DNA of 64,000 nt from Rhizobiaceae bacterium. Lineage in GTDB: Bacteria; Pseudomonadota; Alphaproteobacteria; Rhizobiales; Rhizobiaceae. The stretch's first letter is position 1. Every line of letters begins with the position of its first letter. The stretch spans positions 62,001 through 126,000 of the forward strand of contig JABABQ010000067.1 in NCBI GenBank assembly GCA_014238155.1. The letters run 5' to 3'. The position numbers and the translations under genes were made by a program. Shown here in pieces: positions 1 through 64,000 of this stretch. The notes beneath the pieces are model-generated. The model was not told the DNA's origin and did not search any database. It saw nothing but the letters and a program-made list of their open reading frames with translations.

Positions 1-2
1 CA

Positions 3-116
3 GAGGTGGTATTACTGCGCATTGGCAAAACGTCTTTCAGGCTTGAGTGCTGGCGTTCGTTTTCTCCCTATGTTTGGGATCTGCTGATCGATGGCGCTCA
101 AGACGCACATATCTAA
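3..116 (+). CDS. possible 3' end of an unidentified upstream gene (partial)
   Basis: An open frame enters the window from the left and ends at a TAA. It encodes about 37 residues beginning EVVLLRIGKTSFRLEC, which resembles the strand-rich C-terminus of hotdog-fold thioesterases, but the fragment is too short to assign. The rest of the space up to the next gene, about 100 bases, shows no clear feature. This is a weak call based only on an open frame and loose resemblance. Confidence 0.25.
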   Translation, partial: EVVLLRIGKTSFRLECWRSFSPYVWDLLIDGAQDAHI

Positions 117-224
117 CAACTGTATCTATCAAGCAGAATATTTTGGGCGAAGCGATGGACTGTATCTGCGCTTTCGCTTAACTAAAGCCGTTAATGTTTA
201 AAGCAAACCCGGTGCGCCCTGAAT

Positions 225-1466
225 ATGGCTTCAAACAGCAACAGTGTGGAACGTCGCGCCGTATTCTTTATCGGGGGGTTCGACCCGAAATCTCCCGAAG
301 AATTTTATACCCGCATGGATCGCGAAAACCAGCGCTTTGAGGAATTGTGGGGCGCCACAGTTGCACGGCAGAAACTGGTATCAAATGACCACGATATTAT
401 GCGGTGCCGATTTTATACAGCAGGACAAGATCACGGCCATAAGTGGTCAGCCCAAACCGACTTTAACTTCATGACGCTCGACGACATTGTTCTGAAAGAT
501 TTTGCTCGCCCACTCTATGTCAGATTGTGGCGATATACCAAGGCGTTTGCTGATTACATGTTAAGTGGGACTGCGTTCAAGTTTGTGCGGCATGGCTGGC
601 GGTTTTCGATTTATTTTTTCTATCCTGCGGTGATGATGTTGGCTTCATTATTTTTCAGCCTGTGGATTGCCGGTTTGGCCAGCAGTTTGGTTGGCTGGAC
701 CGAGATTTTGTTCTCGGCTGCAGTGACAGCTGTTTCTTTCGTTGTACTTCTTGTTGGCTGTTACCACCTGTTGTTGAAACGATACCATGTGCTGCATTTG
801 GCGGATTTGTGGAGTTTTTCCCGCGAGTATCTGCACCGCCAGCGCGCCGATATGGATGACAAACTGGACCGACTTGCCGATCGGGTTTTCCAGGCGGTGT
901 CCTGCGGAGAATATGATGAAGTACTGACGATAGGGCACAGCACTGGTGGCGCGCTTATTCTCGATGCCTCTGCACGCGTGCTGGAGAGGCATCCCGAATT
1001 TTCAGATCTGGAAAGCAATCTCACGGTCTTAACGATCGGATCCACCGGTCTGAAAATCGGCATGCACCCTTCAGCGGAATGGTTTCGAGACCGGCTTGAA
1101 AATCTGTTTTCCCAAACGTCGACCCGTTGGCTGGAATATCAGTGCATCATGGACATCATTAACTTCTACAGGACGGTGCCGAGCGAAATCATGGGTTTCG
1201 ACCAATCGATGCAGCATCCAATGGTCACCAAGCGTGTTCAAATCAGCGCACTGGTCGAACCGGAAGTTTATGAGCGCATGAAGCGCAATTATTTTCGCGT
1301 CCACTATCAATTTGTGTTCGGTAACACGCGCAAATATATCTATGATTTTCCTGCAATCTGTTTTGGACCAGCAAAGCTGATGTGGCGTATTCTTTATGGC
1401 GGCAAGTCCAGACTGGAGAACCCCTTCATGGATAATTTGTCGGGCATTAAAGAGGTGCAAAAATGA
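225..1466 (+). CDS. membrane-anchored alpha/beta hydrolase-like protein
   Basis: A 413-residue protein of unknown substrate. Two strongly hydrophobic segments (about residues 128-153 and 159-184) form a membrane hairpin in the middle of the chain. The C-terminal half carries a serine-hydrolase nucleophile elbow, GHSTGG, at about 237-242, after a strand reading EVLTI. The N-terminus (FFIGGFDPKSPE) looks like the first strand and loop of an alpha/beta-hydrolase fold, so the membrane hairpin seems inserted in the fold. The stop overlaps the start of the following methyltransferase-like gene in an ATGA junction, so the two are probably translated together. A lipase/esterase-like activity at the inner membrane is inference; the family is not one I can name. 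Confidence 0.75.
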   Translation: MASNSNSVERRAVFFIGGFDPKSPEEFYTRMDRENQRFEELWGATVARQKLVSNDHDIMRCRFYTAGQDHGHKWSAQTDFNFMTLDDIVLKDFARPLYVRLWRYTKAFADYMLSGTAFKFVRHGWRFSIYFFYPAVMMLASLFFSLWIAGLASSLVGWTEILFSAAVTAVSFVVLLVGCYHLLLKRYHVLHLADLWSFSREYLHRQRADMDDKLDRLADRVFQAVSCGEYDEVLTIGHSTGGALILDASARVLERHPEFSDLESNLTVLTIGSTGLKIGMHPSAEWFRDRLENLFSQTSTRWLEYQCIMDIINFYRTVPSEIMGFDQSMQHPMVTKRVQISALVEPEVYERMKRNYFRVHYQFVFGNTRKYIYDFPAICFGPAKLMWRILYGGKSRLENPFMDNLSGIKEVQK

Positions 1467-2047
1467 CCGAATTGACCGCAGCATTGATTTGGGCTGCAGG
1501 TATTGTTGCCTGGACAATTATTCGCTGGCCACACCATCGCAAGGCCCGTCGCACGCAAACGGTAACGGACCAACGCAGTGTTATGGAGAGATTTTCTCTT
1601 GGGCTGACGATTGTCGGCCTGGTCATCCTGCCGGCGTTGCATCTGTCGACCGGAATGTTTGACTTTGCCGACAATCCGTTCTGGTCATCCGCCGGCTGGC
1701 TTGGGTTGTTGGCAATGATCGCATTTCTCTATCTGTTTTATCGCAGTCACAAGGATCTGGCGCGCAACTGGTCGGTCTCACTGGAAATCCGCAAGGATCA
1801 TCAATTGGTGGATACCGGTGTCTACAGAACAATCCGGCATCCAATGTACACTTCCTTTTGGCTATGGGGCATTGCACAATTTTTGCTGATCCCAAACTGG
1901 ATCGCTGGTCTGTCCGGTCTGATCAGCATTGCGGTGCTTTATTTCAGCCGCATTGGTGCGGAAGAAAGAATGATGCATCAGCAATTTGGTGCTGCTTATG
2001 AGGAATATTGCCGCAACACCTACCGGCTAGTGCCAAAATTTTTTTAA
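1463..2047 (+). CDS. isoprenylcysteine carboxyl methyltransferase (ICMT/PEMT)-family membrane protein
   Basis: A 194-residue integral membrane protein with about four or five hydrophobic segments. The C-terminal half shows the ICMT/phospholipid-methyltransferase pattern: a TGVYRTIRHPMYTSFW segment, where the RHP(M)Y motif binds S-adenosylmethionine, followed by a GAEERMMHQQFGAAYEEYC segment with the paired glutamates typical of the family. Bacterial members methylate unknown small or lipid substrates; bacteria do not prenylate proteins through this route. Its start overlaps the stop of the upstream hydrolase by four bases, so the two genes are translationally coupled and may act on the same lipid-like substrate, which is inference. 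Confidence 0.85.
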   Translation: MTELTAALIWAAGIVAWTIIRWPHHRKARRTQTVTDQRSVMERFSLGLTIVGLVILPALHLSTGMFDFADNPFWSSAGWLGLLAMIAFLYLFYRSHKDLARNWSVSLEIRKDHQLVDTGVYRTIRHPMYTSFWLWGIAQFLLIPNWIAGLSGLISIAVLYFSRIGAEERMMHQQFGAAYEEYCRNTYRLVPKFF

Positions 2048-2098
2048 CACTGGAATTCAACGCGCCCGATATGGTTCTCCCTGCCAGGATACTGGAAG

Positions 2099-2791
2099 AT
2101 GACACGACGAATTGAAAATATCTGTTTGATAGTTGTCATGTTGCTTTGTGGCGCAACGTGGGTAGTCGGATGGAACAGCGACGCGTTTGCACAAGAACAT
2201 GCCAATCGCAGTCGACCAAAGGGCGACATCGTGCTGGTTCGTGGCGGCTTCAACATATTTTCGGAAGGACTGGACAGCATTGCTGGTGAACTTGCCCGAC
2301 GCGGCATTGCTGCGCGGCTATACAGACACCGCCAAGGCTCCCAGATTGTTAGCTCGATACTCGAAAACCAAAGGAGATACGGTCAGCATCCGATTATTCT
2401 GATCGGCCATTCCTGGGGAGCAAACAGAATTCTAAATGTTGCACGCATCTTGAACAAACATGGATTGAAAGTCCGTTATATGGTGACAATCGCCGCCACC
2501 GATCCGATTCCTGCCTCGCGCAATATCCAAAAACTCACCAACTACTACTTCAAATATAATGGCTGGGGCGAACCGGTTGAAGCCGTCGCCGGATTTCCGG
2601 GCTCACTGACCAACATTGATATGTCGACCACGGCTGAAGTTCATCACTTCAATGTTGATGAATACCCGCAATTGCAGTCACAGATCATCAACAATGTGGT
2701 TCGGTTTTTGCAGGCCAAGAAAGTCACACAACGATCGTCGATCAGATGGATGGCTCATTCGGCGGCAGTCGGAACCAAGCCCGAAGGATAG
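2099..2791 (+). CDS. exported alpha/beta hydrolase-like protein
   Basis: A 230-residue protein with an N-terminal hydrophobic segment (residues about 8-25) ending near AFAQE, consistent with a Sec signal peptide. The mature part begins with a strand (GDIVLVRGG) and has a nucleophile-elbow motif GHSWGA at about 103-108, as in alpha/beta hydrolases. A late HHF in VHHFNVDEYP is a candidate catalytic histidine. It follows the two preceding genes by about 50 bp in the same direction, so the three may form one unit. Its last 37 bases overlap the end of the convergent desaturase gene. The substrate is unknown. Confidence 0.75.
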   Translation: MTRRIENICLIVVMLLCGATWVVGWNSDAFAQEHANRSRPKGDIVLVRGGFNIFSEGLDSIAGELARRGIAARLYRHRQGSQIVSSILENQRRYGQHPIILIGHSWGANRILNVARILNKHGLKVRYMVTIAATDPIPASRNIQKLTNYYFKYNGWGEPVEAVAGFPGSLTNIDMSTTAEVHHFNVDEYPQLQSQIINNVVRFLQAKKVTQRSSIRWMAHSAAVGTKPEG

Positions 2792-3795
2792 CCCTTTTTC
2801 GAACGGTTTGAAGATGCCCTGACATTCACCGGCTGGGCGCCATGCGCCGTGACAGGAAAATGGGCGATATTCTGAATCAGGTGATCGCGATGTTGCACCT
2901 GGCGATAGGCCTCATCTTTTTCCATCAAAAACCGGTGTGCGGAACCCTGCTTCCACCACGGCACTGTAGGGTGAAGATGGTGCAACGCATGCCAGGCATC
3001 ACCGGCAGGGTGCAACAGCGCGTGGTCCAACAGTCCAAGATTGTTAAATGTGGTTTCACGCACCGTATCGCCCCGCTGATAATCATGTTCTGAAAATTCA
3101 GCAATGCTGCGCAAGAAGGGCAGTATCAGAAACATCGATACAGACCAGATCAGGGTGGCATAGGCCGCAAATTGCCAGGATACAAAAGCCGTTAGTCCGG
3201 CCAACACGCTTGCATGCCAGGCCAGAAATATGACCAGTTGCCGGGAGCTTGACTTAACCTCATTGTAGAACTCACGAACGTAACTCGGCATCCAAACAAG
3301 GATGGCGTAGATCAGCTGTCCGTTGCTGTTGATTTCAATGCCACTGGCACCGATGCGCTCAAGCCTTTCCTTGCAGGGATCTCCATGAGCTCCAAAGTCG
3401 CCATGATGGGCACTGTGAAACTCCCGATATTGCATAACGTCCTGCAGCATGGGCCAGGCCGCCAGCAAATTTGTCATCCTGTCATTGAAAACCTTGTCGG
3501 CACAAAAGTTGTTATGGCTGCCAAAATGGACAATGTTCTCAAGTGCGCGCATTTGCCGCGTCACCACGATCAGGCTCAGTAAAGTGATTACGGCGGCGAT
3601 TATCGGCGTATCTAGAAACCGTAATGCTGCATATCCGGCAGTGATCGCTGCATAGATTGCCGACAGATTCACGAAAGTCAGGGAGATACCCTTCCAGACG
3701 GATTTTTCACAATATTGGCGCCGAAACAACTGTTTGTCGTCGCGTGTTAGAGCAGATCGATAGCCCTGTTCATAGTTTTTGCTTGATTGGTCCAT
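2755..3795 (-). CDS. fatty acid desaturase family protein
   Basis: A 346-residue membrane di-iron enzyme of the fatty-acid desaturase/hydroxylase superfamily. Three histidine clusters are visible: HFGSHNN after the first pair of membrane segments, HSAHHGDFGAHGD, and HALHHLHP near the C-terminus, as expected for ligands of the di-iron centre. Hydrophobic pairs before the first and between the second and third boxes fit four membrane crossings. I chose the ATG preceded by GAGGG six bases upstream; an ATG 57 bases further out lacks such a site. The acyl substrate and regiospecificity cannot be read from the sequence. It is convergent with, and slightly overlaps, the exported hydrolase. Confidence 0.88.
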   Translation of the reverse strand: MDQSSKNYEQGYRSALTRDDKQLFRRQYCEKSVWKGISLTFVNLSAIYAAITAGYAALRFLDTPIIAAVITLLSLIVVTRQMRALENIVHFGSHNNFCADKVFNDRMTNLLAAWPMLQDVMQYREFHSAHHGDFGAHGDPCKERLERIGASGIEINSNGQLIYAILVWMPSYVREFYNEVKSSSRQLVIFLAWHASVLAGLTAFVSWQFAAYATLIWSVSMFLILPFLRSIAEFSEHDYQRGDTVRETTFNNLGLLDHALLHPAGDAWHALHHLHPTVPWWKQGSAHRFLMEKDEAYRQVQHRDHLIQNIAHFPVTAHGAQPVNVRASSNRSKKGYPSGLVPTAAE

Positions 3796-3963
3796 GATAA
3801 TCCCTCGATATTTTGACCGTTTCGGCCTCGCTTTGACCGATTTAGGCGACATTGCATAAGCCGCCAGGTCTTCAACTGCATGAAATGCCGATTACGACGA
3901 ATTATCGGTTCCACGTGCGGTTGAAGAATATAATGTGCTATTGAACATTAAGGAGGCTTTAAT

Positions 3964-4881
3964 ATGTTGGACTATGCTCATCTTGAGGCATTGCTCGCAG
4001 TGGAGCGGGAGAGGAGTTTTGAGGGAGCTGCGCGCTCGCTGGGAATTACTTCATCCGCTGTCTCTCAACGCATAAAGCTTCTTGAGGAACGAATTGGCGC
4101 TGTCACACTCAATCGTCAGACTCCGGTAACCACAACCGAAGTGGGTGCCGAACTGTGTCGGCATGCCGAAATGGTGCTGATGCTTGAGGGCGAAGTGATC
4201 CAACGAAATCGCCAGGAGCTTGGATATGCCGTTGAAGATTTCCGCAACATCAAGATCGCGGTCAATGACGACAGCCTGTCCAGCTGGTTCATGGGAATTC
4301 TGAAAGCCAACGCTGCATCAGACAACCCATACTTGCTTGAAATATCCATCGCTGATCAGGACTACTCCATCGATCAAATGAAGGCCGGTTCAGCGCTGGC
4401 AGCGATCTCGATTCACAAGAATCCGGTTCAGGGTTTTCAGAGCACTTATTTGGGCACCCACATCTATCGGGCGACAGCCAGTCCGAATTTCATCGATCGA
4501 TATTTTCCCGCCGGTGTCACGGTCGAAACGCTGCAACACGCCCCTTCGTTGCGATACAGTTCACAGGACGACTTGCAGATCCAGTGGATCGAGCAGGTGT
4601 TTAACGCGAAAGTATTTCCCCACAGCCACACAATTCCTTCCTCACATGGTTTTGTTGATGCCTGTTTGGAGGATGTCGCGTGGGGCATGCACCCTGCCCT
4701 GATGGTCGATGATTATATTGCCGAGGGAAAATTGAGAGAACTCGTACCCGGTCAGACACTCAACAAACCTTTGTACTGGCACTGCAGTCGGGTGATTGCT
4801 GAACCGTTTAAGAATTTTACCAATACAGTTCTTGAAGAAGCTCGAAGATTGTTGGACCAGTCGCCTCAACAACAGGGCTAA
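3964..4881 (+). CDS. LysR-family regulator, ArgP/IciA-like
   Basis: A 305-residue LysR-type regulator. The N-terminal winged helix (about residues 1-60, with SLGITSSAVSQRIKLLEERIG as its recognition region) and the opening MLDYAHLEALLAVERERSFEGAA match the ArgP (IciA) subfamily. ArgP normally controls the lysine/arginine exporter lysE/argO, which often lies divergently beside it. Here the divergent neighbour is the fatty-acid desaturase, about 170 bp away, and no LysE-type exporter is visible. A good AGGAGG site precedes the ATG. The effector and targets are therefore uncertain; the name rests on N-terminal resemblance. Confidence 0.85.
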   Translation: MLDYAHLEALLAVERERSFEGAARSLGITSSAVSQRIKLLEERIGAVTLNRQTPVTTTEVGAELCRHAEMVLMLEGEVIQRNRQELGYAVEDFRNIKIAVNDDSLSSWFMGILKANAASDNPYLLEISIADQDYSIDQMKAGSALAAISIHKNPVQGFQSTYLGTHIYRATASPNFIDRYFPAGVTVETLQHAPSLRYSSQDDLQIQWIEQVFNAKVFPHSHTIPSSHGFVDACLEDVAWGMHPALMVDDYIAEGKLRELVPGQTLNKPLYWHCSRVIAEPFKNFTNTVLEEARRLLDQSPQQQG

Positions 4882-5943
4882 AGAGATTCAACCTGTGCCC
4901 GACCTGAAGACAAGTGTGATAGTTGTGAACTTATCAATCCGCTGCAATTCTTGACCTGTGACAAAGCAGGCTTTTCGACAAACCGCCAAGATAAAATTGC
5001 AACCGGTAAGGTCAATGCCAGCGTAAAACATCCCAATACATAAGGGATTATTGCAGGATTCATGCCGTATATTGCCTGGCTATCGGAAAGTTCATTACAT
5101 AGGTTCTGTAAGAATAGTTTCCAAATTTACCGTAAGATTTCAATGGTGCAATGTTCATAACCGCAATCCAGATGAACGAATAACCATTGGCAAGAACGCC
5201 CGGTAAATAATTTATACTGAGTCCCAAAGACAGCCAAAACAGCGTTCTCAGGAATGCAACGGCCACGACACCGTTGGGTGGAAAATTGCGATAGGCCCAC
5301 ATCAAACTGCCAATCAGGAAGCTGGCAGAGAAGTTCATCAGGTGTTCCAATCCACCGTTCTCGACGCTGTTATCGAGAAGCTCCTGAACGACGATCAAAC
5401 CGATAAATGCAGCAAACATCGCCCCTCCTTTACTCTGCAAAGAACGTTTGATGAAGAGAATGGCGGCAATCGGAAACACTGCGTAAATCACCATTTCAAA
5501 GCGCAATGTCCAGACCGGCAATTTGACAGCATTGGCAACGGGATGAGTTGCAAACACCCCGGGCAATGAGACCGAAGCATCGAGAAACACAACCGATCGG
5601 ATCAGATAGAACCAAGTAATGGTGTCGCTGATATAAGTCGCCAAAGGCAATGCCATAACCAATGGCCCAAGGGTCATCATCAGACCAAGGCTGACAGTGA
5701 TCAGCGCAGTATAAATTTGCAGCACTCGCGCCATGGCAAACCGTGCCAGATTTTGACTTCGCTCAAGACTGGCTGTGATCAAAAATCCGCTGAAAACGAA
5801 AAACACGGCGAGCAGCAGATCGGCTGTGAGACGAAAATCCTGGGTAGAACTTCAGAAGGTCTATTGATGATCGGAACAGCGAGCAAACAACAGGCAAACA
5901 GGATTCCTGCGGTCTCAATCAGACGTAAAAAAATTGAAACCAT
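4878..5943 (-). pseudogene. acyltransferase-3 (OafA/YrhL-type) membrane protein, frameshifted
   Basis: Three consecutive reading frames on this strand together make one acyltransferase-3 protein. The first has a hydrophobic segment (AGILFACCLLAVPII). The second starts inside FFVFSGFLITASLERSQ, the family's second membrane segment, and runs to YSYRTYVMNFPIARQYTA. The third continues with IIPYVLGCFTLALTLPV and ends SWRFVEKPAL, the usual C-terminal motif. Shifts are needed near position 5830 and at 5060-5063, where the TGA of one frame overlaps an ATG of the next. Members acylate cell-surface or small sugars with an integral-membrane active site; the usual N-terminal histidine is not clear here. 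Decay is the simplest reading, although a sequencing error cannot be excluded. Confidence 0.7.
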
Positions 5944-6107
5944 TTTCCCGGGCTTCTCAGACCCTGCCCGGCATTTATTTGGTTTTTCTCCATACAAATC
6001 GTTCCAGATAATGGCATTTTGATTAAAATGGGGAGCAAAGTCGCTGGATATAATAAACACCCGTTCAACCATAGAGCGGATTAACCGTATGATAACAATG
6101 TTTTACA

Positions 6108-7202
6108 TTATATTGTATCGACGTCTATTGCGGTGCCTGTTGTGGCCGATAATTCGGCTGCTTGGCCGACCCGCACCGACCATAATCCATCTACTAAACT
6201 TACCTCAGGGGTCTGAATTTCACCCTTTACCAGTTTCAGAAATCGCTGATGCTGGAAGAAACTGGACCCATGATGATCTCCTGCCTGCAGAATTGAATGG
6301 TCTACTTCAATCGGCTCAATCCGCTCTTGTTTTTCCGCCCTGTTGGAATAGACCAATTGAGCAGTCTGTTCCTGACAGTCTTTTGAGAAACGCGCCGGCC
6401 CCGGAACACAGGCATCAATGCGCGCCGCGGTACCGGTGACCGAAATCACTTCCTGCCATTTTGACCCTTCTGCAAACATGCACAGATCCAGCATGCCTCT
6501 TGTGCCGTTCTCAAATTCGATGATGACGAAGGCATTGTCGAGAATGTCTGGCGTCTTGCCATCATAAGTTTCATCTTGATGATTGACGTCAGCAGCTGCG
6601 GATGCAAATACCCGAACCGGGTCGCTATCCATGGCCAGCCGCATCAAATCCCAAAAGTGGCAACATTTTTCAACCAGCGTTCCACCTGTTCGGCTGTTAA
6701 ACCGATTCCAATCGCCAATCTTTGGCAGAAACGGAAATCGATGTTCGCGGATCGACATCATCTGGGCTGCACCCGCGGTTCCCTTGTGAACTTCTTCCAA
6801 CAGGCGCTGAACAGGAGGCATATAGCGGTATTCCATTGCCACCCATACCGGGGCGTTGACCGACGCAAAGCGGGTTATGATGTCGCGACAATCTGTAGCC
6901 GAAGTGCAAAGAGGTTTTTCGCAGAGCAGCGGCTTATTTGCAGCGAACAGGTCGAGCAAGATACCATGATGGGTGTCGTTGGGTGACACAATGACATAGG
7001 CGTCGCACATATCCGCCGACAACATATCTTTGTAATCGCTGAAGGTGGAAATCGCACCTGTTGCCAATTCGGCGGATAGTTGGCGCATTTCGTCGTCTGG
7101 ATCAGCGATCGCGGTGACGCTTGCCCCGTCCAGCAAATTCAAATTTCTGATATGTTCCTGACCCATCATGCCCGAGCCAATCAATCCGTAACGAACGGTC
7201 AC
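6108..7202 (-). CDS. Gfo/Idh/MocA-family NAD(P)-dependent oxidoreductase
   Basis: A 364-residue sugar/inositol dehydrogenase-type enzyme. The N-terminal Rossmann fold shows YGLIGSGMMGQEH (nucleotide-binding glycines at about 8-13), followed by the family's EKPL motif at about residue 95, whose lysine lies in the active site. The C-terminal part fits the substrate-binding alpha/beta domain. The start is a GTG directly after the TAA of the upstream isomerase-like gene, with GGAG seven bases before it, so it is the last gene of a tightly packed three-gene unit (aldolase, isomerase-like, oxidoreductase). A role in oxidising a sugar or sugar acid is family-based; the substrate is unknown. Confidence 0.88.
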   Translation of the reverse strand: MTVRYGLIGSGMMGQEHIRNLNLLDGASVTAIADPDDEMRQLSAELATGAISTFSDYKDMLSADMCDAYVIVSPNDTHHGILLDLFAANKPLLCEKPLCTSATDCRDIITRFASVNAPVWVAMEYRYMPPVQRLLEEVHKGTAGAAQMMSIREHRFPFLPKIGDWNRFNSRTGGTLVEKCCHFWDLMRLAMDSDPVRVFASAAADVNHQDETYDGKTPDILDNAFVIIEFENGTRGMLDLCMFAEGSKWQEVISVTGTAARIDACVPGPARFSKDCQEQTAQLVYSNRAEKQERIEPIEVDHSILQAGDHHGSSFFQHQRFLKLVKGEIQTPEVSLVDGLWSVRVGQAAELSATTGTAIDVDTI

Positions 7203-8591
7203 TTATATCTCCAATACCGGAAGCTGCAGGACAGCTGCGACTTCCCGCAACGTCTGGCGATGATCGCCATAGCTCAAGGCCATATGGTGTTCGATGCCAC
7301 TGTTTAATATGTCAGGCAATGTATCGGCCACCGGCCGGTCAAATCGCACCACGCCCGATGTTCCGGTGAAGGCCATGGGTCGTTGCAGCATTTCGCCACT
7401 ACAAATCACCATTTTGGCTTCTCCAAACGCTTGCGACATACGCATCAACGTCACCCGTCCAGGTTTCAACGGAAATTCATACAGCAAAGGCATTTTTCGG
7501 TTGGTGTGAATGGTAGCTGACGGGGTTACCTGCTCGTCCCGCATCGACAAAGGCGCCTGACCGCAATGCCAGACCACACCGGAATCGTCGTCAATATCCA
7601 TGTCCACCAGATCGGTTAAAAAAACCGGCATATTGGATACTTCCTGCAGGATTAACTGGGTCAACGCACCGTAGACATCCGCTTCACATGCGCAAGGAAT
7701 CTTATTTTCACCCAGCATCGCTGCCGGACCGCAGATCGCGCCGCCATATTCAGTAAAAGTTTCGGGCCAACAACGCAGCGCAAAAGCCTGATAGTTTCCC
7801 GATTTCCGAATGCCATCGAGAGCCACTTTCAGCCGCAGGGATTTGTCCAGTTCCGCCTGATCGACCTGATCCAGATCGGCAAGCGCTTCTGCTGCTAATT
7901 TGTGCACATCAGCAACATCATCAGCATCGGCTTGCTTTGCCCGATCAAACAGGTCCGGCAATTGCAGTTCATCTACACTGACACCTGACAATTCGCGCAT
8001 CTTGTCGGCATCATAATCGCAGGTGTCAAATCCGTCAGGATGTGCACCAATCCGTCCGATGCGTTGTCCCTGCAATCTCGCAACCACAGCCTTGGCCGCT
8101 TCGCTGCCCGCTACCTGCGGAACCGATGCTTGCAATTCTGCAGTTTCGACGGAACCATCGAACAGTGCCGTTATTTGTTCATCTGCAACAGAAGTTGGAT
8201 CAGCATAAAGCCATGAGAATTTTCTATCGCGCAAACCCAGCGCGTGACTGGCCAGATTAAGTCCACAGAACGAATTCAGCCGCAGCCGGTCACCTTCACG
8301 AAGCTCAGGCACGGCCCAAATTGAGACTGGGACGTCAAGCCTGGTCGCGGCTTCCGCGATCATCGCGGCGTCGGTAAACGTCACCTGCAGAACCAGCAAA
8401 TGCTCCACTTCTTCTTGCTGCAGTTGTGCCACAGCGTCGCGGCCGGCTTCCCCATCCATTAAAATTGTGCGCGGACCGACAATCTCGCCTCCCCAGCGAT
8501 CCAGTGCGCTGAGCATAGCGGAGAGTTTTTCTTCGGCCAGCGCGACATCAAATGTCTGGCGCCCAATGGGAAGAATTCCAATCCTAGGCAT
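7203..8591 (-). CDS. L-fucose/L-arabinose isomerase-like protein
   Basis: A 462-residue protein resembling the L-fucose isomerase superfamily: an N-terminal alpha/beta part (MPRIGILPIGRQTFDVALAE) and later LKVALDGIRKSGNYQAFALRCWPE with a conserved-looking acid and the CWPE segment, followed by the ICGPAAMLGENKIPCACEAD region typical of the C-terminal domain. Fucose-isomerase relatives interconvert aldoses and ketoses with a metal ion, but many family members are isolated homologues without known activity. The gene lies between the aldolase and the oxidoreductase with almost no spacing, and GAGG precedes its ATG. A ketose/aldose isomerase step in one sugar pathway is the likely job, as inference. 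Confidence 0.8.
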   Translation of the reverse strand: MPRIGILPIGRQTFDVALAEEKLSAMLSALDRWGGEIVGPRTILMDGEAGRDAVAQLQQEEVEHLLVLQVTFTDAAMIAEAATRLDVPVSIWAVPELREGDRLRLNSFCGLNLASHALGLRDRKFSWLYADPTSVADEQITALFDGSVETAELQASVPQVAGSEAAKAVVARLQGQRIGRIGAHPDGFDTCDYDADKMRELSGVSVDELQLPDLFDRAKQADADDVADVHKLAAEALADLDQVDQAELDKSLRLKVALDGIRKSGNYQAFALRCWPETFTEYGGAICGPAAMLGENKIPCACEADVYGALTQLILQEVSNMPVFLTDLVDMDIDDDSGVVWHCGQAPLSMRDEQVTPSATIHTNRKMPLLYEFPLKPGRVTLMRMSQAFGEAKMVICSGEMLQRPMAFTGTSGVVRFDRPVADTLPDILNSGIEHHMALSYGDHRQTLREVAAVLQLPVLEI

Positions 8592-8597
8592 CGATCC

Positions 8598-9623
8598 TCA
8601 CATCCCCTCATAGGCGTGGCGGAAACTAGCGTCAGCAGGAGCAAACCGTGCACCACCTTCACCAAAACAGGAGTGCTGACGCCAATCATGGGCCTTGTTG
8701 TCTGCGAGCTTGGAAATGTCACTCATGTACTCGCTTGCTTCACCCCGCAGATCGCGTTCAATGGCTTGCCAATTGGGGTAATGATTGAACGCATCAAGCC
8801 AGATTGCACGCCCTGCGAGAAAACCGGAGGCACCGGCTTTGAATGCATGATCGAGAACGTTGCGAAATTCCTGCTTGCCTGCCCCCGCCGACAACATCAC
8901 CCACGGTCGGCCGGACAATTGTCCCATTTCATCGAAAACAGCCTGCACTTCCGCCGAGCCATCTGCGTCGGATGCATTTACCGGGCTTTCCAGTTTAAAG
9001 ACGTCAACTCCATAGTCTGGCTTGGCAAATTCCTCGACCGATTTAAGAACGTCGTCGGCTTTCTTGCCCTTCATTTCCACATAGTCTTTGGTCTGGTGTG
9101 CGTCGGACGCCAGAGGATAGACCAGCAATTCAAACAGGAATGGAATATCGTATTTAGCACATTCCTCTCCGAGACGTTTGGTATAGTCCCGTTGCGCATC
9201 GCATGTTTTTGCATCGGCATCTGGTCGATACCAGGCGAGAACCTTTACCGCATCGCCTCCCATCCGCTTAATCTTGGCAACCGACCAGTCATCAATGTCG
9301 GAAGATATTCGTCCGCCATTGGTTTCCTGAAACAATGAGTCCTCAAGCGTGACAATCAGACCCTTGGTTGGAGAAAAGCGGTCGACGGCTTCCGGCACAG
9401 CGTAGTGCGGATCGAGCAACATGGCAGTGCTCTGGGCCTGCAATGTTTCCACCAATAACCGCTTGAATCGAGCAACATCACCCCAGGGAGCATTTTCCAC
9501 ACCGTGATATTTAGCAATTGGGTTTTTGATCGGCGGTCGCTGATCAACAGCAGTCATTTTGAAAATACCATTATCGTCGGCCATGCGACGCATGCCCCAC
9601 AGTTTACCAGGTGTCAGTTGCAT
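8598..9623 (-). CDS. LacD/YihT-like class I aldolase (ketose-(bis)phosphate aldolase family)
   Basis: A 341-residue TIM-barrel aldolase. The opening LWGMRRMADDNGIFKMTAVDQRPPI matches the tagatose-1,6-bisphosphate aldolase (LacD) and sulfofructose-phosphate aldolase (YihT) family, and DVFKLESP at about 207-214 contains the presumed Schiff-base lysine (K210). These enzymes split a ketose phosphate into dihydroxyacetone phosphate and an aldehyde. No sugar kinase lies beside it. It is first in a packed unit with an isomerase-like protein and an oxidoreductase, preceded by GGGAG eight bases before the ATG. The upstream peroxidase-like gene ends only 33 bases away, so the transcript may start further out. 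Confidence 0.85.
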   Translation of the reverse strand: MQLTPGKLWGMRRMADDNGIFKMTAVDQRPPIKNPIAKYHGVENAPWGDVARFKRLLVETLQAQSTAMLLDPHYAVPEAVDRFSPTKGLIVTLEDSLFQETNGGRISSDIDDWSVAKIKRMGGDAVKVLAWYRPDADAKTCDAQRDYTKRLGEECAKYDIPFLFELLVYPLASDAHQTKDYVEMKGKKADDVLKSVEEFAKPDYGVDVFKLESPVNASDADGSAEVQAVFDEMGQLSGRPWVMLSAGAGKQEFRNVLDHAFKAGASGFLAGRAIWLDAFNHYPNWQAIERDLRGEASEYMSDISKLADNKAHDWRQHSCFGEGGARFAPADASFRHAYEGM

Positions 9624-9656
9624 GCGTTTTTCTCCCGCACAGAATTGGTTGCTTCG

Positions 9657-10976
9657 CTAGTCGATCGCAAGGCCGCTAGGGACGGTGTTTGGTTTCCCGA
9701 GGCGACCCTTTACAGAATCCGTCCCGGTGAGTGCTTTTAAAAATGCCACCAGATCTGCGACTTCCGGATCGCTGAGCTGGATGGCTTGAATATCAATCTT
9801 GGATTTCAGTCGTTGACGTTCCCTGCGATCCTGAAGCGCAACAAAGTCAACCGAAGCAAGCCAGGGCACCGCTGGCAGATCAACCTGCTCTGGTCGCCAG
9901 TTGCTCCAACTGGTCGTTGGATCAAGGTGATGTCGAACGATCCCTTCCAGCGTCGCATAGGCGCCATTGTGGCCAAATGGACCGGTCAGCTCGATATTGC
10001 GCAATTGCGGAGTGCGAAATCTGTAAGCATCTTCAAGACGGTCACTTTCACCCATACGACCGACATCGCGGACATAAGGATCAAAAGGTCGTGTCCGTCC
10101 CGGTCCAAAATGCGGCAGGGCCAGCGCGTGAAATTTTTGGTCGGAAAACAGTTTTCCAGAATGACAAGATGCACAACGGGCTTCGCCAAAAAACAGTTTT
10201 AGGCCGTGTTTTTCAGAATCCGAAAGCGCTGTCAGGTTGCCAGCAGTATAGGCATCATAACGGCTGTCAAATGACTGCCACTCGAAGTTCATAAACTCTG
10301 CCAAGGCATTGACGATGTGATTGATGGCGACGTCAGGCGATGTGTCTACATCATCAAATGCCTCAACAAAAAGGCGACCATATTCAGGGATAATCCGCAC
10401 CCTCTTGGCAAGAATTGGCCAGACATTGTCGATCCGATCGTGAGCAGCGCCGGCCACCTGATTTTCCCTCGGATTGCCTGCCATCTCAAATTGAGCCGTC
10501 ATCGGAAACAGGGCTTGTGCAGCCAGAATGTTATCAAGCCCCGGTGGCAGCCACTCTTCTGCTGGAGAATCAAACCCATTTTCGTAGACATCGGATTTGC
10601 TCAGCCGGCCGTCATGAAACAGAACATCAATTTCCCGTGCCCCAAGATTCCACAACGCAGACGCGTTTCGCGGAATACGTTTTTTGATACGGTCATCTTC
10701 GCGACCCGCGGTGCGGGTGGGTCCAACCCCTTCACCGCCTTCTCCAATACCGAGCGGCAATCCGTCACTGGTGCCAAAATCAGGGCTGTGGCAGGTGCCG
10801 CAGGATATATTTCGATTGCCGGACAAGATGGGATCATAAAATAGCAACTGGCCCAGTCGGGCTTTTTTGTCATCTATTGGATAGAAGTCTCCGATACTTA
10901 GCGGCGCTGGAATTTCAGTTGCCTGAGCGGTCGATGAGGCGGTAAATTGAAACACAATAGCCAGGCCAGTGATCAA
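9657..10976 (-). CDS. di-haem cytochrome c peroxidase/MauG-like protein
   Basis: A secreted di-haem c protein of about 439 residues from the TTG used here. Two CxxCH haem sites are visible, CGTCH at about 59-63 and CASCH at about 268-272, in the order and spacing of bacterial cytochrome c peroxidases and MauG-like proteins. The segment before ATEIPAPL is hydrophobic and fits a signal peptide. The start is uncertain: there is no ATG near the signal peptide, and the open frame continues 148 codons further, antisense to the Sel1-repeat gene, to an ATG at 11420. I prefer the TTG because it gives a signal peptide and avoids that overlap. The function is either peroxide reduction or oxidation of an unknown substrate. 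Confidence 0.82.
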   Translation of the reverse strand: MITGLAIVFQFTASSTAQATEIPAPLSIGDFYPIDDKKARLGQLLFYDPILSGNRNISCGTCHSPDFGTSDGLPLGIGEGGEGVGPTRTAGREDDRIKKRIPRNASALWNLGAREIDVLFHDGRLSKSDVYENGFDSPAEEWLPPGLDNILAAQALFPMTAQFEMAGNPRENQVAGAAHDRIDNVWPILAKRVRIIPEYGRLFVEAFDDVDTSPDVAINHIVNALAEFMNFEWQSFDSRYDAYTAGNLTALSDSEKHGLKLFFGEARCASCHSGKLFSDQKFHALALPHFGPGRTRPFDPYVRDVGRMGESDRLEDAYRFRTPQLRNIELTGPFGHNGAYATLEGIVRHHLDPTTSWSNWRPEQVDLPAVPWLASVDFVALQDRRERQRLKSKIDIQAIQLSDPEVADLVAFLKALTGTDSVKGRLGKPNTVPSGLAID

Positions 10977-10991
10977 ACCAAGAGAGACAAC

Positions 10992-11465
10992 ATGCGCAAG
11001 ACACTTATTTTTCTGACCTGTCTGCTTCCCAGCATCGCGCAAGCGGAGATCGAAACAGGTCGCGATCTTATGGATGCCAAGAAGTATCAACAAGCGATGC
11101 AGGAACTGCTGCCAGCGGCGCGTTCGGGCAATGCCGACGCCGAGGAGTTGATTGGCGTCATGTATGCTATGGGGCTTGGTGTGGAGCGCGACGATATCCG
11201 TGCATTTGAATGGTATTTGCGAGCTTCGCTCAAGGGGCATCCTGGGGCACAATCTGGCATTGGCTGGTATTATGAAGTCGGCCGGGGAATGCCCGAACCT
11301 GATCTCGTTCGTGCCTATACTTGGTATGTGCTCTCCGCCATCGGAGGTGATCCGGACGCGGCCATATCTCAGGAAGAGGTCGTGAAGAAGATGACCCCGG
11401 AACAAATTGAAAAAGCCCATATTTTGATCGATGATTACAAAGCGTGGCTTTACCCGTTTCGGTAA
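10992..11465 (+). CDS. exported Sel1/TPR-repeat protein
   Basis: A 157-residue protein with a Sec signal peptide (MRKTLIFLTCLLPSIAQAE, cleavage near AQA-E). The mature chain contains Sel1-like repeats, seen as AEELIGVMYAMGLGVERDD and AQSGIGWYYEVGRGMPEPD, each followed by a helix reading R-A-F/Y-x-W-Y. Such repeats are protein-interaction scaffolds in the periplasm. I chose the ATG directly before the signal peptide; an upstream in-frame ATG adds a charged, non-signal leader. The gene is divergent from the peroxidase-like gene with only about 15 bp between starts, so each promoter must lie inside the other gene or the peroxidase must be transcribed from further away. Confidence 0.8.
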   Translation: MRKTLIFLTCLLPSIAQAEIETGRDLMDAKKYQQAMQELLPAARSGNADAEELIGVMYAMGLGVERDDIRAFEWYLRASLKGHPGAQSGIGWYYEVGRGMPEPDLVRAYTWYVLSAIGGDPDAAISQEEVVKKMTPEQIEKAHILIDDYKAWLYPFR

Positions 11466-11547
11466 AGGCAGAGCGCTGGAAAAACTAGTTAGTGGAATTG
11501 GTTAGGGGCCGCCACCGTTACCCAGCAGCGACCCGAAGTATCTTATC

Positions 11548-12606
11548 TTATTCGATGTCTTTGGCAGCGCCTGCGTTGATATCGGCTTCGGCCGCGGCCA
11601 CAGCTGATGTCAATGCGTTAAACGATTCAGGTCCGCCCTTAACATTGTCCTTGAACCAGTCATAAACCGGTGCGGCAGCAGATTTGAATGCAGCTTTCTG
11701 CTCAGGGGTTGGCACATACAGATCACCACCACCGGCAACAAAGTCCTGGTAAGCCTTGATGGACTTGCGCTTCGGTGAAGCAAATGTTGCCTGCTGCAAA
11801 GCAGCAAATCCATCTACAACCACACGACGCAACCCATCCGGCATGGACTTGAATTTGGCGTTATTCATCCACCAAAGGGCACCCATATAGGCGTGACCGT
11901 CCAAGGTAACATATTGCAGACCAGCATCCGGGAACTTCATGCCCATAATGTCGGTGATGCCGTTCTTGGACCCTTCAACCACGCCGGTCTGGAAGGAGGT
12001 GAACAGTTCAGGCCAAGGAATCGGTGTTGGTGAAGCACCCAGCGCACGAACCAGCTCCTGAGGCAGGTCGGCAACGACGGTACGAATTTTCAAACCATCC
12101 ATGTCGGCAGGCGCAGCTACGCGACGCTTGGTGTTAGCAAAGTTGCGCCAGCCACCAGTGTTACCGATGGTCATCAGGCGAATGGCATCGTCAGAATCAG
12201 CCAGGGCCATCTTGCGCAAAGTGCGCGTAAAGTCACCAGCCAGAACGTGCTCAGCAACACGGTCATCGGCCATCAGATATGGCAGGTCGAGCACCTGCAC
12301 ATAGGGGAAGATGCCGGAGGCGCCGCCAGAAGTTGAAATATAAACATCAATTGAGCCGTCTGCTACGCCCTGAAGGCATTCTGCACCTTTCGAGCAAAGC
12401 TGTGTACCGATAAACAATTCAACAGCGATGGTTCCGTTTGACGCAGATTCAACGTAGTTTTTGAATACTACAAGACCGTCATAGTCTTCGTCGTTTTCGT
12501 TCGAGTTGGCAGTTGCGCGGATTGTATAATCCGCCGCCATTGCCACTACAGATGTCGTTGCAAGCATGGCTGCCAGCGTGACGGTTTTCATAAATTTTTT
12601 GACCAT
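11548..12606 (-). CDS. TRAP transporter substrate-binding protein (DctP family)
   Basis: A 352-residue periplasmic solute receptor. It has a signal peptide (MVKKFMKTVTLAAMLATTSV, cleavage after AMAA) and the DctP fold: ADYTIRATANSNENDEDYDGL at the mature N-terminus, and a central motif KIRTVVADLPQELVRALGA with the arginine that usually grips a carboxylate. It is the last gene of a dctQ-dctM-dctP unit and has a very strong GGGAGGAA site four bases before the ATG, fitting the high dose of receptor needed. The ligand is unknown; most TRAP ligands are organic or sugar acids, and the neighbouring sugar genes make a sugar acid plausible, which is inference. Confidence 0.92.
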   Translation of the reverse strand: MVKKFMKTVTLAAMLATTSVVAMAADYTIRATANSNENDEDYDGLVVFKNYVESASNGTIAVELFIGTQLCSKGAECLQGVADGSIDVYISTSGGASGIFPYVQVLDLPYLMADDRVAEHVLAGDFTRTLRKMALADSDDAIRLMTIGNTGGWRNFANTKRRVAAPADMDGLKIRTVVADLPQELVRALGASPTPIPWPELFTSFQTGVVEGSKNGITDIMGMKFPDAGLQYVTLDGHAYMGALWWMNNAKFKSMPDGLRRVVVDGFAALQQATFASPKRKSIKAYQDFVAGGGDLYVPTPEQKAAFKSAAAPVYDWFKDNVKGGPESFNALTSAVAAAEADINAGAAKDIE

Positions 12607-12640
12607 TAGATTCCTCCCGGTTGGTCTTTTTCAAGTTTCT

Positions 12641-14134
12641 TCACTGCACAAACCCCGTCAGGCGAGGAATGGTCATTGAAATTGCAGGTATGTAGGTGAT
12701 CAGGAAAATTACGACGACTTCAACGGCCAGAAACGGCAGAATAGCTTTTGAAATCGTCTCGACTTTTTCTCCACTGACCGACGATGCCACGAATAACACC
12801 AGCCCCATTGGGGGCGTCGCCAGCCCGACTGTCAAGTTGACACTCATGATGATGGCGAAGTGAACCGGATGTACTCCGAGTTCAACGAAAATCGGGGCCA
12901 GGATTGGGCCCAGGATAATGATCGCGGGTCCGGCATCCAAAAACATCCCGACGATGAAAAGTAAAATATTGATCAGGAACAGCAGGATCAGCGGGTCATC
13001 CGACAGGTTGAGAATGCCATTGGCCAGTTGTTCTGGAGCATGGCTAAGGCTGACAACAGTCTTGAACGCAACTGCCGCTCCGACCAACAACAAAACCGTT
13101 GAGGATCCAAGTGCAGACTTGGTCAAGATCTCCGGCAGGTCGGAAAGCTTCATGCTGCGCAATACAAAAAATGAAATGACCAGGGCATATGCCACCGCCA
13201 CTGCTGATGCTTCGGTCGGAGTAAACACGCCAACCAGTATTCCCCCGAGAATGATAATCGGTGTTTGAAGCGGAGCAACTGCGCGTTTGCAGATCAATCT
13301 GAAATCGTGGGACACACGTTTGCGTTGTGACATCAAGATGAAATGCGCAACCGGCAGGAAGATGGCCATCAATAACCAGTTATTGAGATCCAAATTCATC
13401 GTATCGCCAGCAAGATAGATGATGCCCTGGTATACCATCAACAACACAGCCGCGACGTTGATACGCAACAGAACAAACGATACCCAATGTTCCAGCGGCG
13501 AGATCGACTGGTCTTTTTTGACGATCCGTTCGGCTTTGGGAAGATCATACTTGTCGGCCAGCAGCCGCACCATCACCATCAATCCAACACCAACCATGAC
13601 ACCAGGAACAATGCCAGCCAGGAACAGGGCTGCAACGCTTTCGCCCATCACATAGGCATAGATGATCATGATGCCCGAAGGAGGTATGATCGGGCCGATC
13701 ACCGAACTAGCGGCGGTGATCGCTGCCGCAAAGCGTCTGGTATAACCGTTCTTTTCCATGGCCGGGATCAAGGTCGACCCAAGCGCTGAAGTATCAGCAA
13801 CCGCCGAGCCGGACAAACCAGCAAACAGGATGGATGACAAAATATTTACGTGCGCCAGACCGCCACGCAGGTGCCCCATCAGGGCCTGTGAAAACTCCAC
13901 CAGGCGGATGGTAATCCCACCTCGGTTCATCATTTCGCCGGCCAACATGAAAAAAGGCAGAGCCATCAGCGGAAACGAGTCCATGCCATTGTAGACATTG
14001 CGGTACAGCAGGGCGATGTCGCGCTCCTGACCGTTCAGCCACAACAACAGGCCTGGCGCTACCAACAGGGCAAAGAAAACCGGAAGACCGATCATTAGGA
14101 AAATCAGAAATACAGGAAGGAACCAGACAAGCAT
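12641..14134 (-). CDS. TRAP transporter large permease (DctM family)
   Basis: A 497-residue integral membrane protein with about 12 or more hydrophobic segments. DctM hallmarks are visible: GLSGSAVADTSALGSTLIPAM in the first half and the later FLDAGPAIIILGPILAPIF and GLATPPMGLVLFVAS segments of the ion-transporter superfamily. It couples sodium flow to uptake of the solute delivered by the DctP receptor. Its ATG overlaps the stop of dctQ by one base (TGATG), so the two permease subunits are translationally coupled. It is somewhat longer than the usual roughly 430 residues because of an extra hydrophobic/loop section around residues 215-290. Confidence 0.92.
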   Translation of the reverse strand: MLVWFLPVFLIFLMIGLPVFFALLVAPGLLLWLNGQERDIALLYRNVYNGMDSFPLMALPFFMLAGEMMNRGGITIRLVEFSQALMGHLRGGLAHVNILSSILFAGLSGSAVADTSALGSTLIPAMEKNGYTRRFAAAITAASSVIGPIIPPSGIMIIYAYVMGESVAALFLAGIVPGVMVGVGLMVMVRLLADKYDLPKAERIVKKDQSISPLEHWVSFVLLRINVAAVLLMVYQGIIYLAGDTMNLDLNNWLLMAIFLPVAHFILMSQRKRVSHDFRLICKRAVAPLQTPIIILGGILVGVFTPTEASAVAVAYALVISFFVLRSMKLSDLPEILTKSALGSSTVLLLVGAAVAFKTVVSLSHAPEQLANGILNLSDDPLILLFLINILLFIVGMFLDAGPAIIILGPILAPIFVELGVHPVHFAIIMSVNLTVGLATPPMGLVLFVASSVSGEKVETISKAILPFLAVEVVVIFLITYIPAISMTIPRLTGFVQ

Positions 14135-14727
14135 CAGTCAGCTCCTGCCATGATTGTTTCACCGGTATCCGGAAGCTCCTGATCCGGATTGAACAGAAGA
14201 ATGATGCTGCGTAAAATAAGCTCGATATTGACGATGAATATCAACACCACACCAGCGAGCAGGGCACCATACATGTAGCGTAACTTGACCCGGATAGATT
14301 CACCGCCAACCCAATCCAGCGGGACGCGCATCGCCGAAGCATCAAAATTTCCGCCAAATCCGAATGTGTGCTTCCAGCCGAACTGAATGCTCACAAAAAG
14401 CACGACCGTCGACAACAATAGAAGCACCAGCATCAGCACCTGTCCGGTACGCCGCGGCAGCGCCTGAGGCAACATGTCGATGGCCACAAACCCTCCCCAA
14501 CGCATTGCCGAAGGTGCAATCAACCCCGTCATCCACAGCATGCAGAAGCGCGCCGCCTCTTCTGGCCAGGACAAGGCGTTGTTGAAGATGTACCGCATGA
14601 CGACCTGCAGCAGAATAACGCCAACCATGATAGCCAACGCGAACCACGCAATATTGCGTCCGATTTTCAAAATGATCGATAACACCGCCGAGAATGGTCT
14701 GAGAATCGATGTCAGAATCGCTGCCAC
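14134..14727 (-). CDS. TRAP transporter small permease (DctQ family)
   Basis: A protein of 197 residues with four membrane segments, matching the DctQ family (RNIAWFALAIMVGVILLQVV and YIFNNALSWPEEAARFCMLW, the second being the family's most conserved stretch). I chose a GTG with AAAAGG about ten bases upstream; an in-frame ATG 102 bases further out (14829) would add a charged leader unlike the family. DctQ binds DctM to form the permease. It is the first gene of the TRAP unit and lies directly downstream of the LacI-family gene, separated by a promoter with an overlapping operator. Confidence 0.82.
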   Translation of the reverse strand: MAAILTSILRPFSAVLSIILKIGRNIAWFALAIMVGVILLQVVMRYIFNNALSWPEEAARFCMLWMTGLIAPSAMRWGGFVAIDMLPQALPRRTGQVLMLVLLLLSTVVLFVSIQFGWKHTFGFGGNFDASAMRVPLDWVGGESIRVKLRYMYGALLAGVVLIFIVNIELILRSIILLFNPDQELPDTGETIMAGAD

Positions 14728-14880
14728 GTGATTATCGCCTTTTGGTTGCTCGTCATCGTATTCATTGTCAGGCAAGCTTCGCAAATGAACCAATCTGCGT
14801 GTCCACCGCGGTTCACATCTTGCCCTCACCCCACGGTTTTTAAGCCGGGGAAACTGGATTTACATATCAATTCCTCAAAA

Positions 14881-14909
14881 ATGGTACCGGTATCATTTTA
14901 ATGAGTCAA
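14881..14909 (-). promoter_or_regulatory. promoter of the TRAP operon with overlapping GntR/LacI-type operator
   Basis: On the minus strand TTGACT (14909-14904) is followed after 17 bases by TACCAT (14886-14881), a good sigma-70 arrangement. Positions 14881-14896 are a 16-bp near-perfect palindrome, ATGGTACCGGTATCAT on the plus strand, differing from perfect symmetry in one base pair. It resembles the gluconate-repressor (GntR/IdnR) operator of enterobacteria, ATGTTACCGGTAACAT. It covers the -10 box and part of the spacer, where a bound LacI-family protein would block transcription. The regulator gene just upstream is GntR-like, so the pairing is consistent. Confidence 0.75.
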
Positions 14910-14949
14910 GAGCTTAGCTCAATGCCTGTGGGATGTTTTGAATTCGTCA

Positions 14950-15963
14950 TTATGCAGATTCCCTTTCCACAAGACTGAATCCCATATCAAAGACGCGCTG
15001 CGTTTCAGCTTCACCCCGCAGGGCGGCAAGGACAACGCCTGCGACTTTTTCCCCGATCGCACGACGTGGCACGCCGATGGTGGTCAAGGAGGGTTTTATG
15101 AGCTTCGCCAGGCGTTCATCATCAAAACCTGCCACCGCGATATCTCCTGGAACGCGCAATCTGCGACGGTTGCATTCCAGCAGCGCGCCGAGCGCCAATA
15201 TGTCGGAAGCGGCAAATACTGCATCCAGCGAATTGTTGTTTGACAGCAATTCCCGCATCGCTCTGGCGCCATCTTCAAACTCAAACGGCACGTCGCGAAT
15301 GAGACTTTCATCGATTGGCAAATTGTGCGCCATCAACGCAGCGCGGTATCCGTCGAGGCGGCTTTGCGTGCGGTCATTGTTCTCAAGCAAACCACCGATA
15401 AATCCGATTTTTCGATGTCCCTTGCCGAATAAATAGTCGGTCATCGAATAGGCAGCATCAAAGTTTGAAATACCAACACAAGCACCAAGAGGCTCATCGT
15501 TGAGGCTCCACATTTCGACGATCGGAATGGCAGCGCTTTTCAGCAAGGCATTGGTTTGATCGCTGTGTACATGGCCGGTCAAAACAATCGCATCGGCGCG
15601 TCGGGACAAAAAGGTGCGCACCAGAGATTCTTCCAGTTCCGGAGAATTATCACTATAGCCAACCAGCAACTGGTATCCGGAATCTCGCAGGCTGTCGGAG
15701 ATTGACTGCAACGTGTCGGCAAAAATCGAGTTGGACATGTTCGGCAATATGACCGCTACAAGATGGCTGGCATTTGTTGCCAATGTGCCTGCAGCGAGGT
15801 TTGGAATATAGTCAAGCTGCCGTGCGGCATCGACAACTTTTTGCCGAGTGGCGGGGCGCACCTTTGTCGAATTCTGCATCGCCCGTGAAGCGGTAATAGG
15901 GGACACACCGGCTACTTTTGCCACGTCCCTGATGGTCGCCCGCTTGTTATTTCTATGCCGCAT
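14950..15963 (-). CDS. LacI-family transcriptional regulator, GntR (gluconate repressor)-like
   Basis: A 337-residue regulator: an N-terminal LacI helix-turn-helix (ATIRDVAKVAGVSPITASRA, about residues 9-28) followed by hinge and periplasmic-binding-like sensor domain. The wording of the hinge and sensor (YIPNLAAGTLATNASHLVAV, LPNMSNSIFADTL, and the ending DMGFSLVERESA) is close to the enterobacterial gluconate repressor GntR rather than to LacI or PurR. I chose the ATG of MRHRNNKRATI; an upstream in-frame ATG adds 21 residues before the DNA-binding domain. It is followed on the same strand by the TRAP operon, whose promoter carries a GntR-like operator. The inducer is probably a sugar acid, as inference. 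Confidence 0.88.
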   Translation of the reverse strand: MRHRNNKRATIRDVAKVAGVSPITASRAMQNSTKVRPATRQKVVDAARQLDYIPNLAAGTLATNASHLVAVILPNMSNSIFADTLQSISDSLRDSGYQLLVGYSDNSPELEESLVRTFLSRRADAIVLTGHVHSDQTNALLKSAAIPIVEMWSLNDEPLGACVGISNFDAAYSMTDYLFGKGHRKIGFIGGLLENNDRTQSRLDGYRAALMAHNLPIDESLIRDVPFEFEDGARAMRELLSNNNSLDAVFAASDILALGALLECNRRRLRVPGDIAVAGFDDERLAKLIKPSLTTIGVPRRAIGEKVAGVVLAALRGEAETQRVFDMGFSLVERESA

Positions 15964-16216
15964 GAGAATCCAATTTGGTCGCGCAGAGTTACATAAATCG
16001 TAAGCATAAATTTTCGTCAATTCCAAATATGTCAGTTAATCCCTTGAAATTATTTATTTAAAAAATATTCGTTGACACTTTGAATTATGCTTTGAATTCA
16101 TCCGCCGGCTTGATTTCAAGTTTTGTCAATTTACCGTCGCTCGGCTAGCATATTCCGGCAGCGATAGGGAACAAAGCTGGCAAAATTCCTATCAAGAAGG
16201 TTGAAAGGAATCTGAC

Positions 16217-17890
16217 ATGGACAAATACGGCGACTTATACGACCTGGGTGGGCATCATTATCCCGTAACAACACAATCGGATAAGGCTCAAAAGTGGTTC
16301 GATCGGGGACTATTGTGGACCTATGGATATAACCACGAAGAGGCAGTCGCCTGCTTTGAAAAAGCTATTGAGGCTGACCCGAATTGTGCGATGGCGCATT
16401 GGGGACTGGGATATGCCGCGGGCCCCAATTACAATATGCCGTGGCATCTGTTTGACGATCGAAATCGTGCTGCTGCGCTGAAAACCGGGCACAATTCTTC
16501 GCAAGCGGCGCTCAAACTGACCGAAGGATTGACCGGCTGGGAAGCTGCATTGGTGAAGGCGCTGCCTGCTCGATACCCTCAGATCGATCCAATCGACGAC
16601 ATGTCACCCTGGAATGATAATTTCGCCGACGCAATGCGGGCCGCTTTTGGTGACAATTCCGACAGTTTGGAAGTGCGGACAATATTTGCTGAATCACTGC
16701 TCAATCGCACACCCTGGAAAATGTGGGATCTGCCGTCCGGCAAGCCAGCTGATAATGCTTCAACCGAAGAAGCTCAGGCCGTTCTGGAAGAAGCGATGGA
16801 TGAACATCCAGCCGCCATGGATCATCCGGGCCTGCTCCACCTGTATGTCCATCTGATGGAAATGTCGCCATTTCCGGAAAAAGCCCTGAAGGCAGGAGAC
16901 AGGTTGCGTACATTGGTACCTGACGCAGGCCATCTGGTTCACATGCCAACGCATATCGATGTGTTGTGCGGTCATTACCGTGATGCCGTTCATTGGAATG
17001 AACAGGCGAGCATTGCCGACCTGAAATATTGGCATGAGAACGGCTCCTTCAACATTTATTCCGGCTATCGTCTGCACAACTATCATTTTGTCATCTACGG
17101 CGCCCTGTTTCTGGGGCAAATTGAGCCGGCTTTGGCGGCAGTTCGCGGAGCAGCAGAAACGGTGCCAGAAGAAATGTTGCGCCTGGAAAGCCCTCCGATG
17201 GCGAATTATTTTGAAAGCTATCTGGCGATGCATCCACATGTTTTGGTACGCTTCGGGAAATGGCGCGAAGCGACCGAACTTGAACTCCCTGAAGACCAAC
17301 AGCTTTACTGCACATTGACCGCAAATGTGCACTATGCCCGTGGTGTGGCCCATGCTGCATTGGGCAATGTCGATGCTGCGGAGGCAGAAGAAAAACTGTT
17401 TCTCGAGGCCAAGGCACGCGTGCCCAAAACACGCCTTTTGCACAACAATAAAGTGATCAATCTGCTGGATATCGCAGCAAAGATGCTGCGCGGCGAAATC
17501 CTCTATCGCAAGGGCGATTTTGAAGAGGCATTTGCCGTTTTGCGAAAATCGGTCCAGCTGGATGACTCTCTACCTTACGATGAGCCCTGGGGCTGGATGC
17601 AACCAACCCGTCATGCCCTGGGGGCATTGTTATTGGAACAAGGACACCTGCAGGAAGCCGAAGAAACATTTCGGGCTGATCTGGGACTGGGCGGAGAGCT
17701 CAGTCGGGCATCAATTCATCCAGACAATGTATGGAGCCTGAAAGGTTTGTATGACTGCCTCAAGGCTCGTGGCGAAGCCGTTGAAATTGTTCAGATTGGG
17801 CAACGTCTCGACCTTGCAAATGCGCGCGCCGATAAGGCGGTTTCCGCTTCCTGTTTCTGTGCTCAGGCGGCGTTGCAGGCAGCGGAATAA
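16217..17890 (+). CDS. tetratricopeptide-repeat protein of unknown function
   Basis: A 557-residue protein, probably cytoplasmic since no signal peptide is seen. TPR-like helical pairs are visible, for example WFDRGLLWTYGYNHEEAVAC with FEKAIEADPNCAMAHWGLGY (about residues 33-75), and near the end GEILYRKGDFEEAFAVLRKS and ALGALLLEQGHLQEAEETFR. The middle contains histidine-rich stretches (HPGLLHLYVHLMEMS, HLVHMPTHIDVLCGHYRDAV) that could bind a metal. Similar long TPR proteins are widespread, but I cannot name a function. An MFS permease follows about 130 bp downstream in the same direction. Confidence 0.8.
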   Translation: MDKYGDLYDLGGHHYPVTTQSDKAQKWFDRGLLWTYGYNHEEAVACFEKAIEADPNCAMAHWGLGYAAGPNYNMPWHLFDDRNRAAALKTGHNSSQAALKLTEGLTGWEAALVKALPARYPQIDPIDDMSPWNDNFADAMRAAFGDNSDSLEVRTIFAESLLNRTPWKMWDLPSGKPADNASTEEAQAVLEEAMDEHPAAMDHPGLLHLYVHLMEMSPFPEKALKAGDRLRTLVPDAGHLVHMPTHIDVLCGHYRDAVHWNEQASIADLKYWHENGSFNIYSGYRLHNYHFVIYGALFLGQIEPALAAVRGAAETVPEEMLRLESPPMANYFESYLAMHPHVLVRFGKWREATELELPEDQQLYCTLTANVHYARGVAHAALGNVDAAEAEEKLFLEAKARVPKTRLLHNNKVINLLDIAAKMLRGEILYRKGDFEEAFAVLRKSVQLDDSLPYDEPWGWMQPTRHALGALLLEQGHLQEAEETFRADLGLGGELSRASIHPDNVWSLKGLYDCLKARGEAVEIVQIGQRLDLANARADKAVSASCFCAQAALQAAE

Positions 17891-18019
17891 AATAGTTGTT
17901 TTTGATGGTTTGGCGGATCACGGTGTGCCAGTGTATCTGCTTGGCTCGCACGACCAATCGACTACCTCCATCAATACCCACGCGAAATACTGCTTGGGAA
18001 CAATACAATCGGGATCGGC

Positions 18020-19279
18020 ATGTTAAATCGGGATCATCTGCATTTCCTGTTGCTCAATATCGGTCATTTTCTTGACCACCTGTTCACACTGATATTCGCA
18101 ACGGTGGCGGCGCTGGTGTTGTATCGCGAATGGGGTGTGGGCTATGCGGCGTTGCTCGCCTACGCGACGCCGGGATTCTTGGCGTTTGGACTGTTTTCGC
18201 TGCCGGCTGGCTGGCTTGCCGATAAGTGGAGCCGCGACGGCATGATGGTCGTATATTTCATCGGCATCGGTCTGGCCGCAATCGCCACCGGATTTTCAAG
18301 ATCACCGATGGAAATCGGCATTGGGCTGTTCGTCATTGGCGTCTTCGCCGCAATCTATCATCCCGTTGGTCTGGCTATTGTCACGATGAAATGGCGCAAT
18401 ACAGGGATGCGCATAGCCACCAATGGCGTGTGGGGAAACCTCGGCGTTGCCAGTGCGGCATTGCTCACCGGATATCTTATCGACAACGGCGGATGGCAGT
18501 GGGCATTTTACCTGCCCGGCTTGTTTTCGATTGTTATGGGCGCAGTCTATTGGATTGTTCAACGTGAAAATATTGGCCTGGAACGCGTCGCCGCAAAGAA
18601 ATCTGCAATAGCAGAGACACCCAAATTGTCCAGCAGCAACCGTGCGCTGTTGCTGCGCGTATCAATTATCGTCTTCGTGACGACGGCCGTATCGTCGATC
18701 ATCTTCCAGTCGACAACTTTTGCCCTTCCCAAAATTTTCGATGAACGGTTGCAGGGACTGGTGACCCAGATTGCTGCATTCATGTCCGGCGGATCGGAAG
18801 CAGAAAATGTTGCGACAGTTTTGGGCTCATTGACATTTCTCGTGTTTGCCGTGGCATCGGTGGCACAATTGATTGTCGGTATGATGCTCGACCGGTTTGG
18901 GCCTCGCCGGGTGTTCATGGTTGTGGCTTCGATGCAATTGGTGTTTTTTGCAATGATGCCTGGTCTGAGTGATGGCATCGCCTTTGCGGTTGCACTTGGA
19001 TTTATGCTCGGGGCATTTGGTCAAATTCCGATCAACGATTACATGATCGGCAAAATGGCCAGCGGAGCGCACCGCGCGCGCATATACGGCATACGGTATG
19101 TGGTCGCATTTTCGGTGCTCGCATTGACTTTGCCGCTGGTTGCCTACGTCTATAAAAACTGGGGTTTTGATACCCTGTTTCAGATCTTGGCAACGGCGGC
19201 TTTCGTCATCCTGTGTGTGGTATCTTTGCTGCCCAAGGCTCTGCCTTCGCAACAGGCTCCGTCAAACACTTCGGTGTAA
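18020..19279 (+). CDS. major facilitator superfamily transporter
   Basis: A 419-residue integral membrane protein with about 12 hydrophobic segments in two halves. The loop after the second segment carries GWLADKWSRDGMM, an MFS motif-A variant, and a second copy lies at the start of the second half (GMMLDRFGPRRVFM). The substrate is unknown. The upstream TPR gene is on the same strand with about 130 bp between. The stop is followed directly by an eight-base-pair hairpin shared with the convergent zinc-ribbon gene. Confidence 0.88.
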   Translation: MLNRDHLHFLLLNIGHFLDHLFTLIFATVAALVLYREWGVGYAALLAYATPGFLAFGLFSLPAGWLADKWSRDGMMVVYFIGIGLAAIATGFSRSPMEIGIGLFVIGVFAAIYHPVGLAIVTMKWRNTGMRIATNGVWGNLGVASAALLTGYLIDNGGWQWAFYLPGLFSIVMGAVYWIVQRENIGLERVAAKKSAIAETPKLSSSNRALLLRVSIIVFVTTAVSSIIFQSTTFALPKIFDERLQGLVTQIAAFMSGGSEAENVATVLGSLTFLVFAVASVAQLIVGMMLDRFGPRRVFMVVASMQLVFFAMMPGLSDGIAFAVALGFMLGAFGQIPINDYMIGKMASGAHRARIYGIRYVVAFSVLALTLPLVAYVYKNWGFDTLFQILATAAFVILCVVSLLPKALPSQQAPSNTSV

Positions 19280-19301
19280 CTGCTCGGTTCAGACCGAGCA
19301 G
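19280..19301. terminator. hairpin between convergent MFS and zinc-ribbon genes
   Basis: CTGCTCGG and CCGAGCAG form a perfect eight-base-pair stem with a six-base loop directly after the MFS stop and overlapping the final codons of the opposite gene. No T-run follows on either side, so intrinsic termination is uncertain. Confidence 0.4.
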
Positions 19302-19480
19302 GACATATCCTGACCACAACACATCGGCGATTTGATCTTGCCATGGCCGTTTGGACATTTGGAAATCTGCACCTCGGCTCCACCGTCCAATGTCAACATG
19401 TCGTTTGCCAGCGGCGCATCGCATTTCCCGCAGGTCGCGTTGACGCTCATGCCGCATTTTTCACATTCATAGGTGGCCAT
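19289..19480 (-). CDS. small zinc-ribbon protein
   Basis: A 63-residue protein with four cysteine pairs: CEKC and CGKC near the N-terminus, then a CPNGH segment and MCCGQDMSC at the C-terminus. The pattern fits a small zinc ribbon, or a rubredoxin-like fold, binding one or two metals. I chose the ATG before ATYECEKCG; an upstream in-frame ATG adds eight residues. The convergent MFS gene ends ten bases away and a hairpin overlaps the stop. The gene is separated from the upstream hydrolase operon by about 140 bp. Function unknown. Confidence 0.78.
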   Translation of the reverse strand: MATYECEKCGMSVNATCGKCDAPLANDMLTLDGGAEVQISKCPNGHGKIKSPMCCGQDMSCSV

Positions 19481-19619
19481 TAGATACCCTCTGTAATTCC
19501 ACAATTAACTCATTTTGTCAGCTTAGGGCCAAGCTCTCAATCAATGCAAGCTGTCAAACAAGGTGAAGGGCCACACTCCGTTTCTCAAAGAGCATGGCCC
19601 AAGATCGTCATCTGAAGAA

Positions 19620-20651
19620 TTATCGCGGCAGGCGCCCCAAAAAGGCGACCATGCGATCAACAATCTGCCCACCATATTCTTCCAGTGCGAAGTGACCGGT
19701 ATCCAGCAGATGAAATTCGAGGTCCTTAAGATCACGCTTGTAGGGATGTGCGCCTTCGGCTGGAAAAATATGATCATTTTTTCCCCACATCAAAAGAGTG
19801 GGAACCTGATACTTGCGGAACAGAGCCTGCCATTTGGGATATTCGGCAAGGTTGGTTCCATAATCCAGGAACAACTCCAACTGGATTTCCTGGTTGCCCT
19901 TGCGGTCCAGCAAATATTGCACATGCCAATAATTATCAGGACTGATCAATTCAGGTTTTTGAGTTCCATGAGTGAACTGCCATTTGGTTGCATCGAGTGT
20001 CAAAAATCCACGAAGCTTGTCACCGTTTTCGGGGGTTGGTTGCGCCCAATAGGCTTTGATCGGATCCCAGAATTCGCGCAAGCCTTCTTCATAGGCATTG
20101 CCATTTTGAATGATGAATCCAGTTACCCGCTCAGGGTCGTTGGCAAACATGCGAAAGCCAACCGGCGCGCCATAGTCCATCAGATAGACCGAATAGCGTC
20201 CGACCTGTTTGCGATCGAGCAGATCGGTCATCATGTTGGCGAGATTGGCAAATGAATACTCAAAATTGTCAGCTGGAGGCATGTCGGACGAACCAAATCC
20301 GGGATAATCCGGCGCGATGACATGATAGCCAGTGGCAAGTTCGGAAATGATATTGCGGAACATATGGGAGGATGTTGGAAAGCCGTGCAGCAGCAGAACC
20401 GTTGGTTTGTTGGGATCACCGGCTTCACGATAGGCAATCTTCACACCCTGGATTGTTTCAACCCGATAAGTGACCTGTGTCAGGTCTTGGGCTGCATGGG
20501 TTTTTACCATGGCCTGTGCAGGCGTGGAGATCAGGTTCGGTGGTGCCGCAGTCAGAGCAGCAAAGTCGTTTGTGAGAACCGCGCCCAAAAACATGGTGGT
20601 GGCGGTGAAGGCGGCGAAGGCGGCGAAGGCAAATTTAAATCGGGAGGTCAT
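19620..20651 (-). CDS. exported epoxide hydrolase/haloalkane dehalogenase-like alpha/beta hydrolase
   Basis: A 343-residue protein with a signal-peptide-like N-terminus (to about residue 30-47). It has the [10 protein letters not shown] oxyanion-hole segment (89-98), a nucleophile elbow with aspartate rather than serine ([12 protein letters not shown]159), an acid candidate in [12 protein letters not shown] and a late histidine in [11 protein letters not shown]. An Asp nucleophile is the signature of epoxide hydrolases and haloalkane dehalogenases, which form a covalent alkyl ester. The substrate is unknown. It is the last gene of a three-gene unit preceded by two operator-like boxes and facing a TetR regulator. 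AAGGAAG precedes the ATG. Confidence 0.85.
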
Positions 20652-20707
20652 TTCGACTTCCTTTCAGTTGGCGGGTGGATTGATAAGTTCTGGATCGTCG
20701 TGCGGAG

Positions 20708-21337
20708 TTATTCCGTCTGATCAAGCTTGGCTTTCAGCTCGGCGTTTTCTTCGCGAAGCTTGGCGATTTCCGCACGGACCGGAGCCAGTTGTGGTTCCAG
20801 TTCTTCCAGCGTCAACCGTTGGGGAATATGTTGCGGACAGTTCCAGTCCAGTGCTTCAACGGTGATCACCACGGCGCGTTCCGGCAGTGCACGGTAGTCA
20901 GGATCACGCAGTTTCGACATTAACAGCGCATCTTCCTTGGCCGCGACCAGCTTAACCCGTCCCCAAATTTTGAGGCGGCGGCGATTGGGATAGTCCATCA
21001 GGATCAGTGAGATACGATCATTATCGCTGAGATTGCCGACACTGAGATATTGTCGGTTTCCGCGAAAATCCGCATAGGCGATCGTCTGATCGTCAAGCAC
21101 CTTCAAAAAGCCCCGCGGGCCGCCACGGAATTGCACATATGGCCAGCCAGTATCGGAAACTGTCGCCTGATAAAAACCGTCCCTGAGAGAAATAAACTGT
21201 GTCTCCTCGGGACCAATGCGGTCGCCGCGATCGGCTTCGGGTTGAAGGAATTTGGCATAACCTTCCGCCGACCCTTGTTTTTTCTGAGCCGCAAGAACGG
21301 ATGGTGTGAAGGTTATTTCAGCAAATGCACGTGACAT
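20708..21337 (-). CDS. pyridoxamine 5'-phosphate oxidase-family flavin-binding protein
   Basis: A 209-residue protein with the split-barrel FMN-binding fold of the PNPOx family: ISLRDGFYQATVSDTGWPYV, then VLDDQTIAYADFRGNRQYL and NDRISLILMDYPNRRRLKIW. The last 40 residues (LEELEPQLAPVRAEIAKLRE and onward) are a strongly charged heptad region that likely forms a coiled coil, an addition not needed for catalysis. Relatives act as FMN- or F420-dependent reductases or oxidases on small substrates. It is the middle gene of the TetR-associated unit, about 60 bp from each neighbour. Confidence 0.85.
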   Translation of the reverse strand: MSRAFAEITFTPSVLAAQKKQGSAEGYAKFLQPEADRGDRIGPEETQFISLRDGFYQATVSDTGWPYVQFRGGPRGFLKVLDDQTIAYADFRGNRQYLSVGNLSDNDRISLILMDYPNRRRLKIWGRVKLVAAKEDALLMSKLRDPDYRALPERAVVITVEALDWNCPQHIPQRLTLEELEPQLAPVRAEIAKLREENAELKAKLDQTE

Positions 21338-21397
21338 GATCGTGTCCTTTGTTGGCTGTCTCAGATCAATTGAACTGCGAGCGAATGTATTAGAATG

Positions 21398-21862
21398 TTA
21401 CAGACCCTGTTCCGACAATCCGGGATGATGGTCTGGTCGTCTTCCTAACTGCCAATGAAATTTACGTTGGTTTTGATCGATTGCCACATCGTTGATGCTG
21501 GCAATGCGTTGGCACATCAGTCCGTTCTCGTCGAAAGCCCAGTTTTCGTTGCCGTAGGAGCGGAACCACTGACCGGTCTCGTTATGCCATTCATATGCAA
21601 AACGAACGGCTATGCGGTTGTCGTTGCACGCCCAAAGTTCCTTGATCAGGCGATATTGATGCTCTCGCTGCCACTTGGCGGTCAGGAAAGCTTGAATTTC
21701 ATCCCGACCCTGAATGAATTCTGAGCGGTTGCGCCACTGGCTGTCGATGGAATAAGCCAGCGCGACCTTTTCAGGATCACGTGAATTCCAACCATCTTCG
21801 GCAGCCCGGATCTTTTGCCGGGCGGTGGCTTCGTTGAATGGGGGCAATGGAGGGCGGCTCAT
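21398..21862 (-). CDS. DUF1348 / NTF2-like protein
   Basis: A 154-residue small alpha+beta-barrel protein matching the DUF1348 family of the NTF2/SnoaL-like superfamily: [20 protein letters not shown] at the N-terminus, [20 protein letters not shown], then [20 protein letters not shown] and [10 protein letters not shown]. Members often accompany TetR regulators of the electrophile-response type; their chemistry is not established. It is the first gene of the unit, with the two operator boxes and a TTGACA box 110-160 bases upstream. Confidence 0.85.
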
Positions 21863-21970
21863 TCTGCAATCCTATTCTTTGAAATGGTGGACCGGCCATC
21901 CACTGGGAGGAGTTGGATGGCCGGTCAGGTAAGCACAGTGGAGAGGAAGCACCGCACCGAGATATAAAGG

Positions 21971-22026
21971 TAACCGATCTGTTCACCTTTCTTCTAATAA
22001 ATGTACCGATCTGTTCACTTTGTCAA
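21971..22026 (-). promoter_or_regulatory. paired TetR-type operators with a -35 box upstream of the DUF1348 operon
   Basis: TAACCGATCTGTTCAC (21971-21986) and GTACCGATCTGTTCAC (22003-22018) are near-identical boxes 32 bp apart, about three helical turns. Each centres on GATC with partial dyad symmetry (ACnGATCnGT), as usual for TetR-family sites. On the minus strand a perfect TTGACA (22026-22021) lies directly before the second box, so a bound repressor would sit in the promoter spacer. A clear -10 box was not found. Confidence 0.65.
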
Positions 22027-22129
22027 ACAAATTTCTGATATAAATTTTCCCATTTCAAATTTATGAACCTAGTATATTGTTTTTAAAAGCTAAAAATTTT
22101 TTCTTGAATTATCTCGTTCGATAATTTAT

Positions 22130-22145
22130 GTACCGATCAGTAACT
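22130..22145 (+). promoter_or_regulatory. third TetR-type operator, before the tetR start
   Basis: GTACCGATCAGTAACT repeats the ACCGATC core of the two boxes on the other side of the intergenic region and keeps the ACnGATCnGT symmetry. It ends 12 bases before the chosen ATG of the TetR gene, a position suited to autorepression. Confidence 0.6.
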
Positions 22146-22157
22146 AATGAGGTTAAT

Positions 22158-22721
22158 ATGCGACCGACAAAACGTGACGAACTGGTGCAAAAGGCGCTCA
22201 CCGCCTTCTACCGCAACGGCTTTCATGCCACCGGCATGGACATGTTGGCAGCCGAAACCAGAATTTCGAAAACATCGATGTACAAGCATTTTCGAACCAA
22301 AGAGGAGTTGATCCTTGCGGTATTGCGCCTGCGCGACGAGAATTTTCGAAACTGGCTTTACCGGCGCATAGAGGAACTCGCAGACACACCGGGCCAGCAA
22401 TTGATCGCACTGTTTGATGCTCTGGAGGACTGGTTCCAAGAACCTGGATTTCGCGGATGCATGTTCATTAAAGCATCGTCGGAGTATCAGGATGCCGGCC
22501 ATCCCATTCATCGCCAGTCGGCAGATCACAAGCGGATGCTTGAAACCTATGTCATCGGACTGGCACAGAAAGCCGGATACCGCGATCCTGCTGACCTGGC
22601 CCGACAATTATTGCTGCTCAAGGAAGGGGCCATTGTAACCGCCCATCTTGGACATACCGCGCGACCAGCCATGGACGCAAAGCAAGCGGCGATCGCTCTT
22701 TTGGAGAACTCAGAAAAATAG
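22158..22721 (+). CDS. TetR-family transcriptional regulator
   Basis: A 187-residue regulator. The N-terminal three-helix DNA-binding domain (RDELVQKALTAFYRNGFHAT, then KTSMYKHFRTKEELILAVL) is standard TetR/AcrR. The C-terminal ligand domain has a cysteine in FRGCMFIKAS, which recalls electrophile- or redox-sensing members such as NemR, though this is inference. I chose the ATG of MRPTKRDEL because GAGG lies five bases upstream; an in-frame ATG 30 bases earlier overlaps the operator box and lacks such a site. It faces the DUF1348/flavoprotein/hydrolase unit across about 300 bp containing three copies of one operator-like box. Confidence 0.88.
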   Translation: MRPTKRDELVQKALTAFYRNGFHATGMDMLAAETRISKTSMYKHFRTKEELILAVLRLRDENFRNWLYRRIEELADTPGQQLIALFDALEDWFQEPGFRGCMFIKASSEYQDAGHPIHRQSADHKRMLETYVIGLAQKAGYRDPADLARQLLLLKEGAIVTAHLGHTARPAMDAKQAAIALLENSEK

Positions 22722-22788
22722 TGCTCATCCAAACTTTTTGGAGATGCCGCAGTATGCAATTGCCCAACCAATTCGATAGTATTTCAAA

Positions 22789-23544
22789 ATGTTTGAATTG
22801 ACGGCGCTGGCCATCATCTTTTGCACATTCCTGCTGGCTGGCACCGTCAAGGGAATCATTGGTCTTGGTCTGCCAACGGTCAGTCTCGCCATTCTGGCTG
22901 TTACTTTTGACCTGGCGACGGCCATGGCTTTGTTGATCGCCCCTTCTTTGATCACCAACATTTGGCAGGCGGCTGTTGGCGGGCATGTTCAATGCCTGTT
23001 AAAACGGCTCTGGCCATTTCTGCTATTTGCCATGGTGACAGTGTGGATTGGTGCATTGGGACTTAACCGTGTGGACCTTGCTCTCTTATCTGCATTGTTG
23101 GGATTGCTGCTGATAGCTTACGCCCTTATCGGCTTGACGGGATTTCGCATATCCATAGCTCGTCACAGAGAATCGTGGGCTGCTCCGCTGATAGGCGCAA
23201 TCAACGGTGTATTGACCGGATTAACCGGTTCCTTTGTCGTGCCGGGCGTAATGTATCTTCAAGCGATCGACTTGCCTCGCGATCAGCTGATTCAGGCAAT
23301 GGGCATGTTGTTCACTGTATCAACACTGGCACTGGCTATAGCGCTCGGTGGCAATGGTCTGCTTTCCTCGCAATTGGCGCTAATCTCGCTTTCGGCCCTT
23401 GTGCCGGCAATCATTGGCATGATGATCGGTCAACGGTTGCGCACGTTTCTGTCTGAGCGTCAGTTTCGTCGGGTGTTTTTTGTCGCATTGCTGGCTTTGG
23501 GAATCTACATCGTCCTACAATCTGGAACACTTGCTGTGAGTTAA
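22789..23544 (+). CDS. TauE/SafE-family membrane permease
   Basis: A 251-residue protein with about eight membrane segments and the family's repeated glycine-rich openings: TVKGIIGLGLPTVSLAIL near residue 20 and INGVLTGLTGSFVVPGVMYL in the second half. TauE/SafE proteins export sulfite, sulfoacetate or related organic anions. It follows the TetR gene by about 65 bp in the same direction, but no sulfonate-degrading gene is visible nearby, so the transported anion is unknown. Confidence 0.85.
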   Translation: MFELTALAIIFCTFLLAGTVKGIIGLGLPTVSLAILAVTFDLATAMALLIAPSLITNIWQAAVGGHVQCLLKRLWPFLLFAMVTVWIGALGLNRVDLALLSALLGLLLIAYALIGLTGFRISIARHRESWAAPLIGAINGVLTGLTGSFVVPGVMYLQAIDLPRDQLIQAMGMLFTVSTLALAIALGGNGLLSSQLALISLSALVPAIIGMMIGQRLRTFLSERQFRRVFFVALLALGIYIVLQSGTLAVS

Positions 23545-23602
23545 TACGTTTTGGATTCTTCAACGGCGTCGCATCAATAATGTCCTGCGGATAGGATTTA
23601 AT

Positions 23603-25006
23603 ATGAGTTCTCGCGAAGACGCTATATTGCGCACAGACCGTTATTTCCAATCGGGGCAATTTGTCGATGACCTGGCCAAACTGGTGGAGCACCCAACCGA
23701 GAGCCAAAAAGCCGGTCAACTGCACCACCTGCATGCCTATCTTGACGAGGCCATCGCACCAATTTTAACCGCGATGGACTTTAATTTGGAAAAACTGTCC
23801 AATTCTCAGCCTAATAAAGGTCCGTTTTTGATCGGATCGAGAATCGAATCCACGAAACTACCAACTATCCTTATGTATGGGCATGGAGATGTGGTGCGGG
23901 GTCAAATTGATCAATGGCGCGAGGGTCTTTCACCGTTCCAGGCAATAGTTGAAGGCGACAGGATCTACGGTCGCGGCACCGCCGACAATAAGGGCCAGCA
24001 CCTGATCAACCTGATGGCTCTTAGATCTGTTCTGCACGAACGCGGTTCGCTGGGATTCAACATCAAGGTCATTTTGGAGATGGGAGAAGAAACTGGTTCG
24101 CCCGGCCTCCACACCCTGTGCACAGAACAGTCAGATGCCCTTTCAGCTGACGCGCTGATCGCTTCGGACGGCCCTCGCCTGCAGCCAGAAACTCCGACAT
24201 TGTTTACCGGTTCACGTGGCGGCATCAATTTTGATCTTGTGGTCCGTTTGAGGGATGGCGCTCACCATTCTGGAAATTTTGGCGGCCTGTTGGCTGACCC
24301 GGCAATTATCCTGGCGCATGCTCTGGCCTGCATAACAGATCAGCGAGGCCAGCTGTTGATCGACGCCTGGCGCCCGACAAGTCTGACGCCGCAAGTGAGC
24401 GACCTGCTGGCAAATTTACCCATCGGTGGCGACGACCCCAAAATCGACGAAGAATGGGGTGAGGCGAACCTATCGCCAGCCGAGCGAGCATTTGGCTGGA
24501 ATTCATTTGCGATCCTGGCGATGAAAAGTGGCGTTCCAGAAGCGCCTGTCAACGCAATATCAGGCGAAGCACGAGCCACCTGCCAATTGCGGTTTGTTGT
24601 CGGTACCGACCCTCTAAACATCCTGCCATCGCTTCGCACCCATCTGGACTCAAACGGTTTCGGCATGGTCGACATTGACGCAGAATCAGGTGCATTGTTC
24701 CAAGCAACACGCCTTTCAACGGAACATCCATTGCTGAAATTTGTGGCAAACTCCTTGGCGACCACGTCGGGTCGTCGTCCTCACATATTGCCAAATCTGG
24801 CAGGTTCTCTGCCAAATGATTGCTTTGCCGACATATTGGAGTTGCCGACGATCTGGATTCCCCACTCCTATGCCGGCTGTTCACAACATGCTCCCGATGA
24901 ACATTTGTTGAAATCCGTTTCCCAAGATGCGCTTCGTTGCATGACCGGCCTATTCTGGGATCTGGGAGAGATGGAGGCTCAAACCTTCAAACCGATTGGC
25001 GAATGA
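23603..25006 (+). CDS. M20-family metallopeptidase
   Basis: A 467-residue zinc amidohydrolase of the M20 peptidase family. Metal-site motifs are clear: MYGHGDVV (H94, D96), GRGTADNKGQ (D128) and LEMGEETGSPG (E162 catalytic, E163 metal), with a dimerisation domain after about residue 215. The motif wording is that of carboxypeptidase/dipeptidase-type M20 enzymes, not of allantoate amidohydrolases. It lies between a TauE/SafE permease and a DapA-like lyase, all in one direction, and AGGA precedes the ATG. The substrate is unknown; an N-acyl amino acid or dipeptide is likely. Confidence 0.88.
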   Translation: MSSREDAILRTDRYFQSGQFVDDLAKLVEHPTESQKAGQLHHLHAYLDEAIAPILTAMDFNLEKLSNSQPNKGPFLIGSRIESTKLPTILMYGHGDVVRGQIDQWREGLSPFQAIVEGDRIYGRGTADNKGQHLINLMALRSVLHERGSLGFNIKVILEMGEETGSPGLHTLCTEQSDALSADALIASDGPRLQPETPTLFTGSRGGINFDLVVRLRDGAHHSGNFGGLLADPAIILAHALACITDQRGQLLIDAWRPTSLTPQVSDLLANLPIGGDDPKIDEEWGEANLSPAERAFGWNSFAILAMKSGVPEAPVNAISGEARATCQLRFVVGTDPLNILPSLRTHLDSNGFGMVDIDAESGALFQATRLSTEHPLLKFVANSLATTSGRRPHILPNLAGSLPNDCFADILELPTIWIPHSYAGCSQHAPDEHLLKSVSQDALRCMTGLFWDLGEMEAQTFKPIGE

Positions 25007-25094
25007 ATTTCCAGAGTTCAACAATTGCGTTGCCACCTGGCGAACTTCGTGAGCTATTGTAGAACAATTTCGTTTTCTGAAGAGGAGTTAGATT

Positions 25095-25988
25095 GTGTCC
25101 TTGTTTCACGGTCTATCCGCATTTCCCATAACTCCGACAGACACCGATGGCCAGATCATTTCCGACCAGCTGGGCCTCCTGATGACACGCCTAGTAACCG
25201 CCAAAGTCGACTCTATTGGACTGCTCGGCAGTACCGGAGGATATGCTTATCTGGACCGTTCTCAAAGAGCCGCGGCAATTCGTGCAGCCGTCGATTATGC
25301 ACGTGGTCGTGTTCCAATAATCGCTGGCGTTGGTGCTTTGAGGACCGATGATGCGGTTAATCTTGCACGTGATGCCGCGCAAAATGGAGCAGATGGCGTG
25401 TTGCTGGCTCCGGTTTCTTACACCCCCTTGACAGAGGAAGAAGTCGCGCATCACTTTGTTGCAGTGGCGGATGCAACCGATTTACCGCTTTGCATATACA
25501 ACAATCCCTCAACCACTCATTTCAACTTCAGTCTGGATCTGCTGCGCCGTCTGTCTCAAGTGGATAATATTCTGGCCGTCAAAATGCCGCTGCCACAAAC
25601 AATGGATCTGGCAGCCGACCTTGCCCGGCTTCGCGAAGGTCTGCCGGACGACTTTTTCATTGGCTACAGTGGCGACTGGGGTTGTGCAAACGCTCTGCTG
25701 GCCGGAGCAGATAGCTGGTTCAGTGTCATTGGTGGGTTACTGCCAGAGCCAACAATGAAATTGGCGACAGCAGCGCGAAATGGTGATTCAGCCGATGTTC
25801 AACGCATCAACGACTGCTTCCAACCGCTGTGGACCCTGTTTCAAGAGTTTGGCAGCCTGCGGGTCGTTTATGCAGCAGCCAAACTTTTGAAACTGACAGA
25901 TGCTAAACCCCATTTGCCGCTGCTGCCACTAGGTACAATTGATGAAAACCGGATTCTAACTGCGCTTGGTACTGTTGATCAACTCTAA
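25095..25988 (+). CDS. dihydrodipicolinate synthase/N-acetylneuraminate lyase-family protein
   Basis: A 297-residue class I aldolase of the DapA family. The Schiff-base lysine is K163 (ILAVKMP), the catalytic tyrosine Y135 (CIYNNPSTTHF), and the pyruvate-carboxylate loop GSTGGYAYL lies at about 45-53. That loop has GSTGG in place of the GTTGE of true DapA, which suggests another pyruvate- or keto-acid-dependent reaction. The start is GTG with GAGGAG upstream. It follows the M20 peptidase in the same direction and is convergent with the FAD monooxygenase. Confidence 0.85.
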   Translation: MSLFHGLSAFPITPTDTDGQIISDQLGLLMTRLVTAKVDSIGLLGSTGGYAYLDRSQRAAAIRAAVDYARGRVPIIAGVGALRTDDAVNLARDAAQNGADGVLLAPVSYTPLTEEEVAHHFVAVADATDLPLCIYNNPSTTHFNFSLDLLRRLSQVDNILAVKMPLPQTMDLAADLARLREGLPDDFFIGYSGDWGCANALLAGADSWFSVIGGLLPEPTMKLATAARNGDSADVQRINDCFQPLWTLFQEFGSLRVVYAAAKLLKLTDAKPHLPLLPLGTIDENRILTALGTVDQL

Positions 25989-26004
25989 ACAGGAACGAGC
26001 ATAT

Positions 26005-27285
26005 TCAAAATGAGATTTTGGCACCGGTTGGAATAATTGGTTCTGAATGATTGAGTTTATTCATCGCGAAACCAGCAGCTTGCTTATAATTCGCCATGAA
26101 CTCGGCACGTTCAGTCACGGAAATAACATCGTCAATATTCTTAAACTCGCCGTCGCACCGTTCATTGACCATATTCAGCAGACCAAACGGTCCTGCACCC
26201 CGGTTGCGGAGTACCAGTTCCGATACGGGCCCACACAGGCTTTGGTCATAATCTTCCAACGCATCGACGGAGACACCATGTGTCAGCATTTTTTGCCCCA
26301 ATGTCCTGGCGTCGATGATCGCCTGACTGGCCCCATTTGATCCGGTTGGATACATCGCATGAGCGGCGTCTCCCATCAGTGCGACACTACCATCGCGCCA
26401 GGTCGGAATCGGATCACGATCGATCATCGGGTTTTCGAAAGCTGTTTCAGCGCCTTTGATCAACGCGGGAACGTCCAGCCAGTCAAATGTCCAGCCGTCA
26501 AAATGGTGAACGAAATCCTCGATCCGAGCCGGTTTGAACCACCCGCTCTTGCGGTTTTCCGGGTCTTCAAAAGTAACTTCGGCAATCCAGTTGATATCCG
26601 CAAATCCATCTTCATCCGGCTGTGAAATCGGGTAAATCACCATGCGCTGTCGATGGCTGCCCAATCCGACAAACGACGATCCCGTGCGAATTGGCCTGGC
26701 CCGCGTTTTTCCCCTCCACATTAAAGCGCCACCCCAGTGAATGGGGGGCTGATCCGGGTGCATTTGCTGACGAATAATCGAATGTATTCCATCAGCGCCG
26801 ATCAGCAATGTGCCGGAGCGTTTGCTTTCTTTACCTGATGAATTTGACAGCAAGAGCGAAACCATACCGTTTGGAGACTGTTCATAGCCGATGGCTCTTG
26901 CATCCAATTGCACAGCTTCGGATCCGGCTCTTTCGATTAACTTTTGATAAAGCATCATATGGAATTCACCGCGATGCACGGCATATTGTGGCCAGAGATA
27001 ACCAGCATGCGTGCCACGAAGTTCGGAATAGATTTCCTGCCCCTGCTGTCCCACCAGCGCCCATTCTTTGGCGGGCAGGCCAACCGCATCCAACTCATCT
27101 GCCGTAATGCCCATTTCGAATAACTCACGCACGGCATTGGGCTGGATATTGATACCCACTCCCAGCGGCTTTAGTTGCGGTACGGCCTCAAAGACAACCG
27201 ATCGCACACCGATTTGATGGAGCGTCAGGGCAGTGGCCAGCCCGCCAATGCCGCCACCGGCAATGAGTACACTTGGCTCAGTCAA
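26005..27285 (-). CDS. FAD-dependent monooxygenase (class A flavoprotein hydroxylase)
   Basis: A flavoprotein of about 426 residues with the three class A motifs: VLIAGGGIGGLATALTLHQI near the N-terminus, a DG segment (GTLLIGADGIHSIIR), and VALMGDAAHAMYPTGSNGAS for FAD ribityl binding. These enzymes use NAD(P)H and oxygen to hydroxylate aromatic or heteroaromatic rings. The start is a TTG in every option; I took the one before TEPSVLIAGGG, with GAG nine bases upstream, while two adjacent TTG codons lie seven codons further out. Its position after guanine deaminase in the purine island suggests a purine- or pterin-like substrate, but it is longer than HpxO urate hydroxylase and PuuD already supplies that step. 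Confidence 0.85.
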   Translation of the reverse strand: MTEPSVLIAGGGIGGLATALTLHQIGVRSVVFEAVPQLKPLGVGINIQPNAVRELFEMGITADELDAVGLPAKEWALVGQQGQEIYSELRGTHAGYLWPQYAVHRGEFHMMLYQKLIERAGSEAVQLDARAIGYEQSPNGMVSLLLSNSSGKESKRSGTLLIGADGIHSIIRQQMHPDQPPIHWGGALMWRGKTRARPIRTGSSFVGLGSHRQRMVIYPISQPDEDGFADINWIAEVTFEDPENRKSGWFKPARIEDFVHHFDGWTFDWLDVPALIKGAETAFENPMIDRDPIPTWRDGSVALMGDAAHAMYPTGSNGASQAIIDARTLGQKMLTHGVSVDALEDYDQSLCGPVSELVLRNRGAGPFGLLNMVNERCDGEFKNIDDVISVTERAEFMANYKQAAGFAMNKLNHSEPIIPTGAKISF

Positions 27286-27351
27286 TCTGAAGAACTCACA
27301 CAACAATCACTATCAGAGTGAAAATAGGCCAGCTCGTGTAAAATTGACAAG

Positions 27352-28659
27352 TCAGGTGATTGGCGAATGTTTTTGCGCAACGCCAGCAACATATGTTTCC
27401 GCAATTGAGCGGTCATCTGCCATGGTTTGCAGAACAAACAACTCTTCTGACAACGACGTGGCAGTTTCCATGCGAATGCTCATAGGTTTGGTAGCGGACG
27501 AATTGAGCACAACGATGTCGGCATCGGAACCAATCGCCAGGGTACCGATCCGGTCCTGCAGACCGAGCGTGGTTGCATTGCCGAGCGTAATCCAGTGAAA
27601 GGCGCGCAACGGATGCATTTTTTGACCCTGCAATTGTAATATCTTGTAACCCTCACTAAGTGTCGTCAGCATCGAATAACTGGTTCCCCCGCCAATATCG
27701 GTGGCAATCGCATTGGAAATACCGCGCGACCGCAAGCCCGCATCGTCAAACAGGCCACTTCCCAAAAACAGGTTGGATGTGGGGCAAAATACCGGGTGTG
27801 CCGCCGTTTCGGCCAGTGCGTCAATTTCACGTGGTTTTAGATGAATAGCGTGGCCCAGGAACATCTTTTCGCTGAGCAGGCCGTGGGATTGGTAGACGTC
27901 CAGATAGTCGCGGACCTCGGGGTATAATTCAGCTGTAAAGGCAATTTCGTCATGGTTTTCAGAAAGATGCGTTTGGATGAAGCAATCTGGATGTTCCGCC
28001 GCCAAAGCTGAAGTCATTTCCAATTGCTCGGGTGTCGAGGTAATCGCAAACCTTGGCGTAATGGCATAGTGGGCACGGCCATTACCATGCCACTTGGCGA
28101 TAAGTTGCTTGCTGTCATCATAGCCGGACTGCGGTGTGTCCTGCAATTTGTCAGGTGCGTTACGGTCCATCAGCACTTTGCCGCCGATCATGCACATGTT
28201 GCGACGCTGGGCTTCCCTGAAATAGGCATCTGCAGATTGCTTGTGGACCGAGCAATAAGCCATCGCCGTGGTTGTGCCATGGGCGGTCAGTTGATCAAAA
28301 AACTCACCTGCCATGCGGGTGCAATGCTGCTCATCTGAAAACCGGGCCTCTTCAGGAAATGTGTAATTGTTGAGCCAGTCCAGCAATTGCGCGCCCCAAG
28401 ACGCAATCACATGCATTTGCGGAAAGTGAAGATGGGTGTCGATAAATCCCGCCATCAGCAAATGGGGACGATGATCGACGATCTCGACGTCGCCTGCGAT
28501 CTCAGCCACCCGATGATATTCGCCAAACTCGACAATAATCCCATCAGACACAAGCAATGCGCCATCTTCGATGTAGGAAAACGCATCTTTATCTTCAGGG
28601 CCAGTCGGTTCGGAGATGAAGTTTAGCAAGCGGCCACGGAGTAATTTTTTGGAAGTCAT
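27352..28659 (-). CDS. guaD: guanine deaminase
   Basis: A 435-residue amidohydrolase that deaminates guanine to xanthine. The first metal motif GFIDTHLHFPQMHVIASWGA, with LDWLNNYTFPEE after it, is diagnostic of guanine deaminase. Further zinc and catalytic residues lie in FIQTHLSEN, LGHAIHL and VFCPTSNLFLG, with the C-terminal metal aspartate in AIATDIGGGTS. The product xanthine feeds the xanthine dehydrogenase encoded upstream on the same strand. A hairpin with a short T-run separates it from the permease gene, so it may be transcribed by partial readthrough. Confidence 0.94.
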   Translation of the reverse strand: MTSKKLLRGRLLNFISEPTGPEDKDAFSYIEDGALLVSDGIIVEFGEYHRVAEIAGDVEIVDHRPHLLMAGFIDTHLHFPQMHVIASWGAQLLDWLNNYTFPEEARFSDEQHCTRMAGEFFDQLTAHGTTTAMAYCSVHKQSADAYFREAQRRNMCMIGGKVLMDRNAPDKLQDTPQSGYDDSKQLIAKWHGNGRAHYAITPRFAITSTPEQLEMTSALAAEHPDCFIQTHLSENHDEIAFTAELYPEVRDYLDVYQSHGLLSEKMFLGHAIHLKPREIDALAETAAHPVFCPTSNLFLGSGLFDDAGLRSRGISNAIATDIGGGTSYSMLTTLSEGYKILQLQGQKMHPLRAFHWITLGNATTLGLQDRIGTLAIGSDADIVVLNSSATKPMSIRMETATSLSEELFVLQTMADDRSIAETYVAGVAQKHSPIT

Positions 28660-28690
28660 GATGACATTTGATCCGTTGAAGATTTACGTG

Positions 28691-28718
28691 AAAAGGGCCC
28701 CCACGATGGAAGGCCCTT
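28691..28718 (-). terminator. probable intrinsic terminator after the NCS2 permease
   Basis: On the minus strand AAGGGCC and GGCCCTT form a seven-base-pair stem around a 12-base loop, and the stem runs into CCCTTTTC. It lies about 20 bases after the permease stop and before the guanine deaminase start. It is probably an attenuating terminator between xdhABC-permease and guaD. Confidence 0.55.
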
Positions 28719-28738
28719 GGGGTTACATATTGCCAAAT

Positions 28739-30325
28739 TCAGGCATCTGTTGGCCTCGGTGCCGCTTCTTCAACCACGGCATCGGGGTTTGCCAGATCCT
28801 CTTCCTTGTGGAACATCGGATAGATGTAAAGGAACGCGGCAACGATCAAATAGCCAGATGTCACACCACTCAGTGATGGCATGTGCAGACCGGCGGAATG
28901 AACGATACCGATCAGTGACATGACGGCAGCGGCGAGAGCAAAGCCACCAGCATTCTTAAACCGACCATCAATCACGCTGGCCACAATGGCGCCCCAGATC
29001 AAGCCGGTTAGTATGGCTCCTTGTGACAGCGCCAGATGGCCCTGGAAATGAGCTCCCTGCTGGAGCAGCGCAGCTGTAAGAGCGTCATCCCCCAAGCGAG
29101 GCAGTCCCTCAACTCCGGTTGCGCCAAGTGCGCCCATAAGGGATCCCCATTTGGTCACCAGAAAACTGGAAACATGCGGCATCATGGCGATGGTCACGGC
29201 GGCCATATGCTCGGTTTTCACCGAATGAGCCGTATTTGTAATCAGGCTCAGTGCCACGAAGACAAGGACGGGAGCAGCGGCGGCAACCGGGATCAGGTTG
29301 TTGAGAAATGCCAGCAGGCCGAAGAAGGCGGCAAACGGAATTATTGCACCAACACCGATGATGTAACCGGCATGCGCTTCCATCCGCTTATATGCAGGGT
29401 GTCCGATATAGACAGTGGTTGGGAACGGTGAACCGAACAAAGCCCCAATCATGGTACCGGCACCATCGGTTACCTGGCAAGTTGCCACAGGATAATGGTC
29501 GCCAGCAGCTTCGGCGCTTTCCACATTGTTCATGGTTTCAATGAAGTTATAGATCTGCACGGGAACAAGAACCAGGAACAGCTCCGGATTTGCAAACAGA
29601 TGCTGAATGCCGGCAACAAGATCACCGAAATAAGGAACTGGAGGATAGAATCCGACGCCTTCAAAACTGAAAGAAGCCTCGCCGATCAAAAACGCAACGA
29701 CAGTACCGACAATCAGCGCCAACAAACCAGCTGGAATATTAAAGGGCAGACGAAACCGGCCGACAAGACCCCAAAGGATAATGATCAGTGAAGCAAAGCC
29801 GACATAGGGATTTTCAAAAATCGTCGCCAGCGGAACCGTGCCAATAAACACAAGCGCGATACCACACAGGGTTCCCAGCATACCGGCTCGCGGAGTCACG
29901 CGTTTCAGTATCGGTCCAATTAACGCACCCAGTGCAGCAACAATGCCGCCCATAAAGCCCGCACCAATGCCAACCTGCCAGGCCAGCATCGGATCGTTTG
30001 TCGACCAGTAAATCGGCCCAATCACACCAAACAGATAGACAAACATCACTGGCGTACTGATGCCATAAGGCAGCGCGGTGACATCCTTGCCGGTCTTGTT
30101 GGCGACGTGTTTGGCCATCAAGACATACACAATGATGCCTGCCAGGATGGCCACGGCTGCGCCAGGCACTATCCGGCCATAAACGATCTCGGCTGGCATT
30201 TGGAAAACAAACTGACAGATGCCTGCAAGCACCATCAAATTGATGAGGTTATCGGTAAACAAAGCCCAGAATGCGCTGAAATCACTTCGCGCAATGAGCT
30301 TATAGCTATAGGGTTGGTCAGTCAT
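28739..30325 (-). CDS. NCS2-family purine (xanthine/guanine-type) permease
   Basis: A 528-residue membrane protein with about 12-14 segments. It resembles the NCS2 nucleobase permeases: VTALPYGISTPVMFVYLFGV early, and a FNFIETM-like segment (VQIYNFIETMNNVESAEAAG) followed by GSPFPTTVYIGHPAYKRMEA, which carries the family's substrate-binding acidic residue and the P-T-T-Y region. It is in one unit with xdhA, xdhB and xdhC, so uptake of xanthine, hypoxanthine or guanine is likely. It starts 20 bp after the xdhC stop. Confidence 0.88.
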   Translation of the reverse strand: MTDQPYSYKLIARSDFSAFWALFTDNLINLMVLAGICQFVFQMPAEIVYGRIVPGAAVAILAGIIVYVLMAKHVANKTGKDVTALPYGISTPVMFVYLFGVIGPIYWSTNDPMLAWQVGIGAGFMGGIVAALGALIGPILKRVTPRAGMLGTLCGIALVFIGTVPLATIFENPYVGFASLIIILWGLVGRFRLPFNIPAGLLALIVGTVVAFLIGEASFSFEGVGFYPPVPYFGDLVAGIQHLFANPELFLVLVPVQIYNFIETMNNVESAEAAGDHYPVATCQVTDGAGTMIGALFGSPFPTTVYIGHPAYKRMEAHAGYIIGVGAIIPFAAFFGLLAFLNNLIPVAAAAPVLVFVALSLITNTAHSVKTEHMAAVTIAMMPHVSSFLVTKWGSLMGALGATGVEGLPRLGDDALTAALLQQGAHFQGHLALSQGAILTGLIWGAIVASVIDGRFKNAGGFALAAAVMSLIGIVHSAGLHMPSLSGVTSGYLIVAAFLYIYPMFHKEEDLANPDAVVEEAAPRPTDA

Positions 30326-30345
30326 TTCTAGGATCTCCCCAGTTG

Positions 30346-31251
30346 TTAGTTCAGTTGAATTCCGGCAGCGTTAAAACTTCTGCCGGGTAAGTTATTTGCA
30401 CCCTTGGCGGGTGCAGAAATTACTTCACGAGATGGTGACGGAATTTTGCATTCATCAACACTCAATATCGCCATCACTTCAGCAGCGACAAATGAGGCTA
30501 TGACTTGTGGACGTTTATCGGTGCTGGCAGTCGCACCAATTGGGCACACCAGTTTTTCAGCCGAAAGACCATCAAACATTTTGCGACACCAGGATTCAAA
30601 TTTGGCGCGTTTGGTCTTCGAACCGATCAGTCCCACGTAGGACGCATCGCCTCTTTCAAGTGCGGCAGACGCAAGAAGAAAGTCCAACCCATGATCATGC
30701 GTCGCAACGATGAATGCGCTGCCCGCAGGAGCATTGAAAATGTCAATTTCCGGGATTGCCCGATGCCTGATATCGACGGGTGCCGTGCACATGTCGAGTT
30801 GGTCGGCGCGGGAATCTACCAGAATCACCTGCACCGGCAGCAAGGCAAAAAAATCCGCCATCGCACGCCCCACATGCCCGGCCCCCAAAATATAAACGCT
30901 GGGCAATTCACTTGCGAATTTCGCCTGTGCTTCAACTGCAGCTTCGCGATCGCGTTTGCTCATCCGGGTCAGTTGAACCGTCACATGTCCGCCGCAGCAC
31001 TGGCCAATTTCCGGACCAAGCGGCACCGCCATCACGCCTCTGATATCCCCGCGGGTCAGCAGCGCTCGCGCGTCGTCAATCACCATTTGCTCAAGCCGGC
31101 CGCCGCCGATTGTCCCAAACAGGCTATCGGCCGACACATACATTTCCGTCCCAGCGTCACGCGGTGACGAACCGCGCACATTTGTTAGTCGAACCCGGGC
31201 AACCTTTTGGTTGCTGGTAAAATACTGTGACAGTTTTGATCTATGCGCCAT
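30346..31251 (-). CDS. xdhC: xanthine dehydrogenase accessory protein XdhC
   Basis: A 301-residue protein that binds molybdenum cofactor, promotes its sulfuration and inserts it into xanthine dehydrogenase. The N-terminal XdhC/CoxI domain shows VRLTNVRGSSPRDAGTEMYV and GTIGGGRLEQMVI, with a CCGG motif (IGQCCGGHVTVQL). The C-terminal Rossmann domain shows VYILGAGHVGRAMADFFALL and later YVGLIGSKTKRAKF. I chose the ATG of MAHRSKLSQ, two bases after the xdhB stop, rather than an in-frame start inside xdhB. Confidence 0.93.
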   Translation of the reverse strand: MAHRSKLSQYFTSNQKVARVRLTNVRGSSPRDAGTEMYVSADSLFGTIGGGRLEQMVIDDARALLTRGDIRGVMAVPLGPEIGQCCGGHVTVQLTRMSKRDREAAVEAQAKFASELPSVYILGAGHVGRAMADFFALLPVQVILVDSRADQLDMCTAPVDIRHRAIPEIDIFNAPAGSAFIVATHDHGLDFLLASAALERGDASYVGLIGSKTKRAKFESWCRKMFDGLSAEKLVCPIGATASTDKRPQVIASFVAAEVMAILSVDECKIPSPSREVISAPAKGANNLPGRSFNAAGIQLN

Positions 31252-31253
31252 GA

Positions 31254-33572
31254 TCAGCCTCCCTGCCGCAATTGTTCGACGGCCATCAAAACCCGTTCCG
31301 GGGTTGCCGGACTGTCGAGACATGGGCAGTGCTCATAATCTGCGACGCTGGCAACGGCCATCGAGAGAGCCTCCAGAACTGAAATTCCGAGCATGAAAGG
31401 TGGTTCGCCAACGGCCTTGGATCGTTTGATGGTCGGCTCGTGGTTTTCAGACCAGCTCGCCAGGTCGACATTGAAGATCTTTGGCCTATCTGATGCCAAT
31501 GGAATTTTATAGGTCGAGGGCGCATGGGTTCTCAACTGACCATCTGCATCCCACCATAATTCCTCGGTGGTCAGCCATCCCATACCCTGAATGAAAGCGC
31601 CCTCAACCTGTCCCTTGTCGATTGCCGGGTTAAGCGATTTTCCAACATCATGAAGTATGTCGGTACGTTCTATCTGGTATTCCCCGGTCAAGGTATCCAC
31701 AGAGACTTCCGAACAGGCCGCACCATAGGAAAAATAATAGAACGGCCGCCCCGTTCCAGCTGCTCGGTCCCAATGGATTTTGGGTGTCTTGTAAAAGCCG
31801 GCAGCCGACAGTTGAACACGCGCCATATAAGCCTGGCTGATAAACTCATCAAACGACAGGTCTTCAGAACCAATGATGACCCGGTTGTTTTCAAAAACGA
31901 CCTGGTCTTCGCCAACGCTCCAGTTCTGTACCGCAAACTTGACCAGACGTTCCTTGATCTGGCGCACCGCATCCATGGCCGCCATGCCGTTCAGGTCGGT
32001 GCCAGAAGAAGCTGCGGTCGCTGAAGTATTGGGAACTTTTTCGGTGGTGGTTTTGGTAATCTTTATGCGATCGATATCTACCTGAAATCCTTCGGCAACC
32101 ACCTGGGCAATTTTGGTATTCAGCCCTTGCCCCATTTCGGTGCCACCGTGATTGAGCTGTATCGATCCATCATTATAAACGTGAATCAGAGCACCCGCCT
32201 GATTATACCAGGTTGCGGTGAATGATATGCCGAATTTGACCGGAGTTAGGGCAATACCTTTTCGGATGATGTCGTTTTTGGCATTGAATGCCAGGACGTT
32301 CTTGCGGCGTTCCTGATAGTCAGCGGATTGTTCCAGTTCATCGACAATTTTGCCGATAATATTGTCTTCCACTTTCTGATGATAAGGTGTGACATCACGA
32401 CCCTCCGCACCATAGAAATTGGCTTTGCGAATTTCCAGTGTATCCTTGCCCAACTTGTAGGCAATTTCTTCCATCAAACGTTCAGCAATGATCACACCTT
32501 GCGGCCCGCCAAACCCACGAAATGCGGTGTTTGAAACCGTATTTGTTTTCATCGGACGACTGACCAACCGGACATTGGGGTAATAATAGGCGTTGTCTGC
32601 GTGAAACAATGCACGGTCAGTGACTGGGCCGGAAAGGTCAGCGGAAAATCCGCAGCGGGCTGCAAACACTCCATCAACGGCCTGAATTTTACCATCGCCA
32701 TCAAAAGTCACATCATAGTCGGCCACAAAGTCGTGTCGTTTGCCGGTCGCCATCATATCCTGGTCCCGGTCAGGACGTATTTTTACCGCACGATTCCATT
32801 TTTTGGCAGCCATAGCAGCAACGGCGCAGAACAGGTTCATCTGCGTTTCCTTGCCACCAAATCCACCGCCCATCCGGCGCACATTCAGTGTCACTGCATG
32901 GGAAGGCACACCGAGAACGCGCGCCACCATGTGCTGGGCCTCGCTGGGATGTTGGGTTGAAGAATAGACAACCACGTCGTCGTCTTCACCCGGCAGAGCA
33001 AAGGCGATATGTCCCTCCAGATACATGTGATCCTGTCCACCAATCGACATCCGACCCTTGATACGATGTTCAGCGTCGTTTTGACCGCTCGATACGTCAC
33101 CACGCTCCAGTTTGAGCGGGGCCGTGACAAAGGGATAGTCGGCTTCTTGTGCAGCAATCGGGTCGAGAGCATGGGGTAGCGGGTCGACATCGAAAGTTGC
33201 CAGCTCGGCAGCTCGGCGGGCCTGATCGCGGGTCTTGGCAACAACTGCAAATAGCGGTTGTCCCCAGAACTCAATCTTTTCAGTTGGAAATACTGGTTCG
33301 TCGTTGAGGTGTGTCGGGCTGATATCATTTATGCCTGGTATATCGTCTGCCGTCAGCACGCCAACAACGCCTGGTGCAGCACGCACCTGCGCATAATCAA
33401 TGCTGTTTATTGTGGCATGGGCAATTTTTGACACCCCCAGATAAGCGTGTAGGGTGCCGATCGGTTCGCTGATGTCGTCGCAATAATCTGCCCGCCCGGT
33501 CACGTGTTTTATAGCGCTGTCATGTTGGACGTCTGTATGTGCAGCACCGTGTATCCTGGTTGGTCTGGTCAT
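31254..33572 (-). CDS. xdhB: xanthine dehydrogenase, molybdopterin-binding subunit
   Basis: The 772-residue large subunit of bacterial two-subunit xanthine dehydrogenase, which oxidises hypoxanthine and xanthine to urate. Molybdopterin-binding segments are visible: GGFGGKETQMN (about residue 230), FRGFGGPQGVI, and a late KAVGEPPFMLG segment with the catalytic glutamate (VGE). The N-terminus GAAHTDVQHDSAIKHVTGRA fits the family's start. It overlaps the xdhA stop by four bases and is followed after two bases by xdhC, so xdhABC form a tight operon. Confidence 0.95.
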   Translation of the reverse strand: MTRPTRIHGAAHTDVQHDSAIKHVTGRADYCDDISEPIGTLHAYLGVSKIAHATINSIDYAQVRAAPGVVGVLTADDIPGINDISPTHLNDEPVFPTEKIEFWGQPLFAVVAKTRDQARRAAELATFDVDPLPHALDPIAAQEADYPFVTAPLKLERGDVSSGQNDAEHRIKGRMSIGGQDHMYLEGHIAFALPGEDDDVVVYSSTQHPSEAQHMVARVLGVPSHAVTLNVRRMGGGFGGKETQMNLFCAVAAMAAKKWNRAVKIRPDRDQDMMATGKRHDFVADYDVTFDGDGKIQAVDGVFAARCGFSADLSGPVTDRALFHADNAYYYPNVRLVSRPMKTNTVSNTAFRGFGGPQGVIIAERLMEEIAYKLGKDTLEIRKANFYGAEGRDVTPYHQKVEDNIIGKIVDELEQSADYQERRKNVLAFNAKNDIIRKGIALTPVKFGISFTATWYNQAGALIHVYNDGSIQLNHGGTEMGQGLNTKIAQVVAEGFQVDIDRIKITKTTTEKVPNTSATAASSGTDLNGMAAMDAVRQIKERLVKFAVQNWSVGEDQVVFENNRVIIGSEDLSFDEFISQAYMARVQLSAAGFYKTPKIHWDRAAGTGRPFYYFSYGAACSEVSVDTLTGEYQIERTDILHDVGKSLNPAIDKGQVEGAFIQGMGWLTTEELWWDADGQLRTHAPSTYKIPLASDRPKIFNVDLASWSENHEPTIKRSKAVGEPPFMLGISVLEALSMAVASVADYEHCPCLDSPATPERVLMAVEQLRQGG

Positions 33573-35050
33573 GCCGAAATCTCCTGTTGGATATGCGACA
33601 GTCTGGAAATTTCATCCGGCCCACCGGTGTTTTCCAAATGGAACCGACGCAACAGATTTTGTGCAGATAAAAGCCGGTATTCGGCTGATGCGCGCCAATC
33701 GCTCAGCGGAGAAAAATCTTCGCCCAATTTACCTGCAGCCTTTTCGACCACATCAGCAGTAAAGGTATTGCCTATTAGTTCTGCTTCAACTGTGGTTGCG
33801 CGTTTGGGAGTTCCCGCCATGCCGCCATAGGCAATTCGGGCATTTTCAACCACGCCGTCGGCAATCGAAACCAGAATTCCCACGGCAACTGATGAAATGT
33901 CTTCATCGCGGCGCTTTGAAATCTTGTAGGCGGAAAATACTTCGGATCCAGTCGGCAGAGGGATGCTAATTTTTTCGACAAATTCACCGGGAAGCTGGTC
34001 CTGTTTTCCATAATCCATGAAGTAGTCCTGGACATTAATTATTCGGCGCTCGTTACCCTTGCGCAGGGTGACTTGAGCGCCCAGCGCTATTAATATCGGT
34101 GGAGCGTCTCCGATTGGCGATCCATTGGCGACATTGCCACCGATCGTGCCCATATTGCGAACTTGCCAACCGGCAATCCTGTTCCAATATTCGGCAAGCT
34201 GCGGAAGGTTGGCGCTCATTACCTCTTCAAATTCGGTATAGGTGACGGCTGCACCGATGGATATGTCGCTGTCGCTGACTTCAATGTTCTTGAGCTCATC
34301 GAGGTCTGCCACAAAAATTGCAGGGCTGATGGGCTGGAGAAATTTGGTAACCCACAGACCAACATCAGTGGCCCCGGATACGATGGTCGCATCGGGGTGT
34401 GCTTCCAGCAATTCAGCAAGGTCATCGAGACTTGCAGGTATGATCGCCCGGTTGTCTTCCGGACCAACCTCCACCCGTTTGCCATCGGTCAATTCTGACA
34501 GTTTGCTTTCAATATTCGTTCGTTCCGACTGGAGGAAATCCTGCGCCGGGCTTTTGTCGCGACCCAATTCCATGGCGGCCCGAATAATCGGCTCATATCC
34601 GGTGCAGCGGCACAAATTTCCCTGCAGGGCGGTTTCAACCTGTTGGACCGTGGGAGACGGATTTTCCATCCACAGGGCGTAAAGCGACATGACGATGCCA
34701 GGGGTGCAAAAACCGCATTGGCTGCCATGAAAATCGACCATCGCCTGCTGGACCGGATGAAGACCGCCATCTGCGCCCTTCAAATGTTCAACCGTGACAA
34801 GATGGCAACCATCGAGTGACGCAAGAAATCGGATACAGGCATTGACGGCTTTGTATGCGAGTTTGCCGTCCACAAGCCTGCCGACCAATACGGTGCAGGC
34901 ACCACAATCACCTTCTGCACAGCCCTCTTTGGAGCCGGTCAATCGCTGATTGATCCTCAAAAAGTCCAGCAACGTGTCTGTGGCTCCCAACTCACCCGTT
35001 GTCACCAGTGTGTCGTTGAGCAGAAACTGAATTTCATTGCGCGTGGTCAT
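33569..35050 (-). CDS. xdhA: xanthine dehydrogenase, FeS/FAD subunit
   Basis: A 493-residue subunit carrying two [2Fe-2S] clusters and FAD. The first cluster ligands are C44, C49, C52 (GCAEGDCGACT) and C72; the second are C112, C115 (CGFCTPG) and C147, C149 (CRCTGY). The FAD domain starts near residue 185, with ATIVSGATDVGLWVTK and GGNVANGSPIGDAPP. I chose the ATG of MTTRNEIQF because GGAGGAGG lies upstream; an in-frame start 14 codons earlier lies in the ribosome-binding region. It is the first gene of xdhABC and divergent from a LysR regulator. Confidence 0.95.
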   Translation of the reverse strand: MTTRNEIQFLLNDTLVTTGELGATDTLLDFLRINQRLTGSKEGCAEGDCGACTVLVGRLVDGKLAYKAVNACIRFLASLDGCHLVTVEHLKGADGGLHPVQQAMVDFHGSQCGFCTPGIVMSLYALWMENPSPTVQQVETALQGNLCRCTGYEPIIRAAMELGRDKSPAQDFLQSERTNIESKLSELTDGKRVEVGPEDNRAIIPASLDDLAELLEAHPDATIVSGATDVGLWVTKFLQPISPAIFVADLDELKNIEVSDSDISIGAAVTYTEFEEVMSANLPQLAEYWNRIAGWQVRNMGTIGGNVANGSPIGDAPPILIALGAQVTLRKGNERRIINVQDYFMDYGKQDQLPGEFVEKISIPLPTGSEVFSAYKISKRRDEDISSVAVGILVSIADGVVENARIAYGGMAGTPKRATTVEAELIGNTFTADVVEKAAGKLGEDFSPLSDWRASAEYRLLSAQNLLRRFHLENTGGPDEISRLSHIQQEISA

Positions 35051-35143
35051 GCATCCTCCTCCTGTTTGGTGGATCAAAATCCGCCAACTCAAACATTAAC
35101 CAATCTGCATATTCAAAAATACGCGGCTAAATGGTAATCTCTT

Positions 35144-35163
35144 TCAACGTTTCGTTGATAATC
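35144..35163. promoter_or_regulatory. operator-like inverted repeat between xdhA and the LysR gene
   Basis: TCAACG TTT CGTTGA (35144-35158) is a perfect inverted repeat in the 144-bp divergent region. It overlaps TTGATAATC (35155-35163), a nonamer also found in the hiuH/puuE and bhcA/bhcR promoters. Position and symmetry fit a LysR-type site controlling both directions. Confidence 0.5.
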
Positions 35164-35194
35164 GAGCTGAAAATTCTACCGAGGAACAGGTCAA

Positions 35195-36103
35195 ATGCCC
35201 TATATTGAGAGCCTTCGTGTATTCGTGCGCACCATGGAACTGGGCAGTATCACTGCCGGTGGGCGTGATCTTCGCATAACGCCCGCTGTCGCCAGCAACA
35301 GGGTGAAAGAACTGGAGAACCGTCTCGGGGTGCGCTTGTTCAATCGAACGACCCGTAATCTAAGCCCGACTGATGTTGGCAAGGTTTATTACGAACACGC
35401 CAAAAAGGTGGTGGAATCGGTTGAGGATTCTGAGGCGATTGTTGCGGGTTTTTCCGATGCCCCCCGGGGCGCTATTCGTGTAACGGCGCCACTGGGGATT
35501 GGTCGTCGGGTTATTTCACCTCTTATTCCAAAATTTGTCGATGATTATCCTCACACCGAAATCAGGCTTCGCCTGTCAGATCGAAAGGTCGACATATTTG
35601 AAGACGGTCTGGATGTCGCGTTTTTTATCGGCGACCCGGCGGATTCAAATTTAAAGTTGCGCAAAATTGCCGACTGCGAACGCATTCTCTGCGCGGCGCC
35701 TGAATATCTGAAAAAATATGGCACCCCAGAAAAACCCGGCGATCTGATAGCAAAGAATCACAATTGCCTGTTACTGCGCTATCCCCGATCACCTGAATAT
35801 TTCTGGTCTCTCAATACACCCGACGGCATGGTGCGGCTGGAGGTGAGCGGCAAATATGATGCCGATGATGGCGACGTGCTGACCCGCTGGGCACTCGACG
35901 GATATGGAATTGTCAATAAACCTCACTTCGATGTGGCTCATCATCTTGAAAAGGGCGAGCTGGTGGAGGTTTTGCCAAATAACAAACCCAAAGGTGCGAT
36001 GTTCGGCTGTTTATACCCCCACAAACGCCTTCAGGATCCGAAAATTCGATATTTTGTTGAGTTTATGGTGGAAAATTGCCGCCAACCTGCCACGCGATCT
36101 TGA
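35195..36103 (+). CDS. LysR-family regulator, purine island copy 1
   Basis: A 302-residue LysR-type regulator with an N-terminal winged helix (SITAGGRDLRITPAVASNRV, LGVRLFNRTTRNLSPTD) and a substrate-binding-like sensor domain. It belongs to the DsdC/CrgA-like group rather than to ArgP. It is strikingly similar to the second LysR protein about 3.5 kb downstream across its whole length, for example LSDRKVDIFEDGLDVAF against LSDRKVDITNEGLDAAF. It is divergent from xdhABC, separated by a palindrome-containing promoter, and a GAGGAACAGG site precedes the ATG. It is likely to control xanthine/urate genes, as inference. Confidence 0.88.
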   Translation: MPYIESLRVFVRTMELGSITAGGRDLRITPAVASNRVKELENRLGVRLFNRTTRNLSPTDVGKVYYEHAKKVVESVEDSEAIVAGFSDAPRGAIRVTAPLGIGRRVISPLIPKFVDDYPHTEIRLRLSDRKVDIFEDGLDVAFFIGDPADSNLKLRKIADCERILCAAPEYLKKYGTPEKPGDLIAKNHNCLLLRYPRSPEYFWSLNTPDGMVRLEVSGKYDADDGDVLTRWALDGYGIVNKPHFDVAHHLEKGELVEVLPNNKPKGAMFGCLYPHKRLQDPKIRYFVEFMVENCRQPATRS

Positions 36104-36180
36104 TCGGCAGCTGCCCGGTTCTTGACGGCTCGCCCTATCCGTACTTCGATAAATGTCATCGGAGAAAGGCGTGGTACAAT

Positions 36181-37239
36181 TTGACCGACAACACCTATCT
36201 GGACAATCAAACATGGCACTTTTTCTGGCATCCGGTCTGCACCGTCGAAGAACTGGAAGCTTCTGACACTGGGCGCGGATGTCTGATGCAGGCACAGTTG
36301 CTGGGAACCGAACTGGTCATCGCCAGGCTGGAGAGTGGTGTGGTCGCATTGAACAATCGCTGTCCACACCGTTCAGCCAAACTTCATTTGGGCTGGAACC
36401 GGGGCGACCGCGTGCAATGCGCTTATCATGGCTGGTGCTACGACTCGCAAGGAACCTGTATTGAAATTCCAGCTGCCCCGGACGGGCCTATCCCGAAAAG
36501 AGCCCGTGCCACTCGTTATGACTGCGAAGTGCGCTACGGGCTGGTCTGGGTAAGACTGGACGATGGAGCCAGCACCCAGATTCCCGATCATCAGGTCTTT
36601 GACGATCCGCAATTCAAATGTGTTTTGGGACCAAGTTATGACTGGAAAACCCATTCGGCCCGGCGTTTGGAAAATTTCACCGATCTGGCTCATTTCCCGT
36701 TTGTACATCCCGAAACATTGGGCAAGGCCGGTCACGTGACCTATCTGATTCCCGATATGCGTTTTGAGGCCGAAGGTAAATTGCGTTATCACTACGCACC
36801 GCCCAAAGGAGCGCGCAATGCGATGGATTCAACGGGCAGTCTGTCGCCGCTCGCTTCCACCGACTACACGATTCAATTGCCGTTTGGTGTGACCCTCGAT
36901 ATCACGCTTGAAAACGGCACGCGCTCGGTCATCTGGATGTGGGCAACGCCGTTGAACGACGTTAATTGCCGCAGCTTCTGGTTCGCCTGTAGAAACACCG
37001 ATCACGATGGTCCGGATCAACCGCATATCGATTTGCAAATGCAAATTCTAGAAGAAGATATTGACGTGGTTGAGAGCCAGGACCCTGAGCAAATCCCTCA
37101 TCCGATGGAAGAAATCGCTGTCGGTCCCGATAAGGTCTCGTTGACCTATCGCAAATGTCTTTATGAGATGTGTCATGCAAAAGCTGAGAGCGTGGCCAGT
37201 TTGAACGCCTATCTCAATCGAAACGAGGACAACATCTGA
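36181..37239 (+). CDS. Rieske non-haem iron oxygenase, alpha subunit
   Basis: An oxygenase of about 352 residues from the TTG used here. The Rieske [2Fe-2S] ligands are C61, H63, C80 and H83 (CPHRSAKLHLGW, QCAYHGWCY); the mononuclear iron site shows NFTDLAHFPFVHPE with H171 and H176 and bridging D168. The size and motif order match VanA-type demethylases and the methylxanthine N-demethylases NdmA/NdmB. The start is uncertain: an ATG 105 bases upstream overlaps the LysR gene and adds a poorly folded leader. No reductase gene is adjacent. Lying between the first LysR gene and puuD, it may act on a purine-related compound, as inference. Confidence 0.85.
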   Translation: MTDNTYLDNQTWHFFWHPVCTVEELEASDTGRGCLMQAQLLGTELVIARLESGVVALNNRCPHRSAKLHLGWNRGDRVQCAYHGWCYDSQGTCIEIPAAPDGPIPKRARATRYDCEVRYGLVWVRLDDGASTQIPDHQVFDDPQFKCVLGPSYDWKTHSARRLENFTDLAHFPFVHPETLGKAGHVTYLIPDMRFEAEGKLRYHYAPPKGARNAMDSTGSLSPLASTDYTIQLPFGVTLDITLENGTRSVIWMWATPLNDVNCRSFWFACRNTDHDGPDQPHIDLQMQILEEDIDVVESQDPEQIPHPMEEIAVGPDKVSLTYRKCLYEMCHAKAESVASLNAYLNRNEDNI

Positions 37240-37249
37240 CCATCATTTA

Positions 37250-37284
37250 GCCGGTGGCCGAACGAGATTCATTCGGCCACTGGC
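37250..37284. terminator. bidirectional hairpin between the Rieske gene and puuD
   Basis: GCCGGTGGCCGAA and TTCGGCCACTGGC form a 13-base-pair stem with one G-T pair and a nine-base loop, placed between two convergent genes 83 bp apart. T-runs are short on both sides, so strength is uncertain. Confidence 0.55.
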
Positions 37285-37321
37285 ATGACTCTTCATTTCG
37301 AGGCGAAAAAGTTGACGCAGT

Positions 37322-38554
37322 CTAATTACTGACCGCCGTTTCATACCATCTCACAAGCAATTGCCGTTCAAACTTCGTCATGTCTGTAACATTACCGGGT
37401 GGCATGGCGTGACTGCGACCAGCTTGCAGATAAATTTCGCGGGCATGGCTGGCAATGTCGGCACTGGTCTCCAGCAACACACCCTTGGGGGGTACGATCA
37501 GGCCTTCCCAGACGGGCTCGGCTGCGTGACACATTGAACAACGCCCCTGCACGGTTTCAGCCGCCTGCTGAAATCCTTTGGCATCCATGAACTGCTGCTG
37601 GCGGGCCGATGTCGCGGCCGCATTGGCTTCGCCATCTGAGAATTTTGGCACGGTTGACAACCAGGCAGCCAGAACGAACAGAATTGCGGTTGCCAGCCAG
37701 GTCCAGGTAGGATTGCCGGTACGGGCATGTGTGCAGTTGAAATAATGGCGGATGGTAACACCCATCAAGAAAACAAGAGCTGCAATAATCCAGTTATATT
37801 CAGTGGCGAACGCCAGCGGATAATGGTTCGACAGCATCATGAACAGGACCGGCAAGGTCAGGTAGTTATTATGGGTTGAACGCTGTTTGGCGATCTTGCC
37901 GTATTTATCGTGCGGCGTGCGGCCTTCCTTCAGATCTTCAACAACAATGCGCTGATTGGGCATGATGATAAAGAACACATTGCCGGACATGATCGTTGCT
38001 GTGAAAGCCCCCAGATGCAGGAAAGCTGCTCTGCCGGTAAATACCTGCGTGTAGCCCCAGGCCATCACCACCAGCAGGAAAAACAGGAAAATCATCAACC
38101 GGGTGTTGTCCTCACCGAATTTCGATTTGCACAACTGGTCATAGATAACCCAACCAAAGCCGAGCGACCCGACGGAAATCCCAATAGCCTGCCAGGTGCT
38201 CAGATCCGCCACGCGCTTGTCGATCAAAAACAAATCCGCACCGGCGTAATAAACGATTGCCAGCATCGCAAAACCGGAAAGCCATGTGACGTAACTCTCC
38301 CATTTAAACCAGGTCAGATGGTCAGGCATGGCGGTCGGCGCGACGAGAAATTTACGGATGTGATAAAATCCACCTCCGTGAACCTGCCATTCTTCACCAT
38401 GGGCACCCTCGGGCAAATCATCAGCTTTTCGCAAGCCGAGATCGAGTGCTATGAAATAGAATGATGAGCCAATCCAGGCAATGCCGGTGATAACGTGAAG
38501 CCAGCGAACGGCAACGGACAGCCAGTCCCACATAACTGCATAATCGTAATACAT
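37322..38554 (-). CDS. puuD: urate hydroxylase PuuD
   Basis: A 410-residue membrane protein that oxidises urate to 5-hydroxyisourate. About eight membrane segments make up the N-terminal PuuD domain (WLHVITGIAWIGSSFYFIA, with histidines in HGGGFYHIRKFL). The C-terminus is a cytochrome c domain with CSMCH at about 339-343 and a later methionine in SHAMPPGNVT. Electrons therefore pass to the respiratory chain and no peroxide is made, unlike uricase. I chose the ATG of MYYDYAVMW with GGAGG five bases upstream. It is divergent from the second LysR gene. Confidence 0.95.
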   Translation of the reverse strand: MYYDYAVMWDWLSVAVRWLHVITGIAWIGSSFYFIALDLGLRKADDLPEGAHGEEWQVHGGGFYHIRKFLVAPTAMPDHLTWFKWESYVTWLSGFAMLAIVYYAGADLFLIDKRVADLSTWQAIGISVGSLGFGWVIYDQLCKSKFGEDNTRLMIFLFFLLVVMAWGYTQVFTGRAAFLHLGAFTATIMSGNVFFIIMPNQRIVVEDLKEGRTPHDKYGKIAKQRSTHNNYLTLPVLFMMLSNHYPLAFATEYNWIIAALVFLMGVTIRHYFNCTHARTGNPTWTWLATAILFVLAAWLSTVPKFSDGEANAAATSARQQQFMDAKGFQQAAETVQGRCSMCHAAEPVWEGLIVPPKGVLLETSADIASHAREIYLQAGRSHAMPPGNVTDMTKFERQLLVRWYETAVSN

Positions 38555-38580
38555 GCTTTCCTCCAATCTGTGCCACCATT

Positions 38581-38600
38581 CGGTGGTCTGACGACCACCG
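38581..38600. promoter_or_regulatory. 20-bp perfect palindrome upstream of puuD
   Basis: CGGTGGTC TGAC GACCACCG is an eight-base inverted repeat with a four-base spacer, 27 bases upstream of the puuD start codon in the divergent puuD/lysR region. It could be a regulator site or form a hairpin in the puuD leader. Confidence 0.5.
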
Positions 38601-38668
38601 ATGAGATTCCACAGGATGCTACGAGGTTGACAAAAACCGGCCCGGGAGAGAACAGCGATAAAATTCTA

Positions 38669-38681
38669 GGACTATCAAATT
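38669..38681 (-). promoter_or_regulatory. shared 13-bp motif, puuD/lysR copy
   Basis: On the minus strand the sequence is AATTTGATAGTCC, one base from the copy in the hiuH/puuE promoter. It lies 26 bases before the chosen start of the second LysR gene. Confidence 0.45.
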
Positions 38682-38706
38682 TTTCCGAATAATGGTAAAA
38701 TCCAGC

Positions 38707-39600
38707 ATGTCCTACGTGGCCAACATCAAGACTTTTGTGCGCGTTTATGAGCTTGGCAGCATGTCGGCAGCGGGCCGTGATTTGCGCGTTTCCGGCGCGG
38801 TCACCAGCAGTCGGATTGCAGAACTGGAAAAACATCTTGGTGTGCGCTTGTTCAACCGGACCACCCGTAGCTTAAAACCGACCGAACATGGCGAGCTGTT
38901 CTATAAGGGTGCAACCCGCATTCTGGATACGATTGAAGAAGTTGAAGGCAGTATTGCCGAGGTTACCGACCAGCCACGTGGCTCCGTATTTATCGCTGCG
39001 CCTTTGGGCATTGGTAAAAAGCTGATCGCGCCGCTTGTGCCTTCCTTCAAAGAGAAATTTCCTGACATCAATGTGCGACTGCGGCTTTCCGACCGAAAGG
39101 TCGATATCACCAATGAAGGTTTGGACGCCGCTTTCGTGCTCGGCGAATTGCGTGATTCTGAAATGCGGTTTCGATTGGTTCATACATTTGAGCGCCTGCT
39201 ATGCGCGTCTGGCGACTATGTGGACCGCTATGGTGCAATAGAAAACGGCGATTTTTCACAACATCATTGTTTACTGCTGCGATTTCCAGGGGCCGATGAA
39301 TTTTTCTGGACACTGCAGACAAGTGATGGTCCGCAACGACTGGATATTTCAAGCCCTCTGGAATCCGACGATGGCGACGTTTTGACGAACTGGGCGCTTC
39401 AGGGATGCGGTATCGTCAACAAAACCCGTTTTGAGGTGGCTGACCATTTGGCACAAGGCGATTTGGTCGAAGTGGCCAAAGATACTCCGCCAACGCCACT
39501 GCCTTTTTCCTGCGTATTCCCGCACAAGAAACTGCAGGATCCAAAAACCCGATTTTTGATCGATCACATGATAGCTGGGTGTCGAGAGATTCTTCCCTAG
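38707..39600 (+). CDS. LysR-family regulator, purine island copy 2
   Basis: A 297-residue LysR-type regulator, paralogous to the one beside xdhA. N-termini align directly (MSYVANIKTFVRVYELGS with MPYIESLRVFVRTMELGS), as do the recognition helix region and the end of the protein. I chose the ATG that gives this alignment; an in-frame ATG five codons earlier is possible. It is divergent from puuD across about 150 bp containing a perfect palindrome and the shared 13-bp motif. It probably controls urate/ureide genes, possibly with a different effector from copy 1. Confidence 0.87.
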   Translation: MSYVANIKTFVRVYELGSMSAAGRDLRVSGAVTSSRIAELEKHLGVRLFNRTTRSLKPTEHGELFYKGATRILDTIEEVEGSIAEVTDQPRGSVFIAAPLGIGKKLIAPLVPSFKEKFPDINVRLRLSDRKVDITNEGLDAAFVLGELRDSEMRFRLVHTFERLLCASGDYVDRYGAIENGDFSQHHCLLLRFPGADEFFWTLQTSDGPQRLDISSPLESDDGDVLTNWALQGCGIVNKTRFEVADHLAQGDLVEVAKDTPPTPLPFSCVFPHKKLQDPKTRFLIDHMIAGCREILP

Positions 39601-39626
39601 AAACATACTCCCATGACGTATTTGAT

Positions 39627-39986
39627 CTAGCTGCCTCTGTAAGTTGAAAAACTGAACGGCGACGCCAATAACGGCACATGGTAATGAGACGTCTCATCAT
39701 CAATGCCAAACCGGATCGGAACAGTATCAACAAAGGGAAATGCACTGTCCGGCGCATGGCCTCTGAAATAGCCGCCGATCATAAAAAGTAATTCATAAAC
39801 GCCCGCAGACAACTCTCCCCGGGGGATAATTGGCTGGTCGGTGCGACCATCATCATTCGTGACCGTGGTGGTCATCAGACTGCGGTTCTGGCCCTCCAGT
39901 CGGTACAATTCAATTGTGACACCTTCAGCAGGGCACCCTCGCGCTGTGTCCAGAATATGGGTGGTTAGGTAACCGAGTTCTGACAT
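39627..39986 (-). CDS. hiuH: 5-hydroxyisourate hydrolase (transthyretin-like)
   Basis: A 119-residue enzyme that hydrolyses 5-hydroxyisourate to OHCU. It has the transthyretin-related family signatures: LTTHILDTARGCPAEGVTIE at the N-terminus with the active-site histidine, an internal RTDQPI segment, and the C-terminal tetrapeptide YRGS. It is cytoplasmic, with no signal peptide. I chose the ATG of MSELGYLTT; a GTG three codons earlier is possible. It is divergent from the puuE-uraD gene, whose UraD domain takes its product. Confidence 0.95.
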   Translation of the reverse strand: MSELGYLTTHILDTARGCPAEGVTIELYRLEGQNRSLMTTTVTNDDGRTDQPIIPRGELSAGVYELLFMIGGYFRGHAPDSAFPFVDTVPIRFGIDDETSHYHVPLLASPFSFSTYRGS

Positions 39987-40079
39987 ATTTTTCACTCTCT
40001 GCGCGGTGGATCTTTGGCCAAGGATGAAGCGACTGAGACAAAAAATATAGGGGGCTTTGACTAATGCACCTTCGCATCG

Positions 40080-40109
40080 AATTTGATAATCCCACCAACT
40101 AAATGGGAT
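40080..40109 (+). promoter_or_regulatory. shared 13-bp motif and inverted repeat in the hiuH/puuE divergent promoter
   Basis: AATTTGATAATCC (40080-40092) is the fullest copy of a sequence found also in the puuD/lysR and bhcA/bhcR promoters. It overlaps an inverted repeat, ATCCCA (40089-40094) and TGGGAT (40104-40109). Both lie 35-65 bases upstream of the puuE-uraD start. Confidence 0.5.
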
Positions 40110-40142
40110 AGACTAAGAATACAATCCAAAGGGAGTGTTTCA

Positions 40143-41555
40143 GTGTTCTATCCAAGAGACATGCAGGGATATGGTCAGTTTCCGGTGAACGCTGCCTGGC
40201 CAAATAACGCAAATATCGCCGTGCAATTTGTCATCAATTATGAAGAAGGGGGCGAAAACTGCCTGCTTCACGGCGACGCGGCATCGGAAGCCTTTCTTTC
40301 GGAAATTGTTGGCGCTGCGGCCTGGCCCGGCCAGCGACATTGGAACATGGAATCAATCTATGAATATGGTGCGCGCGCCGGCTTCTGGCGTTTGCATCGC
40401 CTGTTTACAGAAAACAACATTCCCGCCACTGTTTATGGTGTCGCAACCGCATTGCAAAGATCACCTGCCCAGGTTGAGGCGATGTTGGATGCCGATTGGG
40501 AAATCGCTTCCCACGGATTGAAATGGATTGAATACAAGGACTTTTCGCGCGAAGAGGAAAGAAAATCCCTCGATCAGACTGTCGCTCTACACGAGGCAGT
40601 TACTGGAAATCGGCCTCGTGGATGGTATTTGGGGCGCTGCAGTGAGAACACTGTCGACCTCGTTTCTGAAGAAGGCGGTTTTGACTATATTTCCGATACT
40701 TATGATGACGATCTACCGTATTGGCGTCATCATGCTGGGCGGGATCAACTGATCATCCCCTACACATTGGATTGCAACGATATGAGGTTCGCCACTCCGC
40801 AAGGTTTCAATGCTGGTGATCAGTTTGAAAACTATCTGCGCGACACTTTCGATACGCTTTATGCGGAAGGTGAAAGCGGTTCACCGAAAATGATGAGTAT
40901 CGGTCTGCATTGCCGATTGATCGGCCGACCGGGGCGTTTGGCTGCACTGAAGCGGTTTGTCGCGTATGCACAGTCGCATGAGGCGGTCTGGTTCGCCCGA
41001 CGCATCGACATCGCCCAACACTGGGCAGATACTCACCCGCCAAGGCCACAGACCCAGCGCCCATCGAAAATGACCAAGTCCGATTTTGTCGATGCATATG
41101 GTGGTGTCTTCGAGCATTCTCCCTGGATTGCTGAACAGGCCTATGAAGCCGGCCTTGGTGCCGCCAACGACACATTCGGCGGGCTTCATCACGCAATGAA
41201 AATTCAGTTCCGTCTGGCTAATGGTCCTCAACGACTGGACGTATTGAATGCACATCCGGACCTTGCGGGCAAGCTCGCCGCCGCCAATCGGCTCACTGCA
41301 GAATCAACTTCTGAACAGGCCGGAGCGGGGCTGGAGTCCCTAACCGACGGGGAACGCCAGACTTTTACAGAATTAAATCAGAGCTACATGGATAAATTCG
41401 GTTTTCCCTTTATCATTGCCGTCAAGGGCCTGACCAGGTCTGAAATTTTAACCGCCTTCAAATCACGCATTCAAAACGATTTGGATGCGGAGTTTTCGAC
41501 AGCCTGTCAGCAGGTTGAAAAAATTGCCCTCCTGCGCCTGAAGGATCTGCTTTGA
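40143..41555 (+). CDS. fusion of PuuE-type allantoinase and OHCU decarboxylase (UraD)
   Basis: A 470-residue two-domain enzyme. Residues about 1-305 are the PuuE polysaccharide-deacetylase-like allantoinase (YPRDMQGYGQFP, NYEEGGENCLLHGDAASEAF, WNMESIYEYGARAGFWRLHR), which opens allantoin to allantoate without the metal site of AllB. Residues about 310-470 are UraD, recognised by NAHPDLAGKLA, TSEQAGAGL and FGFPFIIAVKG; it decarboxylates OHCU to S-allantoin. The product of one domain is thus the substrate of the other. I chose the GTG preceded by GGGAG; an ATG 60 bases upstream lacks a ribosome site. The stop overlaps the next start (TGATG region). Confidence 0.93.
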   Translation: MFYPRDMQGYGQFPVNAAWPNNANIAVQFVINYEEGGENCLLHGDAASEAFLSEIVGAAAWPGQRHWNMESIYEYGARAGFWRLHRLFTENNIPATVYGVATALQRSPAQVEAMLDADWEIASHGLKWIEYKDFSREEERKSLDQTVALHEAVTGNRPRGWYLGRCSENTVDLVSEEGGFDYISDTYDDDLPYWRHHAGRDQLIIPYTLDCNDMRFATPQGFNAGDQFENYLRDTFDTLYAEGESGSPKMMSIGLHCRLIGRPGRLAALKRFVAYAQSHEAVWFARRIDIAQHWADTHPPRPQTQRPSKMTKSDFVDAYGGVFEHSPWIAEQAYEAGLGAANDTFGGLHHAMKIQFRLANGPQRLDVLNAHPDLAGKLAAANRLTAESTSEQAGAGLESLTDGERQTFTELNQSYMDKFGFPFIIAVKGLTRSEILTAFKSRIQNDLDAEFSTACQQVEKIALLRLKDLL

Positions 41556-42418
41556 TGACCAAACCTGCGACACCAGACAAACATAATCTTGGAAACGGTT
41601 ATTACGCGCCACGCGGCGGTCTGCCACCACAGACGGCCTTGATGGATGAACGGGCTGTATTCACCGATGCCTATGCGGTTCTGCCCGGCAATACGATGAC
41701 CGACATCGTAACCAGCTATCTGCCGTTTTGGGACAAGACAAGACTTTGGATAATCTCCCGCCCGCTATCGGGATTTGCCGAAACATTCTCCCAATACATT
41801 ATGGAAGTCGGGCCGCAGGGTGGCAGTTCCAAGCCGGAACTTGACCCCACGGCAGAGGCTGTAATTTTTGTGGTGGAAGGCGAGTTAAGCCTGTCAATTG
41901 ACGGCACCGAACACGAGATGGGCACGGGTGGTTACGCCTTCATCCCTCCGACCACCAACTGGTCAGTTAAAAATCAGTCAGCAGACCCGGTACGCTTTCA
42001 CTGGATCCGCAAACAATACGAACCAGTGGCCGGAATTGATGCCCCGGAAGCTTTTGTTGTCAACGAACGCGATATTGCACCAACACCCATGCCCGATACA
42101 GAAGGACGCTGGGCGACAACGCGTTTTGTAGAGCTCGATGACCTGCGCCACGATATGCACGTCACCATCGTCACGTTTCTGCCTGGTGGTGTCATTCCCT
42201 TTCCAGAGACCCATGTGATGGAACACGGTCTTTATGTTCTGGAGGGGAAGGCGGTTTACAAACTCAATCAGGATTGGGTGGAAGTTGAAGCAGGTGATTA
42301 TATGTGGCTGCGCGCCTTTTGCCCTCAGGCCTGCTATGCAGGTGGCCCCGGTCCATTCCGCTATTTGCTTTACAAGGATGTCAATCGTCACGCGAAGCTG
42401 GGAAGCTTTACGAGATAA
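41555..42418 (+). CDS. (S)-ureidoglycine aminohydrolase (bicupin)
   Basis: A 287-residue double-cupin enzyme that converts S-ureidoglycine to S-ureidoglycolate and ammonia. Characteristic stretches are GNGYYAPRGGLPPQTALM at the N-terminus, a first cupin with EAVIFVVEGELSLSIDG, and a second cupin with the metal ligands in ETHVMEHGLYVLEGKAVYKL and the late FCPQACYAGG. The ATG overlaps the stop of the puuE-uraD gene; a TTG one codon earlier is possible. Its presence implies that allantoate is degraded by an allantoate amidohydrolase, which is not in the window. Confidence 0.92.
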   Translation: MTKPATPDKHNLGNGYYAPRGGLPPQTALMDERAVFTDAYAVLPGNTMTDIVTSYLPFWDKTRLWIISRPLSGFAETFSQYIMEVGPQGGSSKPELDPTAEAVIFVVEGELSLSIDGTEHEMGTGGYAFIPPTTNWSVKNQSADPVRFHWIRKQYEPVAGIDAPEAFVVNERDIAPTPMPDTEGRWATTRFVELDDLRHDMHVTIVTFLPGGVIPFPETHVMEHGLYVLEGKAVYKLNQDWVEVEAGDYMWLRAFCPQACYAGGPGPFRYLLYKDVNRHAKLGSFTR

Positions 42419-42442
42419 TCTGCAGACATGCAGGGTTAAAAC

Positions 42443-43447
42443 TCAGGTGCGGTTGTTCATCAGTTGCGCCATGTCGAGCATGCGCGCAGAAAATCCCCAT
42501 TCATTGTCATACCACCCCATGATCCGCACCTGACGGTCCGCAACCTGCATGGTCTCAGGCAGGGCAACAATGAGAGATTCAGGCCGACCCCGAAGGTCGC
42601 TCGATACGACTGGATCCCTGGTCGCTGCGAGGATGGATGAGGTTTCACATGCCGTTTCGAGAAACGCCTCAATGCCGGTGGTCGGGAAACGCGATAATTG
42701 CAGCACAGCATCGATCGCCGAAACGCTGGCAACGGGCACACGAATGGCTGCTCCGGTTAGTTTTCCATTCAAATTTGGCAGAACCTCACCAACCAGATCT
42801 GTGGCACTGGTCGTGGTTGGGATCATTGACAAAGCTCCAGCACGCGAACGCGCGGCAGACGCTGTCGGCGCATCAATCAAGGGCTGGCTGTTGGTATAAC
42901 AATGAACCGTCGAAACATGGCCGCGCTGAATGCCCAATTCATTGTCCAGCAACTGCAATAACGGCGCAATGGCATTGGTGGTGCAAGAAGCATTGGAAAC
43001 GATCTTCGCCGACCCCAATTGATTCTCGTTAGCTCCCATTACCACTGTAATATCCGCGTCACTTGCCGGTCCGGAGATGAGAATGCTTTTGGCCTTTGCC
43101 TTCAGACCTCGCTCTGCAATTTCCCGATTTTTAACAGCGCCGGTACATTCCAGCAGAACATCCACTTCCGTCAGGTCCAAAATGCTGATGTCAGGTTCGA
43201 TCGTGACTGGAATTTTCACACCGTCGACGTTCAACTGGCCCGAACCGGCAGTAACTTCTCCCCCATAGGGACCAAATACCGAGTCATAGCGGAATAAATA
43301 GGCGCAGATATCCAATGGGGCAATATCGTTGATCAACACCAGTTCGAATTGGTCTTTGAGCGATGTTGACAACACCTGTCGAGCGATGGTGCGCCCGATG
43401 CGTCCAAAACCATTGATGGCAATTTTTACAGGTCTGTTCTGGGTCAC
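42443..43447 (-). CDS. type I glyceraldehyde-3-phosphate dehydrogenase family protein
   Basis: A 334-residue NAD(P)-dependent phosphorylating dehydrogenase. Rossmann motif INGFGRIGRT (11-20), catalytic cysteine C155 in SNASCTTNAIAPLL, partner histidine in TVHCYTNSQPLID, and a C-terminal WYDNEWGFSARMLD are all present. The start is GTG. Unlike housekeeping copies, it has TNSQ where many have TNDQ. It follows bhcD on the same strand after about 140 bp. It may serve as a second GAPDH for gluconeogenesis from oxaloacetate when carbon enters through the beta-hydroxyaspartate cycle; an erythrose-4-phosphate dehydrogenase role is a weaker alternative. Confidence 0.9.
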   Translation of the reverse strand: MTQNRPVKIAINGFGRIGRTIARQVLSTSLKDQFELVLINDIAPLDICAYLFRYDSVFGPYGGEVTAGSGQLNVDGVKIPVTIEPDISILDLTEVDVLLECTGAVKNREIAERGLKAKAKSILISGPASDADITVVMGANENQLGSAKIVSNASCTTNAIAPLLQLLDNELGIQRGHVSTVHCYTNSQPLIDAPTASAARSRAGALSMIPTTTSATDLVGEVLPNLNGKLTGAAIRVPVASVSAIDAVLQLSRFPTTGIEAFLETACETSSILAATRDPVVSSDLRGRPESLIVALPETMQVADRQVRIMGWYDNEWGFSARMLDMAQLMNNRT

Positions 43448-43588
43448 ATGTAGGCCACGAATTCAGAAGATGATCGGTTCACCGTTAGCCTTGTTTTGAA
43501 GCTGTGTCACCGCAGAGTTTGAGTTTACTCTCCGTGGTGGCTGGGTTCCGATCGGGGCGGTGACGGCGGCATAAGCGAATTGGTCGGA

Positions 43589-44554
43589 TCAAAGATCGAT
43601 TTCGATTGCCTTGCCATTCGCCACAGCCAATTCGACCGCAGCTGATGCAACGGCCAAGTCCTGAAGCCCCACGCCGGTACCATCAAACAAAGTGATCTCC
43701 TCGTCAGAAATCCGACCCTGGTGGATACCGTTAATGACTGCCCCAAGCGGAGAAATTTCGCTGGCTTTCATTTGCCCACCGGCAATTGCGTGCTGACTTT
43801 CTCCGATAGTTACAGACTGGGCGATTTCATCTGTGAACACGGTGGCCGCGGTAATCAGGTCGACCCCGACTTCCTGCTTGCCCTTGGTATCCGTTCCCAT
43901 GCAGGCCAGGTGGGTTCCCGGTTTCACATGATTTTTCAGCAGGATCGGATCGAAGGAGGACGTGATGGTGATAATAACATCAGCCTCGGTCATTCCTTCC
44001 AGCTCAACGGCCTCAAATGGAAGCGAGGCTTCGTTTGCGACTTCTTCAAGATTTGACAGCATTTCCGGATGGAGATTCCAGCCGATCACCTTCTCAAACT
44101 GGCGATGTTCCAGCGCGGTACGCAGTTGGAATTTGGCCTGATGACCAGCGCCAATCATGCCCATGACCTTGGCATCCTGCCGGGCCAGATGCTTGATCGA
44201 AACGGACGAGGCAGCTGCGGTACGCAATGCGGTAAGCAGGTTGCCGCCTACCAAAGCCTTGACCATTCCAGTATCGGGGTCGAACAGAAATACCGTCGAT
44301 TGATGATTGATGATGTTGTGGCTCTCCAGATTGTTCGGCCAATACCCTCCAGCTTTCAGCCCGAGAGCCATTCCCGCCTTGTCGAAACCGCCCTTAAATC
44401 CATAGAGGGCATCCACATGACCAATGGCCTCGCGAACCACGGGGAAATTATAGGCATCACCTGATGCCATCGCGGCAAATACACTTTCAACTGCCTGAAA
44501 CGCCGCTTCGCGGGTCACGAGACTTGCTATTTCACTCTCTGGAACAATGATCAT
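43589..44554 (-). CDS. bhcD: iminosuccinate reductase BhcD (ornithine cyclodeaminase family)
   Basis: A 321-residue member of the ornithine cyclodeaminase/mu-crystallin family. The Rossmann part shows KVMGMIGAGHQAKFQLRTAL, with LACMGTDTKGKQEV and a late FDGTGVGLQDLAVA, typical of the family. On family alone it could be a cyclodeaminase or ketimine reductase. The order bhcA-bhcB-bhcC-bhcD with a divergent IclR gene matches the beta-hydroxyaspartate cycle operon of Paracoccus denitrificans, where this enzyme reduces iminosuccinate to L-aspartate. It closes the cycle by regenerating the amino donor for BhcA. Confidence 0.9.
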   Translation of the reverse strand: MIIVPESEIASLVTREAAFQAVESVFAAMASGDAYNFPVVREAIGHVDALYGFKGGFDKAGMALGLKAGGYWPNNLESHNIINHQSTVFLFDPDTGMVKALVGGNLLTALRTAAASSVSIKHLARQDAKVMGMIGAGHQAKFQLRTALEHRQFEKVIGWNLHPEMLSNLEEVANEASLPFEAVELEGMTEADVIITITSSFDPILLKNHVKPGTHLACMGTDTKGKQEVGVDLITAATVFTDEIAQSVTIGESQHAIAGGQMKASEISPLGAVINGIHQGRISDEEITLFDGTGVGLQDLAVASAAVELAVANGKAIEIDL

Positions 44555-44608
44555 GGGACGATTTCGCTCATTTTCTGGGGCCCCGTTCGGCCCGGATTCG
44601 TGATATGT

Positions 44609-45781
44609 TTAGTAGGCCATTCCGCGCGCCGATACGGGCCAGACGGATTCAACTTTGCCGTTACGAACTCCCACATACCAGTCATGTATGTTGCAAGTCG
44701 GATCACAGTGGCCGGGCACGAGCTTCAGCTTGTCATTAACTTTCAGCGCGCCGTTGTCGTCTTGAACCACGCCGTGTTCGTCGGAACATTTGACATATTC
44801 AACATCATCGCGTCCATAGATGAATGGCAAACCGCTATCGACAGATTGTGCTTTCAAACCAGCATCAACAATCGCCTTATCGGTCTTTGCATGTGACATC
44901 ACGGATGTGAGAATGAAAAGCGCATTTTCCCATTCACCCTGGTCAATGCGTTTGCCGTCCTTGTCCAGAATTCGCCCGTAATCGGCATCCATAAAGGCGT
45001 ACGAACCGCACTGCAATTCGTTGTAGACGCCCGAATTACTCTCAAAATAATAAGAGCCGGTACCTCCACCACTGACCAGTTCACAGCTAATGCCCTGAGC
45101 CTCCAGACCGCGCACGGCGTCTTTCACCATATCGATTGCAACCTGCAGCTTGGCTTCACGATCTTCATACTTGTCAAGGTGCTGCATCGCTCCCTGATAG
45201 GCTTGAATTCCAGTAAATTTCAGTCCCGGTGCAGCTTCGATAAGACGGGCGATATTTACCACATCCTGGGTCGATGAAACGCCACACCGACCAGCACCAC
45301 AGTCGATTTCAATTAAACATTCCAGAGTCGTGTCATGTTGCTGTGCCGCAGCCGACAAATCATCAACGTTTTCAGCATCATCAACACAAACGATTATGCG
45401 AGAACCGAGTTTCGGCAGTCGGGCCAACCGGTCTATTTTGGTGAGATCGCGCACCTGGTTCGAGACCAGAACATCCTTGATACCACCGCGAACGAAGACT
45501 TCAGCTTCACTGACTTTTTGACAGCAAACACCGATCGCACCGCCAAGTTTTTCTTGGAGTTTTGCAACATCCACCGATTTGTGCATCTTACCGTGGACCC
45601 GATGGCGCATGCCGTGGTCTTTAGCGTAATCGCCCATTTTCTTGATGTTGCGTTCCAGGGCATCGAGATCCAGAATCAGACAAGGCGTTTGAATGTCTTG
45701 TTCACTCATGCCGGGTTTGGCTGGAATGTTAAAACCAACTTCGAATTCGGTGTTTCCGGTCATTGTTTCAAAAGCGGACAT
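44609..45781 (-). CDS. bhcC: beta-hydroxyaspartate aldolase BhcC
   Basis: A 390-residue PLP enzyme of the D-threonine aldolase/DSD1 family (alanine-racemase-like fold). The N-terminus DIQTPCLILDLDALERNIKK leads to RVHGKMHKS, in which K65 is the expected Schiff-base lysine. The C-terminal beta domain carries VPGHCDPTCNIHDWYV, with the histidine and cysteine that hold the divalent metal. In the cycle it condenses glycine and glyoxylate to (2R,3S)-beta-hydroxyaspartate. It lies 17 bases after bhcB, with AAGGA before its ATG. Confidence 0.92.
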   Translation of the reverse strand: MSAFETMTGNTEFEVGFNIPAKPGMSEQDIQTPCLILDLDALERNIKKMGDYAKDHGMRHRVHGKMHKSVDVAKLQEKLGGAIGVCCQKVSEAEVFVRGGIKDVLVSNQVRDLTKIDRLARLPKLGSRIIVCVDDAENVDDLSAAAQQHDTTLECLIEIDCGAGRCGVSSTQDVVNIARLIEAAPGLKFTGIQAYQGAMQHLDKYEDREAKLQVAIDMVKDAVRGLEAQGISCELVSGGGTGSYYFESNSGVYNELQCGSYAFMDADYGRILDKDGKRIDQGEWENALFILTSVMSHAKTDKAIVDAGLKAQSVDSGLPFIYGRDDVEYVKCSDEHGVVQDDNGALKVNDKLKLVPGHCDPTCNIHDWYVGVRNGKVESVWPVSARGMAY

Positions 45782-45798
45782 AGGAGTTTCCTTTCAGA

Positions 45799-46752
45799 TT
45801 AGGACTGCATCCAGGGCAGTTTTTCGAGATCGACATTGCCACCGGTGATGATCAATCCAACACGCTTTCCGGCAAAGACTTTTTTGTTTTTCAATATGGT
45901 TGCCAAAGGCACTGCGCTTGACGGTTCCATGACGATTTTCATGCGCTGCCAGATGAGAAACATAGCATCGACGATTTCCTCTTCGGACGCCAGTAGAATA
46001 TCGCTGACATGATTACGGACGAAGTGCCAGGTGAGATCTTTCAGCGGCACTTTCAATCCATCGGCCACCGTAACCGGTGCATCATCGGCGATGATGTGAC
46101 CTGCTTTAAACGAGCGGCAGGCATCATCAGCCTGTTCGGGTTCTGCAGCGAATATTTTTGTCTCGAGCGAAACGTTTGACAATGACAGGCAAGTTCCCGA
46201 AATCATCCCGCCACCGCCAATCGGAGCGACCACGGCATCCAGCGGACCCACATCTTCATGCAATTCCAATGAACACGTGCCCTGCCCGGCAATCACGCGC
46301 GGGTCATTATAAGGGTGGACAAAGTCGGCGCCTGATTCAGCAACGACTTCAGCAAATACCTGCTCGCGCGAAGTGGTGCTTGGCTCACATTCCACGACGG
46401 TTGCGCCATAGCCACGCATGGCTTGTTTCTTCGCCTCTGGCGCGGTGCGTGGCACCACTACCGAAGCCGGGATTCCCCGACGTCCAGCCGCATAGGAAAG
46501 GCACAGACCATGATTGCCAGATGAATGCGTGGCAACGCCTTTGGCAGCCTGTTCATCTGACAAGCCAAAAACTGCATTGGAAGCACCGCGCGCCTTGAAT
46601 GCCCCGGCTTTTTGCAGGTTTTCGCATTTGAAATAGAGTTCGGCACCGGTCAAATCGTTCATAAATTGCGACGTCAGAACCGGCGTGCGGTGAATGTAGG
46701 GGGCGATGCGCTGGCGAGCAGACAGGACATCATCAAAGGTAGGAATGATCAT
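45799..46752 (-). CDS. bhcB: beta-hydroxyaspartate dehydratase BhcB
   Basis: A 317-residue fold-type II PLP enzyme of the serine racemase/threonine dehydratase family. K53 in KAGAFKARGASNA is the PLP lysine, SSGNHG (78-83) binds the substrate carboxylate, and PIGGGGMISG (177-186) holds the phosphate. In the cycle it dehydrates beta-hydroxyaspartate to iminosuccinate. I chose the ATG of MIIPTFDDV; an open extension of 57 codons upstream runs through the 29-bp gap into bhcA and reads as non-protein. It sits between bhcA and bhcC in the operon. Confidence 0.92.
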   Translation of the reverse strand: MIIPTFDDVLSARQRIAPYIHRTPVLTSQFMNDLTGAELYFKCENLQKAGAFKARGASNAVFGLSDEQAAKGVATHSSGNHGLCLSYAAGRRGIPASVVVPRTAPEAKKQAMRGYGATVVECEPSTTSREQVFAEVVAESGADFVHPYNDPRVIAGQGTCSLELHEDVGPLDAVVAPIGGGGMISGTCLSLSNVSLETKIFAAEPEQADDACRSFKAGHIIADDAPVTVADGLKVPLKDLTWHFVRNHVSDILLASEEEIVDAMFLIWQRMKIVMEPSSAVPLATILKNKKVFAGKRVGLIITGGNVDLEKLPWMQS

Positions 46753-46781
46753 CGGTTCAATTACCTGTTCAGTTGCCGGAC

Positions 46782-47981
46782 TTATGCGGCGGCCTGTTGA
46801 GTTAGGTTTGCTGCAACGTCGTTGTGGCGAAAAAAGTCCTGTGCAGCAGCAACTCCGGAACCCGCCTTGATTGGGAAGTTGAGATCCAACATGGTCATTT
46901 CCGCCGCACACAGTCCAGCACAAACCATGACATCTGTCAGCATGCCCAAATGACCGATGCGGAAGACCTTCCCGGCAACTTCTCCCAATCCGACGCCAAA
47001 TGCGACGCCGTATTTATCTGCCGCGTGGGTGACAAATCCAGTGCCATCAAAACCCTTTGGAACCACTATGGCGCTGACCGTATCAGAATAAAGATCGGGT
47101 GACTGGGCACATAGATGGAGCCCCCAGGCTGAAACGGCTTCGCGGACCCCCTGAGCCAACCTGTGGTGGCGGGCAAATACGTTATCCAAACCTTCTTTTT
47201 CGAGCATTGCGATGGCGTGATTGAGACCACGGATCAACTGCAAAGGTGGCGTATAGGGAAAGCCACCATTGGCATTGGCCTTTAACATATCGCGAAAATC
47301 GAAGAATGTGCGTGGCAGTTTGGCGGATTCCATCGCCGCAATCGCTTTTTGGCTAACCCCGAGAATGGCAAGGCCAGCAGGCAGCATGAAGCCCTTCTGT
47401 GAACCGGCGATGGCAATGTCTACGCCCCATTCATCCATGCGGAAATCCATCGATGCGATAGAGCTGACACCATCAACCAGCAGCATTGCTGGATGGTTTG
47501 ATGCGTCCAGCACATCACGGACCGCGGCGATATCAGATTTTACACCAGTAGCAGTCTCGTTATGGGTGACCATAACCGCCTTGATGTCGTGATCCTTGTC
47601 ACCCTGCAGAGCCGATGAATAGGCATCCAGTGGAACTCCTTGTCCCCAGGGCGCCTCAACAACAATTACTTTCAAACCATGACGCTGGCACATGTCGATC
47701 CAACGATGGGAGAACATGCCCCAGCGTCCAATAAGTACCTTGTCGCCTGGTGAAAGTGTGTTGGTAATCGCTGCTTCCCAGGCACCAGTTCCGGTAGAGG
47801 GGAATATCAGGCTCTCGCCGGTTTCCGTTTTCAAAATTCTTTTCACACCTGACAGAGCTGGCAGGAACATCTCAACAAAATTGCTGGAGCGGTGATCGAT
47901 CGTGGCATAATCGATGGCACGGCGCAGTTCATCCGGCATATTTGTCGGGCCGGGAATAAAGACAGGGTTCTGCGTAGACAT
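46782..47981 (-). CDS. bhcA: aspartate-glyoxylate aminotransferase BhcA
   Basis: A 399-residue class V aminotransferase. FIPGPTNMP at the N-terminus, STGTGAWEAAITN for PLP-phosphate contact and K196 in GSQKGFMLP are the serine/alanine-glyoxylate aminotransferase hallmarks. In the cycle it transaminates glyoxylate with aspartate to glycine and oxaloacetate. It is first in bhcABCD, with GAGGT before the ATG, and is divergent from bhcR. A ureidoglycine-glyoxylate aminotransferase activity (PucG is a relative) is a possible side role given the adjacent purine genes, but the operon context favours BhcA. Confidence 0.93.
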   Translation of the reverse strand: MSTQNPVFIPGPTNMPDELRRAIDYATIDHRSSNFVEMFLPALSGVKRILKTETGESLIFPSTGTGAWEAAITNTLSPGDKVLIGRWGMFSHRWIDMCQRHGLKVIVVEAPWGQGVPLDAYSSALQGDKDHDIKAVMVTHNETATGVKSDIAAVRDVLDASNHPAMLLVDGVSSIASMDFRMDEWGVDIAIAGSQKGFMLPAGLAILGVSQKAIAAMESAKLPRTFFDFRDMLKANANGGFPYTPPLQLIRGLNHAIAMLEKEGLDNVFARHHRLAQGVREAVSAWGLHLCAQSPDLYSDTVSAIVVPKGFDGTGFVTHAADKYGVAFGVGLGEVAGKVFRIGHLGMLTDVMVCAGLCAAEMTMLDLNFPIKAGSGVAAAQDFFRHNDVAANLTQQAAA

Positions 47982-48101
47982 TTCATTTACCTCGTAGCTG
48001 GCAGGCGGTTGACCTCAACAACATGCAGCAATCAAGGTTTTTTTTCAATTTTTTCAAAAAAGTTTTTCATTTTGGGTTCAAAAGTGTAACCTACTGTAAT
48101 T

Positions 48102-48123
48102 GATGAGAAATTGATTTTTCATC
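48102..48123. promoter_or_regulatory. candidate BhcR operator, 22-bp palindrome
   Basis: The 22-bp segment has nine-base arms, GATGAGAAA and TTTTTCATC, around TTGA, with one mismatched pair. It lies in the bhcA/bhcR intergenic region. IclR-type regulators bind such symmetric AT-rich sites, and BhcR is known to act at the bhc promoter in Paracoccus. Its AGAAATTGAT core (48106-48115) recurs inverted at 48160-48169. Confidence 0.5.
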
Positions 48124-48154
48124 CTTGGCAAGTGATTATCTTCATTTTCGACGA

Positions 48155-48167
48155 GGATTATCAATTT
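48155..48167 (-). promoter_or_regulatory. shared 13-bp motif, bhcA/bhcR copy
   Basis: On the minus strand the sequence is AAATTGATAATCC, one base from the copy in the hiuH/puuE promoter. It overlaps the inverted second copy of the AGAAATTGAT core at 48160-48169 and lies just before the bhcR start. Confidence 0.45.
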
Positions 48168-48177
48168 CTGCCAGACA

Positions 48178-49026
48178 ATGACAAGGAACAGCATTTTGAC
48201 TGAATATGAATCCAGAAAACGGGGCCGTCCCCGTTCGTTCCATTCAAAAACTGAAGCGACGATTGTTCAGTCAGTCGACAAGGCCATAACGTTGTTGAAA
48301 GTTGTGTCGCAAGGCACTGGTCAATCGCTCTCGGAGCTGTCCGAATTGTCGGGCCAGCCTGCTGCCAGCGCCTATCGTGCTTTGGTGACGCTGCAAAAAC
48401 ACGGCATGGTGAGTTTCGACGAAGATGCACAATTGTGGCAGGTCGATGTTGAATCCTTCAGGATTGGCAGTGCGTTCCTTGCCAATACTAATATGGTCGA
48501 ACAGGCCCGGGCCGTGATGACCTCCTTAATGTCGGAAACTGGCGAAACCACCAATCTCGGCATAATTGCCGGCGACGAGGTGGTCTTTCTCAGCCAGGTG
48601 GAAACCCATGAACCAATAAGGGCCTTTTTTCGGCCCGGCACTCATGGATCCATTCATGCTTCCGGTATCGGCAAAGTTCTGTTCGCTTTTCGACCGGAAA
48701 ATCAAGCAGCCCAGTTGGCTAAATCCATCAGTCTCGTCCGGTTTACCGAAAACTCGATTATGACGACAGAAGAATTGTTGCAAATGAGATTGGAAACACT
48801 GAAACAAGGATTCTCCGTCGACGATCAGGAACGCACAATGGGCATGCGCTGCATTGCCGCCCCGATCTTCAACAGCTTTGGTGAAGCGGTATCGGCAATA
48901 TCGATTTCCGGTCCAACGGTGCGAGTGAATTCTGGCCGGATCGAAGTATATGGAGAAAAGGTCAAAGTTGCCGCCGATGCCATCACCCGCAATATCGGTG
49001 GCAAGATAAATACATTTGAAGCGTAA
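48178..49026 (+). CDS. bhcR: IclR-family regulator BhcR
   Basis: A 282-residue IclR-type regulator. After a basic leader (ESRKRGRPRSF) the winged helix spans about residues 35-90 (ITLLKVVSQGTGQSLSELSE, PAASAYRALVTLQKHGMVSF), followed by the IclR effector domain with FRPGTHGSIHASGIGKVLFA, which lines the ligand pocket. Divergent placement before bhcABCD matches BhcR of Paracoccus, a glyoxylate-responsive activator of the cycle genes. The ATG used gives the full leader; no strong ribosome site is seen. Confidence 0.9.
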   Translation: MTRNSILTEYESRKRGRPRSFHSKTEATIVQSVDKAITLLKVVSQGTGQSLSELSELSGQPAASAYRALVTLQKHGMVSFDEDAQLWQVDVESFRIGSAFLANTNMVEQARAVMTSLMSETGETTNLGIIAGDEVVFLSQVETHEPIRAFFRPGTHGSIHASGIGKVLFAFRPENQAAQLAKSISLVRFTENSIMTTEELLQMRLETLKQGFSVDDQERTMGMRCIAAPIFNSFGEAVSAISISGPTVRVNSGRIEVYGEKVKVAADAITRNIGGKINTFEA

Positions 49027-49154
49027 GATAAGAACGCTTTGATCGCACGATGCAATCAGCGGGCCGGCTGCTGTCTCAACATAGGCTGGTTATGTTGTTG
49101 GGGTCATTTAAACCGAAGTTTCCAGTGCAAGTTTGCTAATCAGTGAATGAGGAA

Positions 49155-49229
49155 TGGTGGGCGATACTGGGATTGAACCAGTGACCCCTACAATGTCAAT
49201 GTAGTGCTCTCCCGCTGAGCTAATCGCCC
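49155..49229 (-). tRNA. tRNA-Val (GAC)
   Basis: The minus strand folds as a 75-nucleotide tRNA with encoded CCA. The acceptor GGGCGAT pairs with ATCGCCC, the D-arm reads GCTCAGCGGGAGAGC, the anticodon stem CTACA/TGTAG encloses TTGACAT with anticodon GAC, and the T-loop is GGTTCAATCCC. GAC decodes GUC, so this is a valine tRNA. Confidence 0.95.
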
Positions 49230-49344
49230 GTCCATCAAACGGTTTGCCGGAAAATAGAGGTCCAGCAAGGTCCGGGAAGCCTCAAAAGTAAATTCAAAGC
49301 CGAAGCGCATACACCACATTTGCGGGGTCTACGTCAACTGCAAG

Positions 49345-49366
49345 ATTATCGAGAATCATCGATAAT
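49345..49366 (-). terminator. hairpin downstream of cpdR
   Basis: ATTATCGA and TCGATAAT form a perfect eight-base-pair AT-rich stem with a six-base loop ten bases after the cpdR stop. There is no clear T-run, so it may only stabilise the transcript end. Confidence 0.35.
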
Positions 49367-49376
49367 GTGCAGTTTG

Positions 49377-49736
49377 TCAGGCCGCCAGCATCTTTTCGAC
49401 TTCGTTGACCAGATCCCGCAAATGGAATGGCTTTGAGAGCACCTTGGCGTCTTTGGGCGCATCTGACTCCGGATTGAGAGCAACGGCTGCAAATCCGGTA
49501 ATAAACATCACCTTCAAATCGGGATCCAGCTCGGTGGCTCGGCGGGCTAATTCGATACCGTCCATTTCCGGCATCACGATGTCGGTCAGCAACAGGGTGA
49601 ACGGTTCCTCGCGCAACCGCTCATAAGCGCTCGCACCATTGTCATAGGAAATAACGTCATAACCAGCATTGGCCAGCGCCTTGGCCAAAAAGCGGCGCAT
49701 ATCATTATCGTCTTCTGCCAGGAGAATTTTATTCAT
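49377..49736 (-). CDS. cpdR: single-domain response regulator CpdR
   Basis: A 119-residue receiver domain without an output domain. The phosphoacceptor is D52 (LLLTDIVMPEMDG), with acidic residues 9-10 (AEDD) and K102 (LSKPFH) completing the pocket. The sequence, including VMFITGFAAVALN, is that of CpdR, which in its unphosphorylated form takes ClpXP to the cell pole and promotes degradation of cell-cycle regulators in Caulobacter and rhizobia. The chain ends MLAA, an alanine pair of the kind ClpXP recognises. It is divergent from the N-formylglutamate amidohydrolase gene, an arrangement common in Rhizobiales. Confidence 0.92.
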   Translation of the reverse strand: MNKILLAEDDNDMRRFLAKALANAGYDVISYDNGASAYERLREEPFTLLLTDIVMPEMDGIELARRATELDPDLKVMFITGFAAVALNPESDAPKDAKVLSKPFHLRDLVNEVEKMLAA

Positions 49737-49965
49737 GCTTTTCCCATAATTTGGATTTCATTCGTATCTTCACGCGGCGACATAAACAGTGAAGATAGCG
49801 ACGATTGGCCAATCAATTGCAACTCTGCCTCTGTTTACACACCATTTAAGTAAATATCGAATAAACAACAGGGAAATCACTTTCCAGAAACCACCCCGTG
49901 AACGGCTGGACAGTTGGCTGACCAACTGACACAGTTGGTGCAGCATCAAACGGGTAAAATCAGAT

Positions 49966-50859
49966 TTGGACAACGTCGAATTCGGCACCGAAGAATATCC
50001 ACCATTTCGCTTGCATAGTCCCGCGGATCAACGGGTTCCGTTCGTTTTCAATTCGCCACATAGCGGGCGAAAATACCCGATCAGCTTTTTGAAAGCGTCC
50101 AGTCTTTCTGCTCTGGACATTCGACGTTCAGAAGATGTTTTTGTTGACCAGCTATTCGCCGGTGTGGTGGGGCTTGGCGCGCCTCTGCTGGCAGCAGAAT
50201 TTCCGAGAGCCTGGTTGGATGTCAACCGTGAGCCCTACGAACTCGATCCCAAACTATTCAATGAATCGCTGCCGGCACATGCCAATTGCCGCTCCATTCG
50301 AGTTGCCGGCGGTTTAGGAACCATACCCCGGTTGGTTGCAGAAAACGTGCAGATTTATCGGAAACGACCGTCTCTTCCTGAAGCCATTTGGCGGATCGAA
50401 AATGTCTATCGCCCTTATCACGAAACCCTGCGGGGCTTGATGGCAAAGTCTTCGGTAATGTTTGGCTATGCGGTATTGGTGGACTGCCATTCGATGCCGT
50501 CAAGCGGTGCGCGCAATGAGGGGCAAAACCGGCCAGACATTATTGTTGGCGACCGGTATGGAACGTCCTGTGACGGAGACATTAGCCGTTCCATCATGCG
50601 TCAGTTCGCCGATCGCGGCTACACCGTCGCCAGAAACAAACCGTATGCGGGTGGGTTTATCACCGAACATTATGGACGCCCGCTCAAAGGCCTCCATGCC
50701 GTTCAAATCGAAATCAACAGAGGCCTGTATGTCAACGAGAAAACACTGGAACCGACAGTTGGTTTCTCTGCTCTTTCTCAAGATATTACAGCGATTGTGT
50801 CACAAGCGATGAGTTTGCCGGACTCGGGCTTTTACGGCCAGTCAATGGCTGCTGAATAA
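49966..50859 (+). CDS. N-formylglutamate amidohydrolase
   Basis: A 297-residue metal-dependent amidohydrolase of the HutG (FGase) family. FVFNSPHSGRKYP near residue 26 and VLVDCHSMPSSG near 167 carry the expected histidines, with an acid in VQIEINRGLYVNE. The family removes formate from N-formylglutamate, the last step of one histidine-degradation route, but isolated copies like this one in Rhizobiales have no hut genes around and may deformylate other acids. The only in-frame start is TTG, with no strong ribosome site. The next gene, hisN, follows after 17 bases. Confidence 0.88.
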   Translation: MDNVEFGTEEYPPFRLHSPADQRVPFVFNSPHSGRKYPISFLKASSLSALDIRRSEDVFVDQLFAGVVGLGAPLLAAEFPRAWLDVNREPYELDPKLFNESLPAHANCRSIRVAGGLGTIPRLVAENVQIYRKRPSLPEAIWRIENVYRPYHETLRGLMAKSSVMFGYAVLVDCHSMPSSGARNEGQNRPDIIVGDRYGTSCDGDISRSIMRQFADRGYTVARNKPYAGGFITEHYGRPLKGLHAVQIEINRGLYVNEKTLEPTVGFSALSQDITAIVSQAMSLPDSGFYGQSMAAE

Positions 50860-50876
50860 TCTAAAAAAATCTGACC

Positions 50877-51677
50877 ATGTCACTTCCTTCTGCTGCCGAA
50901 CTTACCCAATTTATTGACCATCTTTGTGATGGCGCAGCTGCTGTAACCTTGCCACTTTTTCGATCAAAACTGGACGTTTCCAACAAACTTACCGATGATT
51001 TTGATCCGGTTACGGAAGCTGATCGTCGCGCGGAATCAATCATTCGGGATTTGCTGGAAAAACAATTTCCCGACCATGGAATTATTGGCGAAGAATACGG
51101 CGCCGTTCGAAGTGAAGCCCGTTATCAGTGGATCATCGACCCTATCGATGGCACCAGAGCATTTATTTCGGGATTGCCAGTCTGGGGCACGCTGGTCGGC
51201 CTGTATGAAAATGGCAAGCCGATTGCCGGAGCAATGGACCAACCGTTCACCCGAGAGCGATATCTGGCGATTGAAGGCAAAACACATCTGCGCGTCGATG
51301 GCGGCCAGCCGATGCAGCTCAACACCGGCTCGGTCACCGAACTGAGCCAGGCGATATTAATGACGACATCGCCTCATCTGCTGACCACACCCGCTGAAAC
51401 AGCGTATTTTGATGTCGAGCGGCAGGTCAAACTGTTTCGCTATGGCTGCGACTGTTACGCATACTGTCTGCTGGCGGCTGGCCAGGTGGACCTGGTGATC
51501 GAATCCGGTCTCAATATATATGACATTGCCGCCCTGATACCCATCATCGAAGGGGCGGGTGGCATGGTAACCAGCTGGTCGGGAGGAGAGGCTTCAAAGG
51601 GTGGCTCAATTCTGGCCGCCGCAAATGCTGGAATCCATCAACAGGCTATGGAGTTGTTAAACAAACGCGACGCCTGA
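50877..51677 (+). CDS. hisN: histidinol-phosphatase (inositol-monophosphatase family)
   Basis: A 266-residue lithium-sensitive-phosphatase-type enzyme. Metal ligands lie in DPVTEADRRAE (about 43-53), IIGEEYG (E72/E73) and WIIDPIDGTRAFISGLPVWG (about 85-104), with a C-terminal NIYDIAALIPIIEGAGG. The GTRAFISGLPVWGTL wording is characteristic of HisN, which removes phosphate from L-histidinol phosphate in histidine synthesis. It directly follows the N-formylglutamate amidohydrolase gene and its stop abuts the convergent hydrolase gene. Confidence 0.92.
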   Translation: MSLPSAAELTQFIDHLCDGAAAVTLPLFRSKLDVSNKLTDDFDPVTEADRRAESIIRDLLEKQFPDHGIIGEEYGAVRSEARYQWIIDPIDGTRAFISGLPVWGTLVGLYENGKPIAGAMDQPFTRERYLAIEGKTHLRVDGGQPMQLNTGSVTELSQAILMTTSPHLLTTPAETAYFDVERQVKLFRYGCDCYAYCLLAAGQVDLVIESGLNIYDIAALIPIIEGAGGMVTSWSGGEASKGGSILAAANAGIHQQAMELLNKRDA

Positions 51678-52649
51678 TCAAATTTCGGTGCCTGGTACAA
51701 AAGCATCAAAAGCCGCAAGAAACTGCTCCCGATACAAATCGCGCTCCTGCAGCAATTCATGTCTGGCACCGGAAACGGTCAAGAACGCTCCGGAGCGCAT
51801 ATTTCTGCCGAACAGTTCCACTGCGCTGGGCGAAACAATTGGGTCGTTGCCAGCTGCAACCAGCAAAGTCGGAATTGAAATTGAGTTGGAATAACCGGGG
51901 CTGTTGACGCGGGCCATTGCCCGGCAGGCTGCAAAGGTCCAGGAGATCGTCGGATGGCTGATGGCCAAATCCTCGTGAGATTCGATAATGTTTCGGTTGC
52001 GATCAAATCGCTCTGTATCTGAGGTCAGATTGTTCGACAAAAATTCTTTTTGATTTTCGGGACTGCGATCGCGAGCCAGATTAATCCGACCCAGGCCGAT
52101 AAATGTCAGCGCGCCAAGAATGCTCTGCAACCTGGGCTGACTGACCGGCAATCGATTAAGGGCAAGCAAAGGCGCCGCCAATACAATGCGGCGAATGCGG
52201 TTGGACAAGGCCGGTGCCGCCAGCAGGGCAACCAGACCTCCGGTGGAATGGGCCAAAATATAATGTGGCGGCTTGCAGTCCGGCAGGGCAATCTCGGTCA
52301 GAATGGACTCAAAATCGCTCAGATACTGATTGAAATTTTCCACATGGCCTTTTTTGGGATCACGCAACAGGCGCTCTGAACCACCCTGCCCGCGCCAGTC
52401 AAATGTCAGGACACCAAAGCCACGCTGACGAAGGTCCTGAACAGTCTCGAAATATTTTTCGATACATTCTGTGCGACCGTGCAGAACGATGACGGTGCCT
52501 TTTGACGGATGTTGCAACGTATCCCAGCGGGCGAAGCGGATCCTGACCTTATCCGGCGTGGTGACGAAGCCGGTTCTTGCGCCTTCGGGGATCGGATTAT
52601 CCCCCGTGGCAAACAGATGGTCCATTGGTGCTGAGTCGACAAAAGTCAT
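51678..52649 (-). CDS. alpha/beta hydrolase, lysophospholipase (PldB)-like
   Basis: A 323-residue serine hydrolase. VIVLHGRTECIEKYFET forms the oxyanion hole region, TFDWRGQGGSERLL follows strand 4, LAHSTGG holds the nucleophile serine, and the triad acid and histidine are in AAGNDPIVSPSAVEL and GARHELLQER. This matches the PldB/monoacylglycerol-lipase group that acts on lysophospholipids or monoglycerides. I chose the ATG of MTFVDSAPM; an in-frame ATG 26 codons upstream adds a non-family leader. It is convergent with hisN with no gap. Confidence 0.88.
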   Translation of the reverse strand: MTFVDSAPMDHLFATGDNPIPEGARTGFVTTPDKVRIRFARWDTLQHPSKGTVIVLHGRTECIEKYFETVQDLRQRGFGVLTFDWRGQGGSERLLRDPKKGHVENFNQYLSDFESILTEIALPDCKPPHYILAHSTGGLVALLAAPALSNRIRRIVLAAPLLALNRLPVSQPRLQSILGALTFIGLGRINLARDRSPENQKEFLSNNLTSDTERFDRNRNIIESHEDLAISHPTISWTFAACRAMARVNSPGYSNSISIPTLLVAAGNDPIVSPSAVELFGRNMRSGAFLTVSGARHELLQERDLYREQFLAAFDAFVPGTEI

Positions 52650-52740
52650 AGTCGCCCTGCTACCTGCTTGGTTACAATTGCTCAAGCAAAATCGCGCTGT
52701 CGCCTCCGTTTCGCTGACCAGTGACACCTTGAATTGAACA

Positions 52741-52859
52741 CAGGTGGACCCATATCAATAAGGCAGAGGCCATAAATGGCTCTGCAGCGGCAACCGGCAT
52801 CGTCCCAAGGAGATGCAGCGCCGTAGATTATCAGTCATCGCTCCAAAGAGGATAACAAG
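52741..52859 (+). promoter_or_regulatory. candidate ROSE-type RNA thermometer in the hsp20 leader
   Basis: The region just before the small heat-shock gene contains a strong upstream hairpin at 52763-52785 (GCAGAG/CTCTGC and CCAT/ATGG arms) and, directly before the start codon, UCGCU (52838-52842) followed after six bases by AGGA (52849-52852), the ribosome site. ROSE elements pair a conserved UYGCU with AGGA through a G-G mismatch, so ribosome access opens on heating. Both parts fit. Rhizobial ibpA-type genes are the classical hosts. Confidence 0.55.
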
Positions 52860-53327
52860 ATGAGACACGTAGATTTTAGCCCACTTTACAGATCAACCGT
52901 TGGTTTTGACCGGCTGTTCAACCTGCTCGACAATATGGGGCAACCTGAACATTCCGCTCCCGCTTACCCACCATATAACATTGAAAGAACTGGCGAAAAT
53001 GCTTATCGCATTTCAATGGCAGTGGCTGGCTTTGGTGAGCAGGACCTGGAGATCGAGGCCAAGGAAAACACGCTTCTGGTTAAGGGTAATCAGCAGGCAA
53101 CCGAAGAAAACGAAGGCGAGATGTTGTTTCGCGGCATTGCCGCCCGCAATTTTGAACGCCGCTTCCAACTCGCGGACCATGTCGAAGTGCGAAATGCCCA
53201 TTTGGAAAATGGCCTCTTGCATATCGAATTGGTGCGGGAAATTCCAGAAGCCATGAAAGCCCGTAAAATTGCGATTTCCGCAGAGGCAGCTCGTCAGATC
53301 GAAGGCAAGGCCACCAAGAAGAAATAA
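52860..53327 (+). CDS. small heat-shock protein, Hsp20/IbpA family
   Basis: A 155-residue alpha-crystallin-domain chaperone that holds unfolding proteins. The N-terminal FSPLYRSTVGFDRLFNLLDN is typical of IbpA-type class A proteins in rhizobia. The alpha-crystallin domain runs from about residue 38 to 130 (ENAYRISMAVAGFGEQDLEI, LLVKGNQQ, IAARNFERRFQLADHVEV), and the conserved A-x-L-E-N-G-L-L-H-I-E-L segment ends it. AGAGGA lies seven bases before the ATG inside a possible thermometer hairpin. Confidence 0.92.
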   Translation: MRHVDFSPLYRSTVGFDRLFNLLDNMGQPEHSAPAYPPYNIERTGENAYRISMAVAGFGEQDLEIEAKENTLLVKGNQQATEENEGEMLFRGIAARNFERRFQLADHVEVRNAHLENGLLHIELVREIPEAMKARKIAISAEAARQIEGKATKKK

Positions 53328-53406
53328 TCCTGAATCAATGTGATGCAGACCCAACCCGGGGCAATTGAATATCTGCCATAAGATTTTCAACATATCCCCG
53401 CAATTA

Positions 53407-53690
53407 GAGCCGTTCACGTTTAAATGGAACCATTCTGAAGAAGCGCTTTTGTGACAGAACCAAGTAAAGGATCGCCGGTCGTATCGGTTATACGTCCTAG
53501 AGACTTTGCGACGGTCATGGCGCAAAAGCGTCCTTCCCGAAGGGTTTGTGATTGGCGGACGCCCCTATTTGTTGACGCGAGAACTGAGCCACCCTTGCCC
53601 GATGCGAGGGCATCGCGCTGCGTGCGTCTCAACTCTGGATCATCTCGCCAATCACAAACAGAATTAGCTCCATTTAATCGTGAACGGCTC
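53407..53690. mobile_element. 284-bp MITE-like element with terminal inverted repeats and TA duplication
   Basis: The ends are 22-bp inverted repeats (53407-53428 and 53669-53690) beginning GAGCCGTTCACG and differing at one position; a weaker match continues inward to about 36 bp. Both sides are flanked by TA (53405-53406 and 53691-53692), the target duplication of IS630/Tc1-mariner transposition. Inside, GTTTGTGATTGGCG (53544-53557) is matched by its exact complement CGCCAATCACAAAC (53646-53659), and CGCTTTTG near 53442 has a partner near 53523. No convincing gene is present. This fits a non-autonomous element able to fold into a long hairpin. Confidence 0.8.
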
Positions 53691-53700
53691 TAATAACCAC

Positions 53701-53733
53701 GCCCGGTATCAGCGAAAAATGCTGGTATCGGGC
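53701..53733. repeat. stem-loop between the MITE-like element and gltB
   Basis: GCCCGGTATCAGC and GCTGGTATCGGGC pair over 13 bases with two G-T pairs around a seven-base loop. Short A/T tracts flank it. It may terminate transcription into gltB. The remaining space to the gltB start (about 350 bases) shows no gene or clear promoter that I can support. Confidence 0.45.
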
Positions 53734-54086
53734 ATTTCATTGTCCTTATTCACATCAATGGCGCAATAAACTGCTGAATCGGCATTTGTGGCGAATATTT
53801 CCTGCCCAAAAAGGGGTTTTACCGCAGTTGACGAGCGTCCAGCGGTTCGAAATAATAGGACAGCTTTACTTACCCATCTTGAAATTACTGTCATTCTCGT
53901 TTAGAGCATTGCCAGCGTTCGGGAATTCCTGAAAATTAGTCGTGTTGTTCAGCTACACGAACACAAGCAAACATGGCAGACGAGAACGGCGTCGCAGATT
54001 GGTGATGCGCCGTTTTCTTGTGCCAAATACAAGACCCGTCCATTAAGATGGGCAGGTTCGGCGGACCGGATTGTAAGGAGATCAAG

Positions 54087-57000
54087 ATGACCAGTAATTA
54101 TAGATTGTTCAGTGGACTGGATACCGAAACGAGCTCCCGCATCGTCAAGCCTGCGCGAAACGCAGCTGCCGGCCTGTATGATCCCAGAAACGAACACGAT
54201 GCCTGTGGCCTTGGATTCATCGCCAATATGAAGGGTGAGAAATCCCACAAGATCATCGAAGATGGCATTCGTATTCTGGAAAACCTCGAACATCGCGGTG
54301 CCACGGGTGCCGATCCCTTGATGGGGGATGGTGCTGGCATGCTGGTTCAAATTCCACACAAGTTCTTTGCCGAAGAATGTAGTGCTCTCGGCTTTCAACT
54401 TCCCCAAGCCGGTCAGTATGGCCTGGGCTATTTCTTTTCGCCTCATGGCGAAGATGAACTGGCGAAAGTAAAGTCGATCGTCGAAACCGCTGCAAAAGCT
54501 GAAAAGCAACCTGTCATCGGTTGGCGTGCTGTACCAGTCGATAATTCAATGCTTTCGCAGGACCCGGAAATTCTGGCAGCTGAACCTGACCACTGGCAAT
54601 GTTTTTTCGCCCGGCCAGATGGTCTTGACGACGACGAATTTGAACGCCGCCTGTTTGTATTGCGCCGGGTAATTACCAATGCGATTGGCGTCGAGTCGTT
54701 TGAAGGATTTTACGCGGTCTCGCTTTCTTCACGCACGGTCATTTACAAGGGCATGTTTCTGGCCGATCAGTTGGGGCCCTATTACAGTGATCTGCGTGAC
54801 CAGCGTTTTGAATCGGCTTTGGCACTGGTGCACCAACGGTTTTCGACCAATACATTCCCGTCCTGGAAACTGGCTCATCCCTACCGCATGGTTGCTCACA
54901 ATGGTGAGATAAACACAGTGCGCGGCAATAACAACTGGATGGCCGCCCGTCAGGCAACGCTTGCTTCACCGGAATTCGGTGAAGATATCAACAAGCTCTG
55001 GCCAATCTCCGCACCGGGTCAGTCTGATACGGCCTGTTTCGACAACGCTCTGGAGCTGCTCTACCAGGGCGGATATTCGCTGTCTCACGCGATGATGATG
55101 TTGATCCCGGAAGCCTGGGCCGGAAATCCTTTGATGGATGAGGAACGCCGCGCCTTTTATGAATACCACGCAGCGATGATGGAGCCTTGGGATGGACCCG
55201 CTGCGGTGGCCTTTACAGATGGCCGTCAGATTGGCGCCACACTGGACCGAAACGGCCTTCGTCCGGCCCGCTATTTTGTTCTTGACGATGATACCGTAGT
55301 ACTGGCGTCGGAAGCTGGAACGTTGCCGTTTGATGAAAGCAAAGTGGTTACAAAATGGCGCTTGCAGCCCGGCAAAATGCTGCTGATTGATCTTGAAAAG
55401 GGCATTATAGTCTCAGACCAAGAGATCAAAAATCAACTGGCTTCCGCCAAACCGTATGACAGGTGGCTCGACGATACCCAGATCGTACTTGAAGAACTGA
55501 AAGGCAAGAAATCCTCGCCGCGCAAATATACCGGTCAGGATCTGCTGGATGGCCAGCAAGCTTTCGGATACACGCAGGAAGACGTCAAGATTCTTCTGAC
55601 ACCGATGGCGACGACGGGACAGGAAGCGCTGGGTTCCATGGGTACCGACACGCCAATTTCGGCGATGTCCAACAAGGCGAAGCTGCTTTACACCTATTTC
55701 AAACAGAATTTCGCGCAGGTCACCAACCCGCCGATTGATCCAATTCGTGAAGAATCGGTGATGAGCCTGATATCGTTCATTGGTCCACGTCCCAACCTGT
55801 TTGACCATTCTCATCAGTCCAGTGAAAAGCGCCTGGAAGTGCGTCAACCAATCCTGCGGAATTCTGATCTTCAGAAGATCCGTGACATCAGCGATATTGG
55901 TGACAACCAGTTTGTCTCTCGAGTGCTCGATATCACCTATAATGTTGAGCATGGCCCTGACGGCATGAAAGAATGCCTCAACAAACTGTGTGCCAAGGCC
56001 GAAAAGGCCGTCACTGGTGGCGACAACATCATTGTCCTGTCCGACCGTCAATTCAGCACCAATCGGGTTGCTGTTCCGGCACTGCTGGCGACTGCTGCGG
56101 TCCATCACCATCTGATCCGCAAGGGCCTGCGCACTTCTGTTGGTCTGGTGGTCGAATCAGCCGAACCGCGCGAAGTGCATCACTTTGCAGCCCTTGCCGG
56201 TTACGGTGCTGAAGCGATCAACCCTTATCTCGCCTTTGAAACGCTGGCTGAAATGCACGCCAACAATCTGTTTCCCAAAGAGGTGGATGAAAGAGAGGTC
56301 ATTCAGCGCTACATCAAATCAATCGACAAGGGTCTGTTGAAAGTCATGTCCAAAATGGGCATTTCGACCTATCAATCCTATTGCGGTGCGCAGATATTCG
56401 ACGCCGTCGGCCTGTCCAGCGCCTTTATCGAACAATATTTCACCGGCACTGCGACGACCATTGAAGGCATTGGCCTTGATGAAATCGCCAAAGAAACATT
56501 CGAGCGTCATCGCGCAGCCTATGGCGACGTGCCGATATTGCGACACGCCCTTGATGTCGGCGGCGACTATGCGTTGCGCCAGCGCGGTGAAGCTCATGCC
56601 TGGACATCTGATGAGGTAACCAATCTGCAGCATGCCGTGCGTAGCAACAGCCAGGACAATTATCGGGCATTTGCCAGCTCCATAAACGAGCAATCAGAAC
56701 GGCTGTTGACCATTCGTGGTCTGTTCCGTCTGAAGGATGCCGCCGAGACGGGGCGCAAGCCGATAGATATTGATCAGGTCGAGCCGGCTGCGGAAATAGT
56801 CAAACGCTTCGCCACCGGCGCCATGTCCTATGGTTCGATTTCGGCTGAAGCCCACGAAAACCTGGCAATCGCCATGAACCGCATCGGCGGCAAGTCGAAT
56901 ACCGGTGAGGGTGGCGAAGAAGTTGAACGTTTCGTTCCGATGAAAAATGGCGACAGCAAACGCTCTGCAATCAAGCAGGTGGCCTCGGGCCGGTTTGGTG

Positions 57001-58790
57001 TGACCACAGAATATCTGGTCAATTCCGACATGATCCAGATCAAGATGGCCCAGGGAGCAAAGCCCGGAGAGGGTGGCCAGTTGCCCGGTCACAAGGTCGA
57101 TGCCGTCATCGCCAAAGTGCGTCATTCCACTCAAGGTGTTGGATTGATTTCACCACCTCCTCACCACGACATATATTCAATCGAAGATCTCGCCCAGTTG
57201 ATTTACGATTTAAAGAACGTCAATTCCTCCGCTGACATATCTGTCAAACTGGTATCGGAAGTTGGAGTGGGCACGGTGGCAGCGGGAGTCGCCAAGGCGC
57301 GCGCCGACCACGTCACCATTTCAGGCATGGAGGGCGGCACAGGAGCGAGTCCTCTAACGTCCATCAAACATGCCGGTTCTCCGTGGGAAATCGGTTTGGC
57401 CGAGACCCATCAGACGCTTTTGAAAAACAAGCTGCGCTCGCGCATCGCCGTTCAGGTTGATGGCGGGTTGCGTACTGGCCGCGATGTTGTTGTCGGTGCT
57501 CTGCTTGGAGCTGACGAGTTCGGTTTTGCCACGGCACCTCTGGTGGCTGCAGGTTGCATCATGATGCGCAAATGTCACCTTAATACCTGCCCCGTTGGCG
57601 TCGCCACGCAGGACCCCGTGCTGCGCAAACGGTTCAACGGCAAGCCCGAACACGTGATCAATTATTTCTTTTTTGTGGCCGCAGAAGTTCGCGAACTCAT
57701 GGCTGAGCTTGGTTTTGCCACATTCAATGAGATGATCGGCCAGCTTGACGTGTTGGATCGCAACCGGGCGGTTGATCACTGGAAGGCCAAGGGACTGGAC
57801 TTTGGTGGCCTGTTTTATGATCCGGATATGGGTCCTGACGTTGCCATCCATCACTGCGAAGACCAGATCCATCACATCGATGACATTCTCGACCGCAAGT
57901 TCATTGAGTTGGCTAAACCGGCGCTTGAAAACCGTGAACCGGTGAAGATGGATCTGGAAATCAACAATGTGAACCGTTCAGCAGGCGCAATGCTGTCTGG
58001 CGAAGTTGTCAAGCGCTTTGGGCATGTCGGACTGCCGGAAGACACGATCCATATCAAACTTTCAGGCACCACCGGACAAGCCTTCGGCGCCTGGGTTGCC
58101 AATGGAGTTACGCTGGAAGTTGAAGGCGAAGCAAATGACTATGTCGGCAAAGGTCTGTCTGGCGGCAAACTGATCGTCTATCCGCCAAAGCAAGCCACAC
58201 AAATCGACCCAACCCAATCCATCATCGCCGGCAACACGGTGCTCTATGGTGCCATTGAAGGGGAATGTTACTTCAGTGGAGTTGCGGGCGAACGTTTCGC
58301 AGTCCGCAATTCCGGAGCCATAGCGGTTGTTGAAGGTGTTGGTGACCACGGGTGTGAATATATGACCGGTGGCGTTGTCGCGGTTCTGGGCCACACTGGA
58401 CGCAATTTTGCAGCTGGCATGTCCGGTGGCATTGCCTATGTGCTCGACGAGGATGGGACTTTTGCAAATCGCTGTAACCTGGCGATGGTGGAACTCGAAC
58501 CGGTACCCGAGGAAGATGATCTGATGGAATCAGAACATCATCACGGAGGCGATATCGAGCATCATGGACGGGTCGATGTGTCTTCCGACATGACGCGTCA
58601 TGACGATGAACGTCTGCGGCAGCTGATCGAAAATCACAAGCAATATACCGGCTCCAAACGAGCAGAGATGATTCTGGATAATTGGGAAGATTATCGCCCC
58701 AAATTCGTCAAGGTCATGCCTACTGAATACCGCCGGGCACTGGCGGAAATCGAAGCCGCGCAGAACGCCGCTGGCGTCGCAGCTGAATAA
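54087..58790 (+). CDS. gltB: glutamate synthase (NADPH), large subunit
   Basis: A 1567-residue enzyme that makes glutamate from glutamine and 2-oxoglutarate. A 39-residue propeptide precedes C40 ([12 protein letters not shown]), the N-terminal nucleophile of the class II glutaminase domain once cleaved. The central and FMN synthase domains follow ([20 protein letters not shown] near residue 910), with the 3Fe-4S cysteines in [20 protein letters not shown]. The C-terminal beta-helix domain is seen as repeated G-x-x-G-x-x-x-A stretches. I chose the ATG of [10 protein letters not shown] with AAGGAG upstream. gltD follows after about 55 bp. Confidence 0.97.
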
Positions 58791-58846
58791 AGATAACTGG
58801 GGCAAGCGGTGTGGAAACACCGCTCTGCCGACTGAGGAGAATTGAT

Positions 58847-60280
58847 ATGGGTAAGGTAACAGGCTTTTTGGAGATCGACCGGCAGGACAGGAAATACCGT
58901 CCCGCGTCAGACCGAATCCGCAACTACAGGGAATTCATGATTCCGTTGCCGGAAACCAATCTGCGTGATCAAGCCAGCCGCTGTATGGATTGCGGAATTC
59001 CTTTCTGCCACGATGCAAAGGGATTGAAGGGATGTCCGGTAAATAACCAGATTCCCGATTGGAACGATCTGGTTTATCGCGGAGAGTGGGAACAGGCGTC
59101 GCTGAATCTGCATTCAACCAACAACTTTCCGGAATTTACCGGTCGCATCTGCCCCGCCCCCTGCGAAGCATCCTGCACGCTGAATATGATCGACAGCCCG
59201 GTGACGATCAAATCGATCGAATGCGCGATCGTAGATAAAGCCTGGGAGAATGGCTGGATCCAGCCACAGATCGCCGGTCGGCAAACTGGCAAGTCTGTCG
59301 CTGTCATCGGTTCCGGTCCTGCGGGTATGGCTGCCTCTCAACAATTGGCGCGCGCCGGCCACGATGTTCACCTTTACGAAAAGAACCAGAAGATCGGTGG
59401 ACTGATGCGCTACGGCATACCCGACTTCAAAATGGACAAAGGCCATATCGACCGCCGGGCCGAGCAAATGGCTGCTGAAGGGGTCATGTTGCACACCGGC
59501 GTTCACGTGGGCGAAGATGTGGCGATCAACGAACTGGTCGCGCAGCATGACGCCGTGATCTTATCCGGCGGCGCTGAAAAACCGCGCGATCTGCCGATTG
59601 AAGGCCGCGATCTCAATGGCATTCATTTTGCCATGGACTTCTTGCCCCAACAAAATCGCCGCGTCGGCTTGGAAGGCAATGTCGGCGTCGAGCCGATTCT
59701 GGCCAGCGGAAAACATGTCGTGGTCATCGGCGGCGGTGATACCGGCTCAGACTGCATTGGCACTTCTATCCGTCAAGGCGCACTTTCAGTCACCCAATTG
59801 GAGATCATGCCGACGCCCCCCGAAAAAGAAGACAAGCTGCTGACTTGGCCCAATTGGCCGTTGATAATGCGCACATCGTCGTCTCAGGAAGAAGGCGCCG
59901 ACCGTGAATTTTCTGTTTTAACTCAATATTTTGAAGGCGCCAAGGGACATGTCAAAAGACTCCATTGCATCAAAGTAGATGAAAAATTCCAACCCATTGA
60001 TGGAAGTGAGTTCGAACTCCGGGCTGACCTGGTTTTGCTGGCCATGGGCTTTGTATCGCCTGTCACAGAAGGCATGCTGGAACAGTTGGGAGTTGAACTG
60101 GATGGTCGCCAGAACGTCCTGGCAGACACCGATGCCTACAAGACCAGTCATGAGAAAGTCTGGACCGCTGGTGATATGCGCCGTGGCCAGTCTCTCGTGG
60201 TCTGGGCAATCCGTGAAGGTCGTCAATGCGCCCATGCCGTCGACCTGGCGCTGACGGGGTCAACAGATCTGCCGCGTTGA
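58847..60280 (+). CDS. gltD: glutamate synthase (NADPH), small subunit
   Basis: A 477-residue flavoprotein that passes NADPH electrons to GltB. N-terminal cysteine motifs [23 protein letters not shown] and CPAPCEASC hold the two 4Fe-4S clusters. FAD binds at [20 protein letters not shown] and NADPH at [17 protein letters not shown], with the second FAD segment [18 protein letters not shown] near the C-terminus. I chose the ATG of MGKVTGFLE with GAGGAG upstream; an in-frame ATG 12 codons earlier is possible. It is co-transcribed with gltB and convergent with the SGNH gene. Confidence 0.97.
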
Positions 60281-60310
60281 CGTTAAGAGAATTTACCTGG
60301 CTTCGGGCAA

Positions 60311-61597
60311 TTACTGCAGATTTGCGGCCGTTTCGGGCTTTGGCGCAGCAATGGCGATTGGGGCAATACTGGGCGACTCCTGCGGAGGCCAGGCAAAATT
60401 GTCGACACGCCCCGACTTGTCGGTGACGACGGCGGCAGCGGCAGCCGATCTAGACGGGTTGATTTCTTGATTCCTCGTCAAACCTGGATTTAGTTCGACG
60501 GTTCCCCCCGCCAGTGTGTCGCCACCATCAGCGCTGGGGTCATTGAGCCGCACAACATATGTCTTGCCGGTTTTTGCCGGATCATATTCAGGAGACCTTG
60601 CGGCATAGGATCCAAGATCAATTCCAGGGCTGGAAAATCCCGGATTGTTGCCGATATCACCATCAAACAGTTTTTGGATTATGCCTTCGACATAGTAGGC
60701 AAGTCGGCGTTTGCCGGCACGGGTCAAGTTGATACCGTCCTTCGACCTCAGCAGAACAATTTGGCCATTCACGTCAGGGCCAGAACGCGAATAATTGCCA
60801 TCTGCATCAGAGAATCCGTCCCACACATCGATAAATTTACCCAGCCGGGACGCGGCTGCCTTTCCATACATCTCGTTAAATCTGAGAAAGTCCTTGTTCA
60901 TCGTCTTAAAGCGGACCGAAGGAAGTCCAACCCAAGCATAATTGATCTTTGTGGCCTTTAGAGATTTGCCAAGACGGGTGACACGTTCTCCGTAGGCTTC
61001 AAACCACTCAGGCGTCTGTTTTTTCAATCGTTTGCCGCCTTGCAGCAACTGTTGGCGATCGTTTGAACCTAACATGGCCACGATGTAGGACGGTTTGGTT
61101 TCCGCAACCAAAGCTGGCAATTCGGCCGGCCAGTCAACAATGTCGCTGCGCACGAATCCTGAAAGGCCCTTGGACCTGTCGACCACTCTCAACGCTGGAA
61201 CCTGGGCCAGTGCCGTTGTCAATCCATCTGCAAGACCGCCGGCGAAAAAATCTCCGACAACCAAAATAACCTTGGCATCGTCAGTTTTCTCCACCGCCGC
61301 GACCGCCCTTGCTGCGACCGTTCGGCTGCGTTTCGAGCGTAGTTTCTTGCTGCGACTGGCGCGATTTCTTTGCAGGACAACGGCCTTTTGCTTAGTCCTT
61401 TTGCGGCCGAAAATAATACTGAACAGGCCGCGGCGTTTCTTTTTCTTGGCTTGCTGGGCCATCGCGGGCGATGTGCCATAGATCGCCTTCACATCACCGA
61501 ATGTTGAATTCAATGGGATACCAAAGACACCAATCATAATTGCAGCAAGGGCGACAATTGCTAGTCGATGAACACGAAACACTTCAAATTGCTCCAA
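60311..61597 (-). CDS. DUF459 SGNH-hydrolase-like protein
   Basis: A 428-residue exported protein with an N-terminal hydrophobic segment (RLAIVALAAIMIGVFGIPLN) followed by a very basic stretch (KKKKRRGLFSIIFGRKRTKQ) that likely binds nucleic acid or acidic polymers. The SGNH core runs from about residue 105: VILVVGDFFAGGLADGL has aspartate-phenylalanine where the GDS serine is expected, VAMLGSNDRQQL is the SGNH block with Asn, and DGINLTRAGKRRLAYYVEG matches the DUF459 C-terminal block. Loss of the serine would make it non-hydrolytic. It lies between gltD and a lytic transglycosylase, as in other Rhizobiales, which suggests a role in envelope or peptidoglycan modification. Confidence 0.88.
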   Translation of the reverse strand: MEQFEVFRVHRLAIVALAAIMIGVFGIPLNSTFGDVKAIYGTSPAMAQQAKKKKRRGLFSIIFGRKRTKQKAVVLQRNRASRSKKLRSKRSRTVAARAVAAVEKTDDAKVILVVGDFFAGGLADGLTTALAQVPALRVVDRSKGLSGFVRSDIVDWPAELPALVAETKPSYIVAMLGSNDRQQLLQGGKRLKKQTPEWFEAYGERVTRLGKSLKATKINYAWVGLPSVRFKTMNKDFLRFNEMYGKAAASRLGKFIDVWDGFSDADGNYSRSGPDVNGQIVLLRSKDGINLTRAGKRRLAYYVEGIIQKLFDGDIGNNPGFSSPGIDLGSYAARSPEYDPAKTGKTYVVRLNDPSADGGDTLAGGTVELNPGLTRNQEINPSRSAAAAAVVTDKSGRVDNFAWPPQESPSIAPIAIAAPKPETAANLQ

Positions 61598-61641
61598 TCG
61601 GTCTACACAACCCCATTACCGGATCAGACCCTGCATAGACC

Positions 61642-62937
61642 TTAGCTTCTTTTTCGCAGGCGGGACAGGAATCTCGGTGATTCAAACCCAGTAGGGTTAA
61701 GGCCCATTTTTATTTGGGCGCGCCGAATGGCCGCTCTGGTTCCGCTGCCGATATTTCCATCAATATCCTTATCATACAGCCCCATCTTGGCGAGCAGTCT
61801 TTGCAATTCCTTGCGCTGCGACAATGACAATTTGGGAAACGGCCGGGGAATTGATCGAACCAGTTCGCCTGCTCCACCAATTTGATCAGCCAGATGACCA
61901 ACGGCCAGTGCATATTTGTCAGAATTATTGTAACGTTTTAAAACATAAAAGTTTTTTAGCATCAAAAATGCAGGACCGTTTTTGCCGGCCGGAAATTTCA
62001 ACACGGCACGATCATTCGAGGCAGGAAATTTTCTGTTTGCGACCCGCGAAATGCCGCGTTTGGCCCAAGCCGACAAGGTGCGGGTTTTACCAGATTGGGA
62101 GTGCATTTTTTTCGGCACCTTCACTTCATAACCCCATGTCCTGCCAGTTCTCCAGCCATTGCGTTTGAGTAGATTTGCCGCTGTTGCCAGCGCATCAGGC
62201 ACCGAAGTCCAGATATCTTTTTTGCCGTTTTTATCGATATCCTGGCTGTAAATGAGATAGCTGGTAGGTATGAACTGGGTATGCCCCATGGCACCTGCCC
62301 ATGACCCTCTCAACTGGTCTGCCCGAACTTGACCCGACTGGAGGATCTTCATCGACGCGATCAACTGCGACCGGGCAAATTTGCGCCGTCTTTTGTCGGC
62401 ATAGGCCAGAGTCGACAGCGAATGCACGACACTCCGCAATGATTTTGGTTTTTTCATCGCCTCACCATAGGTCGATTCCATCGACCAGATTGCCAGCAAT
62501 ATGTTTGCGCTAACTCCATATTGACGTTCTATTCTGGATAACCAGCGCGACCAGTTCTTCTTTTCTTTCTGGCCACGTTCGATGGACGTTTCGTTGACCC
62601 GACTGTCAAAATACATCCACAATTTCTGGCGAAATTCCGGCTGGTAGCGGGCCAGTTCCAGAACTTCACTGTCCGGTGCATTGATCCCCTTAAACGCGCG
62701 CCGGACAGTGGTTTTGGTAATGCCTTTGCGATAAGCATAGGTTGAAAAATTTCGTTTCCATTTTCGAAATCCAGCATCTGCCGACGCCTGTTGTGGCGCA
62801 AATGCGACCATCAACACAGAAATAAGCAGAGCGGTTTTGATCCATTGGACCGGAAGCAGCAAGTGATTTGCTCGGCGTTGTACTGCAGCTATCCCATTCT
62901 CACCCAAATTCGGTACTACTAAGCTTTGGTTAACCAT
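61642..62937 (-). CDS. lytic murein transglycosylase, MltB family, with peptidoglycan-binding domain
   Basis: A 431-residue periplasmic enzyme that cleaves peptidoglycan to anhydromuropeptides. A hydrophobic segment near residues 36-52 ([20 protein letters not shown]) is the signal or anchor. The MltB-type catalytic domain has [18 protein letters not shown], whose glutamate is catalytic, and [19 protein letters not shown]. The last 55 residues ([20 protein letters not shown], then [17 protein letters not shown]) are a peptidoglycan-binding domain. I chose the ATG of MVNQSLVVP with AAGG upstream; a GTG seven codons earlier is possible. It is divergent from galU with about 60 bp between. Confidence 0.93.
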
Positions 62938-62994
62938 GATCGTTGCCTTGAGAATCACGAGTACCTAATTGGTAACATAAGCCTGTCAAAAGTG

Positions 62995-63957
62995 ATGAAA
63001 ATTAGATCAACAATTGCGTACACGCCGGATGCGGCTTCGTGCAAAGCCAGTTGGGAGCCTTCCTTGACCAATTCAGCCCTCAATCGTCCAGTTCGTAAAG
63101 CGGTATTTCCTGTTGCCGGTCTTGGCACAAGATTCCTTCCTGCATCCAAATCTGTTCCCAAAGAGATGCTCACCGTAGTGGACATGCCGGTCATTCAGTA
63201 TGCGGTAAATGAAGCGCGCGAAGCCGGAATTGAACATTTTGTATTTGTGACTGGCCGTAACAAAGGCGTCATCGAAGATTATTTTGACGTTCAGCCCGAA
63301 TTGAAGGCCACGCTGAAGGCCCGCAATAAGGCGGAAATGCTTGATGTCCTGGCCGACAGTCAACCCGAGCCCGGAAAGACCAGTTTTACGCGCCAACAGG
63401 AACCCCTGGGGCTAGGTCACGCGGTCTGGTGCGCCAGGGACATTGTTGGCGATGAACCTTTTGCCCTTCTGCTGCCGGATATGGTGATGAAATCGAGCAA
63501 TGGCGGATGCCTGAAATCGCTGATGGGCGTTTATGATGATACCGGGGGCAACGTCATCGCTGTTGAGGAATGCGACCCGCAGGAAGTTTCAAATTACGGT
63601 GTGATCAAAAAGGGTCGGACCATTGGTGCAGGATTTGAAATCCACGACATGGTGGAAAAGCCAATGCCCGAAGACGCCCCGTCAAATCTGTTCATCAACG
63701 GTCGCTACATTTTGCAGCCAGAGATTTTTCGCCTGTTGGAAAACCAGGAAACCGGCGCCGGAGGCGAAATACAACTGACTGATGCGATGTTGCGACTTTG
63801 CGAAACTCAACCATTTCACGGCTACAAATTTGAAGGCGCGAGCTATGATTGCGGCTCCAAAGAAGGCTTCATCGCCGCCAATGTGGCCTTCGCATTGGAA
63901 CGTGAAGACACCGGTCCCATCGTGCGAAAAATCATTGAGGACATGCTTGGAAGATAA
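62995..63957 (+). CDS. galU: UTP-glucose-1-phosphate uridylyltransferase
   Basis: A 320-residue nucleotidyltransferase that makes UDP-glucose for exopolysaccharide and lipopolysaccharide. The signature [20 protein letters not shown] (nucleotide loop) with [19 protein letters not shown] follows, and later [29 protein letters not shown] and NGRYIL segments contact UTP and glucose-1-phosphate. The chosen ATG gives about 23 residues before the family core, longer than most GalU proteins, so an internal start such as the TTG before TNSALNRPV cannot be excluded. The window ends 43 bases after the stop, without another feature. Confidence 0.95.
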
Positions 63958-64000
63958 TGCACTTGTTGAAGGCTAACGCTGCAAACGCAGTCCGATGCGC

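Follow-up and report, generated by a model that had tools for sequence, protein, structure and literature searches.

A purine catabolic gene block adjoining a beta-hydroxyaspartate cycle cluster in a Rhizobiaceae bacterium

Gene content of the block

The window, the 64,000-nucleotide stretch analysed here (positions 62,001 to 126,000 of contig JABABQ010000067.1, assembly GCA_014238155.1), carries between positions 26005 and 49026 a set of purine catabolic genes adjoining bhcABCD and bhcR of the beta-hydroxyaspartate cycle (BHAC) (Table 1). The genes leading from guanine and xanthine to allantoate are all present in the window (GuaD, XdhABC, PuuD, HiuH and PuuE-UraD), and the family assignments of the earlier note, which placed the enzymes from guanine to ureidoglycine next to bhcABCD and bhcR, hold under NCBIfam and Pfam. 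PuuD has no NCBIfam match and was identified by the Pfam domain Urate_ox_N; it features one CXXCH haem motif.

Table 1. Features of the block in window coordinates; gene identities are given as bits versus curated NCBIfam cut-offs, plus Pfam.
Feature	Position	Strand	Basis
FAD-dependent monooxygenase, PRK07538 family	26005..27306	-	NF005720 575.1 vs 400
guaD, guanine deaminase	27352..28659	-	TIGR02967 552.5 vs 375.4
Membrane-type protein, presumed nucleobase permease	28739..30325	-	sequence and position
xdhC, xanthine dehydrogenase accessory protein	30346..31323	-	TIGR02964 263 vs 161.6
xdhB, molybdopterin-binding subunit	31254..33572	-	TIGR02965 1314.2 vs 849.5
xdhA, small subunit (2Fe-2S + FAD domains)	33569..35092	-	TIGR02963 650.7 vs 467
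LysR-type regulator 1	35195..36103	+	NCBIfam/Pfam
Rieske oxygenase (VanA_C)	36076..37239	+	NCBIfam/Pfam
puuD, membrane urate oxidase with cytochrome c motif	37322..38566	-	Urate_ox_N 460.2; CSMCH
LysR-type regulator 2, recurrent in bhc/purine loci	38692..39600	+	NCBIfam/Pfam; relatives' loci
hiuH, 5-hydroxyisourate hydrolase	39627..39995	-	TIGR02962 127.5 vs 87.45
puuE-uraD fusion, allantoinase + OHCU decarboxylase	40083..41555	+	TIGR03212 522.7 vs 424.6; TIGR03164 199 vs 96.25
allE-type cupin, (S)-ureidoglycine aminohydrolase	41552..42418	+	NF040771 499.2 vs 350; NF008376 515.8 vs 338
GAPDH-like dehydrogenase, recurrent bhc neighbour	42443..43447	-	GAPDH-I 327.4, under cut-off 367.2
bhcD, iminosuccinate reductase	43589..44554	-	576.4 vs 500; PDB 6rqa
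bhcC, 3-hydroxy-D-aspartate aldolase	44609..45781	-	754.1 vs 690; PDB 6qkb
bhcB, beta-hydroxyaspartate dehydratase	45799..46752	-	590.3 vs 550; likely start ATG 46752
bhcA, aspartate-glyoxylate aminotransferase	46782..47981	-	711.9 vs 650
Predicted BhcR operator, palindrome near TTGAAAA-N3-TTTTCAA	48054..48070		motif from bhcA-bhcR regions
bhcR, IclR-type regulator	48178..49026	+	NF045644 352.3 vs 350, just over

Every step in the route can be placed in an enzyme family, that on allantoate least securely. The AllE-type cupin scores above the cut-off of the bifunctional model NF040771 and possibly also acts on allantoate; the best AllC match (226.6 bits) falls under its cut-off of 597.75, and an allantoicase search gave no match in this genome or in the control genomes, so that no absence can be claimed from it. 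AllA, the ureidoglycolate lyase releasing glyoxylate, is absent from the window, and its best match in the genome lies on another contig (G000:C5:209498-209971), with a second, weak and partial match at C1:12253. The block was earlier described as a guanine-to-oxaloacetate module; its enzymes and their linkage stand, but it is not self-contained, since AllA is encoded elsewhere.

BhcA, BhcB, BhcC and BhcD all exceed their curated cut-offs and make up a complete four-enzyme BHAC set, which from family identity would catalyze the cycle. In the PDB sequence comparison, BhcC and BhcD are closest to the solved structures listed in Table 1, and BhcA belongs to the class V aminotransferases of Pfam. 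The BhcB match starts at residue 60 of its ORF (45799-46923), indicating that this ORF is overlong and pointing to the in-frame ATG as the start. The bhcR gene is divergent from bhcA at a distance of 196 bp, and its product only barely passes the BhcR cut-off.

The earlier note does not mention the genes for a Rieske oxygenase, a pair of LysR regulators, a membrane protein and a GAPDH-like protein that likewise lie in the block. Relatives of the Rieske oxygenase occur in two other regions among 97 bhc regions. The membrane protein matches nothing in NCBIfam or Pfam and nothing meaningful among PDB sequences, is 74-87% identical across five relatives' loci and gave a poor AlphaFold model (six sequences; mean pLDDT 38.9); it is presumed to be a membrane nucleobase permease. 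The FAD monooxygenase at 26005-27306 was considered as an HpxO urate hydroxylase and rejected (137.6 bits against a cut-off of 500), and any role it has in the pathway is putative.

Recurrence of the linkage

Co-occurrence of bhcABCD with purine genes in other genomes had been proposed as a test of this arrangement, and the linkage does recur. In a sample of a bhc-rich family, with about one genome per genus, 45 bhc clusters had full flanks; at least one purine gene was found at 20 of them and at least two at 13, while 25 had no purine gene and none had a glc gene. The bhc-purine linkage is far above chance, for which about 0.9% per genome is expected (assuming 35 kb in 4 Mb, kinship uncorrected) against the 13 of 45 seen. 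Twenty gene orders occur among the 42 loci having three or more purine genes. Mapped on a quickly built BhcC tree, the linked or unlinked state requires 30 changes, compared with a shuffled mean of 43, and in a related count the well-supported branches alone force 10 changes.

The neighbours of bhc were also counted in 97 regions without any preset choice of genes. Ranking next below the bhc families themselves and two families of ORFs on the strand opposite bhcC and bhcB were puuE-uraD (30), a LysR group (29), allE (26), puuD (23), a PbuX-type xanthine permease (21), hiuH (19) and allA (16). In the class sample, puuE-uraD lies in the bhc region of 3 of the 13 other genomes with bhcC and at least two other bhc genes. 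The puuE-uraD fusion is present in 6 of 14 full-bhc genomes (our own included) versus 17 of 366 without bhcC, meaning none at 58% or above (Fisher p 5e-5, kinship uncorrected); five lone-bhcC genomes, four of which carry the fusion, were left out of this test. Linkage loci include those of Ruegeria, Leisingera and Paracoccus strains. The glyoxylate sink need not be linked: of 14 loci with the fusion in genomes lacking bhcC, nine hold allA and none a bhc or gcl gene.

Proposed route and alternatives

The reactions of these enzyme families are established, and they would connect as follows. GuaD would convert guanine to xanthine, XdhAB xanthine to urate, and the membrane protein PuuD would oxidize urate, after which HiuH, the UraD domain and the PuuE domain would act in turn to give allantoate. 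The AllE cupin would lead to ureidoglycolate, from which AllA would release glyoxylate and urea. Part of the glyoxylate would be converted to glycine by BhcA with aspartate as amino donor; BhcC would condense glycine with glyoxylate, BhcB would dehydrate the product to iminosuccinate, and BhcD would turn this into aspartate, with a net conversion of two glyoxylate to one oxaloacetate.

We favor, as the probable reading, a catabolic block that takes purines to glyoxylate, coupled to a cluster that assimilates glyoxylate, with glycolate probably feeding the same cycle. The recurrent pairing suggests that purines supply carbon in addition to nitrogen. What was observed is the family membership of the enzymes, the order of the genes and the recurring linkage; the enzyme activities in the organism, the flux, the induction and growth on purine carbon are inferred. 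If this holds, a pathway that conserves carbon and has been described chiefly for algal glycolate would capture purine carbon too, and because purine genes occur near bhc far oftener than glycolate oxidase genes do in the loci covered, environmental bhc counts could not be taken as a measure of glycolate use alone.

The same route may serve another purpose, the removal of toxic glyoxylate and the balancing of amino groups, with purines as a nitrogen source only and the carbon gain incidental. One purine ring holds four or five nitrogens and yields one glyoxylate, so even a cell that takes only nitrogen from purines must dispose of glyoxylate, and no glyoxylate carboligase (Gcl) in the genome exceeds the cut-off that the E. 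coli control passes. A full carbon-conserving cycle, however, exceeds the needs of disposal. We regard this purpose as unlikely, while noting that gene content alone cannot separate it from carbon use and that, the route being shared, the odds of the two overlap.

It is decidedly improbable that the BHAC serves glycolate while the purine genes form a nitrogen-scavenging block adjoining by happenstance. Relatives of glcD, glcE and glcF do sit together on another contig (the glcD relative just below its cut-off, 542.6 versus 567.9), through which glycolate can feed the cycle; the BHAC was studied for glycolate in Paracoccus denitrificans (PMC11323563), more than half of the full-flank bhc regions lack purine neighbours, and glcDEF adjoins bhc genes at locus L145 of the family sample and a lone bhcC at locus L110 of the class sample. 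Against this, the purine linkage recurs with varied gene order, whereas glcD, glcE or glcF was found at 0 of 80 loci of the related-bhc set (glcB at one) and at 1 of 62 family-sample loci with an E. coli glcD query that detects alphaproteobacterial GlcD (59%, control locus of our own genome). Within the favored reading, glycolate is a likely second input to the same cycle. The earlier proposal of purine-derived glyoxylate as the BHAC input draws strong comparative backing from the recurrent linkage, the lack of a Gcl above the cut-off in the genome and an AllA relative inside 31 of the 80 related bhc loci, but it does not displace glycolate.

Direct action of BhcA or BhcC on an intermediate of ureide breakdown, for instance with BhcA working as ureidoglycine-glyoxylate aminotransferase and so supplying BhcC with glycine, would accord with the aminotransferase class of BhcA and with the lone bhcC genes described below, but it is very improbable given that BhcA exceeds the aspartate-glyoxylate aminotransferase equivalog cut-off, that AllE and AllA supply an ordinary route, and that the lone-bhcC genomes G593, G409, G529 and G022 have no BhcA match at 1e-60.

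Comparison with known systems

A limited literature search with hydroxyaspartate or bhc and purine terms returned no report of bhc-purine linkage, and an earlier report is possible. Ruegeria pomeroyi DSS-3 likewise combines a xanthine dehydrogenase route to glyoxylate with bhc genes, and in work by Cunliffe in 2016 on its xanthine catabolism it reportedly uses xanthine as a carbon source. It differs in that its bhc genes lie on a megaplasmid with no purine gene within 37 kb, which speaks against the favored reading; its xdh genes are listed as SPO0652-0654, which we take to be chromosomal.

The closest parallel is the all group of E. coli, in which ureide genes (allA, allB, allC and allE) lie beside glyoxylate assimilation genes and AllR, an IclR-type regulator compared with BhcR in PMC11323563. 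Allantoin is the entry point of the E. coli group, guanine and xanthine that of the present block. The sinks also differ, and the BHAC here would replace the glycerate pathway: E. coli uses gcl, hyi, glxR and glxK, at the cost of one CO2 for every two glyoxylate (PMC11323563), in contrast to bhcABCD and bhcR. A search of 164 bhc loci, a set without an internal positive control, gave no E. coli-type Gcl, Hyi, GlxR or GlxK at or above 40% identity. The cluster resembles that of P. denitrificans in its bhcABCD with divergent bhcR and in enzymes above the BHAC family cut-offs, but work on the latter took glycolate and glyoxylate as its inputs; purine bases and allantoin are named as glyoxylate sources in the introduction of the same 2024 paper (PMC11323563). 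PuuD shares a membrane domain and cytochrome c architecture with PuuD of Agrobacterium fabrum (PMC4562309), whose setting is nitrogen use, glyoxylate being unmentioned in the main text of that paper.

Predicted BhcR sites

A palindromic BhcR motif was learned from 81 bhcA-bhcR intergenic regions, our own included, and scanned over the window and 96 loci. The only strong predicted site in the window is at bhcA-bhcR, where its presence is partly by construction, as it is for the 110 of 123 predicted sites of at least 12.5 bits that lie at bhcA or bhcR in the 96 loci. Six of the 123 are upstream of purine genes (L019, L049, L068, L069, L082 and L116), compared with one to four sites, wherever located, when 80 loci were shuffled; that of L019 lies inside an ORF and is likely due to chance. 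The strong window site is confined to bhcA-bhcR. The predicted sites were set aside as evidence of shared control, and a BhcR regulon spanning the purine genes is conjectural.

Purine clusters with a lone bhcC

Several genomes have a lone bhcC immediately following allE inside a purine cluster (L183, L186 and L189), and these genomes have no detectable BhcA or BhcD. An aspartate dehydrogenase-like gene beside the cluster in L186 was considered as a stand-in for BhcD and set aside, as it occurs at that single locus. The arrangement suggests a linear shunt for purine carbon, in which glycine and glyoxylate would be converted through hydroxyaspartate to oxaloacetate. Tentatively, and with considerable doubt, BhcC rather than the whole cycle may be the oldest tie to ureide catabolism, the linked full BHAC being a later elaboration.

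Gene content and layout of the block

The joining of purine and bhc genes in one module holds up and recurs, and it most likely allows glyoxylate made from purines to pass into oxaloacetate through the beta-hydroxyaspartate cycle (BHAC). Purine bases and allantoin as glyoxylate sources are already in print beside the BHAC, in passages of PMC11323563; a literature search of limited reach returned no report of recurrent physical purine-bhc linkage, of its excess over glycolate oxidase linkage, or of lone-BhcC clusters. Scanning the ORFs between window positions 23603 and 49026 against NCBIfam and Pfam bore out the purine and bhc genes listed in the earlier note. From guaD to xdhA the genes overlap or are separated by at most 79 bases, puuE-uraD and allE overlap by 4 bases, and the gaps within bhcABCD are 17 to 54 bases; this tight spacing suggests that guaD-xdhA, puuE-uraD with allE, and bhcABCD are operons.

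The membrane-type protein is 74-87% identical across five other loci, matches nothing in Pfam or NCBIfam and resembles no PDB sequence in a meaningful way; its predicted structure model is too poor for use. The Rieske oxygenase gene overlaps lysR1, and its relatives occur in just two others among 97 regions. Glutamate synthase-type genes lie about 5 kb from bhcR.

Features of the block, in window order, and related features elsewhere
Feature	Sequence	Position	Strand
FAD monooxygenase	window		minus
guaD	window		minus
Unassigned membrane-type protein	window	28739-30325	minus
xdhC	window		minus
xdhB	window		minus
xdhA	window		minus
lysR1	window		plus
Rieske oxygenase	window	36076-37239	plus
puuD	window		minus
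lysR2	window		plus
hiuH	window		minus
puuE-uraD	window		plus
allE	window		plus
GAPDH-like gene	window	42443-43447	minus
bhcD	window		minus
bhcC	window		minus
bhcB	window		minus
bhcA	window		minus
Predicted BhcR site	window	48054-48070	
bhcR	window		plus
Glutamate synthase-type large and small subunits	window	54018-60280	
Ureidoglycolate lyase match	G000:C5 (same genome)	209498-209971	
Second, partial ureidoglycolate lyase match	C1	12253	
Aspartate dehydrogenase-like gene	L186 (lone-bhcC locus)	17541-18323	

Linkage in other genomes

Purine-bhc linkage in other genomes, which the earlier note had proposed as a check, does recur. The loci of the best 80 BhcC relatives, picked on BhcC similarity and hence biased to kin, were scanned with the window proteins, and 46 held at least one gene of the purine set (puuD, hiuH, puuE-uraD, allE, xdhA, xdhB and guaD); among the 56 loci of at least 20 kb, 38 held one or more and 33 two or more. 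Relatives of AllA (ureidoglycolate lyase) at 35% identity or more were present in 31 of the 80, GlcD, GlcE and GlcF (glycolate oxidase) in none, and GlcB in one. The nearest locus, from a Hyphomicrobiales MAG, has the same gene order as the window from bhcR to lysR1. With one such locus (L075), the window shares 86, 84 and 84% identity in BhcA, BhcB and BhcD but only 79% in BhcC; the window BhcC reaches 88% identity with Rhodobacterales loci, and gene replacement is possible.

In a class sample of 385 genomes, BhcC was matched at E 1e-100 in 41, and identity was at least 58% in 19 of these (the window's genome included; one, G376, over 310 residues); the 22 at 46-54% were left out. The 18 other genomes gave 19 places, of which 14, in 13 genomes, carried at least two other bhc genes. 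puuE-uraD lay in the bhc region of 3 of these 13 genomes, one of which has allE at its second bhc place. A lone bhcC in this sample (L110) adjoins glcDEF. The family of genome G154 (295 genomes, 294 genera) had BhcC at E 1e-170 or better in 134, and 69 of 137 places were taken, 4 of them sampled before. At least two other bhc genes were found in 62; of these, 23 carried one or more purine genes, 15 carried two or more, and one (L145) had glcDEF. In the 45 full regions the counts were 20, 13 and 0; if 35 kb in 4 Mb is taken as a rough expectation, the chance of 13 in 45 is near 1e-16, uncorrected for kinship.

In a neighbour census made without a list of expected genes, its counts being lower bounds owing to crude ORF calling, the genes found most often beyond bhc itself were purine genes and a PbuX-type xanthine permease, outranked only by two ORF families that run antisense to bhcC and bhcB. 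As a control, 20 separately fetched puuE-uraD fusion regions were scanned, 14 of them from genomes that lack a BhcC with at least 58% identity. allA was found in 15 (9 of the 14); none held a bhc gene, several regions being ended by contig ends, and none an E. coli-type gcl, a query without a positive control there.

On the comparative data, the linkage does not appear to be one inherited accident. Linked and unlinked loci require 30 changes on a quick BhcC tree, against a shuffled mean of 43 and minimum of 36 in 200 shuffles. This 160-row tree is rough, with 62 of its 157 inner branches open and long branches meeting, and gains cannot be told from losses on it. In the tree tool's own grouping, the purine group must change 10 times on starred branches alone. 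Among the 42 loci that carry three or more purine genes there are 20 gene orders, some differences being cut contigs. Inheritance matters as well, because the linkage label clusters on the tree.

Lone bhcC clusters

At L183, L186 and L189, bhcC directly follows allE inside a purine cluster that also includes allA, puuE-uraD and puuD, and these loci hold no other bhc gene. L117 has allE, bhcC directly after it, and the GAPDH-like gene, with puuE-uraD at a separate locus (L208) of the same genome. Two of these BhcC proteins exceed the cut-off of 690 bits (L183, 729.9; L186, 707.5) and two fall below it (L189, 655.8; L117, 660.2). Searches of the four genomes found neither BhcA (at 1e-60) nor BhcD (at 1e-50), the latter without a positive control; the L189 genome (G529) is only 83% complete. 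An aspartate dehydrogenase-like gene directly follows puuD at L186.

Pathway steps outside the window

No ureidoglycolate lyase gene lies within the window. The genome's match on contig C5 exceeds the Pfam cut-off (187.6 versus 23 bits), passes one of the eight ureidoglycolate lyase models listed for NCBIfam (NF009932, 172.9 versus 160) and fails the other seven; it adjoins a 4-hydroxybenzoate hydroxylase-like flavoprotein gene, identified by eye. The second Pfam match scores 45.6 bits. Since the genome's best AllC match is under its cut-off and the window AllE scores above the cut-off of a model that describes a bifunctional allantoate/ureidoglycine enzyme, this single cupin may cover both steps. 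Neither glyoxylate carboligase (Gcl; best 345.8 versus 711.2, E. coli serving as positive control) nor urease alpha exceeded its cut-off in the genome, absences that are provisional because the assembly is 97.75% complete. Contig 43 carries relatives of glcD, glcE and glcF grouped together; the match to glcD is slightly below its cut-off.

Regulation

A palindrome near TTGAAAA-N3-TTTTCAA is common to the bhcA-bhcR regions. The window has one strong predicted BhcR site (16.5 bits) and nothing above 10.8 bits elsewhere. For Paracoccus denitrificans, passages of PMC11323563 describe BhcR as binding the bhcA-bhcR promoter region, more weakly with glyoxylate in vitro, and as an activator required for growth on glycolate and glyoxylate. 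By position, the window's LysR genes are natural candidates for regulators of the purine genes.

The GAPDH-like neighbour

The GAPDH-like gene adjoins bhcD and recurs in 14 of the 45 full family regions; at L207 it stands beside allE in a locus without bhc genes. Twelve members keep SCTTN and share YTxSQ and TTTSA, where two aligned solved GAPDHs have YTNDQ and TTTGA. We take these sites to be phosphate-site positions of GAPDH, and as they are changed, the substrate may differ from that of GAPDH.
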